The notes under the pieces are model-generated. The model saw only the letters and a list, made by a program, of their open reading frames with translations. It was not told the DNA's origin and did no database searches. Below are positions 1-64,000 of a stretch of 64,000 nucleotides of DNA, piece after piece (position 1 is the first letter of the stretch; each line of letters starts with the position of its first letter). Source of the stretch: Eunapius fragilis (Eukaryota; Porifera; Demospongiae; Spongillida; Spongillidae); the NCBI GenBank assembly GCA_963681505.1, contig OY811981.1, positions 5,363,727 to 5,427,726 of the forward strand. Reading direction: 5' to 3'. A program made the translations under genes and the position numbers.

Positions 1-59
1 GACAGAGGTTTTTTTTATTAGCTTTTGATGTATCAGTGATGTCCTCGCTTAATCCTTAA

Positions 60-238
60 CTCATTGTGGAAGTAGGAACGTCATCTGGAATAGCATCAAG
101 AGCAGCAGAAGAATGCAAGTATGCAAATAATGATGTGAAGTATATGGGTCTAGGGCTGCTGTGCATTCCTGTAGCTGTAAAGACACATCCATTCTGGGGT
201 ACAGAGGCAAAACATGCTTTGTCACAGTCAACTTTCAG
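60..238 (+). mobile_element. Retroelement polymerase fossil, C-terminal fragment
   Basis: The plus strand reads as a short stretch resembling the tail domain that follows reverse transcriptase in retroelement polymerases abundant in sponges and cnidarians (an A-A-E-E-x-K-Y segment followed by I-P-V-A-V-x-T and F-W-G-x-E-A). It is a small isolated fragment of a broken element. The family is not fixed; I recognise the pattern from memory only. Confidence 0.4.
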
Positions 239-619
239 TTAGGACCAATGGTTACGGGTGTCGAGCAGATTGTATAGCCATCTCAGTTTGACTTCAGTAG
301 GGGCCAAAGCCAGAGCATCCTTAGCAAGTCCTACTGCCTTTTTAATTGCGTTTATCATCTATTATTCAGTGTGTAACAATAGTAGGCATCATTGTATGTA
401 TGTCTTCCAATTACAATTATCAATAGGTAATAGTAACGTTTAATACGTACACATGCATAATAAGAACTGAAAGAAATAACGATCGGAGTTTAGAATGTCG
501 TGGCACCAGGTTTGCCTCTGGAACTTTGCTGTTAATGGCTCCGGCATTTGATCGTACAAGAATTATACTGCCCTATCTGCCCAAGAACTTGGTTCATGAT
601 GAGAGCTAAACTGGTCATC

Positions 620-943
620 TTATCTGAGATGTGGGCAGATAAACTGGAGATAGATATAGGGCTTCAGATGGGGAAAGATGGTTACCGAACTGTGACATTG
701 CATGCCAGGTGATGATGACACATTGATAGCATTGCATAACGAAGCAACAGGCAGCTGAAGGATGGTGAACCAAGGAACACAACCAAAGACTCCTCTACAC
801 AAACTCAACTGAGGTAGCTTCCATAAAATATCTGTGGTATCTGCTCCTGCTAATGCCTGATAGATGGTATCACCATAATTCTCCAGTGCAGACTGAATAA
901 AGCATGGTGGGGTACTGAGCCCTGATGAGGATGTGTAAAGCAT
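620..943 (-). mobile_element. Retroelement polymerase fossil, RT thumb-region fragment
   Basis: The minus strand has a 107-codon open stretch with an A-L-E-N-Y-G-D segment and L-W-K-L-P-Q-L-S-L. This spacing resembles the region just after the catalytic RT core in the same retroelement group as the fragment at 60-238. It lies on the opposite strand from that fragment, so the two are probably not one insertion. It is broken and of uncertain family. Confidence 0.33.
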
Positions 944-1040
944 GGTGGGATAGCCCTGATGGGATCCCAGGTATCACTAGGCTGGGATCCTGAGGGTCAC
1001 TAGGTTGTACTGGGGTATTAGTTCAGCTCACTGATACTAA

Positions 1041-1227
1041 ACATTTGTGTAGATTGATATAGACCAATTTTCTTGGATCATTGCTCCACCCCAGTTAAGG
1101 ACGAACAGTTCCGAGTCATCGAAGACATGGTCCATGGTCGGGACACGTTCGTAAGCTTACCAACAGGTTACGGCGTTACGGGAGCAATGATCCAAGAAAA
1201 TTGGTCTATATCAATCTACACAAATGT
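1041..1227. mobile_element. Fold-back element carrying a RecQ-like helicase fragment
   Basis: Two 47-bp arms (1041-1087 and 1181-1227) are perfect inverted copies and enclose 93 bp. The centre, read on the plus strand from 1088, encodes a helicase-like stretch including GRDTFVSLPTGYG, which matches motif I (Walker A) of RecQ-type DEAD/H helicases except that the open frame runs into the right arm before the expected K-S. The identical arms suggest a young duplication. It is either a MITE-like element that captured helicase sequence or an end of a larger element. No target-site duplication is obvious. Confidence 0.6.
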
Positions 1228-1689
1228 GTGTGCCCAAATCTGTTATCTGAGCTGGCCTGAGGTGGTACATGTATGAGTTTATTAACGATATGCTGCTTAT
1301 TGTATTTATTGAAGCTAACGGCAGTGTTGAATTTATAATTACCTGCGATAGTAATTAAAATTTTGTCTTGATTTTTGTATAACGTTGCATACTTACAGAT
1401 TTGGGCCCAGCCAATATAGTTTGCGTTAGCAGCTTCTCTTCATATTTGCCTCTCTTCTACCTCCATACCAACTTAATGTACAGCATGCAATAGATGCGAT
1501 TTGGGTGGTTTTATGTTGAGATGTGACTGAGTAGGGCAAGGTCCAGTGCAAGAGTGGTGTGTCTCCCAGCCAAGTTGGGATGAGTATATCTGCAGGTTTC
1601 TGCTGTTTTCCAGGCAGGATGTACGGTTTTGCATGCAATAGACAATGTCTCGAATTGTGTTGTGTTGTTGCCAGAATGAAATTGCTATT

Positions 1690-2058
1690 TCATTTACAAT
1701 CTGCATGTTGCATGGTGTCTGGATACATCATGATCCTTGCCACAGAATGGGCAACCAACCACCATGTCACCTCACTGCAGATTGCCATCATCAGGTGTGA
1801 GGGACAAGCCAAGTAGTTGGTTAGTGATAGTAGGTAGCCATGCTGATGAGGGGCAGAAACTGCAGCAAGTCTGGCTTTGTCATTGGTGTTTTGTTGATGT
1901 TTATGACAACAAAGAATCAGCTTTATCAGTATTGGATGAGAGTAAGATTTGGGAAACACTGAGCTTTCTAGATGTGATGTCAATGGGTGGTACAGTCCAA
2001 CCAACCAGCCGATTGTATGAAGTGACAGCCTTTTTGGAGATGTTCTCACACAGTCCAT
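1690..2058 (-). mobile_element. Retroelement polymerase fossil, post-RT fragment
   Basis: The minus strand contains A-R-L-A-A-V-S-A-P-H followed by a hydrophobic stretch, resembling the S-A-P-H-x-G-D-W-L segment between the RT and tail domains of the same polymerase group. It is broken and separate from the 620-943 fragment. The family call is tentative. Confidence 0.33.
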
Positions 2059-2839
2059 GGCATATCACATGGGCTCTATAGCAATGGCTTCATAGTGGCT
2101 GCGTTGTGTTGTGATTATTATCACGAGCAAGTCATTTGCATGTTTTATCTTAAGCTCAGGTGGGTTTGACATCGGATTCAAGCTATAGGTGAATCCTTAA
2201 ATTAAATAGTTCCGACGGCCGACCCTAATTTCATCCTACCGGCTGGCGGGCTTTCGACCCTATATACATGCTGCTTGGTAGGCAAAGGATGCAGTGGTAT
2301 ATAGAGGTGTATAGAGGGCCCACGCTGGATACTGTTATGCCATTAAGCAGAATTATCCTGCTAAGTATATATTTATAAGCCTGTCTGCATGAACAAATGC
2401 AGCGGCCGAGTTTTTCACAAAATATGCCATGGGCATCATTCATGTATTAATCTATATGCTTTAGTACTTCATTTCGTTTCAACTTTTACATTCTACGTGT
2501 CATCGTATTGTTGGCACATACGTATACGTATACAGTGCATCCATATTCGTTGTCAGTAGTTTGAACAAACGTATATATTAATCAGTATTGATTATACCAC
2601 AGATACTTGATTATACCGAAGTGTATTAATACACAGAGATCTCTGGTAACTAGAACCAGTTTGGAGCACACCATACTACTGACATCGGCCATAATGTTAT
2701 TACAGACTGCAGCTAAAAAGTCCCCCATTTAAACAAAGAGGAGACCGCTGCATCATGCATGTATGGACTGGGGACTGCGTCCATAATTGGTCGATCGCGA
2801 ATTCATGAGGGGCGTGAAGCATCCTGTTACAAAGGGAAG
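2059..2839. other. Non-coding stretch upstream of WDR45B
   Basis: I see no coding exon or RNA gene here. It should contain the promoter and 5' leader of the WDR45B gene, but no TATA box or initiator can be pointed to with confidence. Confidence 0.3.
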
Positions 2840-5447
2840 ATGAGTAACGTTATTTCACAGAGTATGTCCCATACGTCTAATGGGCTTTTGTTTGCAGGCT
2901 GGAACCAGGACCACGGTGAGTAGTGAAATAACCCGTTTACGCTGTCGGTGCAGTAGTTAAGGTGGTCGTGTATTCCATTATCACATGGGAATGGCTAGCC
3001 ACCACTGTTTATTTATTTGGCTTTGTATGTGTGTTTGTATGCGTGCGTGCATTTGCTTATTTATGTGAATACATGTAGGTCTATATATGCACGTGTGTGG
3101 GTTTGTGTACAAGTCATCACGAAGGAGGGGAAATGTTAGGTCTTCGCGTAAACTTATTTATACACGTCTTTGACCCGTGTACACGTATACGGTTCTCTTC
3201 TTGCCGTGACAGTCATTGTGTCCTCACGTCCGCAGGGTGCTTCGCTTGTGGAATGGAGAATGGATTTAGAATATATAACTGCGACCCTCTTAAAGAAAAG
3301 GAGAGACAAGGTAAACCCCAGGAGGGTGGAAGGAAATGTTCGGTTTGTTGGTGTGCAGGAGGAAGGTGCCATACTGGTGTGATGTTAAGTGTGAATGATA
3401 CTGATACAATTTTTCTTGTTTTTGTTTCCTTCTAGACTTTGAAGATGGCGGTCTTGGTTATGTGGAGATGCTGTTCAGATGCAATTACCTAGCACTTGTT
3501 GGTGGGGGGCCCAGACCTAAATATCCAGAAAACAAAGGTGCGCAATAAGCGAGTGTGTGTGCATATGAGGAGGTTATGCATGCAGGCGAGGGGGAAGGTG
3601 ACTACAGGGAGGGGGAAGGTGGGTACAGGGAAAGGGAAGGTGGATAAGGGAGGGGGAAGGTGGATACAGGGAAAGGGAAGGTGGATAAGGGAGGGGGAAG
3701 GTGGATACAGGGAAAGGGAAGGTGGGTACAGGGAGGGAGAAGGTGACTACAGGAAGGTGGGTATGTAGGGAGAAGGTGGGTACAGGGAGAGGGAAGGTGG
3801 GTATGTTATGTATGCGTGCAGGGAGGGAGAAGGTGGGTAGTGTATTTGATATGTTTATGCACAGGAGGGGGAACTCTCCCTGCCGATCTCATGCCCTTAC
3901 CTTGTTGGCGTTATGATCCATTATGTGCTTGTATATTATCTGGACGACCTAAGAGACTTCCTGTGCATGTATATAGTGTTCATAATGTACAATGACCTAA
4001 CGTTGCTTATAAGCCCCCTCCTTTACTCCTGACCCAAAAAAAAAGGAGTCGTGTTTAAATGTGCGTATCTCCGTGACTATGTACCTTAAATTGTCAAAAT
4101 CATGCAAGAATGCCGTCTTCCTTCCTGCAGTGTTTTATACATTATACAACTGTTTCCATGGAGATGGAGGGAGGGGGAGGGGCACTTATAAGTGATACTT
4201 TATGGTGTGCATGTATTTGTGAGTCTTTATAATATTTATCTGCCCTTCATTGGCATTTTGTTCTATACTCCGATGGATTGAGAAGGGGAGGAGAGGGGGA
4301 GAGGAGGGAGAAGGGAGGGGAAGAGGACCACAATTGCATTAAGGACTCCTTTACCCTAAAATGGGTCCATGGCCTCCTTCCATGAGGAGACATATTAGAT
4401 GTGAAAATCAATGCATTTGAAAGATTCCTTAGTTGTGTGATTACCATTAAGTACTGTGGTGTTTCGTGTATTCACATTAACTGACTATCTGTTTGCCACC
4501 TTTGATACATATGCGTTGGTAGTGTGTGAATTGCTTTCTGGATGTGTGGGGCTGGAGGTTAGGTGTGATTGTGCTAAACAGAATTGCAAAGCAGCGTCAA
4601 CAAGAAGGATTGTTAGAGCACTCTTCAGGTCTTAGGGTGGGGTTGAAGACCCCTTGGGTCTTAGGGTAACCTCATCAAAGGCCCCTTGGGTCTTAGGGTA
4701 GCCTGGTTGAAGGCCCCTTGGGTCTTAGGGTAGCCTGGTTGAAGGCCCCTTGGGTCTTAGTGGAGGGTCGAAGGCCCCTTGGGTCTTAGGGTAGGGTTGA
4801 AGGCCCCTCGGGTCTTAGGGTAGCCTCATCAAATGCTCCTTGGGTCTTAGGGTAGCCTGGTTGAAGGCCCCTTGGGTCGTAGGGTAGCCTGGTCGAAGGC
4901 CCCCTTGGGTCTTAGGGTAGGGTCGAAGGCCCCTTGGGTCTTAAGGTAGCCTCATCAAAGGCCCCTTGGGTCTTAGGGTAGGGTTGAAGGCACCTTGCGT
5001 AGGCAACTGTTCATGGTGTACTCCAAATACCATGTCAGATCTCACATAAAAGTGTACACTTCATCACATTAATTAACCCCATACATCATCAAAGGGCCGA
5101 GAGATTTGAAAAAGAGCCAGGGGTTAATGTGATGAGGTGTACAGGGTAATGTGATGAGATGTACAGGGTAATGTGATGAGGTGTACAGGGTAATGTGATG
5201 AGGTGTACAGGGTAATGTGATGAGGTGTACAGGGTAATGTGATGAGGTGTACAGGGTAATGTGATGAGGTGTACAGGGTAATGTGAGGGTAATGTGATGA
5301 GGTGTACAGGGGTAATGTGAGGGTAATGTGATGAGGTGTACAGGGTAATGTGATGAGGTGCCTTTGAACACATTTACACCATGCAGTGATATTCAGTAAT
5401 CACCTGTACTGTCTGCTTGGTGTACCCAGCCTGTGTTGATTGTTGTC

Positions 5448-5522
<75 letters not shown>

Positions 5523-6550
5523 CACACACATCACATACACACACACGCACACACACTCACACCATACCACACACACTCACACCACACCCATGCGCACACA
5601 CATGCATACAACTCTCTTCTATTGCAGTGATAATTTGGGATGATCTTAAAAAGGAGATTGTAACGGAACTAGAGTTTGATGGTCCTGTTCGAAGTGTTAA
5701 GCTAAAGAGAGACAGGTTTGATATGGGATGGTAGCAATGGTGTGCAGTGGTAGCATGTCCACTTTGTGCAGAGTGTTCATTTGTACATAGTACGCTGTGT
5801 GTGTATGTGTGTGTAGTGTGTGTGTGTGTGTGCACATGTGTGGGATGTTTAGATGTTTGTATACATGTAAATGTACGTGTGGGCAAGTATGTGTGGGACT
5901 ATGTACCACCCAGCAACTGCAGTAGAACAAAAATTAAGGTGCACATATGTACACACATGTATGTGATGAACGATTGCAGTGTAGGGGGAGGGTGTGGGGG
6001 TCAGGAGGGTAGGGTGTGGGGTCAGGAGGGTAGGGTGTGGGGTCAGGAAGGTAGGGTGTGGGGGTCAGGAGGGTAAGGTGTGGGGGTCAGGAGGGTAGGG
6101 TGTGGGGGTCAGGAGGTAGGTGTGGGGGTCAGGAGGGTAGGGTGTGGGGGTCAGGAGGGTAAGGTGTGGGGGTCAGGAGGGTAGGATGTGGGGGTCAGGA
6201 GGTAGGTGTGGGGGTCAGGAGGGTAGGGTGTGGGGTCAGGAGGGTAGGGTGTGGGGTCAGGAAGGTAGGGTGTGGGGGTCAGGAGGGTAGTGTGTGGGGT
6301 CAGGAGGGTAGGGTGTGGGGGTCAGGAGGGTAGGGTGTGGGGATAGGAGGGTAGGGTGTGGGGGTCAAGAGGGTGCGTCCCAAATGAGCTACAGCTCAGC
6401 GATTGTATGCAGTGGGTGTGATCCTGTCTGCCCCCTCTGCTAAATGCAAATATGTGTTTATTCATTACTATGTGTATACCTCCATGTATTTCATTTATAT
6501 TTGTGTATGCTTTCATGTGTGTTTGCATGAGTATGTGTGTGTGTTTGTGT

Positions 6551-6590
<40 letters not shown>

Positions 6591-7475
6591 AAATCAGGAT
6601 ATGTGCTTACTGCTTGTAATAGATGGCTTAGTTGTGATGTGTGAGTTATTTGGTGTGCTTTATGAGTTTCAATATGCCAACTCCTACCTTGTTGTTGTGG
6701 GCTATGCCCCTCCCACCTTGTTGTGTGCTATGCCCCTCCCACCTTGTTGTGTGCTATGCCCCTCCCACCTTTTTGTTGTGTGCTATGCCCCTCCCACCTT
6801 TTTGTTGTGTGCTATGCCCCTCCCACCTTGTTGTGTGCTATGCCCCTCCCACCTTGTTGTTGTGTGCTATGCCCCTCCCACCTTGTTGTGTGCTATGCCC
6901 CTCCCACCTTGTTGTGTGCTATGCCCCTCCCACCTTGTTGTGTGCTATGCCCCTCCCACCTTGTTGTGTGCTATGCCCCTCCCACCTTGTTGTGTGCTAT
7001 GCCCCTCCCACCTTGTTGTTGTGTGCTATGCCCCTCCCACCTTTTTGTTGTGTGCTATGCCCCTCCCACCTTGTTGTTGTGTGCTATGCCCCTCCCACCT
7101 TTTTGTTGTGTGCTATGCCCCTCCCACTTTGTTGTTGTGTGCTATGCCCCTCCCACCTTGTTGTTGTGTGCTATGCCCCTCCCACCTTGTTGTTGTGTTG
7201 GCTTTAAGTGCTATCTTTCTCCTGCACACAGGATAATTGTTGTTCTGGAGAAAATGATTCGTATCTACAATTTTACAAGGATACCCCAGGAGCTACACCG
7301 GATTGAAACAGCTTCAAATCCAAGGGGTAAGTGGGCGGGGCGACTCTTGTCCCATCCTGTAGCATTGAAGGGGGAGGGGGGGGGGGGGGGGGGGGGGGGG
7401 AGGGAAACTAGCATGAAGTGTCCAGGTCCCCAGGGAGGTGTTTCATCGTCTTCTTTGACCTTTCCCTTTCCCCTC

Positions 7476-7574
<99 letters not shown>

Positions 7575-7765
7575 AGGTCTGTGTGCTCTCTCTCCAACCA
7601 CCACCAACTCCATACTGGCATATCCAGGCGTGGAGGTGGGGCATGTCAACTTGGTCGATCTGTCAGACATGGAGAAGCCAACTGTGGACATCCCTGCGCA
7701 TGAGGCAGCTCTCAGCTGCATAGCTCTGAACCTCCAAGGAACACAGCTGGCCACTGCGTCTGAGA

Positions 7766-7804
<39 letters not shown>

Positions 7805-10800
7805 TTGTGTGTGTGTGTGTGGGTGTGCGTGTATGTGTGCACGCACGCTTATGTGTGTGTGTTTTGTGTGTGTGCGTGTGTTGTGAGTGTGTTAAGGGGA
7901 CCTTGCCATTCATTTGCATGCACACACTTATGCTGTGAGGCATTAAAGACGTTTGTGTATGTGCACCGGCCATTAATATCTGGTTGTTAAGGTCACACCA
8001 CCATACATGTACACATTATTTCTATTTTTATTTATGTTGAACTAATGTAACCTGGGAATGTATTTAGTAGGTAATTAATCCCTGGAAACAATCTTTTTCC
8101 TTTTATGGTCAAGCCCATATGGTATTTATGTGTTAGTATTGTTACTATACAATGACATTTACTGCAATGATAACATTGGATTGCCACATAGGGCTTCCAT
8201 CCATGCCCTAATTCAAGAACATCCTGGTATATGATATTAAGGGTGCCACCTGAGGGATTAGGGGGGCATCACCTGAGGGATTAGGGGGGCATAGCCTGAG
8301 GGATTAGGGATGCCACCTGAGGGATTAGGGGGCATCACCTGAGGGATTAGGGATGCCACCTGAGAGATTAGGGGTGCCATCTGAGGGATTAGGGGTACCA
8401 CCCTCTGCCTAACTACGTGTACAGGACATATTTACACATTGGTGTGTCCATGTGTTGTGCTGACAATGCACATTAGCATGTGCCACATTTTACACGTGTG
8501 TGTGTGTGTGTGCAGTGGGATGCCATGCCTATGTAGGCGGCTCATTTGAACCTGTTTCTGGGTGTATTCAACACATGCTTGTACATGTACAGGTCAGTAG
8601 GGTATTTCCCTCTAACCTCATTTCAGAACTAATATTGAAATGAATGTATTAGTACGCAAATTAAAACCACCACCTGTGTGAGAGGCTCTAATTCTCCACC
8701 TTACTGTGTGAGAGGCTGTAATTTTTTTTCTTTTCGGATAGAAATTTTAAAAATCCCTAAATGTGATTACATCATTCCCCCCCCCCCCCCCACACACAAC
8801 TTAGAATATGTACAGAATTTGCTGTTCATATTAAGAAGACACTTTTCCACAAGTGCATGTGGCTTACAGCTTACATAGTTGCATGTATTATGTTTACAAA
8901 GGCCTAGATGCTTTGGCCTTGGTTACTAAGGGATATAATCAGTGGTATCAGCTATTCATCTGGCAGGCCAATGTTTGCAAAACAGGCTTTTGAACTCTTG
9001 CTACCATGTATAATGAATTCTTTTCCATTCAGCTTTGATATGCCTTTGTCTGCACTGTCTGTGTTGTTTCCTCTCCATAATGTCTCTGTGTTTCTTGCCC
9101 TCCATGATGTCTCTGTGCTACTTACCTCCCCCTCCCCCCCCCCACCATGTGTGGTATGATGTACATTTATGGAAATTATATGTGCGTTTGGAAGCCATAC
9201 GCAGTTGCAGTTTGTAGTTGGCCCTTTTGTACATGGTGTTATGATATGTTGTTATGCATTGATATACAAGTATCAAATTGTTTGTTCGAATGACGGAGTC
9301 AAATATGTAGAGTGATCTACATGTATGTGTGTACATAATTTGCGTTTTTATGTATATGGGGTGAATGCGAACACCTGTGTGTAGGCTAGATCTCTCTGTG
9401 TGTAGGCTAGATATCTCTGTGTGTAGGCTAGATCTCTCTGTGTGTAATTGGGTTTTTGTGCATGTATATGTCACCTCTTTTTAACGTAACTCATCAACCT
9501 GTGGGTTTGGAGGAATTTCCAATAGATATGTGGAATGGTTTGCAAATAAATGGGAGGAAGAGTTAATGACAGAGTTGCCTGTTGGCTGTTTTGCAGGGCA
9601 CACTCATCAGGGTCTACAACACCCAGACTCACGAGCAGTTGCTTGAGCTGCGAAGGGGAGCTGCAAATGCCAGCATATACTGGTACGGGGAGTGAGTTAC
9701 CTATAGCCCCCCCCCCCCCCCCCCCCCCCTCCATCAGGTGTGTTTCAGCTTTGTATACTGCCCTGCCCACTCTGATCACATGGATAAGGACATCTGTGTT
9801 GACACTTGTGGTTTTATAGTCATTCCAGGGTAATTGAGATGTTTTTAAAAATGTGGAGACAGTAGCATGTAACTGAAATCCATAGCTCTGTTGTTGACAT
9901 TCTGATAGTGTTTGTACTTTCTACATTGGATACAGTATGTAACCCTTGCATGGACGTGTGTGGGTATGTGTGCATGTGTGTGTGTGTGTGTGTGTATGTG
10001 TGTGTGTGTGAAGGATATCCATCAAGGTCCACTTGTAGGTTCGGTGTTATTGCATGTTATACGTCCACCAAACAATATGTACATGTATGTGTATTGTGTA
10101 CACGTGCACACACAGCCCCCCCCCCCACGCACACACACACTGCTTTAATAACCCCCATACACTGCTCTAATAGCCCCCCACACACACTGCTCTAATAGCC
10201 CCCACACACTGCTCTAATAGCCCCCCACACACTGCTCTAATAGCCCCCCACACACTGCTCTAATAGCCCCCACACACTGCTCTAATAGCCCCCCACACAC
10301 TGCTCTAATAGCCCCCCACACACTGCTCTAATAGCCCCCCACACACTGCTCTAATAGCCCCCCACACACTGCTCTAATAGCCCCCCACACACTGCTCTAA
10401 TAGCCCCCCACACACTGCTCTAATAGCCCCCCACACACTGCTCTAATAGCCCCCCTCCCCCACACACTGCTTTAATAGCTCCCATTCACGCTGCTCTAAT
10501 AGCCCCCACACCCTGCTCTCATAGCCCCTCCACACACACACTGCTTTAATAGCCCCTACACTTAGAGCAGCAATAGCCCCCCCACACACACTGCTCTAAT
10601 AACACCACACAGTACACATACTGTTTCAGTAGCCTTGTGTGCACATACGCAGTACTAATAGTCAGTACACGTAATGCTGTAATAGCTCATCAACCCCTCT
10701 CCCATGCTACATGTATTGTTCTAATAGCCCCCCCCCCCCCCCCCCCCTTCCCCCATTTTTTAAAGCATCAACTTCAATCAAGACTCAACATTGCTGTGTG

Positions 10801-11274
10801 TGTCAAGTGACCATGGCACAATACATGTTTTCAGTGAGGATCCATCCAGAAATAGGACCTCTAGGTGTGTTTCAATTTCCGTCATTATGCTATTATATTA
10901 CGTATTTATTTAATTGTTAGTCTATCGAAGGCTAGAGGGATCCTTCCAAAGTACTTCAGTTCTAATTGGAGCTTCACCAAATTCCAGATCCCAGCAGGAA
11001 TACACTGTATATGTGCGTTTGGAAACGATAAGAAGTCTGTTATTGGTAAGAGCCAGTGGCCCATATAACAACTATCTTGGAATATACAATCGTATGTCCT
11101 TCAACCCAGTTGTGTAAATCCTAATTATGGCAGGTATTTCCCCGATTACATAATCTGTTGTGTCCTTTTGCAGCCATCTGTGCGGACGGAAGCTATTACA
11201 AGTATTCATTCGATAACAAGGGAGAAAGCCACATTGACTCTTGCTGCAAATTTTTACAGATGACAGACGACTGA
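2840..11274 (+). CDS. WDR45B: WD repeat phosphoinositide-interacting protein 3 (WIPI3), complete ten-exon gene
   Basis: Exons: 2840-2915, 3236-3310, 3436-3537, 5628-5715, 7232-7326, 7577-7767, 9597-9682, 10766-10864, 10921-11045, 11174-11274. All introns are GT-AG and phases agree, giving 345 aa (the human protein is 344 aa as I recall). The N-terminus ...[13 protein letters not shown] continues into [15 protein letters not shown] and DPLKEKERQ, the WDR45B version rather than WDR45. The PROPPIN signature L-R-R-G lies at residues 227-230 (exon 7), and the C-terminal blade has [10 protein letters not shown]. PROPPINs are seven-bladed beta-propellers that bind PtdIns3P and PtdIns(3,5)P2 through this motif and act at autophagic membranes. 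The start is the ATG that gives the family N-terminus without an extra exon. Introns 3, 4, 5, 7 and 8 are swollen by minisatellites. Exon 6 abuts (GT)n on both sides, so its donor is the first GT of a microsatellite. Confidence 0.93.
3586..3840. repeat. Minisatellite, GGGAAGGTGGGTACA-type unit
   Basis: Purine-rich tandem repeat in WDR45B intron 3 built on a roughly 18-20 bp unit containing GGGAAGGTGG and TACAGGGA. Open frames across it are repeat artefacts. Confidence 0.8.
4640..4995. repeat. Minisatellite with an embedded TTAGGG in each unit
   Basis: About ten copies of a 30-33 bp unit containing GGCCCCTTGGGTCTTAGGGT lie in WDR45B intron 3. Most units contain one TTAGGG hexamer, but the hexamers are not contiguous, so this is not a telomeric array. 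Confidence 0.8.
5123..5362. repeat. 22-bp minisatellite
   Basis: About ten near-identical copies of a unit containing GTAATGTGATGAGGTGTACA lie in WDR45B intron 3. The long minus-strand frames rich in H-I-T-L-Y are products of this repeat. Confidence 0.85.
5448..5600. repeat. (CA)n microsatellite
   Basis: Long, nearly pure (CA)n that decays towards its 3' end and finishes about 30 bp before the exon 4 acceptor of WDR45B. Confidence 0.9.
5984..6372. repeat. G-rich 22-bp minisatellite, possible G-quadruplex
   Basis: About 18 copies of GTAGGGTGTGGGGGTCAGGA with small indels lie in WDR45B intron 4. Each unit carries G3-G5 runs on the coding strand, so both DNA and pre-mRNA could fold into G-quadruplexes (inference). 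Confidence 0.85.
6691..7197. repeat. 26-29 bp minisatellite
   Basis: About 18 copies of a unit containing CTATGCCCCTCCCACCTTGT with a variable (TTG)n linker lie in WDR45B intron 4. The apparent long reading frames here (C-A-M-P-L-P-P repeats in three frames) come from the repeat. It ends about 35 bp before exon 5. Confidence 0.9.
7478..7569. repeat. (GT)n microsatellite abutting a splice acceptor
   Basis: About 46 GT units end seven bases before the AG of the WDR45B exon 6 acceptor, so the usual polypyrimidine tract is replaced by alternating TG. Just upstream, 7376-7400 is a G homopolymer. Confidence 0.85.
8238..8401. repeat. 21-bp minisatellite
   Basis: Seven or eight copies of a unit containing CACCTGAGGGATTAGGG lie in WDR45B intron 6. 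This is a second repeat whose unit happens to contain TTAGGG. Confidence 0.8.
9376..9447. repeat. 20-bp minisatellite
   Basis: Between three and four copies of TGTGTGTAGGCTAGATCTCT in WDR45B intron 6. Confidence 0.75.
10137..10605. repeat. 23-bp minisatellite
   Basis: About 18 copies of TGCTCTAATAGCCCCCCACA in WDR45B intron 7. The 5' two-thirds is highly homogeneous and the 3' part is degenerate, suggesting recent expansion from one side. Confidence 0.85.
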
Positions 11275-12572
11275 GCCATGTTTTCTTTTAAAATGATCCC
11301 CCGTTTGTTGACTGTCGTTTGCATTGTAATTTTTTGATTTTACTTCTCTATTCATTGTAATGCGTATTGTACTTGTCTTCTCTCTTATCTGGTACACACT
11401 CAACATTGCATATAAACGTGCATTTGGTTTTTCAAAGGTGTGCGTTGTGCAGCGGAGTCCGCCTGTCATGGCAGCCCTACCAGCTATTTCCGGTAGCGTA
11501 TCACGTGCGCACTCCTGTTAACAAATAGCGTGTTCTGATTGGACGAACCTTGGTGCACGTTGCCATAATGAATGCAATAATAACCTCAACGTCTCTAACT
11601 TTATTGCTATGAAGTGTACGCTAGTGATTTAGACTGAGTCGTTATTTGTCGAAAACCTAATGTTGAACTGACTGTCTTTTAGTGGACTTCACATCAATCA
11701 AGGTACTACAATTACATGTATATATGTACAAATCTAGCGCTTGTCGGCATATCAGTGGGCGTCTTGAATGGTATTATTTTATGGACTAATGGCTTGTGTA
11801 CATGTAAAATTGTATTTTGTTAGGACTTTTATGAAGTTATACAGTTACTTGCTAGTGAGTTTTTTAATTTTTAAAATGACGCCATTGTGGGGTGTCGGCT
11901 GTAGTTGTCGATCTTATATTACTTTTTAGTTCCTTGTAAAAATGGTAAATAGTTATATAGCTACACCATTTTGCCAGTGATTAACTTTTAGGATTGAAGA
12001 AACGATGTACTTTCCCGTCGAAGTAGAAGAATAGTTTGCACTGTATATAAAGTGGGTGGGGAGTGGTGACGTCGCCATGTAACATTACAACGTGCACGTG
12101 CATCGAATGGTGGGCGAAATACCATTCTCTACGCTGGGTAGCGTAATTGCACAAAAGGATAATGTTAGTAGGTAGGCTCAAGTGCAATCACTTCTAGCGA
12201 GTACTGCTTACTCATTCTAAAACTTATCAGCTAGTTGATGTTTTACCGTGTAAATGAACCAGGTGCCCAGTCCATGTACTGTACTCCAAAATTCAAATTT
12301 TTTGTTATTACTCTTGGTTATAGATGTGCTCAGGCACTATGCGTAAGAACATCGAAGCACTTTGCACTTCCATGTAGTGTAAAACGCCTGTCTTGATGCA
12401 GGTAGTACTATCACGTGATTCTACATTATCTACCACATTATCTACCACACCCTACTGGGTTGAGAGCATGGGTTGAAATAGTGAACTGGTCACTTCTTGA
12501 TGGTTAATAGTTTGCTCTCGTTTTTTCCGCAACAGCTGCAGAGTATACGTCTGACCAACTCCTCCAATTACC
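11275..12572. other. WDR45B 3' end and leader of the next gene
   Basis: This holds the WDR45B 3'UTR and the promoter and leader of the downstream SKI/DAC-like gene. A plausible non-coding first exon ends at 11702 (AAG|GTACTA), pairing with an acceptor at 12541 (CTGCAG|AGTATACG) 31 bp before the start codon. No clear polyadenylation signal could be assigned for WDR45B. Confidence 0.35.
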
Positions 12573-15500
12573 ATGGCTACACGTCCTCCAGTAGAAATTT
12601 TGAGCATACCGTCGTTGCAGTCGCACGCTGGTGAGGGCGTGGTGGACCAACCCACATCCTTCCAAGGGGACCCCGTGGCCCATGACGTGGAGGGCGTGGC
12701 AATGCCTACCCCCTTTGTCGCCGTTGGCCATGTTGGCGCAGCAGTTAGCACTGATGGCGTGGGCAACAACGTGGAAGATGGGGCCCCGCGGGTAGAAGAG
12801 AATGTTGTACCTCTTCGAGAGGGGGAGAAGTCTATGCCGAGCTTGGTGGCGGACATTTCAGCTACAGCAGGTCCCCCACAGCTGTGCCCCATTATCGCAG
12901 TTGCAAACTCTACAGAACACACACAACATATTGCAAAACCCGAGAAGCACAAAAGCGTCAATGACGTTTCAAGGATGACAAAAGTGTGCAACCACTGCGG
13001 GACAGCTACTGACAGAGCCAAGGCAAAAAAGTGTCACCATTGCCACAAGTTCTACGCAGAGCACTGCCCGACGCCAAGCCCCGCCTCTCCATGTCCAAGT
13101 TGCCATTACAGCGGCAGGTTCCGCCCACTGGACAAGACGTCGCCTCACCAGTGCAAGCAGTGCGGTAGATTTGTTCCTGGCGAGGGTGCAGAAGGTGTGG
13201 GGGCGTCTGTGGGACACGTGGACCCTAAGGCATCACTGTGCACCCCAGAAGGCAGCATAACTGGCGGCAACGTTGTGACAAACGCATCCTCTTCATCAAA
13301 GGACACCTTGTTGGGCAGGAAAGAGGGTGGAGGAGGGGATGAGGGTACTACACAGCAGCAGACCACCGCACCAGTGTGCGCACCGCCCCCCGCATCGGAG
13401 CACGAGCAGGGGGGCCAGGGGAACGTTTCCTCCACTGCGGCAAGGGGCAGCAAGGCGTGCAAACTAACAGGGGTCTCGGCCGAGCAGCAGCCTCAGCCCC
13501 AGAACCCCGGGGGTTACACGGACACCACCACCGCCACCACCACCACCGCTGCTGCTACCGCTGTAGTAAGTTCAGCGGCCGTTTTGGTCCCGACACTGTT
13601 CCCCACGACCTTTGTCTCCTGCCTCCCCATCCTGCACACCACCACCACCACTGTGGGCGCGGCCCTGCTCAACATCTCCAACTCCTCCCATCACCCGGGT
13701 GGTGGTCTCGACGACCGATTCGTGTCATCCCTCCACCCGGTCGGTGTCGTCGAGCTAGGTGGAGGGGCCTCTCCTCACCTTAGGCAACCCTTTGCGTCGC
13801 CCCCTAACACTGCTGATGCCACCTTACCTTACAACCCTTCCAGTGCAAGGCCACACCTTGCCTCCACCCTCCCCGTGATGATTGGCATGGGGACCACCAT
13901 TGGAGATGCCTTGAACTACGTCATGACCCGCACCTCCCCCCAGGGGTCGCCGGCCCCGGTCCTGGTCCCGCCCAGCCCACCCGTTGCCATGGCAACGGCG
14001 ACCGCCGGTTTCCAACCTGTGTGCACTGAACCGTCAAACCTTGCCACAGGCGGCGTTATTGCGGCTTTATCCAACCCAGGTGCAGGAACGTTGGCTGAAA
14101 GTGGACACCAGTCTGACACTTTGGTCGCTGAGGCCGCTGCCGGGCCAGCCAGAGCAATGACAGGTGCGTTGGTAGTGCCCAGTCCAAATGAGAGCGTTTT
14201 GGTCCCGGCGCCATCACTGTCTGTGGTCCATCCCACCGGTGACGTCATCACATGCACTCAAGCAGGTAATGGTGCCGCCCCTTTGCCTGGCAGTGGGTCG
14301 CTGGTTGGCAGTTCGGACGACAGGACGAATCCAGCGTCGGAGGCCGTTGGCCATGCCTCTCCCTCGGTGGCGCCTGATCCCAGTGCTGTCAGTCTGCCCG
14401 ATCCCGGTGCCGCTCTCGGCTCGCTACCCCCGCCCCTCTACAAGGACAGCGATGGCCCTCCTCCCCAGCCCGCAAACGAACCGAGCGAAGTGCATGGAGA
14501 CTCGGGGGAACCGTCCCACTTCTTCAGCGCCAAGTTCAGGAACCAGTACAGCCACCTCGAGAAAATGGGCGAGGGGAAAGGACTGAAGCGTTCGTCGACT
14601 CCCGAGGGGGGCACAGTCAACCCCGCCGTGAAGAAGATGAAGGGTGCCAACGTGTCCCCAGACCTCATCGGTGTCCCGCTCTCCCAGCTTGGTCAGCAGC
14701 CTGGTTCCCTCATCAGGACCGAGGTGCTGGGCGTGTCCCCTCCTCCCCCTCCCCCTAGGCAGGTCGTGGCTCCTGTCACCACGCAATTCCAGAAGCATTC
14801 TGCGGTCGCCAAACCGAACGTCGCAGGTGGAGGCGCCATGTACCAGAAGGTCAGTGGCAGTCCCACCGCCATTGTCCCTCCCACCACCCCCGCCACCGCC
14901 ACCGCCACTGTCCCTCTTCCCACCACCATCACCACCACCACTGCTACTGTCCCTCTCCCCACCACCACCATCGCTCAGGGTAACACGCCTGTGTCTCTGG
15001 GCAAGACGCCCGTCCGTCCCACCGACGCTGTGCGCCCCACCCCCATAAGGCCAGCATCCAATCTACACTCTCCCCACCCCTCTCCACTCCAGGCACTCCA
15101 CCTTTCCCTCCACTCTCACAACTACCAGCCTCCCACCCTCCAACAACACCCTTCCACCCCTGCTCCTTCTCCCCAGGCACTGCTCACGACAGCAGCTAAC
15201 CACAGTGTCCACACAGCCACGCCCACATCCGGTCTCCTCCCCATTCCGCCTCTGGTCAAGACCTCCTCTGTGGTCGCGTCCCAGGCTCAGCCCACCTCAC
15301 CCGCGACCTGTGCGAACACGCTCCTCTACACCAACAACTTCATCCAGAACGTCCTCCTCCGCCCAACCCTGGCCAGCACTGCCGTGATGGGCAGCGTGAC
15401 TGCCCAGCTCCTCAAGCCTCAGGGGGAAGCCAAGCCTGGGACGACCGTGGTTCGGGTCCTCTCCCCGACCCCCCCCCTCTCCACGGGACAGCAGCCCGCC

Positions 15501-18500
15501 AGGAACAAGGTGAGCGCCATGACGGTGTACCCCACCATCGCCCTGACGACGAGCCTTGCCCCCTCGCCCGCCACCGTGAGGTCGGCTTCGGCAGAGTCCA
15601 AGATGGTCGCCCTGTCGTCGCAGGGCGGGAGGGACCATTCGGGCGGGGGGACGTCGGCCAGGACCTCCCCTCCGCTCGTACCCGGGGTTGGACTGTGGGG
15701 GGCAAAGGTGGTGTACACCTCCACCATCACCGGACCGCGAAGTTCCCCGGGGGCTATTGACGGGATGGACGGCATGCCCGGGAAGATCAAAATGCCTCTG
15801 GGGGCCACACCTCCGGCCAGTGTGGAGCTGCAGAAGCTGACTTGCGTGATCCAGTCTAGGATCAGACAGGCTTTGGATAAGGAGCCGGAGGGCTCTTCTG
15901 TCGAGCAGCAGAAGGGACTTTGCCTCCCCTCCCCTCCTCCTCCTCCTCCCCCTTCCGCTGTAACCCCGTCCACCACGTCCCGCCCGCACATTGCTCACAC
16001 CTCTCTAGTTCCCCCAAAGATGTCCGAGGGCAGCTGCACTTCGACCTGGATGCCCCCCCTCATGGGCCCGCCGCTTGTACCCATGGCAACCGCCTCTGAC
16101 AAGGCCACGCAGGCGCTCATGGGGCCTGGCCTCCTGCCAGATAGGGGGGCTCCTGGCCTCCTGCCGGACAGGGGGGCTCCTGGCCTCGTGCCGGACAGGG
16201 GGGCTCCTGGCCAGTCTTTCCCTGACAGGCTGGTGTCCTTTGCCTCTGTCGAGAGGGTGGCTTTTAATTCAGCAGAAAGACCTGTTTCGACAGCTAGCGT
16301 TGCGACTTTCACTGAGCGCTACGTTGGCACGTCTACCGAACGATCTGTTGGCACGTCTACTGAACGACCTCTTGGTCCGTCTAATGAACGATGCGTTGGT
16401 ACTGCTACTGAGCGGTCTGTTGGTACTGCTACTGAACGGTCTGTTGGTACTGCCACTGAACGGTCTATTGGCACGTCTACTGAACGATCTGTTACAAGTT
16501 ATGAGCGTGTTGTTTCCCCTTTGGAAAGGACGGCCCCCGTAGCGACAGAGAAGACTGTTGTAACTTCATTGGAGAGGGTTGTGGGATCTGCCGTAGAGAC
16601 ACCCTCTTATAGCAGTTGCTCTGCAGCTGCTGCCAATGAGCTGGGGAAAGAGGAACATCGAACTGACCTGAATGGCATTACAGCCAGTCAAGAGTGCGAG
16701 CCAGAAAGAAATGGAGAGAGTAAGTGTGTGGGTGTGTGTTTGTGTGTATGTGTTTGTGGGTGTGTGTTTGTGTGTTTGTGTGTGTGTGTGTTTGTGGGTG
16801 TGTGTTTGTGGGTGTGTGTTTGTGTGTGGGTGTGTTTGTGTGTGTGTGTTTGTGTGTGTGTTTGTGTGTGTGTGTTTGTGTGTGTGTGTGTTTGTGTGTG
16901 TGTGTTTGTGTGTGTGTGTTTGTGTGTGTGGGTGTGGGCAACACCTTTGTGGGTGTAGTGTGCATTGTAACACTGTACATATGTCTGTTGTGATGGAGGT
17001 TGCAGCATAATAAACCAGCCGTCTGTCCCCTGTGTTGGTACATCATGTTATAGTTAATGGTTTGATCTGGGTAGTCACTGTATTAGGTGGAAATAGCCTT
17101 TTAACAGCGGTGTTGCTAGGGAACGATTATTTTTAAAAACAAAACATCCTTTTGAATAGTGAGAGGGATCAAAATGTAGAAGTAAAAAGATTGTACTACA
17201 GGTGGGACAACTAATGATTTCACTGTACATACATACATACATTAACATGTACTGTACATGATTAAGACAAAGATCCCACGATATGCGTTAGACTATATGA
17301 CAGTTACTTTCACATCCTATGAAACTACACACAAATGATATTATGGGATGTATCAACGTGAATTGTTGTATTACGTACAAATATCCGATTATCCTGTTTA
17401 TCCCAGAACCACGTCTGTCTACATCTGCCCCTAAGCAGTCATGTGTGTATGTTGTAATTATAGAGCAGACATGTGTATATGTTGTAATTATAGAGCAGAC
17501 ATGTGTGTATGTTGTAATTATAGAGCAGACATGTGTGTGTGTTGTAATTATAGAGCAGACATGTGTGTGTGTGTTGTACAGATAGAGCAGACGTGTGTGT
17601 GCTACACCATCCACTGTACATGGGATTTTACCATTGTTTAGCAAAAAACCAATTATCAAAAATGGAACATTCAAAATTGTTTCCTTTTGTGTAAAATAGG
17701 ACTTCTACATAGCTTTATCAAATATATGTGCATTGAAAAGAATAGGTGCCAGCATGAGTGCACCATAGTTACAAGGTGGACACTTTTCAGAACACTTGTG
17801 TAGAAAAGGTGAATCCTATCTAGCGAGGCTCCCTGGCAAATGAATAGCACAGCACGTTGTTGTCATTAAACAAGAAGTACACTGTAAAAGCAAGTAGTTT
17901 CACGTTTGTTGCGCTGCACGAAAGCATACGGCATAAAGGAAACAAAAAGAATTGAAGCTCACACTCGTACCCAGTCCCATTTTTCTTCCTCTATTTACTT
18001 ATAACTCGTGACAGGTGCCATTTCAATTAATGCTGTTTGTACCAATAGCTGTAGAATGTATTGGTGTATATTTTCTTCACAAGCCTTCCAAAAATGTGCA
18101 AGTGCGCTTGGAATTGAACTGATGCATGAAATAATAAATGGCCAGCTATTAATATTGAACTGAAATTATGCATAGTTGCCATGCCTAGGATTCAATATTT
18201 CTTAGGTAATTGGAATCAATGGCAGTATGCATATAACTAGCAGAACTTTGAATTGCAACAACTCTGATCCGAATAGGCCTATGCATTTACAAGGTGAATC
18301 CAGGTTTGTGGTATTTATAAAGAGCTCAACGCTTTGCTCAGTTTTAATTTATAAAACGCAGGGTTAGAGAAATGATGTTGAGGTAAACGGACCAGTCGCG
18401 CATGATACGACAGAACTGAGCACTAGAAACTGAAATTACACTCAAAGGTACCTTATAATAGCCTATCAATATCTGTGACGTATTACAATGGCCTGATGCA

Positions 18501-19266
18501 CGTCTGCCATAGCATAATTTAGCCAGTGCTTCATGGCTGGTTGGTTGTCCAGCTGTCCTCTCAAAACAACAAGGTATCAGCATCCTATCCACATGTTCCT
18601 TTGTCGTTTGTGACCAGATTTGTATATTACAGCTGTAACAGGTAAATTTGGTCAGTACATAATATTTACTGTACACATCTCATGGCAACACTAGAAGAAA
18701 CAGGAAATCTTAATACAAAAAACAATACATGTTGCATTATTATTATTATACAGCACAGGAGAATACATGACCTATTACGGTGTATTTAAAGAAAATATTG
18801 TAATGTGTAAATAGGTAGCCTTTTAATTGTTGAAGTTGTGAACAAAAAGGAAAATAAAAACATCTTCTAATGAGAAAGTTGTGGGATATAGGATTTGGAG
18901 GCAAAGGTGGTGTGAAGAGGAAGTGGGCGAATGAATTTTAAACAGAGCTATATTTTAACACCTGCAGGTAAACCTTAATGTCCTATATAGCTGGAGTGTT
19001 AAATTTACGTCAGTTTATTTCATCGTCCTTGGTCCTTACCTTTTACACCACCTCTGTATGCATCTCTGTATGTATGTACATGAAGTGCATGTTGATATAT
19101 GTGTATGTACATGAAGCGTTTGTTATTGCAATGAACATTTCAAGTGTCCTCTTGGTTGACCTGGTGGGGGTGAAGCCATTAAGCTTGTGCATTCCACTGT
19201 GTATAGTTTGTGGTTCTATGTGTTAGCATGTTCCTGTGTTCATGTGGTTTGACACCTTAACCTAAT

Positions 19267-19314
<48 letters not shown>

Positions 19315-21025
19315 TGTGTGTACGTGTGTGTGTGTGTTGTGGTGTTTGAGGCACAATCCCTAGGTGTAGGACCCCCCCCCCTTTCCATCACCCACTGGTA
19401 CACTACTATCACCCCCTCCTCTCCTCGCACTTCATGCATTCACCTTGATAGCATTTTTATGTAATCAGAGCTGTCTGGTATCTGCTGCATGTGCATGAAG
19501 ATAAGTAGGAATGAACATACGGGGGAGGGGGGGGGGGAATGGACCAGTTGATAGGCACTAGTATGTACACACATCCCCCTCCCCCCCTTTCTTCCCATAC
19601 ATTTACATGAATGCTGAGGCATCTCTATGGCCCACTGACTCCATACCACTGTCTTTGTGAGGATACCTATACATACTATGTAGGATACATGGCTCTAGTA
19701 CTGCTGTACTAATATTAATGTGTTGTTAAAATATACTCATTACAGAGTACTTCAAATTGCGAAGTGACGAGGCAATGGAGAGTGGGTCAGAGGAGAACAG
19801 CGAGGGCGGTAATGCCAACAGTGCCTCAAGGAAACCTCGTGATGCTTTTGGGCATGACAGGGGACAGGAGGAGAGTCACTCCCCTCGGGGAGGTGAAGGC
19901 GAGGAAGAGACTGGCAACGGCAAAACAGAAGAAGTCCTGAAAGACAATTTGGGTCAGATATGTACACCTTCTATGCATGTTCGTGTAGTGTGTTTTATTA
20001 GTATCAACACACTGTAGGTGTGTTTTGTAGGAAACAAGTTGTACTGGTTGTGCATTTTATAGTGAAAATGGATTCTTGTTCTGAGCTGTTACAATGTATT
20101 GATGTTTCTTCAGTTGATGGCGGTGCCCACATTTTCTCTGTCAAGCTAAAAGGTAGGTGACTACTTGTTCTCTAGTTGCACATTGGGCTCTAAATAGGAG
20201 TGTTCCTATTACAAGTATTTATTAAATGTACTGTCACTAGTGAAAAGCCTTCTCACAGAAGTGTTTGATTTCAATGGGGAGCTGTTGCTATTGTAATGCT
20301 CAGTCAGTTGCTAGCATTTTGTTTTGTGTGGCTTCTTGTCTTCCCTTTTGCTCACCTGGTGTCTTCCCCTATGCTCACCTGATGTCTTCCCCTTTCCTCA
20401 CCTGATGTCTTCCCCTTTGCTCACCTGGTGTCTTCCCCTTTCCTCACCTGATGTCTTCCCCTTTGCTCACCTGATGTCTTCCCCTTTGCTCACCTGGTGT
20501 CTTCCCCTTTCCTCACCTGATGTCTTCCCCTTTGCTCACCTGATGTCTTCCCCTTTGCTCACCTGATGTCTTCTCCTATGTTACTTCCACTTCAGACTGT
20601 TTCTTGCATCATGTGATGTGGAACAACTACAAAATGGTGTTTTTGGTGCCGCAATTCCATGGTTCAAGACCCACCTCCAGCGAACCCCTTCAGGTGAAGG
20701 TGGAGGAGGATGTGCCGAATGATGAGGGTGTTCAGGGGAAGAAGAGATCAAGGAAGCAGGTGCCCCAGGGAGATGAGGAGGAGGAGGAGGAGGAAGAGGC
20801 AGACATGGGTATGTCTTATAAAGGGAAGAGGGGAGTGTCTGGATGAACAAATGTACTCTGTACATGGTGAATGACATTATTGATACCTAATGTGTATAAA
20901 TGTGCAACTGTTGTCAGATCAGCTTTCCAGGTTCTCTGGTGACATTTACTGTAGCGTGACATTTGCATCATGTGTTTGTGATGTGCTTTATGCTAAATGT
21001 GTATTAGTGTGGAGTGCTGATTATC

Positions 21026-21062
<37 letters not shown>

Positions 21063-24000
21063 TGGAGTGCTGGTTACCTCATGTGTGTGTGTGTGGAGTG
21101 CTGGTTACCTCATGTGTGTGTGTGGAGTGCTGGTTACCTTGTGTGTGTGTGGAGTGCTGGTTACCTTGTGTGTGTGTGGAGTGCTGGTTACCTCATGTGT
21201 GTGTGTGTGGAGTGCTGGTTACCTCATGTGTGTGTGTGTGGAGTGCTGGTTACCTCATGTGTGTGTGGAGTGCTGGTTACCTCGTATGTGTGTGTGGAGT
21301 GCTGGTTACCTTGTGTGTGTGTGGAGTGCTGGTTACCTTGTATGTGTGTGGAGTGCTGGTTACCTCATGTGTGTGTGTGGAGTGCTGGTTACCTCATGTG
21401 TGTGTGGAGTGCTGGTTACCTCATGTGTGTGTGGAGTGCTGGTTACCTCGTATGTGTGTGGAGTGCTGGTTACCTCGTATGTGTGAGTGTGTTATGTGGA
21501 GCTCCTCATGGTGCTGCAGTTTATAATGCCTTCTGCTATCAGGGTGTCTTCAGAATGATATGGCAAAGGGTGTTATAAGTTTGTGATTGACACTAAATGA
21601 AGCATTGCATGGAAAATTAAAATTTAAGCCTAAATGTCGGTTGATGAAATATGTCTTTCCCAGAATGTGAGGACTCCAACAAGGATGCCTCTCCCACACA
21701 ATCGCAGTCAGCTCACCCTCTGACTCCATGTTTCTCAGTGTACGAGCTCCGGACCAAGCTATTCAGTGCATTCTCTCCAAGTGCGGTGTATGTGTATACT
21801 TACAAGAACAATATTCGGTCGTACAAGCCACCTATTCACTGGGTAGGAATGGTGAATGTGTGTATGTGTATGTGTATTGTGTGTGTGTGTGTATGAATGT
21901 TTGTGTGTGCATGCGTTCGTGCATTTCGGCTACTAAGGTCCAGCTATGCCCACTGCAGTGAATGCTTCTCCATATGATGTGTGTGTCACTTGCATGATAT
22001 GGAACTTGTGCCACATACATGTACTGCCTAGTACTCTTGTTACAAGCAGTCTATCTGTTGGTCGCTACCACTGTGGGTAGCTAACCTTCCACCATTACCA
22101 CTGTGGGTAGCTAACCTTCCACCATTACCACTGTGGGTAGCTAACCTTCCATTACCCTCTCTCTCCACCTCTAGGTGTATGTGATGAAGAGGATGGGAGG
22201 GGTCCAGGACACATGTCACACATGCCGTCTTCTGGGCATGCAACACGTGAAGAACATCTGCGACTACTACAGGATAAAGTTGCCCTCCGTTTTGGACTCA
22301 CTTGGCCGCAACGAGATGCCTTCAGGGAGGAAAGGTGAGGACAGCATGTGTGTTTGAACAAGTCACCACCATCACCACCCCAACCCATATATCTAAACTG
22401 CAGTTATTAATCTTTATTCTCTGGTTCATTGTCTTTATTTAAGCTTTCGTTGCATCCCTTTAATGAAGACAAAGGTTTGCTACGTATCAAATAGTGGAAT
22501 AAATATGGGGACAGTTCACGACGAAATTGCATCTCGTTTGTATAAAGTTTTTCAATGGGAGGCAGGTGCCCTAATCATTGGTATGAATTGGGCAGGAAAA
22601 CGTGTACACACTTTGTACATCTATATCTTCGTAACGGGTAAAGTAAAAATAATTAGCAGGACAAATGAATAGCGACAGGACCCTGCTACATATATAAAGC
22701 AATTGGCGTATATCTATAGAAAGATATATAAGCTTTGAATCCCAAGGGATGTCCTTTGTATGTTTTGTAGGGAGAGGAACTAACCATTGAGAAATGGTGT
22801 GGTGTGATGTGTTGAACATAGGAAGCTGATAAGGTTAATTGTTACAGCCATTCAAAGGGAGAGCATTGTAGTAACTGTATGCATATGTAAATTAGACGCA
22901 ATTTTGTCGTCAACTGTCCCACCTGTGAACTAAACATAAATATATATTTTCATACTCTGTTCACATTACAGCACTAATGGGGGGGGGGGGGGGGGAGGAG
23001 GCTCAGAACAACGGTAAACTACAGAGACTTTTAATCTCATAATTGAATTGTTTAAGTCAATGCAGGTCAACTATTAACACAACCTGTGTCAACTATTACA
23101 ACCTCAATCAGTGATTGCTCTTAAAATTGTTTTGCTGAATGACACCCTTACTGATTCGGTTGTAATAGTTGACCCTCATTTTGTAATAGTTGACACAATT
23201 CAATTATGAGACCAAAGCATGCAATGGCAATGAATGTCTAATTTTCATGGTGGTATTTCCCATTGTTCTAGTACAATATGAGATTGCAGGCTAACTGTTC
23301 TGGCAATGCAAATATGTGACCCATATCTAAGATACATATTTAAAAATTAAAAATACCTGCAATCCACATTACAAAAATATCTTTCAGAACTCATTTTGTT
23401 ATGTACAATGATGGAAAATAATTAAATGAGTTTTACATTGCATTTCAGTTAGTTATTAGTAGTTTCACCTCTTATGCATTGCATGTTGTAAAAATTGACT
23501 GTGCTAATCGGGGGGGGGGGGGGGCAAGGAAATCAGTACGAGACCCCATCGTCCAATACTGTAGAGCTTGTAGAGAGGATTACGAATCTGCTTTTAAAAC
23601 AAAAATCTGACTTCAGGAAAAAAAAAAGTGACAGGGCATTGAAAAAGGGGGGCGGAGGGGGTTGTACCCCCTACTAAAATTGAATTTAACAAAAAATTCG
23701 TGTGTTTTGGCAATTTTTTGTTTCGCGTCAGATTTACATGGGAGTAGAACGAATATATATTTCCCAGTCATAGGACCACGCTGGGACACCTCGTTATCGC
23801 TAGACACCTTCTACAGCGTCACTGATCAATAAAATCATTTAACCCCACACGCGACCAGTAGTTTTTAATTTTGTTAGCAATGGTTTGCGAAAGGTGTGGC
23901 AGGCAGAGCTGCCAAGGTCTGGGGGGTCAGATGCTGGAGGTCTGGGGGGGGGCAGAAGCTGGAGGTTGGGGGTCAGATGCTGGAGGTTGAATACAAGGTC

Positions 24001-27000
24001 CTCGATTTAAATTAAGTTTCATCAGTACAACCAAGCAAATTAACACGATACAACTTATAGACATTATATTGTGTACCTAAATAACTTTAGAACATTAATG
24101 TTTCGATGAATGAGCTTTATTGTACTCCCAAGTTACTTTCTTAGCTTTCTCTAGAAGCTGTTTAGTTGGCTCGAATTTCTTGCAAGGATCATCAACGCCT
24201 AGTTTCACTTGAATAATTGAAGGGAGAGTTCCATCAAGTCCAAGGCTGGGGCGGAATGGTGTCTTGTTCTTTCGAACCATGCTAAAAATCCTTTCCTCTG
24301 ATGCATTGGAATGAGGAATAACCAATACTACCTTCGGTACCTGAGCTAAGCGAAGAAACATTGGTTGAGATGAACCAATTTTTTGTATCTTGCATAAATG
24401 GCTCCATCTTCATTAACCTTAGCCTCTTCCCAAACTTCATCAGGAATGTCTGCATCCCTCTGTAGCTGATAGCGAATAAATTCTTCTTGCAGCAATTCCA
24501 TATCTCCTGGGCTTGTCAAATTATGTAGATGTGGAAAATGGTGGACAAAGAACTGTACTGAATCAAAGCTATTTTGGTCTCTCTTCTCAAAATTCACAAA
24601 CCTTGCATGCATCAGAATTTCATCCTTCAAAGGGTATGTATTTATAATGTACTGAGTTGCTGTAGTGTAGAAAATGCGCACACCCTTATAGAACCTCAGA
24701 GTTCCCTATGTCACCATCATCTAGGCGCTTGTTAAGCATATGTTTGGTTATAAATCCAATGAAGACAGTTGAATCTGGCAACTGATTGTCTGTTGAAACA
24801 GAGTCAACATTGATCAAGTCTTCATTATCTTGGGCCTCTCGAATTACACTGATCTTCACAAACTTCCTCAGAACTGTAGTCAAAAAGGACTGTAGCTTTT
24901 CTTGAATTACATGAATACATGGAGTTTCTCGCTGAAGGAATTTGTTGATGGAAGTAAAGGATGGCAAAACAGCCTGGTAGAACATCAGATATACTTTAGT
25001 AAGGGGGTTTTCAAAGTGCTGCTTCAAACGTCCAAACCTTGGTTGGGTTTCCTCTGATGATAGAAAGTAAGACTTCAACCCAGCATATACCTTCAGAGCT
25101 TGTTCAACAGCTAGTTCAAGACTGAGCCAGCGGGTTGACACATGCTTGATGACTTCTCTATATTTCACATCACAAAAGTCACAAAATTCAGAAAGCTGAT
25201 TCTTTCGTTTAGTGCTCTTATCGAACCAGTAGTACAAGCCAACAAGGATGTCTTCTACATCAAAACCTGTTTCCCCCTGAAAAGCTTCAGCACCTTTAGT
25301 GGCAGTGTTATGCACCATTTGACATGGGCATCCCATAAAATATATTGCAGGGTTTTGTTGCTGTACTCTTGTTTTGATCGAATTCCTTTTCCCAATATTT
25401 ACACTAGTGTTATCTACGCCAAACGCAACACATTTGTTCCAGTCAACACCAAACTTCATCAATGCTTCGTTGATTTTTGTGTAGATGGCTTCCTTCAGCT
25501 GTTGATCCCGTTGTGAGACACATATCCAACAGTTGTGTCATGACCCTACCTCTGTCCGCATCATAGATGCGGACAGTTAGGGGATTCATCTTTTGTAACC
25601 CAGAATCATTTGATCCATCTGTTGCAAGTGAGAAAGGTTCATTCTTCATATGGTCAACCAAAGACTTCTGAAGGTCTACAGCCATTGCACCATTTAAGAT
25701 ACCAGTTGTTTTAGTTCGAGCACAGGAGTACACATTTGCAATTGAGCTATCTGGAAATATGTCTTTAAATAAAGGGCTTAGATGATCAGTTACGGCAATG
25801 GGTATATCATGATGTGCCAGAACTGTCGCTACTTTAACCTCAGCTCTTGTCACTTTTTCCTGGAGTGGATCATTTTCTGATGGAAAAAACGAATCTATTT
25901 GCTTCTGATTTTCAAGACCCTGGACATTGCTGCAATGTTTTTTGCCATCAATGTGACGTCTGACATCCTTCTCTCCCTGATGCTCACAGCTCACTGCACA
26001 CTGACAGATAGTACACGTAAACTTGTAATTGCTGCTGCGGCATGGTTGAATGCAAGGCCACTTCTTGATCCATCCTGGGTTAAACTTAGTTCAATACTTA
26101 GCTGCACCATCCATCTTCCTTTTTTTTTGTTTGCTGTCCTTCCCTTTCCGTTTCGACATCATCACTGGCAGCAGTTGCCTCGATCTCATCTTCGGACAAA
26201 CGCTCCATCATTAGACACGCTCTCGTACCCGTACCTAATAAGTTATAACCTCGTGCCCACATTTATGCGCATGCGTAAAAAATAAAAATGCTGGAGATTT
26301 TAGCAAGTGTGCGTGTGAGCTGGAGAATAAGAGCAAATGCATGTGTCTCCAGCCTAATACGTGAGACTTGGCAGGTCTGGGCAAGTACTTAAAAAAAGTA
26401 ATCAAATTGATCATGTACGACGGCACTATGATTCCGATTCGTGCAAAAGAAAGACTGCATGCGCAGCAGCCGCAATAAGCCTGCATGCATCGCAGTCTCC
26501 TGATAAGAGGCAGCGGCCCCTGTGCACGAGTGCTACGACTACTGCTTCTCCCGAGGAATGCTCTACTTGCGATGAATCCTTTGCTAGCAATGATTCCGTT
26601 GCTAGTGTAGAGCACAATCAGCCTAAGCCGTTCTGTTGTGGGTATACGCCAGATGTTCCTTCTCCCTTCGTTCATAACTGGGCATTGAGGTTCTAAAGTA
26701 TGCTCTACGTAAAGAAGAATACGTAGGAGTGCTTTGGGAAGGAATATGCAGCAAAGGATCAGGAGAGGAGGCTTGCCATGGACCTCACCAAGTTGAATAG
26801 TGATGCTACTTCAGTTACCAACCCAGCTCTTTTTTTGGAGCAAAGCTGTTTTAGTGCAGGACAGGTGATTATACATTCATTGCTAAGCGGTTTCTTTGTG
26901 CAAATTTGTGGTTACGTATGAGGGCGTAGGGTGGTGGGTACCCTTTTATGAAATGTAGGGATGGTTGTTTACAAAAACTTTTTTGCCCCCCCCCCCCTCC

Positions 27001-28741
27001 CCTTCGGTGCTAATAAATAAATAAATTTATATTCAAGCCAAACAACCAGAAGGAAAAAAAATCAATACCCTTAAAATCAAGTTGCAATATTGAATGTTTT
27101 ATTCCGAAGTAGAGATATTAATTAACAAAGTGGCTGGCTGGCTGTCCTTGCGTAACACAGAATCATATTCCTGTGTCCCAACCTTTTCTCCTCATCCCTC
27201 CAGTGTCCCAGCTTTTAGCTAGCTTGCAAACAATTTTTGCCTGCTAATAACTATCTGTTAAATAAAATCCTCAATTATATATCTCTTCTTTTTTTTTTAC
27301 AACTAGAAAAACATCCTTATTAAGGACCAACCTTAATAAGGACAATTAGAGAATAAAGTTTAAGTATCCTGTGTATATGAACAGTGTGCATGTACGTGTT
27401 AATATGCATGTTTGGGTCTGGTTTGTCCTGTTCATTCTAATCACTGCTGCAATTCTTTCTGTCTCCTGCAGTGATTGACCTCAGCCATATTAGGTCTGAG
27501 GAGTTGGACCAGGAGCACTTGGACCTCATACCTTCCTGTGCTTTCATGGACACGCCCTCCAAGGTCCAACCCAAAATAGCTCGGAAGCGTGGCCGCAAGG
27601 CGTACCTGTATGCCCCCCAGGGGGAACAGTCGCCACCACCGCTATCTGAGCAGTCTGAGCCTGTGGATAATACGTTGGACCAGTGTGATGGCTGTGACGA
27701 CAACAATTCATTCTATAGGCACGTCTAAGGGTACTTAACCTATTACTGCTGAGATGCGCATATCTGCATCAAAGATGTGTTTACCGTAACAAATGAATTC
27801 TTTGAGATCTTTTGAAAAATTATACCAATTTGAAGTTACTCATGTTCATGGCTTCACATTATGTTGTTGAAAACCCCTCCCAGCTACCTAAGATTCCTCT
27901 GCTCCCTCATTTAGTTGTTTTGCTCTACTTTAGCTAAACAAAAATATTCCGACGTTAATCGGTTAACTCAGCTCAGTTGGAACTTATTTTCTATGAGATA
28001 GTTTGATTGCATTAAAGAATGGGGTAGTAGCCATGTGTGTAATGTGTTTATTCATCAGACTGCTGCTCCGTAATTAATAAATGTGTTGGGAGTATGTTTG
28101 ACCACCCTCTCGCACCCCACCACCATACACACACACAGCCCCAGGTATCAGTCTGTGGGAAAGAAGAAACCATGTCCCCAGTGTGGTACCAACATCCTCA
28201 AGAAGTGCAAGAAGTGTCCTCTGTGTGGGAAGACTTTTGGTCTCTTTGCCTTTGGGCGTCGTCAGTGTACCAGCTGTGGGCGTGTCAATCTGGCCAAGTA
28301 TACCAGTTGCAACAAGTGTGGGGCCAATTTACAGAATGCTCCAATTGCACTTCCAAAAGGTTTGCAGTGTGAATGTGTGTGTGTGTGTGGAGGGTAGTAG
28401 CTATACATTGGGGCTACAGTCTCATGTCACACATACACACGGTGTACACACACCACACTCACAAAATACATGTATGCTACTTAGACCTCAACATTTTTAG
28501 ATAGAAGCAGCTGTTTAACTTCACCAGTTGGTTGCATACTATCATGGAGAGCACATGTAGCTTCTATTTTAATAATATCCTTTGTTGTGTCAATTCTAAT
28601 TCATTAGGAAGCGTTTGTTTTGTATATGTTTTGATAAATGTGGGAAAGCATGGCTATTTCATGTGTGTGGATCATCAGCATTTACTGTCTGTAGACCTAT
28701 TGTTCACATACACTGTGGGACATTCAAGGCTTGAATCTTTA

Positions 28742-28782
<41 letters not shown>

Positions 28783-31700
28783 CTTTCCATCATCAGATGA
28801 TGAAATCAGGGACTCACCACAGCCAGCGCCAGAGTATGTGTGCAAGAGAAGACGTATGCACGCACTTCCAGCAACCTATTCCAGTCATAACCATGACGAC
28901 GGGGAAACACCTCTAGGAGGCACCCAACTCTCTCGCAACACTTCAACGGCATCCGAGGCTGATGAGGAGATGGTTGACTATGAGTTTGACGAGGAAGAAG
29001 ATTGTCCCGATGACTCTGAGCTCTCCATGGCTAAATCCCCAATAAAGTCACGGCATACAGGTAAAGGAAGGGGGCGGGGCATTGCAGTTGAGAAAACTTC
29101 TGTGCTTCGAAATCCGCATTGTGTTTGGCTTTTATAGTAACTGCTTTAGCAGCAGACAGCTAGTTGCCACACACCCTGCAATTATTGCATGTGAAATCCA
29201 TTCCCTGTGGTGTATACTATGTCCACCATGTCATTGTGTATTGTAATTTAAACATGTTCAACCAAGCTTATAGTCAAATGCCCTGGTCATTCTTGTATCC
29301 TTATTTGTTTGTTTTTTTTTGGTGGGGGGTCCCCTCTGTGCGTAGGTTATCAGTATGGACGTGTTCCTTGGGCTAATACTGAAGTGGCCGTGTTGGTGGA
29401 TGAGAAAGGTGTTCTGAGGTTCTGTCTACATGAGCTGTGCACAAGGGTTCTCACTGAGCACTCAAAGGTTGATGTCTTTGACATGGTTAAGGACCTCAAC
29501 CTGCCCATGGAACAAGGGGATGTGTCTCTACTTAAGAAGCTACAGGCGCTCGGCATGCACTCCAACAGGTGTGTGTGTGTGTGTGTTTGCATGTGTGTGT
29601 GTGTGTGTGGTGTATGGATGTGTGGATGTGGGATGGAGAAACAGTTGCTATTAACACTTCATCTCATGGCTCTGATGTACGGTTATAGTGTTGTGTGCCT
29701 ATAAATGGCCATGCAAGGCATGGTACCCACGCCTTTCGATCGCTTAACATCTTGTTTGCCTTATAAGCAAAAACAGAAACAGACTGATGTTGGTAAGAAG
29801 TGAAAAGATGGTACTTCCATAGTTATGGGAGTGGCACGGGAAGTGCTTGTATATTCATGTCTCGGAGTAGTGGGAAGCCGGTTGTCAACAATAATTTTGA
29901 AGTGAATTGAACTTTCCTGCTGAAAGATATGGTTGGTCCAAGGGGTATCGCATGCTGCAACACTGGCACGAAGCTAATTCAAGACCCCAAAATCTATTTT
30001 ACCATAGAGAAATGGTGTAGTATGAAGTGTTGAAAACAGTAAGTTGATAGCTTTGACTGTTAGGAACTTACAGCAATTCAAACGTGATGCATTTTTACAA
30101 CAAAATTTTGCAATATGCCTTTTTCGCTGCCATGATCTCATATAATTTAACTGCCCTAATTAATAGCACCCACATCCAATATGAATCCCATGCCCTATCC
30201 CTCCCTCCCTCCTCCCCAGGTCGCCCATCTGCCGACTGATCGTCGCAGAAGACCTTTGGGCATTGTTGGATGCCCTACAAGAGCCCGTCCCAGATGAGGT
30301 CCACCAGCACTTGGAGACCGTCACCCTGACCACGCCCCTCAATTCTAGCTTCTCCTCCCCCCCGGCCCCGCCTCCCGTCAGCAGGCCCTCGCAGCTCACT
30401 GTGTGCAGGTCCCCGGAGCCAGTAGCCACGCCCTCATCCATGCCGGTACAGGACAGCCCCGCCCTCAACCTCAACCCGGGCACCACCCCAGTCATTGCGG
30501 AGGATGAAAGTGGTATGTGTGGGGAGGGGACGATAGTACCCTTGGTGCCTAAGAAGGGGGTGTAAGTACATGTAGTTGGCCTGCTGGTTTTTTTTTTTTT
30601 TGTTCATCTGTGATCCAGTGTCCACCATCAGTGATTTACCCCGCCATGTTTTTGCCCAGGGGAGGGGGGGGATTAGGAATATATTTAAATATAGATGGGT
30701 GGTCGAAAATAAAAGTTTTCCCTCCGTATGCTGTGAAATGGCAGCAAGGACCAGCCCAAACAGGACGGGTTTTTTTTTTCCCAATGCGCAATGCGATGAA
30801 TCGTAAAAGTTACGTCAGCCTCATGTGTATCACGTTCTTGCTGATGGCTGTGGCTGTTCAGAAGGTCTTTTCAAAGCCAAAGATGAACTGCCATCCTGCA
30901 AGAAGTGTTGCAGAATGCCTCAGACGGGCTAAGAGACTGCCGCGACCTTTGCCATTAAAGCCTTGAAAATAAACGTTCCTGGTAAAAATAATTAAGTCCG
31001 TATCACCTTTGGTGGGCAGATCAATGTTTCTGATACACTGCATCAAAAGTACCGTTATGGTTCTGAGTTTTTGATTATTTTAAATGCATCTTCTGTACAT
31101 GTATACAATGTTGTATTTACTGTCCATAAAGGTACTGTTTAGGTATCTAAACAGAGTTTAATGGGCACCAGTAATTCATGTAACCACATCTTATCACCAG
31201 AGTTATAATTAGCCTAGCCTCACACCGCACCTCCCTCACTATTGTACCAATGGTGGCTCGCTTTGTTAGTTGCATGAGTAAAGCGCCCGCCAAATGGGGC
31301 GCTGTTGAATCAGGTGCGCCGCCTTTGTTGGCAGATTCTAAAGGAGGGCTAACTAATGGGGTATAATAGCATGCATGCGACAATACCTGGCACCATTCAC
31401 CAGACACAGCCCTGACTGTTCACACTTCCCTCCCTCCACTCCCTTTGTGCATTGCTGTGTTGTACTATGCTATTGTTTGTACATTTTAATTACAATCTGG
31501 CAGGGCGGAGCCCTACGGGCTTGTCCCTACGAACCCGGCTAGCCAAGCCTGGACCAGCGTCCTGGCTTGGTACGCAGGTCATCCAGTTAGTGGCCTGCGT
31601 CACCCTGGTACCTGTCTTAGCCGGAGGGCTTTCCCAACTATACTGGCCCTGCAGCCAAGCCTGGACCAGCGTCCTTGCTTGCCACACTGGCCACCTGGCT

Positions 31701-33692
31701 TGTGGTTAGCGACACTAGCTGGTGCCACCACAGCTGGGGGTTGGGGAACGTTACACAGGCTCGTGGGATACTCTTGCCCTTGCCCCCAGTTGTTGCCAAA
31801 CCAGTCAGTAACATCGCATCACACCTACAGTATAGCACACATAGGCTCAGTTTGGGGCATTACTGATTGATAGGTAAGGTACTGTGTTAGGACTCTACAG
31901 CATGGGAGTCTAGAATAATGCAGCATAGCGGTGAATTACTGGGTTGATAATTAAGCAGATGATGGGTATGCATGCTCACATTCAATTCATACAAAGCACA
32001 ATGAGGGGAGTTAGGTTTGTCAAATTAGGGACAAACTAGGGGGTATGAGCAGTTAATCTGTACCATTATCAGACTATTTCCAACGTGACAGAATGTTTGG
32101 GAGTGTGCATTATTAAGAATAGTCAGGGCACTTGGAGATTTGAATTATACACTCATGTTGTGCTTTGATCTAGCATGCATTGTTGGTCATTCCTGTACAC
32201 AGGTTTTGAGTCCACACTCCACGAGCTGCAGTGCAGCGACGGGCAGTATGTGTCCATCCTTAGGGCGTGGAATGGTGGGCAGTACGTGTGCCTACCTGAG
32301 GTGTGGAGGAAGTACTTCCCAGAGGTCAACCGTAACAACCTCACTGGGGTTCTGAAGAAGCTTGAACTGGACACACATCTCCCCACTGGACAGCAGGCCA
32401 CTCTGCTTAGGTCTGCGGGGGTCATCTCGCTAAGGTATGTGAAGGGCTGGGGAGGAGAGGAGTCGGTACTTCTCGGAAGGGGGTTGTGCTTTCACTTTTT
32501 GCTTTGTGCTTTTTTCAGAGGTGCGCCTGGTCGTCTGATGAAAGTGGAAGATATGCAGGCCTTGCTGGATAGTATTGGAATACCTTTGCAAATTGGGACA
32601 GGAGGAAAGGTACAACATGTGTGTCCAGGTGCAATCTGTGCATGGGACTGCTATGGTGTGTAATGTCCATCCCAGCAGAGGAACAGGCTTTGTTTATGCC
32701 TGTGTGTTGTGAAGTGCAGTACAAACTCACCCGCACCTTTGCACTTGCTTTGGCGTACATGTAGTTCACACACTTTAATGGTTTGTCGATGTCAGTTTCA
32801 TTATTTATACTTGGACAGGTGAAGATGGCGGGCACGCTTGCATGCATAGGCATTCTTGAGAACCATTTGTGTATGGTTCACATGTATTTCAGGCAGTTCA
32901 ATAGACAAAATGTGTAAGGTGGTGTTAGCGCTCAATGTAAGCTTGTTTTTACATTGTGGAATGTGCCAGCGTTGATGTTGACCATATATTGCTGTGTGCA
33001 CACAGGGGGGGTGCAGCTTGATGCTGCAGTGCTGCTTGTTGGCTGGTCATAGCTTGAGGTTTAGAGGTTGTAAGCCTAATGTGCAATGCACGTGCATGTG
33101 CAAGATATAAGGGGCTAAATTTTTTGGGTCCCCTTGTTATCATTCCTCGCAATAACACCATTCCTGCTATCTGCGTCACAGGCGCCAACTCCTGCCAAAC
33201 AAGGAACTCATCAAACCACACCCAAGCCACGCCCCACCAGTATTGTCCCCAAGCCTGTTGCTCCAAGGGTGTGTGATGAGCGGCCTACTCCGGTCCAGAG
33301 GGTTGGTCTGCCCAGCAACATTGGTATGGCTGTACTGTACATTGGTGTTATGTTTATTTGGATGGGCCCCAAACCATTGTGTTCTTTTTTTACTAATGTG
33401 TTTCCATCCTCGTCCCCAGACTCTCGGCTTGCCCAGTGTATGCAAAATGTCCTTACTGCTCTGGGTCCAGAAGACATTGAAAATCTGCTCAAAGAACGTG
33501 CCAGGACTGCCTCCGAGTCCTCAGTACTAGCTGAGCAGGAAGCCAATGGTGAGTGGCTCTTCGGGTGGGTACTATTTGGGGGAAGATGTGTTTGGTAGTA
33601 GGTAGTGAAGTTGTAGAAGTGGAGTACATGTACATACCTCAAGTACATACCTGTAGGTGTCAGATTACACATTGCTGCAGCCACAGCACATT

Positions 33693-33771
<79 letters not shown>

Positions 33772-34730
33772 AGGTATGAAGATGTATAAGTATAAGCTCT
33801 GTGCAGAGTAGTGGGAAGTTGCTGACTACTTCTAAAGTGTTGTGAGATGACACATCTGTGTGTATGTGTGTGTTAGTGGAGGGAAGGGCACAGAAGGGCA
33901 TACCATTGATGAAGGTGTGCGCCATTCTATTCCAGTGGCCCCCTTTTCGATAATGAGGCATACATGTGTATTAATGGGGTAGCTCTGGGCCAGAGCGGTG
34001 TGTCTATGCAGATGGTTGTCCACCATTCCTCTTGCTGCCTCATTTAGTTGATTTTGGACAACTCTATTTTATTTAAACAAAATATTCCGGTGTTAATCAG
34101 TTAGAGGCTTTCTGGTGGGTGTTGGTTTACTAAATACAAACGAGGACATAAGTGTGGGTTCATCCCTCATTGGATTATCACCCTCTTGATCCTATTAGAG
34201 TCCATGATCTATTGTCCCGAAAGCCATCCCTGGGGTACAATTGTACACCCATGTGCATGTACAGCACTTTTGCTGTTGGGTGCTTATGGAACCTAGTTAC
34301 ATTTAATGATAGTGGCACTTTTTTTTGATACCCACACAACAAGCCATGTTTGTTGAGCTATCCATTAGCACCCAGGTGTAAAAGTGTACCCGATGACAGT
34401 CTGTAATACCCTTGCGCACTAGTGCCATGTATCTGGGTGTACTCGGGTACCCGGGAGCAGTTAGTCAGGGTTTGAAGTCGAAACTCTCTCCCTTTCTCCC
34501 CCCCCCCTCCCCCCCTCAATTCAGGAGTGGCATCTGAACTGAATGGGGTTGAGCAGCTTATTGCAGCAAGGAGGGAACTGTGCTTGGTGCTGAATAAGGA
34601 GATAGGCTACCTTAGGGCCACCACACAGGGATACATGGCTGAGATAGTCAGGCTCAGCGGCGTACAGAAGCAGGCATTTCAGGATGTGGAAGATCTGCTA
34701 GCCTCACACGGAGCACTGCTGAACTCTTGA
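12573..34730 (+). CDS. Large nuclear-type protein with zinc ribbons and two SKI/SNO/DAC-like domains, 16 exons
   Basis: Exons: 12573-16719, 19746-19952, 20114-20152, 20596-20808, 21664-21842, 22175-22334, 27472-27718, 28145-28359, 28797-29060, 29346-29568, 30220-30512, 32203-32434, 32519-32609, 33182-33323, 33420-33548, 34525-34730. Phases agree at all 15 joins, predicting 2,328 aa. Seen in order: Cys-pair zinc-ribbon-like region at about residues 136-200 (CNHCG, CHHCH, CPSCH, CKQCG); a very long P/S/T-rich part; 9-aa LLPDRGAPG and 8-aa STERSVGT repeats near 1190-1310; an acidic run (exon 4); an unrecognised Cys-containing segment (exons 5-6); a second zinc-ribbon block at about 1731-1802 (CPQCG, CPLCG, CTSCG, CNKCG); a SKI/DAC-like domain at about 1891-1995 (LLKKLQALGM, PICRLIVAEDLWALL); another at about 2063-2170 (VCLPEVWRKYF, LLRSAGVISL, RLMKVEDMQALL); and a helical C-terminal exon. 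Known: SKI/SNO/DAC domains occur in DACH and SKI transcriptional co-regulators. Inference: a nuclear regulator. The exon 2 donor (G|GTCAGA) is weak and intron 7 is GC-AG. No orthologue name is given. Confidence 0.8.
16719..16940. repeat. TG-rich simple repeat after the exon 1 donor
   Basis: (TG)n interspersed with TTTG and GGG begins directly at the GTAAGTGTG donor of the 4.1-kb exon 1. Reading through it adds only C/V-rich sequence, so the open frame beyond 16719 is not real protein. Confidence 0.8.
17436..17592. repeat. 30-bp minisatellite
   Basis: Five copies of a unit made of AGAGCAGACATGTGTGTATG plus TTGTAATTAT, the last two decayed into (GT)n. Confidence 0.8.
18851..18922 (+). mobile_element. 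Half-copy of the long-palindrome element
   Basis: The sequence from AAAAACATCTTCTAATGAGA to GGTGGTGTGAAGAGG matches the left arm of the palindromes at 38342, 58287 and 62297 without a right arm. It shows the family is dispersed beyond the tandem array. Confidence 0.65.
20340..20580. repeat. 24-bp minisatellite
   Basis: About ten copies of CTCACCTGATGTCTTCCCCT plus TTG(C) run up to the exon 4 acceptor of the SKI/DAC-like gene. Its pyrimidine-rich units probably supply the polypyrimidine tract. Confidence 0.85.
21030..21484. repeat. 25-bp minisatellite
   Basis: (GT)n grading into about 17 copies of GTGGAGTGCTGGTTACCTCA plus (TG)n, in intron 4. Three frames stay open across it with C-V-E-C-W-L-P repeats, an artefact. 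Confidence 0.88.
22063..22153. repeat. 30-bp tandem triplication
   Basis: Three copies of a unit containing CTGTGGGTAGCTAACCTTCC and ACCATTACCA end just before the exon 6 acceptor. Confidence 0.8.
23030..23212. mobile_element. Hairpin MITE
   Basis: CTCATAATTGAATTGTTT on the left is answered by an inverted ACAATTCAATTATGAG on the right. An inner pair (GTCAACTATTACAACC against GGTTGTAATAGTTGAC) extends the stem. The whole folds into an imperfect hairpin of about 180 bp. Family unknown. Confidence 0.6.
23904..26379 (-). mobile_element. Decayed hAT DNA transposon
   Basis: The ends CAGAGCTGCCAAGGTCT (left) and CAGACCTGCCAAGTCTCAC (right, reverse strand) are hAT-type inverted repeats. Between them the minus strand encodes transposase pieces: a BED-finger-like segment near 25950-26100 (FNPGWIKKWP, CTICQ, HIDGKKH), a central part (25443-25994 and 24686-25462, with ATDGSNDSGLQKMNP and STRWLSLE), and a C-terminal dimerisation region (24095-24361, SNASEERIFSMVRKNKT). 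Frame changes near 25450, 24683 and 24355 and a stop near the BED finger show it is dead. A clean 8-bp target duplication is not visible. A small G-rich minisatellite sits at 23915-23990. Confidence 0.85.
26361..26696 (+). other. Unrecognised 111-codon open frame
   Basis: A Ser/Ala/Thr-rich frame includes HYDSDSCKRK and a Cys-containing end (FCCGYTP). It overlaps the right end of the hAT element. It could be a captured exon or chance; I recognise no domain, and codon content does not settle it. Confidence 0.15.
27719..28144. other. GC-AG intron (intron 7)
   Basis: The upstream exon ends TTCTATAG and is followed by GCACGT, a GC donor. No GT donor keeps the phase, whereas joining at 27718|28145 restores the frame (R-Y-Q-S-V-G-K-K-K). 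A sequence near 27890-27970 resembles one at 34040-34110. Confidence 0.55.
30513..32202. other. Intron 11 of the SKI/DAC-like gene
   Basis: Besides the nested peptide frame, this holds a GC-rich repeat at about 31500-31690 in which AAGCCTGGACCAGCGTCCT occurs twice within 120 bp, a partial tandem duplication. No exon with compatible phase was seen. Confidence 0.5.
30796..30966 (+). CDS. Possible nested gene for a 56-aa secreted cationic peptide
   Basis: This lies inside intron 11 of the SKI/DAC-like gene, same strand. The peptide has a textbook signal sequence (MNRKSYVSLMCITFLLMAVA core, likely cleavage after about residue 26) followed by a short mature region with two cysteines, many Arg/Lys and a Pro-Leu repeat near the end. 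An AATAAA signal follows the stop directly (30968-30973), and an AT-rich TATA-like stretch lies near 30680-30695. Inference: a small independent gene or retrocopy making a secreted peptide of unknown role. It could also be chance; no homologue is known to me. Confidence 0.4.
   Translation: MNRKSYVSLMCITFLLMAVAVQKVFSKPKMNCHPARSVAECLRRAKRLPRPLPLKP
33697..33766. repeat. (CA)n microsatellite
   Basis: Pure (CA)35 in intron 15 of the SKI/DAC-like gene. Confidence 0.9.
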
Positions 34731-34747
34731 GGACAGCATTCACACCA

Positions 34748-34753
34748 AATAAA
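34748..34753 (+). promoter_or_regulatory. Polyadenylation signal, SKI/DAC-like gene
   Basis: AATAAA lies 18 bp after the stop codon. The same signal follows each duplicated last exon (for example 41082-41087). Confidence 0.75.
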
Positions 34754-35157
34754 AGCTTTATGTGTGGGCACATTTATATTTCACTTTCATTTCTCAGTGT
34801 CTAAATTGTTCAATGAGAACTGAAGTGAAACTGCATGCCTTATTTGCCTTTGGTGGTGTTTTTTTATATGCCTCCATTTCTCCGAAGTGAGGCTATTCTG
34901 TGCCTTTGTGTGCTATCTGGAGGTCAAAGGAGATGATGACATGCAGGAAACGCTCCTTCCATAGCTCCTCTGCGCTGTATACAGGCTGATCTGACGATAA
35001 CTAATCACTTGCTGTATCACAGCTCGTTACTATCATTAGATAACATGAGTTTTAATTTGTAACCAGCGTCTATAAAAACATATACACGTACATATGTGCA
35101 CTATTGTCTACAGCATGCAATCTTGCCTCTTACAAAAGGCGCATTAATGACGTAACG

Positions 35158-38118
35158 TTAGTAGCAGCGGTAGCTGTAATAATAGTACGAATAGTAGCAA
35201 TAAGTAGAACTGTATACGTAGCTTGAGGAGGAGGACACAGCTCCAGCAATCGCTCCAATGATGACGATGCACAGCACGATGCCACTTATGATGGCTGTGA
35301 TGTTCAGAGCAAGGGCGACACATCCCTTCTGCTGTGCTGCACCCAAGCTGCCTCGAGCTGCATCATCTTTGGCCTGGGGAGGAGAAGGAGGTGGGTCTCC
35401 ATATCATTCAGTCCAGACCGTGACCCAATGCCCAGGCCTCCCACTAAACAATCTGTGTTCGTTTACCACAAGTATAGAATACATGTTATCTATAGCATTC
35501 AGCTAGGATAAACAGTGAGCTGAATCGGACGGCAAAAGCCATTATGGAGGGAGTGTAATAAACTACTTGTACATGCACAATACATTCATTTGGGTCATGC
35601 AAGCATGCTGCTAATATGACCAAAGGTTGATATGGGTGATCCACTTGCCACTGAGACTTGATGTACTAGAAGCAATTTCCACCCCTAGTGGATAGATTGG
35701 AGCAGACTGTTGTGGTCATCTTAACATGACCTAATTTGGGGCTATACCCTAGAGTTACAATGATATTACGCTGTTTCTTTATAAACTGGTCTATTTTATC
35801 CAAAAAGAAAAAAGATGCTTAATAAGTTAACAAGCAAATTGTATGCTACAGCAATGTCACTGTCAACAAGCAAGGAATGCTTGGAATGCTTGGAATGCTT
35901 GCAAAGCAATGCATGTAATCCCCATATCCCCATGCAACCACTGGTATTCCATCAACTGTTTAACACAAATCACACCAGGGCCTACCGACATAGCCACAAC
36001 AATTGCAGGGATTGTGCACAGTAGTGAGGGCAGCCCAAAGCACATGAAGCATATGACGGTCACCACAATGGACATGGTCAGGTAGTAGTCACCAACATTA
36101 ACACGGGTAACCGTGGTAGACACTGCAGTTGGTGCCTGGACAACTACCACATTTGTTGAGGTCTATTACAAATGGAGGAAAGGATATTAGGCCCCGGGTA
36201 GGCCCCGGGGAAAAAAGTGTGAGAAAGAACTAATTAATGTATTTTTTGAACCTACCTGCTGTGAGGCACCTGGTTGGAAATACTGTGGTGGTGGTGGCTG
36301 TTGGCCTGGATATTGCTTGGAGACGTCAGGCCCACTGTAAGGAGGTGGGTATGATTGAGGTGGGTATCCTTGAGGTGGATACTCTTGAGGTGGGTATCCT
36401 TGAGGTGGGTATCCTTGAGGTGGGTACTCTTGAGGTGGGTATCCTTGAGGTGGGTATCCTTGAGGTGGGTATCCTTGATGTGGGTATCCTTGAGGTGGGT
36501 ATCCTTGAGGTGGGACTGGTAGATTGTTAAGTCAACAAATTGCCAATGCTCAGAACCATTAGGACTATTTAATACCATCTTTAGTGCATGCATGACTTAT
36601 AAAATTGCAGATGGTCTCATTGTCTACCCAGACCACTTTGAATTTGGCCTGGTGAGGGGCCTAAAGTGAGTGTGGGTTACGGAGAATGGGTGAGTATCAA
36701 TGGCACATCTGGAAATCTTTTTTGCGGTCAAAGACCTGCAATGATGTTACCTTGATTAGAGGTGCATATTTCTATAGACTGCATGTTATAAAACAGGTTC
36801 AAGCAAAATAGGACAAAGGCACAAATAATACAAGTGTGGTCAACAGTGATTGTTTCCAGAGAAGCTGTCCTATTATGGTGTGATAGCTTTAGTACATGTT
36901 GCCTCAAGGGCCTGCAGTGTATGTGTAGAAGTTGTTAACACACCACAATTCAATAAGGGGAAGGAGCTGAATATGGATGAACTTAGTCATACTGACTCAC
37001 ACCTTGCAGTGTCACTATGTATGTGCCAACTTTACGGCTGTGTACAAAACTGTTATGGGACACCTGCCACACTTAAATAATGTCAAAAGTCACAAGTTAG
37101 TTTTGCCCTTTGTTTTGACCTTACTGTGTACTGACATACCCATTTTGGCTGCGCATAGTGCTAAATATAAATGACTTATGTAGTATGATAAACTATACCT
37201 GTGGATCCCTCGGTGTTTTACTTTTGGCCGCCATCACTACAAACTGAAAGTTTGACATTAAAATTTACCTACGGCAGTCCCTAATCCTATTTCACATGTC
37301 ATTGCACTGTCACGTGATTGCTTCGCAACGCAATTTGTCTCCAGAAATACATATACTCAATCATGTCTTCCTCCATTCAATATTCTGGGGCGAAGTTTTA
37401 ACCTGTTATAGATGAATTTCCCTCCTACCGGAGTCTTACATAATAATGAGACAGGAGTTGTGGTGAGGAAATCACCCGTCGCTTTATAAGATCTTTCTAA
37501 CGCACCACTGGCGGATTCAGGGGGGAGGGTTTAGGGGTTGCAACCCCCCCCCCCCCCCCCCCCCCCCCCCCTTTCATATAAGGTACCTCCCCTTCTTCCG
37601 CTAAGCAGCCCCCCCCCCCCCCCCTCCCCCCGCCGCGCTTTTCGTATCGTGCCTGAAGCGTACAGCACCCCCCCCCCCCCCCCGCATCGGGCCGCAAACG
37701 GGCAGCACCCCTCCCCCGCCCCCCCCCCCCCACCCCACTTTTCGTAATGGGCCTGAAGCGGACAGCATCCCCCACCCCCCACTTTTCGTATCGAAGCGGA
37801 CAGCACCCCTCCCCCCCCCCCCCCCCCCCCCCTCCCGCTTTTCGTATCGCGGGTCTAAACACACCCCCCCCCCCCCGTTTGGAAAATCCTGTAGCGCTCG
37901 CTGTTAGAAAGAACATGACCACATGTAACACTCTGGAGTAAACAACTAAACAGCTGCTGCGCTCTAAATTTTCCCTCCTCTCCGCTCCCGCGTGCTTTCT
38001 TTTCTCTTCAGTTATTCACACTCTCCCTCCGCCGCCATCACAACCCTGCTCCGTACCCACTCACCCGTACACGTTCAGAGTTACCCATACAGTAAGCATA
38101 CATACCTTGCTGGTCCAT
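35158..38118 (-). CDS. Dispanin 1: proline-rich CD225-domain transmembrane protein, four exons
   Basis: Exons on the minus strand: 38118-38106 (only MDQQ plus one base), 36515-36256, 36162-35986, 35373-35158. All are GT-AG with agreeing phases; 221 aa. Residues 5-65 are about twelve PPQGY units, then PPPYSG and QQPPPPQYFQP. The CD225 region starts at about D116 (DYYLTMSIVVTVICFMCFG), with a first membrane segment to about 149, a loop AKDDAARGSLGAAQQKGC, a second segment at about 169-193 (ALALNITAIISGIVL) and a Tyr/Ser/Cys-rich tail. CD225/dispanin proteins include the antiviral IFITMs and PRRT/synDIG-type proteins. Antiviral activity here is not shown. Stop codons of this gene and the SKI/DAC-like gene are 427 bp apart, tail to tail. 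An ATTAAA-like signal lies near 35050. Confidence 0.88.
36270..36515 (-). repeat. Coding minisatellite (PPQGY)n of dispanin 1
   Basis: A 15-bp unit read on the minus strand gives PPQGY with PPQEY, PHQGY and PPQSY variants. Copy number differs among paralogues: about 12 in units 1 and 3, 11 in unit 2, and about 5 usable in unit 4. This indicates slippage after duplication. Confidence 0.85.
37506..37891. mobile_element. hAT-like MITE with an internal C-rich repeat
   Basis: The left end CACTGGCGGATTCAGGGGG and right end reading CAGGATTTTCCAAA on the reverse strand match the CAGGGGCGGATCCAGG-type hAT termini seen at 45156. Inside, a unit with CTTTTCGTATCG and CTGAAGCGGACAGCACCCC repeats about five times between poly-C tracts. 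Unit 3 (near 52200) has the uninterrupted site, and flanks TAACGCAC and TAGCGCTC are a plausible worn 8-bp duplication. Confidence 0.6.
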
Positions 38119-38341
38119 CGTATTACGTGCAGCTGACGAACGGCAACGATTTCACTCTTCGGCGTCAATGACGTCGTGAGACCTAAATTCCCTAATGACG
38201 TATGAATCGATTACTTAGTGATATCATTTTTTTCTAATGCACATGCGATATGCATGTACGATAAAATTCAAAGCAGACAGCCTCGTTCAATTTCTTGATT
38301 ATACCTTGATCTGATCTGAGCGAGGTTTGAGGTGTAATTAT

Positions 38342-38622
38342 ACAAGTAACTAAAAGCATTCTCTACGAGAAAGTTAGTGGTTTATAGGATTTGAAGGCAA
38401 TTGGTGGTGTAAAAAGCAAGGAAACAAGGTCTTATCAGAAGGGAAAATGTAATAGTCCTATATATTCACAAACAACACATGCCCTAGAAATGTGCCTAAT
38501 ATAGGACTATTACATTTTCCCTTCCGATAAGACCTTGTTTCCTTGCTTTTTACACGACCAATTGCATTCAAATCCTATATACACCACAAACTTTCTCGTA
38601 AAGAATGTTTTTAGTTACTTGT
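38342..38622. mobile_element. Long-palindrome element, copy P1
   Basis: Near-perfect inverted arms of about 125 bp surround a loop of about 30 bp. The ends are ACAAGTAAC and GTTACTTGT. Arms contain TTCTC(T/G)ACGAGAAAGTT and CCTTGTTTCCTTGC. The module to its right (38640-39230) accompanies the palindrome in every copy. The site is empty in unit 3. Confidence 0.8.
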
Positions 38623-38639
38623 TTCCTTGATTTTTGTTC

Positions 38640-39230
38640 ATACCCAAATCACTGAATATTATGTATCGCTGTAGTACGCCCGTGCCGATTATAAAATTCG
38701 TCTCGAACTTGAAGGTATTTTGCACGTCGTTTCGCTCGTTTCTTTTCCTGACGTGAAGGCTTTTTGAGAAAAATAACTTCACTAACAAAAGAGGTTACAC
38801 CAAACGACGATTGAAGCACCAAAGCGTTTACCACTTTATGTCTTACAAGTTATCTAATTATGCGTCTTACATAGATTCGATTGTTTACCAAAATATAACA
38901 TCGACTATTTTATATAAAAGCGTCTCTTCCAGCCTATTCTAAAACTATTGGTGCAATTTTCATTGTTTAAATGTGTTCCTATCCCGATTTATGCGTTGCC
39001 AAGAAGAAGGCGGAGACCATCATCCGAGACTGGGTACGAGGACGGGCAGTACCAACCGCGCGGTTCTGTGACATAAAACAAAGACGAAACTGCTCATTTT
39101 AAACTTCTAGTTCGATTGCTATAACAAGCTAAACGATCCAATCTTGTTAGTAGAGACGGGTCGCGTATTTTTAACACCGCATCCACGAGAAACGAGGGGA
39201 AATTAAGGCTCTAGATATCATTGTTTGGCT
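38640..39230 (-). mobile_element. Module of the palindrome element with K/R-rich frame
   Basis: The minus strand encodes KKPSRQEKKRAKRRAKYLQ within the frame 38649-38834. Copies at 46190, 58860, 59050, 60440 and 62770 give MPSRQ(Q/E)K(K/R)RAKRR-type peptides, some with stops. Conservation of the peptide start across diverged copies suggests it was once translated by the parent element. Function unknown; the basic, nucleic-acid-binding character is inferred. Confidence 0.5.
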
Positions 39231-39865
39231 TTGAGTGGAGATTTCATTACATTTACCATTATGAGGCATATTGCATTTTTTTTTTTTTGTATCTCTAACA
39301 GACATACCATCGGTCATTGCATAGACTTTGAGTGGCTCTAGCGTTATTGCGTAAGAGGTGCAGATTTTTTAAAACATATTCCTTCTAGAGCATTTCAATA
39401 AATGCGTAAAAACTGTATGAAGCTTTGTGAAAATGGTTTTAAATTATGGCTCTAAGTTAAATACATGTAACCAACTCTCACGGTCGGGGGTAATGAAATG
39501 TGAAAACGGCATTACCGCGAGTGAATTTTTGCGTGAGCGGACTTCAAGAATCTTTCTTCCTGTCTTACTTAATAACATACCATGACTATATCCAGACAGG
39601 TACAGACTGGATGTTTGAGTAGAACTTACCTGCCTTCGCTGGCTCTTTGGATGAGCGGACCACGCCCCCTGCCTACCGCGAGCGAAAATGTCTTGTAACT
39701 TACTACTGAAAACGAGTGCAATAGAAAGTTTGGCTTGTTTGAAAAAGGAATTTATGTACCCTCCTATAGTTGCATAACCCATATTAAATGCAATTTTGAT
39801 TCAGTGGAAACGTGACCCTGAAAAAAGTGTACCTGAGGGCAATTACCACATCAAAAACTATATAA
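39230..39865. repeat. Dispersed repeat with shared open frame
   Basis: Similar sequence occurs at 46700-47370 (same orientation) and at 61030-61800 (inverted). A frame starting MG(Y/C)(A/T)TIGG(Y/C)INSFFK is shared by all three but differs after about 70 codons. It is probably part of an unclassified mobile element. Confidence 0.5.
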
Positions 39866-39989
39866 TTATGGAACGGCTACCGGCAGTATGATCAGTGCAG
39901 CTTAGTGTTACTGCAGTTACAAACATTTGTATAACCATGCACTCGCAGTTAATACAAGATTGCATTAATTATAACCTCGAACCTCAGCA

Positions 39990-40480
39990 CCCGGAGGGCC
40001 GGGGGCCGAGGTGTGGGGGCTTTCCAGGCAACACAGAAACCTGTATGGATACGCTCCTGTAGCTGAACGTTTTTGTGGACATGATCAACAGAATGGTTTC
40101 TCGTTTTGACCCCTTTGTATCCTGTCATTGTAACCCCAATGCTATCGGAAGCATGAACAAGAGAAGAAAAGAGACTGAATGTGAAACCAGAATATTAGTT
40201 GACCATGGCACATTCTTGCCATTAATCTTCTCAACATTGGGTGGCTGCATGGGTCACAACTACGGTGTACAAAAGGATAATAGCATCACTGATCTCAACA
40301 CTCTTTATAGTGAAACTCTTTTCTGGGTCAGGTGTAGGCTAAGTTTTTCCTTCCTCCAATCAGCTATTGTGTGCATTAGAGGTTTGAGGTCCTCTATGGT
40401 TCATGATCAACCTGTTCGCCATTCAGTTGGGTTAGTCATTGTGCTGCCTGAGCAGTGGGTAAAATTCTGCCGTAGTTTAT
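39990..40480 (+). mobile_element. Retroelement polymerase fossil, unit 1
   Basis: The translation resembles the C-terminal domain of retroelement polymerases common in sponges and cnidarians: DPFVSCHCNPN, then VDHGTFLPLIFSTLGG, then CRLSFSFLQSAIVCIRG. It is broken and duplicated along with units 2 and 3, so it predates the tandem amplification. Confidence 0.5.
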
Positions 40481-40868
40481 TTATTTTATACACATCTATA
40501 GCACTAGCTAGCTAGGTTTACTATCATCACAAATGTGATACCTACTATCACATACTATTGTCCCGAAAGCCATCCCAGGGGTTCAATTGTACACCCATGT
40601 GCATGTACAGCACTTTTGTTGTTGGGTGTTTATGGAACCTATTTACATTTAATGATCTGATACTGGCACGTAGGGTGGGCCTAAATAAATCTTTTTCTTT
40701 GAAACCTCAATACCAAGCCATGTTTGTTGAGCCATCCATTAGCACCCAGGTGTAAAAGTGTACCCTTGTGCACTAGTGCCATGTTTGTATGAGTACCTGG
40801 GAGCAGTTAATTACAGGTTGAAGTCAAAACTCTCTCCCACACCCCCCCGCCCTCTCCCCCCAATTCAG

Positions 40869-41074
40869 GAGTGGCATCTGAACTGAATGGGGTTGAGCAG
40901 CTTATTGCAGCAAGGAGAGAACTGTGCTTGGTGCTGAATAAGGAGATAGGCTACCTTAGGGCCACCACACAGGGATACATGGCTGAGATAGTCAGGCTGA
41001 GTGGCGTACAGAAGCAGGCATTTCAGGACGTGCAAGATCTGCTAGCCTCACACGGAGCACTGCTGAACTCTTGA
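40869..41074 (+). other. Duplicated last exon of the SKI/DAC-like gene, copy 2
   Basis: Intact 206-nt copy with CAATTCAG acceptor, the same phase, an open frame to the same stop and an AATAAA eight bases after it. It differs from copy 1 by one residue (QDVQDLL for QDVEDLL). It has no upstream exons of its own, so it is either an orphan or an alternative terminal exon. Confidence 0.8.
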
Positions 41075-41458
41075 GGACAGCAATAAAAGCTTTATGTGTG
41101 GGCACATTTATATTTCACTTTCATTTCTCAGTGTCTCAATGAGAACCGAAGTGAAACTGCATGCCTTCTTTTGCCTTTGTTGGTGTTTTTTGTATGCCTC
41201 CATTTCTCCGAAGTGAGGCTATTCTGTGCCTTTGTGTGCTATCTGGAGGTCAAAGGAGATGATGACATGCAGGAAGCGCTCCTTCCGTAGCTCCTCTGCG
41301 CTGTATACAGGCTGATCTGACGATAACTAATCACTCAGCACTAGCACGGATTAAATAACACTAGTTTTAATTTGTAACCAGGTTATACAAAAACATGTAA
41401 TCACGTGCATACAAGCGTGCGTGTACTACTACTGTCTAACAGCATGCAATCTTGCCTC

Positions 41459-44400
41459 TTAAAAGAGGCGAAATAATGACGTAACGTTAGTAGCAGCGAT
41501 AGCTGTAATAATAGGTCGAATAGTAGCATTGTAGCCTGAGGAGGAGGACACAGCTCCGGCAACCATTCCAATGATGACGATGTACAGCACGATGCCGCTT
41601 ATGATGGCTGTGATGTTCAGAGCAAGGGCAACACATCCCTTCTGCTGTGCTGCTCCCAAGCTGCCTCGAGCCGCATCATCTTTGGCCTGGGGAGGAGAAG
41701 GAGGTGGGTCTCCATTTCATTCAGTCCAGACCGTGTTCCAATGCTACGACCACCCAGGCCTCCCATTAAACAATCTGTATTCGTATACCACAAGTATAGA
41801 ATACATGTTATCTATAATAGCATTCAGCTAGGATAAACAGTGAGCTGAATCGGATGCAAAAGCCATTATGGGAGGGAGTGTAGTAAACTACTTGTACATG
41901 CACAATACATTCATTTGGGTCATGCAAGCATGCTGCTAATATGACCAAAGGTTGATATGGGTGTTCTACTAGCCACTGAGACATGAAGCAATTTCCACCC
42001 CTAGAGGATAGATTGGAGCAGACTGTTGTGGTCATCTTAACATGACCTAATTTGGGGCTATACCCTAGAGTTACAATGATATTCTGTTAATAATACGCTG
42101 TTACTTAATAAACTGGTCTATTTTGTCCAAAAAGAAAAAAGATGCTTAATACGTTAACAAGCAAATTGTATGCTACAGCAATGTCACTGTCAAGGAATGC
42201 TTGGAATGCTTGGAATGCTTGCAAAGCAATGCATGAAATCCCCATGCAAGCCAGTGGTATTCCATCAACTATTTAACACAAATCACACCAGGGCCTACCG
42301 ACATAGCCACAACAATTGCAGGGATTGTGCACAGTAGTGAGGGCAGCCCAAAGCACATGAAGCATATGACGGTCACCACAATGGACATGGTCAGGTAGTA
42401 GTCACCAACATTAACACGGGTAACCGTGGTAGACACTGCAGTTGGTGCCTGGACAACTACCACATTTTTTGAGGTCTGGTACAAATGGAGGAAAGGATAG
42501 TAGGCCCCGGGGAAAAAGTGTGAGAAAGTACAAATTAATGTATTTTGAACCTACCTGCTGTGAGGCACCTGGTTGGAAATATTGTGGTGGTGGTGGATGT
42601 TGGCCTGGATATTGCTTGGAGACGTCAGGCCCACTGTAAGGAGGTGGGTATGATTGAGGTGGGTATCCTTGAGGTGGAAACTCTTGAGGTGGGTATCCTT
42701 GAGGTGGGTATCCTTGAGGTGGGTACTCTTGAGGTGGGTATCCTTGAGGTGGGTATCCTTGAGGTGGGTATCCTTGAGATGGGTATCCTTGAGGTGGGAC
42801 TGGTAGATTATTATGTCAACAAATTGCCAATGCTCAGAACCGTTAGGACTATTTAATACCATCTTTAGTGCATGCATGACCGATAAAATTTCAGATGGTC
42901 TCATTGTCTACCCAGGCCACTTTGAATTCGGCCTGGTGAGGGGCCTAAAGTGAATGTGGGTTACGAAGAATGGGTGAGTATCAATAGCACATCTGGAAAT
43001 CTTTTTGGTGGTCAAAGGCCTGCAATGATGTTACCTTGATTAGAGGTGCATATTTCTATAGGCTGCATGTTATATAACAGGTTCAAGCATAATAGGACAA
43101 AGGCACAAATAACACAAGTGTGGTCAACAGTGATTGTTTCCAGAGGAGCTGTCCTATTATGGTATGATAGCTTTAGTACATGTTGCCTCCAGGGCCTGCA
43201 GTGTATGTGTAGAAGTTGTTAACACACAAACTTCAATAAGGGGAGAGGAGCTGAATATGGATGAACTTAGTCATACTGACTCACACCTTGCAGTGTCACT
43301 ATGTATGTGCCAATTTTATGGCTGTATTCAAAAATGTTATGGGACACCTGCCCCACTTAAATAATGTCAAAAGTCACAAGTTAGTTTTGCCCTTTGTTTT
43401 GACCTTACGTGTACTGACATACCCATTTTGGCTTTGGCTATGTGCAAGTCTGCACGTAGTGCAAAATATTAATGACTTATGTAGTATGATAAATTGTATC
43501 TGTGGATCCATCGGTGTTTTACTTATGGCCGCCATCACTACAAACTGAAAGTTGGACATTAAAATTTACCTACGGCAGTCCCTAATCCTATGTCATCGCA
43601 ATGTCACGTGATTGCTTTGCAACGCAATTTGTCTCCAGAATTACATCAATACTCAATCATATGTCTTCCTCCATTCTCTGCTTTTTTCTTTTTCTCAGAT
43701 ATATTCTCTTTTTCCCTCTTTCCGCCATTACTCATTTGAAAACACATAAAGCTCCGCCCTCGATGGATTAAATCAATAATAATAATAACAGTGCATGCAT
43801 GCAGTGTACTAAATTTAACAAAATAGATAGAAATTACGTCACGAAAGCGGATAGGTTAAATTAAAGCGGGGGCAGATTGAAAGTACACAGAGCCAGAGCG
43901 TAGCTAACACCCTCATTGGCTAACGGCACCCCCCCTTTTTGACCCGCAGAGTGAGCCTTACCTACCTGCCTGCCCCCCCCCCCCCCCCCCCCCACTACAA
44001 CTGTAGAGCGCGCGGTTTTGCAGTCGTGCATTACTATAGTCACAATTTGCAGCCGAAAGGGATTTTTCGTTTTTAGCTGCCGTTAAAACAATGTGATGCA
44101 CTATTTTGAAGTACTACGCCGCTTGAATTGGTGGGTTGGCCTGCCAAAATTATGCAGTCCATCTTTATGCCACGTCTTCTCCTTTAAACGCATGCAGAAC
44201 CACCATGGTCAACGCATTTCGTATCGAAGCGGACAGCAACCCCCCCCCCCCCCCCCCTCCTGCGCTTTTCGTATCGGGCCTGAAGCGGACAGCACCCCTT
44301 CCCCCCCTACTTTTCGTATCGAAGCGGACAGCACCCCTCCCCCCCTCCGGCTTTTCGTATCGCGGGTCTAACCCCCCCTCCCCCTTTTGGAAAATCCTGT

Positions 44401-44634
44401 ATCCGCCCCTGCGCACGCTGTTAGAAAGAACATGACCGCATGTAACACTCTGGAGTAAACGGCTAAACAGATGCTGCGCTCTAAATTTTCCCTCCTCTCC
44501 GCTCCCGCGTGCTTTCTTTTCTCTTCAGTTATTCACACTCTCCCTCCGCCGCCATCACAACCTGTTCCGTACCCACTCACCCGTACACGTTCAGAGTTAC
44601 CCATACAGTAAGCATACATACCTTGCTGGTCCAT
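41459..44634 (-). CDS. Dispanin 2: CD225-domain protein with shifted tail, four exons
   Basis: Exons on the minus strand: 44634-44622, 42799-42555, 42475-42299, 41686-41459; 220 aa. The N-terminus has one PPQGY unit fewer than dispanin 1. The CD225 core is kept (DYYLTMSIVVTVICFMCFG, GAAQQKGCVALALNITAIISG). A short out-of-frame deletion after SSSSGY swaps the Tyr/Cys-rich tail for NATIRPIITAIAATNVTSLF, so residues after about 196 are unlike the paralogues. The loop residue pair is MV rather than AI in IIGMVAG. Splice sites are intact. It could be functional with a new tail or in early decay. Confidence 0.82.
43975..44411. mobile_element. Poly-C and hAT-like MITE remnant, unit 2
   Basis: This holds poly-C runs plus three copies of the CTTTTCGTATCG repeat seen in unit 1, ending in CCTGTATCCGCCCCTG, a hAT-type right terminus. 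The left end is not found at the unit 1 position, so this copy is rearranged. Confidence 0.45.
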
Positions 44635-44860
44635 CGTATTACGTGCAGCTGACGAACGGCAACGATTTCACTCTTCGGCGTCAATGACGTCGTGTGAGAC
44701 CTAAATTCCCTAATGACGTATGAATCGATTACTTAGTGATATCATTTTTTTTCTAATGCGCATGCGATATGCATGTACGATAAAATTCAAAGCAGACAGC
44801 CTCGTTCAATTTCTTGATTATACCTTGATCTGATCTGAGCGAGGTTTGAGGTGTAATTAT

Positions 44861-45151
44861 ACAAGTAACTAGAAACATTCTCTACGAGAAAGTTAGTGGT
44901 TTATAGGATTTGAAGGCAATTGGTGATGTAAAAAGCAAGGAAGCAAGGTCCTATCAGAAGGGAAAATGTAATAGTCCTATATATTCACAAACAACACATG
45001 CCCTAGAAATGTGCTAAATATAGGACTATTATATTTTCCCTTCTGATAAGACCTTGTTTCCTTGCTTTTTACACTTGCTTTTTACACGACCAATTGCCTT
45101 CAAATCCTATATACCACCAACTTTCTCGTAGAGAATGTTTTTAGTTACTTT
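44861..45151. mobile_element. Long-palindrome element, copy P2
   Basis: Same position and arms as P1, with a small duplicated TTTTTACAC(T/G) in the right arm. Its right terminus is interrupted by the element at 45156-46075, beyond which the module resumes at 46076 (TCTTTCCTTGATTTTTGTTC). Confidence 0.78.
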
Positions 45152-45155
45152 TTTC

Positions 45156-46075
45156 CAGGGGCGGATGCAGGATTTTGGCGAGGGGGGGGGTCCGACATGA
45201 ATAACTGATGAAGAGGATGGGCGCGCGCGGAGCGCGCGAAAAATTTTGTGGTGCGCATTCCAAATTTTCCACAGATTGTACATGTAAGGGGGCCGGGGAT
45301 TGGAAACTAAGGCAATCAACACCAAAAATGAGTGACACTCGTTACATTCTGTCGGGTTTCCAGGCTATTGTAGTCTTATGGATTTAAATGGCTGTGTTGT
45401 TACATGCATGCGCTTTCCTTTGCTATTTGAGCCACTTAAAATTTACCGTCACAATCCGGCAGATGACCTACTTCAAGCAATGAATAGCATAATTCAGCAT
45501 AACATTCCCGCGCGAAAATTTTTTTTGTACACATTCCACAGATTGGACATGTAGGGGGATTAGAAACGGAGGCAATCATAACCAATAAATGCGTGCCACT
45601 CCGTTACGTTCTGGTTTCCAGGCTTTTTGGTTTTGCGGATTTTAATGGCTAGTGTGTTTCGTCGCAGATTTGCATTGTACGTTACATGCGCCGGCTTAGT
45701 TTCTTTGCTATGTTAAAATTTAAAATTGCAATGGTCTTGCATTCAACCTTGATGGGTACTAATAATAGAGCACGAATCAAAATAACTGCGGAAAGAATGC
45801 TCTATATTACGACCGTGGGTTAGCATTTTGGAATACATTTACCTTACGTATAAATACCAGCCTACTACGTATCTCGCAATTTACAGAACTAAAATATAGT
45901 ACTAACCAATGAAGAATAAGCTATTTAGCAACTTCACGACGTAGAAATGTATATCTCACGTGCGACACATCATACGCTAATTATATTCATATTCAGGTTC
46001 GAGGGGGGGGGGGGGGGGGGTCCAGACACCCTGGACCCCCCCCCTCCCCCCCCCACCCCCCTGGATCCGCCACTG
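45156..46075. mobile_element. Nested non-autonomous hAT-like element
   Basis: Termini CAGGGGCGGATGCAGGATTTT and, reversed, CAGTGGCGGATCCAGGGGGG are hAT-type. No transposase frame exists inside. An internal segment of about 150-260 bp (from 45230) is repeated in diverged form from 45505, both with TTCCACAGATTG and CGTTAC(A/G)TTCTG. Unit 1 provides the empty site. Confidence 0.75.
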
Positions 46076-47370
46076 TCTTTCCTTGATTTTTGTTCATACC
46101 CAAATCACTGAATATTATGTATCACTGTAGGAGGCCCGTGCCGATTATCTCAAACTTAAAGGTATTTTGCACGTCGTTTCGCTCGTTTCTTTTCCTGACG
46201 TGAAGGCATTTTGAGAAAAACAACTTCACTAACAAAAGAGGTTACACCAAACGACGATTGAAGCACCAAAGCGTTTACCACTCTATGTTTATACAAACAT
46301 TTGTCTTTTACAAGTTATCTAATTATGCGTCTTACATAGACCGTATAGTCGATTGTTTACCAAAATATAACATCGACTATTTCATATAAAAGCGTCTCTT
46401 CCAGCCTATTCTAAAGCTATTGGTGAAATTTTCATTGTTTAAAAGTGTTCCTATCCCATGTTATGCGTTGCCAAGAAGGAGACCATGTTCGTACGAGGAC
46501 GGGCAGTACCAACCGCGCGGCTCTGTGACATAAAACAAAGACGAAACTGCTCATTTTAAGCTTCTAGTTCGATTGCTATAACAAGCTAAACGATCCGATC
46601 GTCGGGAGTCTTGTTAGTAGAGACGGGTCGCGTGTTTTTAACACGAGAAACGCGGGGAAATTTAGTTTATTTTGGGGCAAACCGAAAAATGATTAAATCC
46701 CTCTAGATAGAATTGCTTGGCTTTGAGTGGAGATTTCACTACATTTACCATTATGAGGCATATAGCATTTTAATTTTTTTTGTATCTCAAAACAGACATA
46801 CCATTGGTCATTGCATAGACTTTGAGTGGTTCTAGCGCTATTGCGTAAGAGGTGCAGATTTTTTAAAATGACATATTCCTTCTAGAGCATTACAATAAAT
46901 GCGTAAAAACTGTATGAAACTTTGTGAAAATGGTTTTAAATTATGGCTCTAAGTTAAATACATGTAACCAACTCTCACGGTCGGGGGTAATGAAATGTGA
47001 AAACGGCATTACCGCGAGTGAATTTTTGCGTGAGCGGACTTCAAGAATCTTTCTTCCTGTCTTACTAAATAACATACCATGACTATATCCAGACAGGTAC
47101 AGACTGGATGTTTGGGTAGAATTTGCAAAACCTGCCTTCGCTGGCTCTTTGGATGAGCGGACCACGCCCCCTCCTACCGCGAGCGAAAATGTCTTGTAAC
47201 TTACTGCTGAAAACGAGTGCAATAGAAAGTTTGGCTTGTTTGAAAAAGGAATTTATGCACCCTCCTATAGTTGCATAACCCATATTAAATGCAATTTTGA
47301 TTCAGTAATACTCAAGGTGGTGGGAAACGTGACCCTGAAAAAAGTGTACCTGAGGGCATTTACCACATCA
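46076..47370. repeat. Palindrome-element module and dispersed repeat, unit 2 copy
   Basis: Counterpart of 38623-39865. The minus strand reads MPSRQEKKRAKRRAKYL then a stop near 46150. The shared frame at 46941-47283 is shifted relative to unit 1. No host gene seen. Confidence 0.6.
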
Positions 47371-47519
47371 AAAACTATATAATTATGGAACGGCTACCGG
47401 CAGTATGATCAGTGCAGCTTAGTGTTACTGCAGTTACAAACATTTGTATAACCATGCACTCGCAGTTAATGCAAAATATATATATGTTGAGTTACATTGC
47501 ATTAATTAACCTTGAACTT

Positions 47520-47965
47520 CAGCCCCCGGAGGGCCGGGGGCCGAGGTGTGGGGGCTTTCCAGGCAACACAGAAATCTGTATGGATACGCTCCTGTAGCTG
47601 AACGTTTTAGTGGACATGATCAACAGAATGGTTTCTCTGATGTTGGGTTGTTGACCCCTTTGTTTCTTGTCATCGTAACCCCAATGCTACCAGAAGCATG
47701 AAAGAGAAGAAAAGATACTGAATGTGAAACCAGAATATTTGTGAAGTAGACCATGGCCATTAATCTTCTCAACATTGAGTGGCTGCATGGGTCGTACAAA
47801 AGGATAATAGCATCACTGATCTCAACACTCTTTACAGTGAAACTCTTTTCTGGGTCTGGTGTAGGCTAAGTTTTTCCTTCCTCCAATCAGCTATTGTGTG
47901 CATCAGAGGTTTGAGGTCATCTATGCTTCATGATCAACCTGTTCGCCATTCAGTTGGGTTAGTCA
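47520..47965 (+). mobile_element. Retroelement polymerase fossil, unit 2
   Basis: Paralogous to 39990-40480, with the CRLSFSFLQSAIVCIRG segment preserved. Broken. Confidence 0.5.
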
Positions 47966-48432
47966 TTGTGCTGGCCTCTGCAGTGGGTAAAATTTTGCCT
48001 TAGTTTATCTATTTTATACACATTTATAGCACTAGCTAGCTAGGTTTACTATCATCACAAATGTGATACCTACTATCACAAACTATTGTCCCGAAAGCCA
48101 TCCCAGGGGTTCAATTGTACACCCATGTGCATGTACAGCACTTTTGTTGTTGGGTGTTTATGGAACCTATTTACATTGAATGATACTGACACGTAGGGTG
48201 CGCCTAAAAAATTTCTTTTTCTTTGAAACCCCAATACCAATTCAAGCCATGTTTGTTGAGCTATCCATTAGCACCCAGGTGTAAAAGTGTACCCGATGAC
48301 ACTCTGTAATACCTTTGTGCACTAGTGCCATGCCTAGTATGAGTACCTGGGTGTACTTGGGTACATGGGAGCAGTTAATCACAGGTTGAAGTCAAAACTC
48401 TCCCCCCCCCCCCCCCCCTCCTCCCAATTCAG

Positions 48433-48642
48433 GAGTGGCATCTGAACTGAATGGGGTTGAGCAGCTTATTGAAGCACTTAAGGAGAGAACTGTGCTTGGT
48501 GCTGAATAAGGAGATAGGCTACCTTAGGGCCACAACACAGGGATACATGGCTGAGATAGTCAGGCTCAGCGGCGTACAGAAGCAGGCATTTCAGGATGTG
48601 GAAGATCTGCTAGCCTCACATGGAGCACTGCTGAACTCTTGA
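48433..48642 (+). pseudogene. Duplicated last exon of the SKI/DAC-like gene, copy 3 (frameshifted)
   Basis: Acceptor and most sequence are kept, but a net 4-nt gain near 48472-48482 (GAAGCACTTAAGGAGAG) shifts the frame, and a stop arrives soon after. A splice into this copy would truncate the C-terminal helix. Confidence 0.8.
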
Positions 48643-49061
48643 GAACAGCATTCACACCAAATAAAAGCTTTATGTGTGGGCACATTTATATTTTCTCAGT
48701 GCCTAAATTGTTCAATGAGAACCGAAGTGAAACTGCATGCCTTATTTTGCCTTTGGTGGTGTTTTGTGCATGTGCATCCATTTCTCAGGCTTTGTGTGCT
48801 ATCTGGAGGTCAAAGGAGATGATGGGTAGGAAATGCTCCTCCTTTGGTAGCTCCTCTGCGCTGTATACAGACATCACAATAACTAATCATAGCCATGCTA
48901 TATCACAGCATGTTAGTACACGTATACTATCTGAAATAACGCGAATTTAATATGTAACCAGCTTATATAAAAACATATACACGTTCATACAAGCGTGCGT
49001 GCACTATTGTCTAACAGCATGCAATCTTGCCTCTTACAAGAGGCGAATTAATGACGTAACG

Positions 49062-52000
49062 TTAGTAGCAGTAGTAGCTGTAATAATAGTACGAATAATA
49101 GCAATAACTAGAACTGTAGCCTGCGGAACTGTATACGTAGCCTGAGGAGGAGGACACAGCTCCAGCAATCGCTCCAATGATAATGATGTACAGCACGATC
49201 CCGATTATGATGGCTGTTATGTTCAGAGCAAGGGCGACACATCCCTTCTGCTGTGCTGCTCCCAAGCTGCCTCGAGCCGCATCATCTTTGGCCTGGGGAG
49301 GAGAAGGAGGTGGGTCTCCATTTCAAAGATAAGAATTCAATGCTACGACCACCCAGGCCTCCCAATAAACAATCTGTATTCGTATACCACGAGTATAGAA
49401 TCCAGAAATACATGTTATCTATAGCATGCAGCTAGCTGTGAGCTGAATCAGGTTATGGCAAAAGCTATTATGGGAGTGTAAGCAAACTACTTGTACATGT
49501 ACAATCCATTCATTTGGGTGATTTATGCATGCTCCAAATGTTGATATGGATGTTCCACTCGCCACTGAGACTTGAGGTACTAGAAGCAATTTCCACCCCT
49601 GGAGGATAGATTCAAAGTGTATGAAGCTGACTGTAGTTTCATATTTAAAAATGCTTTACTCCTCATCAAGGCTTGCAAAGCAATGCATCTATTCCCCATG
49701 CTAACCACTGGTATTCCATCAACTATTTAACACAAATCACACCAGGGCCTACCGACATAGCCACAACAATTGCAGGGATTGTGCACAGCAGTGAGGGCAG
49801 CCCAAAGCACATGAAGCATATGACGGTCACCACAATGGACATGATCAGGTAGTAGTCACCAACATTAACACGGGTAACCGTGGTAGACACTGCAGTTGGT
49901 GCCTGGACAACTACCACATTTGTTGAGGTCTGGTACAAATGGAGGAAAGGATAGTAGGCCCCGGGAAAATAACAAATTAATGTATCTTATGAACCTACCT
50001 GCTGTGAGGCACCTGGTTGGCAATACTGTGGTGGTGGTGGCTGTTGGCCTGGATATTGCTTGGAGAAGTCAGGCCCACTGTAAGAAGGTGGGTATGATTG
50101 AGGTGGATATCCTTGAGGTGGGTACTCTTGAGGTGGGTAATCTTGAGGTGGGTATCCTTGAGGTGGGTACTCTTGAGGTGGGTATCCTTGAGGTGGGTAT
50201 CCTTGAGGTGGGTATCCTTGAGGTGGGTATCCTTGAGATGGGTATCCTTGAGGTGGGACTGGTAGATTGTTAGGTCAACAAATTGCCAATGCTCAGAACC
50301 ATTAGGACTATTTAATACCATCTTTAGGGCATGCATGGCCAATAAAATTACAGATAGTCTCATTGTCTACCCATGCCACTTTGGGCTTGCGAGGGGCCTA
50401 AAGTGAGTGTGGGTTACGGAGAATGGGTGAGTATCAATACAACATCTGGATATCATTTTGGCATATTCCTATAGGCTGCATGTTATGTAACAGGTTCAAG
50501 CATAATAGGACAAAGGCACAAATAATACAAGTGTGGTCAACAGTGATTGTTTCCAGAGGAGCTGTCCTATTATGGTATGATAGCTTTAGTACATGTTGCC
50601 TCCAGGGCCTGCAGTGTATGTGTAGAAGTTGTTAGCACACAAACTTCAATAAGGGGAGAGGAGCGGATTATTATAACAGTTCACACTGACTCACACCTTG
50701 CAGTGTCACTATGTACGTGCCAAATTTTTATGGCTGTATACAAAACTGTTATGGGATGACCTCATTTGTATCACCTGCCACACTTAAGTTATGTCAAAAG
50801 TCACAAGTTAGTTTTGCCCTTTGTTTTGACCTCACTGTGTACTGACATACCCATTTTGGCTGGGTTTGGCTATGTGCAAGTCTGCGCATTTTGCAAAATA
50901 TTAATGACTTATGTAGTATGATTTATACCTGTGGATCCATCGGTGTTTTACTTTTGGCCGCCAGCACATCACTACAAACCGAAAGTTCGACATTAAAATT
51001 TACCTACGGCAGTCCCTAATCCTATTTCACATGTCATTATAATTATTGAATTAATCCATCGATGGATTAATTCAATAATTATAGTTTGCAATAACAGATC
51101 AGCTGCAGTGTGCATGCAGTGTACTAGGCCTGTCGAAAAAATGCCAACACAAAAATTCCGACCGTAATATGCTCTGTAAAATTTCCAAATTCCACCAAAA
51201 AATGCCGGTTATCTTTTTAACCGTCACGATAGTTTAATTTGGTCCAACGCACAAGGAAGCGGCGGAAAATGAGGAATGGCCAGACACACAATTGGAAATA
51301 AAGAAGACGCAACAACTAAGTACGACGGTTCGAGTGCAACACCCGTAAAGACGACAAAGAATCAGCCACGTTAGCAATGCCTGCTGCTACAGTGACTTTG
51401 GGTCTGGCCGTGTCTTCGGTTGTCTTTTTCTGGCCAATTAGGACGATGGGACCTCGTTGTTCGCCATAATAGTGATAAACCGTATATTTCTGCATACCGT
51501 TAGTTTTTGTGGTTTATTGACCGTTGTCAGTAGTGTGCGATGTGTATATAATTGGAAAATTTGTGAAGTTAGAAACTGCCTAAAAATGCCGGAATTCCGG
51601 AGGAATTTTTTCGACAGGTCTACAGTACGTGTTCTAAATTTAATAAAATAGTTAGCAATTACGTCACAAAAGCGGATATATGACGTTAACTTATAGTGGG
51701 GGCAGATTGGAGTTACACAGAGCCAGAGCGTCAACTTATTAGCTCACGTATTAATGCGCCCTCATTGACTAACGGCGCCCCCCTTTTTTGACCCGCAGAG
51801 TGGGCCTTACCTACCTGCTTGCCCCCCACTACAACTGCAAAGCGCGCGGTTTTGCAGTCGTGCATTTACAATAGTCGAGATTTGCAACCGAAAGGTATTA
51901 GCTACCGTTAAAACAATGTGATGTACTATTTTGAAGTACTACGCCGCTTAACTTGGTGGGTTGGCCTGCCAAAATTATGCAGTCATTTTTATACCACGTC

Positions 52001-52432
52001 TTCTCCTTTAAACGCATGCAGCCCCACCACGGTCAATGCATTTCAGGCTGCGGGGTGGGGGGACTACCCACCGACAATATTTCCTGGGGCGAAGTTTTGA
52101 CGTTATAAATGTATTTCCCTCCTACCGGGGTCTCACATAATAATGAGACAGGAGTTGTGCTGAGGAGTAAGAAATCACCCGTCGCTTTATAAGATCTGTC
52201 TAACGCACGCTGTTAGAAAGAACATGACCGAACATGACCGTATGTAACACTCTGGAGTAAACAGCTAAACAGCTGCTGCGCTCTAAATTTTCCCTCCTCT
52301 CCGCTTCCGCGTGCTTTCTTTTCTCTTGTCCCTTCATTCACACTTCCCCCTCCGCCACCGTCACACGTACCCACTCACCCGTACACGTTCAGAGTTACCC
52401 ATACAGCAAACATACATACCTTGCTGGTCCAT
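49062..52432 (-). CDS. Dispanin 3: CD225-domain protein, four exons
   Basis: Exons on the minus strand: 52432-52420, 50258-49999, 49929-49753, 49292-49062; 226 aa, phases agree, all GT-AG. About twelve PPQGY-type units include one PPQDY. The core reads DYYLIMSIVVTVICFMCFG and NITAIIIGIVLYIIIIG. The Tyr/Ser tail is longer than in dispanin 1 (YSSAGYSSSYCYYSYYYYS). This is the least disturbed paralogue, although its second intron-side region carries two transposon insertions. Confidence 0.87.
51038..51083. repeat. 46-bp perfect palindrome
   Basis: The two 23-bp halves are exact inverted copies meeting at ATCGAT, with no spacer. The sequence is AT-rich (AATTATTGAATTAATCC half). It lies in intron 1 of dispanin 3, and a related AATCAATAATAATAATAA sequence is in unit 2. 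Confidence 0.85.
51126..51621. mobile_element. Short TIR element in unit 3
   Basis: GGCCTGTCGAAAAAATGCC at the left is mirrored by AGACCTGTCGAAAAAATTCC read from the right. Flanks GTGTACTA and GTGTTCTA are a plausible 8-bp duplication of a site uninterrupted in unit 2 (GTGTACTAAATTTAAC). No transposase. A hAT-like non-autonomous element is likely. Confidence 0.6.
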
Positions 52433-52964
52433 CGTATTACGTGCAGCTGACGAACGGTAACGATTTCACTCTTCGCGTCAAAAATGTCATGTGAGACCTA
52501 AATTCCCTAATGACGTATAAATCAATATGTTGTGATATTTCTAAAGCGCATGCGATATGCATGTACGATATAATCCAAAGCAGACAGCCTCGTTCAATTT
52601 CTTGATTATACCTTGATCTGATCTGAGCGAGGTTTGAGGTGTAATTATATAGAGAGCTATTGTTGAGGTATTTCAAGCGATCAGTATCCCGAGTGCATAG
52701 CTCCTCCACTTTTACGGGCTAAGCCCTCCCAGGTTGTCTAGTAGGATGTGAATAATTAATTGCATGCTATGCCATAAAGACAAGATTGATGCACTGGACC
52801 TGATACGGCATTAGCTAGTGATTTCAAAGAAGCCAATGAACTGCGTAAGATGGTTTTGAACTCTCGGCGGATATGCTGTCCTGTTTAGCTCCATTTTATT
52901 CCCATTCAATTGTAGCCTTCCTACGCCTATGTAGTTAGGACCTTCGCGTTTAGCGGAAGAAGGT

Positions 52965-53044
52965 GGGTTCGCTTTACACTGCCTGCTTCGGCTACATGCA
53001 TGCATGCATGCATGTAGCGGAAGCAGGCAGTGTAAAGCGAACCC
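52965..53044. repeat. 80-bp palindrome
   Basis: GGGTTCGCTTTACACTGCCT and onward is inverted through (ATGC)n at the centre, with one mismatch (CGG against CCG). It is immediately followed by sequence shared with units 1 and 2 and belongs to a unit-3-only segment starting near 52650. Confidence 0.8.
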
Positions 53045-53177
53045 TTATAATTATGAAACGGCTACCGGCAGTATGATCAGTTCAGCTTAGTGTTACTGCG
53101 GTAACAAGCATGTGTATAACCATGCACTCGCAGTTAATACAAACATTGTCACAAATAAGTGTTTAGTACATAAAATA

Positions 53178-54968
53178 GGTACTGGGGAATTTTTTTAAAA
53201 ATGCTCAGAGGATAATAATATTACCATCATTAGAAAGAGCAAAAAAGGTGAGTTTAACAGTATTTCTTGCGTCACCCTAGCATATTCGATACCAGAGATA
53301 CATATCCTCAAAGTGACAACTTCTTTAGTACAGCGGTTAATGCGTAATCGCAATAAAAACTGTGACGGTTGTGTTATAACGAGGCGTAACCCGGAGATTT
53401 TAATTTCAACCATTGCACATAAGTGATTCTGATATAGGGAAGACTTTTAAAAGGCTCATCATTTAGTTTCCTCACTTTTATCTTTTCAAATTGTTAACAT
53501 AAAAATTGACAAACAATGAAACATGCACAAAATCAAGCACAATAACATTATTATTCAATATTGAGGTACATCAATTCCATCCTCAACAAAGACTAAATCA
53601 CCATTTAAATAGACCACGAGCATTTCAAAAACTGTAATTGTGTTATCAATTCCTTCTACTTCTGATTCATCTACAGTCCAGTATGTAATTGTTAGTTTTG
53701 GTAACTTTGCTTTATGGTTTATTTTTACAACATGCCCATTGTATAATACATTGGTGAAATTCTCATACTACCTGTGATTTAAGTATATACCTAGCAGAGA
53801 ATTTCAGATCTCGAGTTCATTGGAGATGGCAAAGCAACTTCCACTAATAAAGCCGTCATATCGCGCCTGCGGATCGGTCTCTTGGCTCCTGTTCCACTAG
53901 AGCTTGGTTCATCAGCGAAAGGGTTCATTTGGGATGCCACGCTGCAATGGTTCTGAAAAGAACCCGTGGCGTTCGAAACGAAAAACTCGCCGTACATAGC
54001 TATCTCTAGCACGCATACCAACACTGACGTCACGCGTATATCGTATACATTTACTGAAGAATCCAAACATTGAATGCAATTCTTAAAATTTTTTCACTTT
54101 TCTGCTTTTGTTGCAATTTTTATCAATGTTAGCAAGTGTCCAATAAATTATTAAAAATTATATGGCTACTTTAGGGACCTCTGAGTAGTGTGACATGATT
54201 TTCATCTCTTAAGTCGAATTAAATCGGCCATAATGATGCTAAGCAGCGGTCATATCAAAATCCTTATAAAAACAAGCCTATCTTCAAAACGAATTGGACT
54301 TAAGAGTTCAAGCATCCATATTATATAGCTCTTATAATGAGTTATCTATGCATCAAAAAATGAGCTCTTAAGTCGAACTGTTTGTTGAGTTGTTAGCCAA
54401 AAACCTAATCCTGATGATGCATTAATGTTTTGACCCTGAAAGTTCTGTCTCAAATTGGAATTCTGATACTTTTAGTGATGATAATTCAAAAGGTATGATT
54501 GAAGATATAAACCATGATGTTTTTTAAGATCCTAGTGTAAAGTACCATTTGATGTATTGGTTCAATGATGTTCAGTAACTGGCGCATCGTACAAGGACCA
54601 CGGCGCTAGGACTCATCTATACAAAACTTCGTAAAAGGATGGATGAATGAAGTATCTAGAGGGGAGAATGCTTACCTTGGAGGGGACACAGCGTTTAAGA
54701 GTCGAAAATCGTGGGTAGAAAATTGTATTCGATTTGAGCAACACTTACGAAATACGATGCGTGTTTTAAAGCTTAAAAACTAGTCTGGCCTATTGCTGAC
54801 GCATTCAGCAGTCGTTCTGAATGCATGATAAGACATAATCAAGCTGAATGAAGCTACCAGATCGTTTTTACCAAATGGTGTCAACAGAAAAGTTTAAAAT
54901 TGCGAACAGAAATTTTTTCATTTCACGTCTAGGATTTTACGGTCTAAAATTATAGATTCCCCAGTGCC
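53178..54968. mobile_element. 1.79-kb TIR element with an 11-bp target duplication
   Basis: Ends GGTACTGGGGAAT and, reversed, GGCACTGGGGAAT are flanked on both sides by TACATAAAATA (53167-53177 and 54969-54979), an exact 11-bp duplication. The inside has no intact transposase; a minus-strand frame at 53791-54066 includes MNPFADEPSSSGTGAKRPIRRRD split between ordinary residues. Superfamily not assigned; 9-11 bp duplications fit Mutator-like or IS4EU-like groups. Confidence 0.72.
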
Positions 54969-55009
54969 TACATAAAATATATAAGTTAAGTTACTTTGCA
55001 TTTATTAAT

Positions 55010-55290
55010 CTCGAACCTCAGCACGGGGGGCCAGGGTGTGGGGGTTTCCAGGCAACCCGGAAACCTGTGTGGATACGCTCCTGTAGCTGAAAGATTTTGG
55101 GGACATGATCAACAGAATGGTTTCTCGGATGTTGGTTTTTTTGACCCATTTGTTTCATGTCATCGTAAACCCAATGCTACCGGAAGCATCAACAAGAGAA
55201 GAAAAGAGCTATTGTGTGCATTAGAGGCTTGAGGTCTTCAATGCTTCATGATCAACCTGTTTGCCATTCAGTTGGGTTAGTCATTGTGCT
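55010..55290 (+). mobile_element. Retroelement polymerase fossil, unit 3
   Basis: Translation shows VAERFWGHDQQNGFSDVGFF and DPFVSCHRKPN, typical of the same polymerase C-terminal domain as in units 1 and 2, shortened relative to them. Broken. Confidence 0.5.
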
Positions 55291-55732
55291 GGCCTCTGCA
55301 GTGGGTAAAATTTTGCCTTAGTTTATTTATTTAATACACCCTTATAGCACTAGCTAGGTTTAACTATTATCATAATGTGATAACTATTTCACAAACTATT
55401 GTCCCGAATGCCATCCCAGGGGTTCAATTGTACACCCATGTGCATGTACAGCACTTTTGCTGTTGGGTGTTTATGGAACCTATAGTTACATTTAATGATA
55501 CTGGCACATAGGGTGGGCCTAAAAAAGTAAGGCTTAAATCTTTTTTTTTTTTTTTTTTTTTGATACCCACATAACAAGCCATGCTTGTTGAGGTATCCAT
55601 GTACCCAATGACAGTCTGTAATACAATTGCACACTAGTGCCATGTTTGTATGAGTACCTGGGTGTACTTGGGTACCTGGGAGCAGTTAATCATGCAGGGT
55701 GTGAAGTCCACCCCCCTCCCCCCTCGATCCAG

Positions 55733-55938
55733 GAGTTGCATCTGAACTGAATGGGGTTGAGCAGCTTATTGCAGCAAAAAGGGAACTGTGCTTGGTGCTG
55801 AATAAGGAGATAGGCTACCTTAGGGCCACCACACAGGGATACATGGCTGAGATAGTCACGCTCAGCGGCGTACAGAAGCAGGCATTTCAGGACGTGGAAG
55901 ATCTGCTAGCCTCACACGGAGCACTGCTGAACTCTTGA
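55733..55938 (+). other. Duplicated last exon of the SKI/DAC-like gene, copy 4
   Basis: Intact 206-nt frame with acceptor (GATCCAG) and AATAAA downstream. Substitutions are conservative (AAKRE for AARRE, IVTLSG for IVRLSG), which hints at little decay. Confidence 0.8.
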
Positions 55939-56264
55939 GAACAGCATTCACACCAAATAAAAGCTTTATGTGTGGGCACATTTATATTTCACTTTCATTT
56001 CTCAGTGTCTAAATTGTTCAATGAGAACTGAAGTGAAACTGCATGCCTTTTTTTGTGGTATACAGACGTCATTGATCTGACAATAACTAATCATAGCCAT
56101 GCTATATCACAGCTTCTTAGTACGCTATGCTATCATTAAATAACACGAGTTTAATTTTTAACCAGCTTGTATAAAAACCTATACATGTACATACAAGCGT
56201 GTGTGCACTATTGTCTGCAGTATGCAATCTTGCCTCTTACAAGAGGCGAATTAATGACATAATG

Positions 56265-57556
56265 TTAGAAACAGTAGTAGCTGTAATAATAGGTCGAATA
56301 GTAGCAATAACTAGAACTATAGACTGAGGACACAACTCCGGCAATTGCTCCAATGATAACGATGTACAGCACAATGCCGCTTATGATGGCTGTGATGTTC
56401 AGAGCAAGGGCAATACGTCCCTTCTGCTGTGCTGCTCCCAAGCTGCCTCGAGCTGCTTCTTCTTTGGCCTTGGGAGGAGAAGGAGGTGGGTCTCCATTTC
56501 ATCTTAAAAATTCAGTCCAGACCATCCCAATGCTACGACCACCAAGGCCCCCCATTAAACAATCTGTATTCGTATACCACAAGTATAGAATCCAGAAATA
56601 CATGTGTTATCTATAGCATGCAGCTAGGATAAACAGTGAGCTGAATTGGGTTATGGCAAAAGCCACTATGGGAGGGAGTGTAATCAAACTACTTGCACGT
56701 GCACAATCAATTCACTTGGGTCATGCAAGCATGCTGCTAATATGACCAAAGGTTGATATGGGTGCTCCACTCGCCACTGAGACTTGATGTACTATAAGCA
56801 ATTTCCACCCCTAGAGGAAAGATTGGAGCAGACTGTTGCAGTCATCTTAACATGACCTAATTAGGGCTAGTTACAATGACATTCTGTTAATAATATGCTC
56901 TTTCTTAATAAACTGGTCTATTTCATCCAATAAAAAGATGCTTTGATTAAAATAAGTTAACAAGCAAATTGTATGCTACAGCAATGTAATTTAAATGACA
57001 CTGTCAACAACTAAGAAATGTTTTACTCCTCATCAAAGCTTGCAAGGCAATGCATGTAATCCCCATGCAACCACTGGTATTCCATCAACTATTCACACAA
57101 ATCATACCAGGGGCCTACCGACATAGCCACAACAATTGCAGGGATTGTGCACAGTAGTGACGGCAGCCCAATGCACATGAAACACATGACGGTCACCACA
57201 ATGGACATGGTCAGGTAGTAGTCACCAACAATAACATGGGTAACCGTGGTAGACACTGCAGTTGGTGCCTGGTCATGCTCAACTACCACATTTGCTGAGG
57301 TCTGGTAAAAATGGAGGAAGGGATAGTAGGCCCCGGATAGGCCCTGGGAAAAAGAACAAATTAATGTATTTTTTTGAACCTACCTGCTGTGAGGCATCTG
57401 GTTGGAAATATTGTGGTGGTGGTGGCTGTTGGCCTGGATATTGCTTGCAGACGTCAGGCCCACTGTAAGGAGGTGGGTATGATTGAGGTGGGTATCCTTG
57501 AGGTGGATACTCTTGAGGTGGGTATCCTTGAGATGGGTATCCTTGAGGTGCATTTC
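56265..57556 (-). CDS. Dispanin 4, partial (first exon not in window)
   Basis: Exons on the minus strand: about 57556-57384, 57301-57119, 56468-56265. The paralogues' exon 2 acceptor CTACCAG is CTACTGG here, losing the AG. The next AG (CTAAAG|GAAATG) sits in the same phase and would remove a few codons, so a usable acceptor remains. The repeat region is short (about five units) and QAP is preceded by extra EHD. The core is kept (DYYLTMSIVVTVMCFMCIG, GAAQQKGRIALALNITAIISG), but the conserved loop Cys is Arg. The tail is YSSSYCYYSTYYYSYYCF. The 13-nt MDQQ exon would lie beyond 64000 if present. Confidence 0.7.
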
Positions 57557-58286
57557 CTTTAGGTGGGACCAGTAGATTGTTAGGTCAACAAATTGCCAAT
57601 GCTCAGATCCATTAGGACTATTTAATACCATTTTTAGGGCATGCATGACCAATAAAATTGCAGATGGTCTCATTGCCTACTCAGGCCACTTTGAATTCGG
57701 CCTGGTGAAGGGCCTAAAGTGAGTGTGGGTTACGGAGAATGGGTGAGTATCAATAGCACATCTGGAAATCTTTTTGGTGGTCAAAGGCCTGCAATGATGT
57801 TACCTTGATTAGAGGTGCATATTTCTATAGGCTGCATGTTATATAACAGGTTCAAGCAAAATAGGACAAAGGCACAAATAACACAAGTGTGGTCAACAGT
57901 GATTGTTTCCAGAGGAGCCGTCCTATTATGGTATGATAGCTTTAGTACATGTTGCCTCCATGGCCTGCAGTGTATGTGTAGAAGTTGTTAACACACCAAA
58001 TTCAATAAGGGGAAAGAAGCTGAATATGGTGAACTTATAACAGTTCACACTGACTCACACCTTGCAGTGTCACTATGTATGTGCCAAATTTTATGGCTGT
58101 ATACAAAACTGTTATGGGAAGACCTCATTTGCATCACCTGCCACACTTAAATTATGTCAAAAGTCACAAGTTAGTTTTGCCCTTTGCTTTGACCTTACTG
58201 TGTACTGACATATCCATTTTGGCTGGGTTTGGCTATGTGCAAGTCTGCACATGGCGCAAAATATTAATGGTTATGTAGTATGATTT

Positions 58287-58607
58287 ACAAGTAAAGAAAA
58301 ACATTCTCTAACAAGAAAATTGGTGGGATATAGGAATTGGAGGCAAAGGTGATGTAAAAAGGAAGGGATCAAGATTTTGAGAGAAGAAAAATGAGACAAA
58401 AATCCTATATTTAGCACGCGTAAATGTGACAGTTTTATTACTGTCTGATCGATATTACTGCCTGATCGATATTGTTTTTGATCTAAATTGTTATAACAAA
58501 GATTCTTGTCTCATTTTTATTTTCCCAAAACCTTGTTCCCTTCCTTTTTGCCTCCAATTCCTATACACCACCAACTTTCTCGTTAGAGAATGTTTTTCTT
58601 TACTTGT
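58287..58607. mobile_element. Long-palindrome element, copy PA
   Basis: Arms of about 130 bp (ACAAGTAAAGAAAAACATTC to its inverted match) with a longer central loop containing repeated CTG(A/C)CTGATCGATATT. It marks the left end of the 3.9-kb block inserted into unit 4. Confidence 0.78.
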
Positions 58608-58619
58608 TTCTAGTAATTT

Positions 58620-59990
58620 TAAATTTATTGTCGAGATACGAACTTCAAAGAGACAAAAGTATCAGCGGTGTGAGCGTCTAAGCTGCAGCGCTATGAACAG
58701 TATTCCAACGAGATACGAGCTACAGACGCCCGCTTTTTTTCAGGATCTGCTCTGTAGCTGTCACAAGCAGATGCCCGCTTCTTTTTCAGGATCGGCATTG
58801 CACCGGGAGGACCCTAACTCGTCGTCTCGAATTTGGAGGTGTTCCTCTCGTCATTTAGCTCTCCTCTTTTGTTGAGGTGAAGGCATTTTGACAAAAACGA
58901 CTTCGCTAGCCCAAAAGTATAAGTATTGAACTAATTGAAGCAGACGCCCGCTTTTGTTCAGGATCAGCATTGTACCGAACGCGGGAGGACTCTAACTCGT
59001 CTGATTTTGGAGGTATTCATCTCGTCGTTTAGCTCTCCTCTTTTGTTGACGTGAAGGCATTTTGACAAAAACAACTTCGCTAGCGAAAAGTGGTGACAAA
59101 ACTGCGATCAAACGAAGCTGGATCAATTTTGCCACCACCCTCTCCGAGCGAGCTATCAATATAAGGGATCTGATTAATACCCCAATCTCGACTCGAGCTA
59201 TAATCAATGCCAGCTGTGACATGTAATGATTGGTTGTTTTATCTTCAACTTCCTTTTCTTGGCTATCAAAGGCAGATTTTGAAGTTTTATTACTGCCTGA
59301 TCGATATTGTTTTTGATCTAAATAATCATAACGAAGATCTAAGCGAATACCTGCTGCAACTATTACAGGTGCGGTTAATGGACAAACGACCGAGGAACGT
59401 ATTAACAGCATCATCGATAGCATTATCTGGCCTAGCACTATGCGTTCTATAGATACGGGCGACTCATTGTGCCAGACAGACCCCGGAACTACTCGCACAG
59501 CACTTGGGGCGCTTAAAGTCAGCAATTGAGCAAGGCGCTTTCTATATCGCGGGCGACCAATCTGTTTATAACGCTGCACAATTCTAATTATACGTGAATG
59601 TTGCCATGGGAACGCTTTAATATAGCACCCATATTACGTAATGATTATGTATATCAGTTTCATCATATATCTGATATCTGAAGATGTCCTTCTAGGAGCG
59701 ATTGGTATAACTTGCGCTTTTTAAAAACATTCCTATCCCGAGTTATACTCTTCCGAGAAGAAGTTAAGACGACATGCAACGTCGACAACGACGAAGAATT
59801 GGTTTGGGAACGAGAAAATAAAAACACGAGCTTTTTTGTTCTCAGAAAATAGAATGAAGGCTGAAAATGACTGTCTTTGCCTTCTGGTTCGATAGGAACA
59901 AAGAGCTAAACTATCCGTTGTTTGGTACGCTAGTTATACGCGGGTCGCGTTTTTATCACCGCATCCACGTGAAACGCGGGGAAATTTGGG
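58620..59990 (-). mobile_element. Palindrome-element module, duplicated
   Basis: Two successive versions of the K/R-rich coding segment (near 58790-58900 and 58940-59080) lie here; the second reads MPSRQQKRRAKRRDEYLQ on the minus strand. The rest matches 60400-60950 and 62700-63290 at lower identity. A minus-strand frame 58992-59579 (195 codons) spans it but has no known domain. Confidence 0.5.
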
Positions 59991-60078
59991 GGCACTTGTG
60001 GATACTGATAATTCCCTCCTATCGTTTATTTGACTGGAAAAATATATAATCAGAAAGCTCGCCCATTTGTAAAGTGTA

Positions 60079-60360
60079 ACAAGTGATAAAAACATTCTCT
60101 ATGCGAGAAGGTTGGTGGTATATAGGAATCAAAGGTGATGGTGGTATAAAAAGCAAGGGAACAAGGTTTCTGATTGAAAAGGAAAAATGAAATAGACCTG
60201 TATTAGCAACATGTTGTCATAAATAAATGTGCTTGCTAATATAGGTCTATTTCATTTTTCCTTTTCAATCAGAAACCTTGTCCCCTTGCTTTTTACACCA
60301 CCCACCTTTGATTCCTATACACCACCAACCTTCTCGCATAAAGAATGTTTTTATCACTTG
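60079..60360. mobile_element. Long-palindrome element, copy PB
   Basis: Ends AACAAGTGATAAAAACATTC and its inverted match. Arms of about 125 bp surround a loop of about 30 bp (CAACATGTTGTCATAAATAA). Followed by another module (60370-60950) in which the K/R peptide stops early. Confidence 0.8.
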
Positions 60361-61029
60361 ATTCCTAAATTTTTTCGGTGGTTTTAGTATTGAATTTAGT
60401 TCTTGAAACTTAACGCCGTTTACCTCTCCTCTTTTGTTGACGCGAAGGCATTTTGAAGAAAACAACTTCGCTAGCCAAAAGTGGTGAATAAAACTGCGAT
60501 CAAATGAAATCCCACTTGTTTATAGCTGCTAAAATTCTAAATAAGCGTGAATGTCGCCATGGGAACGGTTAAATATAGCACTCCATATTACGTAATGATT
60601 ACGTATATCAGTTTTATGCTTTATTCATATATCTGATACCTGATGATGTCCTTCCAGGAGATTCTAAAGCGATTGGTATAACTTGCGCTCTTTAAAACCA
60701 TTCATATACCCAGTTGTACTCGGCCGAGAAGACGACGACGACGACGGAGAAAAATTGGCGTGGGGACGAGGAAAACACGAGCTTTTTTGTTCTCTTAAAG
60801 CAAACAGTGTGAAGACTGGAACAAAACATTAAAATGACCGTCTTTGCCTTCTGGTTCGATAGCAACAAAGAGCTAAACTATCCTTTTCTAGGTACGCGAG
60901 TTATACGCGAGTCGCGTTTTTAATGACATTCATGATATTACTGGATTCCTATATGGAACCTACTCGCGTAGGTTCCGATTTCTACTTTCTTTTGGAATGG
61001 TGCTCTATAAATAACTCCCTGTTATATGA

Positions 61030-61800
61030 AAATATCGAACGGGTGCATAGTTTTTGATGTTGTAAATGCCCTCGGGTACACTTTTTTCAGGGTCATGTTT
61101 CCAGTATTACTGAATAAAAATTACATTTAATATGGGTTGTACAACTATAGGAGGGTACATAAATTCCTTTTTCAAACAAGCCAAAGCTTCTATTGCACTC
61201 GTTTTCAGCAGCAAGTTACAAGACCTTTTCGCTCGCGGTAGGCAGGGGGCGTGGTCCGCTCATCCAAAGTGCCAGCGAAGGCAGGTTTTGCAAGTTCCAC
61301 CAAAACATCCAGTCTGTACCTGTCTGGATAGAGTCATGGTATGTTATTTAGTAAGAGAGGAAGAAAGATTCTTGAAGTCCGCCCACGCAAAAATTACTCG
61401 CGGTAATGCCGTTTTCACATTTCATTACCTTGCACTGCATATCACTCCCGACCGGGAGAGTTGATTACATGTATTTAACTTAGAGCCATAATTTAAAACC
61501 ACTTTCACAAAGTTTCATACAGTTTTTACGCATTTAAATATGCTCTAGAAGGAATGTTATTTTAAAAATCTGTACCTCTTACGCGATAACTCTAGAACCA
61601 CTCAACTATGCTATGACGTTTCGAGCCAATGGTATGTCTGTTTGAGATACAAAAAAAAAAAGCAATATGCCTCATAATGGTACATGTAGTGAAATCTCCA
61701 CTCAACACCAAGCAATTCTATCTAGAGGGAATTAATCGTTTTTCGGTTTGCCCCAAAATAGACTAAATTTCCCCGCGTTTCTCATGGATGCGGTGTTAAA
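61030..61800. repeat. Inverted copy of the dispersed repeat
   Basis: Reverse-complement counterpart of 39230-39865 and 46700-47370. Its frame (61132-61464, +) shares the MG-x-TTIGGYINSFFKQAK start. The opposite orientation shows it moved independently of the tandem duplication. Confidence 0.6.
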
Positions 61801-61830
61801 ATGATTTCACGACCCGGGTCAATTCCTCTA

Positions 61831-62170
61831 GAGCTCTTTCATCGTGTGACTTAATAGCATTCATCTTCTAATTAGTCCGCCATATTGGTGCTCGTTTACA
61901 AAGGAGAAGTATGGGCTTATGCTTAGTTTTGGTATGTAACATTACTTCAGAGTGTCGTTTAAATATACATTATTGTGGTCTAACACATGACTAACATTTG
62001 TAAAAATATGATTTTTACTTGTGCCCTCGGAGCGTGAGTTATACGTATCAAAAGTACCAAAACCGAGCATAAGCCCATATATTTCCATAGTAAACCGAGC
62101 ACCAATATGGCGGACAATAAAGCAATTAACGCAATTAAAGCCCACGCGTCATGTGACCCTGAAAGAGCTC
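61831..62170. mobile_element. Fold-back MITE
   Basis: GAGCTCTTTCA at 61831 is matched by an inverted TGAAAGAGCTC ending at 62170. A better-conserved inner pair of about 60 bp (CCGCCATATTGGTGCTCG, GGGCTTATGCT) extends the arms past 110 bp. Flanking TA on both sides fits Tc1/mariner-type target duplication. Confidence 0.65.
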
Positions 62171-62296
62171 TATTATAGGAACTACTAACGTAGTTCCTGA
62201 TACCTAGGGACCTTCGGTGTTTGCAATTGGCCGCCAGCACATCACTACAAACCGAAAGTTCGACATTAAAATTTACCTACGGCAGTCCCTAATCCT

Positions 62297-62562
62297 ACAA
62301 GTAAAGAAAAACATTCTCTGACGAGAAAGTTGGTGGGATATAGGAATTGGAGGGGAACAAGGTTTTGAGTAAAGGGTAATGAGACAAAAATCCTATATTT
62401 AGCACATGTAAATGTAACAGAACCAAAAGAAGTGCTAAATATAGGATTTTTGTCTCATTACCCTTTACTCAAAACCTTGTTCCCCTCCTTTTTACACCAC
62501 CTTTGCCTCCAATTCCTATATCCCACCAACTTTCTCGTCAGAGAATGTTTTTCTTTACTTGT
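62297..62562. mobile_element. Long-palindrome element, copy PC
   Basis: Arms of about 115-130 bp, the cleanest copy, with near-exact arms and a 25-bp loop. It starts right after the unit-derived GTCCCTAATCCT and is followed by a module (62570-63290) encoding MPLRHQKRRAKQRAEYLQ on the minus strand, with a poly-C run at 62627-62663. Confidence 0.82.
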
Positions 62563-62624
62563 TTTCTCCATTTTTTAATTATCATTTTTCATTTTATTGT
62601 CGATTATTAATACTGGCAAGTGCC

Positions 62625-62667
<43 letters not shown>

Positions 62668-63290
62668 CTTCAATTACCGTCACGAGGCGGAACGCGAGAG
62701 AATTCTAACTCCTCGTCTCGACTTTGAAGGTATTCCGCTCGTTGTTTAGCTCTCCTCTTTTGATGACGCAAAGGCATTTTGAAGAAAACAACTTCGCTAG
62801 CCAAAACTGGTGAACAAAACTGCTCACCAAAACTGTTTATAACGCTGCTAAATACACGTGAATATGTCGCCATGGGAGCGGTTAAATATAGCACTCCATA
62901 TTACGTAATGATTACGTATATCAGTTTTATGCTTTATTCATATATCTGATACCTGATGATGTCCTTCCAGGAGATTCTAAAGCGATTGGTATAACTTGCG
63001 CTCTTTAAAACCATTCCTATACCGAGTTGTACTCGGGCGAGAAGAATTAGACGACTACGACGACGACGACGGAGAAGAATTGGTCTGGGGACGAGTACAA
63101 ACACGAGCTTTTTTTGTTCTCTTAAAGCAAACAATTTGAAGACTGGAACAAAACATTAAAATGACGATCTTTGCCTTCTGGATCGATAGGAACAAAGAGC
63201 TACACTATCCGTTTCTTGTTACGTGAGTTATACGCGGGTAGCGTTTTTTAATGATTTCACGACCCGGGTCAATTCCCTCGAAACTCTTAA

Positions 63291-64000
63291 ATAGAATAAA
63301 AAATAGAATTTAAAAAAAAACTTTAACATAGAATATCGTGAAAACCGCGTTTCTTTGAGACGTCCAGTGCACAGATATTGTATACAGCATCACACAGATT
63401 CACACTACAAATAGAATCCCAAACACAAATGTTAAGAGCGAAATTAAAGCTGCAGCGGAACAAAGGCAGTGCGATTACGGGGATACATAGATGGTAAAAA
63501 TTTGTTGCTTTTATCCTATGCAATAGAATAAAATAGAGGTGGACGCTAGTATAATTTATGCTTTTAAAGTGTAAGTGGCTTAACTGAAATGAGATTATAG
63601 AAATAGCTGTTCAGCATTGGGTAATAATCACACAGTATGTAGAATAACACGCTCAGCTATTATCCCTAGAAACCTGCAAATAGAAAATAGAATGGGCTAG
63701 GGATATAGGAACTACTACTACTACCGTAGTTCCTGATTTCACGTCATTTGACTGTCACGCGATTGCTTCGTTAACAACGCAATTTGTCTCCAGAATACAT
63801 CGGTACTCAATCGTATGTTCTTCCATTCGCAGCTTTTTTCATTTCTGCAGATATTTTCTCCATTTTCCTCTTTCCGCCATCACTCGTTTGAATTCAATAA
63901 TTATTATTATGTTTGCAATTAAAGATCTCATTGTACATGCAGGGTACTAAATTAAAAAGAAAAAAGTTAGAAATTAAGTCACGAAAGCGGATAGGTTAAA
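63291..64000. other. AT-rich stretch and return of unit 4 sequence
   Basis: 63291-63700 is AT-rich with repeated AAATAGAATA and no gene seen. TAGGAACTAC...GTAGTTCCTGA at 63708-63735 ends the insertion, and sequence from about 63740 matches unit 2 at 43600-43860. Confidence 0.5.

Follow-up and report, generated by a model that had tools for sequence, protein, structure and literature searches.

Tandem arrays in which the last exon of one gene is repeated together with a neighbouring gene raise two questions, namely how the segment was multiplied and which of its copies are kept by selection. These questions were followed for the window, i.e., the whole stretch of 64,000 nucleotides that was analyzed (C11:5363727-5427726). 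The sequence to the right of the window was extended by 30 kb, with coordinates above 64000 continuing the window numbering, and the genome that was searched comprised 218.9 Mb in 24 contigs.

Organization of the Tandem Array

Self-BLAST confirmed the four tandem units described in an earlier note, which lie head to tail with starts at 34209, 40555, 48083 and 55396 (Table 1). Each unit contains a terminal exon on the plus strand and a convergent dispanin with three coding exons on the minus strand, and self-comparison gave a gap-free identity of about 84-96% along the colinear blocks between units. When the four units were aligned together, all of them opened at the identical base. This left edge is as sharp as had been proposed and does fall within an intron: position 34209 belongs to the final intron of the upstream gene, 316 bases ahead of the terminal exon, and it is from this position on that the other units match. 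Sequence further left was not shared by units 2-4, each of which is preceded by the closing part of the unit before it. The repeat boundary is located inside a gene and the copies lack the rest of that gene, which is a partial-gene duplication. A genome search with the initial 642 bases of the unit gave four places, all within the window (among the best 40 of 169 candidates).

The span of 34209..64000 first given for the array was correct at its left start but too short at the right end. Stretches of unit 4 were found at 62.2-65.2 kb, and the last matched stretch was at 69446-69629 (also recorded as C11:5433172-5433342), which places the end of unit 4 at about 69630, ~5.6 kb outside the window, and gives a total array length of about 35 kb. 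A dispersed genomic repeat is common to the tails of units 1 and 2 (39209-39861 and 46645-47378). Unit 4 carries insertions of other dispersed repeats; from 58287 on, in the region upstream of its dispanin, these break up the match to units 1-3. No match to Rfam at the gathering score was obtained within the window.

Table 1. Features of the tandem array and of the 3' part of the upstream gene (window coordinates).
Feature	Coordinates	Strand	Remarks	Basis
Unit 1	34209..40554	+	6346 bp; unit with clear coding constraint	self-comparison, private changes
Unit 2	40555..48082	+	7528 bp; sister of unit 1	self-comparison, shared sites
Unit 3	48083..55395	+	7313 bp	self-comparison
Unit 4	55396..64000	+	continues outside the window to about 69630; dispersed repeats inserted	
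Penultimate exon (exon 15 of the earlier note)	33420..33548	+	acceptor ...CCCCAG; donor GTGAGT at 33549; phase 1	sequence and open frame
Last intron	33549..34524	+	holds the left duplication breakpoint, 34209	
Terminal exon, unit 1	34525..34730	+	with stop; poly(A) signal AATAAA at 34748-34753	
Terminal exon copy, unit 2	40869..41074	+	open; poly(A) signal at 41082-41087	
Terminal exon copy, unit 3	48433..48642	+	4-nt insertion, frame shifted	
Terminal exon copy, unit 4	55733..55938	+	open; poly(A) signal at 55956-55961	
Dispanin, unit 1	35158..36515	-	exons 36256-36515, 35986-36162, 35158-35373; CD225 28.2 bits (cut-off 27.1)	
Dispanin copy, unit 2	41487..42799	-	CD225 core intact; tail beyond the core in a different frame	
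Dispanin copy, unit 3	49062..50258	-	exons 2-4 open	
Dispanin copy, unit 4	56265..57568	-	exon-2 acceptor AG changed to GG	

Terminal Exons of the Upstream Gene

Of the upstream gene, the penultimate and the terminal exon were checked, the number 15 being taken over from the earlier note, and the splice sites of both genes were predicted from sequence and conservation. The phase-1 donor of the penultimate exon matched the start phase of all four terminal-exon copies. An acceptor CAG, a stop triplet and an AATAAA signal were present in each of the four, and the frame was kept in three; the 4-nt insertion in the unit 3 copy leads to a predicted early end. When the protein of the terminal exon was searched against the whole genome, all four candidates were scored and gave four matches, every one of them in this array. 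Spare terminal exons had been said to be left for the upstream gene, and extra copies were indeed found in units 2-4, with the breakpoint inside the last intron. That each unit holds the last exon together with a dispanin gene was borne out for all four units in content but not in integrity, given the frameshifted exon of unit 3 and the lost dispanin acceptor of unit 4.

The name "SKI/DAC-like" that had been given to the upstream gene could be retained only as a lead. Two of its exons reached 16.0 and 13.0 bits with the SKI/SNO/DAC model (PF02437), under the cut-off of 24.5, and one of the two, when compared with solved structures, gave no SKI/DAC relative, the matches being two MCM9 chains (E 0.48 and 0.86). 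The assignment is weak. The exon at about 28.1-28.4 kb, a candidate part of the same gene, reached 25.3 bits with Zn_Ribbon_1 (cut-off 25.0), and its other zinc-ribbon matches were under their cut-offs.

Dispanin Copies in the Array and in the Genome

The minus-strand gene is, as judged from its predicted protein, a dispanin. Six copies were scored for CD225 (PF04505), namely those of units 1-4, a copy outside the window at about 82.5-83.4 kb and a copy on contig 2, and all six passed the cut-off at 28.2-35.9 bits when exons 3+4 only were used. The score was 21.0 bits, under the cut-off, for a query that was wrongly spliced and included the repeat exon. In all six copies the first hydrophobic stretch was located on exon 3 and the second on exon 4, with a predicted GT donor and AG acceptor between them; eukaryotic dispanins are described in PMC3282796 as having an intron at this place. 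Exons 2-4 were open and the CD225 core was over the cut-off in all four units of the array. For the start exon, ATG-plus-donor candidates were sought by eye in the alignment and none was kept in all copies. The array genes resemble the CD225/dispanin (IFITM) genes of PMC3282796 in the CD225 domain, in the two hydrophobic stretches with the intron between, and in having more copies nearby on the same strand. They differ from those genes, as described there, in that an exon of XYPPX repeats precedes the CD225 part and in that units 2-4 show no clear constraint.

Genome-wide, the dispanin exon queries gave 119 matches at E <= 0.01 (best 150 of 158 candidates), a number that counts exons from both halves of the domain and not genes. 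The Pfam family model yielded 12 matches in the genome (3 over the cut-off; 0 of 14 control genomes). A close copy was found on the same contig and strand at C11:5446894, eight further first-helix exons lie on that strand at C11:5.51-5.72 Mb, and the same-strand dispanin exons to the right of the array span about 0.3 Mb. The array is therefore the left tip of an already existing dispanin group. The earlier view that the duplication creates a dispanin cluster was not supported, since same-strand dispanins extend that far to the right and, in all five settings used below, the pooled dispanin exons of units 2-4 have accumulated changes as fast as noncoding DNA. Contig 2 carries a related dispanin as well, and the homology there ends before the terminal exon is reached. 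A weak dispanin match at 5.77 Mb sits on the opposite strand.

Constraint on the Copies

Raw identity was abandoned as a way of comparing exons with introns, since low-complexity runs occur in the introns. Private changes in gap-free columns served as the measure, and one was scored for a unit at any column in which the remaining three were identical and which had no gap up to four columns away. Five settings were compared (three gap filters on one alignment, and two other alignments). The private changes of units 1-4 were 38, 21, 38 and 43 of 1238 noncoding columns, 0, 3, 2 and 2 of 198 terminal-exon columns, and 3, 7, 14 and 23 of 530 dispanin-exon columns. Unit 1 had changed in 3/728 coding vs 38/1238 noncoding columns (P = 2e-5 at the main filter), and this deficit held in five of five settings (P 8e-6 to 2e-5). 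At the main filter, unit 1 alone bears clear signs of being kept by selection. When units 2, 3 and 4 were taken singly at the same filter, no difference between coding and noncoding change was found (P = 0.71, 0.32 and 1.0, respectively); coding change in unit 3 was low in one of the five settings, the loosest filter (P = 0.037).

The two genes were then considered separately. The pooled dispanin exons of units 2-4 did not differ from noncoding sequence in any of the five settings (P 0.53-1.0), and the synonymous (S) and nonsynonymous (N) private changes in the dispanins of units 1-4 were 2S:1N, 1S:5N, 4S:6N and 6S:15N. For the pooled terminal exons of units 2-4, 7/594 private changes were counted vs 102/3714 in noncoding columns (P = 0.023); over the five settings P was 0.023, 0.041, 0.11, 0.023 and 0.013, the strictest gap filter not being significant. 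The private changes in these spare exons were 6 synonymous and 4 nonsynonymous, with ~72% nonsynonymous or stop changes expected from the local noncoding spectrum (P = 0.035), and 4/12 were nonsynonymous when shared changes were added (P = 0.006). Between the terminal-exon copies, the pairwise synonymous distance was 0.06-0.13 vs a nonsynonymous distance of 0.007-0.020 (inserted bases of unit 3 omitted). The deficit in the spare terminal exons may hint at selection; it is treated as a hint because small numbers of changes, rates that vary along the unit, or gene conversion would each be enough to produce it.

Origin of the Array and Rival Explanations

Among the noncoding sites, 24 grouped units 1+2 vs 3+4, 12 grouped 1+4 vs 2+3 and 2 grouped 1+3 vs 2+4, while 12 sites had more than two states. 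The 24-site pattern, together with the repeat common to units 1 and 2, gives the relationship ((1,2),(3,4)), perhaps with some exchange between units. By-eye comparison of the left flank with the right end revealed no common long repeat; the first duplication therefore probably joined ends of little homology, and later growth probably went through the units themselves.

The locus is very likely a young segmental partial-gene tandem duplication, in which both genes work from unit 1 and units 2-4 are mostly near-neutral spares. A genomic segment of 6-7 kb would have been duplicated in tandem recently, with one breakpoint that happened to hit the last intron of the upstream (+) gene and a second one in the DNA upstream of the convergent dispanin (-). 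The upstream gene would stay whole because its penultimate exon still joins the terminal exon of unit 1, and every added unit would bring a terminal exon without a gene body and one more dispanin. The growth to four units would probably have proceeded by unequal crossing-over between units. Unit 1 would continue as the working, presumably expressed copy of both genes, and units 2-4 would be mostly spare and drifting near neutrality, two of them damaged (unit 3 by the frameshift, unit 4 at the acceptor). Counter to near-neutrality of the spares are the dispanin exons 2-4 that are open in all four units, with a CD225 core over the cut-off in each, the pooled terminal-exon deficit, the 6S:4N private changes of the spare terminal exons and the unit 3 value at the loosest filter, although the counts behind these values are small.

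Two rival readings are both compatible with this duplication history and concern the use of the copies. The spare terminal exons could serve as alternative last exons, the penultimate exon being joined to the copy in unit 1, 2 or 4, as would agree with the splice acceptors, stops and poly(A) signals present in all four copies, the frame intact in three, the low nonsynonymous distances between copies, the 6S:4N private changes and the pooled deficit (P = 0.013-0.11 over the five settings). Such splicing is doubtful, given that the unit 3 copy is frameshifted and that a clear stand-alone deficit of change is found in unit 1 only. The unit 1 exon would, moreover, normally be used first because every copy ends with its own poly(A) signal. 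The products expected from such usage, with a nearly unchanged C-terminus, different 3' ends and much longer transcripts running antisense across the dispanins, are equally doubtful. It is more doubtful still that selection maintains the last exons of the array as interchangeable alternatives for one gene, in which case antisense transcripts of variable length would cross a varying number of dispanin genes and couple the two loci. Alternatively, the extra dispanins may have been favoured by selection for dosage or diversity, within a dispanin expansion in this genome, with the terminal exon as a passenger. This is unlikely rather than implausible: the 119 exon-level matches, the eight further same-strand first-helix exons and the four array copies that are open in exons 2-4 and over the CD225 cut-off speak for it, but the private changes of units 2, 3 and 4 (7, 14 and 23 of 530) are near the noncoding rate, nonsynonymous changes prevail in these units as opposed to 2S:1N in unit 1, the acceptor is lost in unit 4, and the Pfam family model yields only 12 genome matches.

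An assembly artefact, in which haplotypes or repeats were stacked in tandem, could explain why units 1 and 2 are only about 4-5% different in gap-free bases over long blocks, a difference that is possible between alleles of a very heterozygous animal. A diploid cannot, however, hold four units that are all alleles of one, and the junctions are at the identical base every time. The units are about 4-16% different in gap-free bases, with indels and inserted repeats in addition. Two stacked haplotypes of two units each would give 1+3 and 2+4 as the closest pairs, but the closest pairs are 1+2 and 3+4. An artefact of this kind would be most improbable.

Comparison with Other Partial-Gene Duplications

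Amplification of a 3' end together with its neighbour had been called unusual, a view that the review PMC3449122 and the D. yakuba survey PMC5460883 do not support. In the former, partial duplicates make up 63% of the spontaneous gene duplications that were detectable in mutation-accumulation lines of C. elegans and 76% of the duplications segregating in lines of D. melanogaster; S. cerevisiae differs, with complete duplicates accounting for 82% of duplicate pairs. In D. yakuba, 1306 genes or gene fragments were captured by 1004 of 1116 tandem duplications, with 66 whole-gene duplications (PMC5460883). As partial duplicates are common in the C. elegans and Drosophila surveys, a duplicated segment that cuts one gene and carries a neighbour is an expected event in animals. 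The array resembles the duplications in these reports in that a breakpoint lies within a gene and part of the gene is copied with neighbouring DNA, and differs from them, as they are described there, in that the segment is present four times. Here, the copied part is a 3' terminal exon that brings along an acceptor and a poly(A) signal, and the parent gene could in principle use the copies. It is mildly special that the part cut off is a whole terminal exon, that its phase is right and that it is present four times.

The array by itself is an ordinary outcome of tandem duplication. Its value is as a clean natural case in which duplication copied a last exon and left the parent gene intact, with one constrained unit and three spares, two of them damaged. 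It offers a test of whether terminal exons that stand alone become alternative last exons before they decay.

A transposon-driven duplication was considered and set aside. Dispersed repeats were found inside the units or ending about 100 bases to the left of the left edge, and not at the edge itself, among the best 40 of 937, 40 of 169 and 40 of 4831 candidates in the three repeat searches. Part of the unit 1 tail is matched at one place on contig 2 (71%), and a repeat near the right edge is possible.

A further dispanin copy and related exons across the genome

An additional dispanin was found to the right of the tandem array, on the same contig (C11, OY811981.1). Its first-helix exon (exon 3) codes for the same 59 residues as that of the dispanin in unit 1, the first of the four tandem units, and across exons 3 and 4 the two copies differ at ∼7% of synonymous sites, whereas the similarity of the intron between these exons is at chance level. 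Exon-only gene conversion would explain why the exons are alike and the intron is not. An in-frame placement of exon 2 was sought in the additional copy, and none was found.

When the unit 1 dispanin was used to search the whole genome, 119 matches at E ≤ 0.01 (exons counted, not genes) were obtained among the best 150 of 158 candidates scored, compared with just 12 for the Pfam model. This exon-level, dispanin-like expansion is spread across the genome (on contigs 4, 5, 7, 11, and 18, for example), with many of the matches in clusters.

Other features of the window

Locations of the additional dispanin and of other features
Feature	Position	Strand	Description
Additional dispanin	C11:5446256-5447076		∼82.5–83.4 kb in window numbering continued past 64000
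Open stretches	3000-8000	plus	broken up by long microsatellites and tandem repeats
Very long open frame	12555-16625	plus	1357 codons in stretch
Possible hAT-type remnant	24098-26090	minus	three open stretches
Dispersed element	60079-60374		∼280 bases; also matches its own reverse complement

The leftmost open stretches presumably resemble a WIPI/WDR45-type WD-repeat gene. The very long frame, rich in Ser/Pro/Thr with Cys-rich motifs close to its start, gave nothing above the Pfam cut-off and is perhaps the large exon of the upstream gene. The three minus-strand open stretches may be what is left of a hAT-type DNA transposon: one has a weak Pfam match to hAT dimerisation (18.6 bits against a cut-off of 21.4), and the other two gave no Pfam matches. 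The dispersed element has 36 other copies of 91–95% identity among the matches listed (best 40 of 4831 candidates scored), and more diverged forms (72–76% alike) are contained in each of units 1 and 2.
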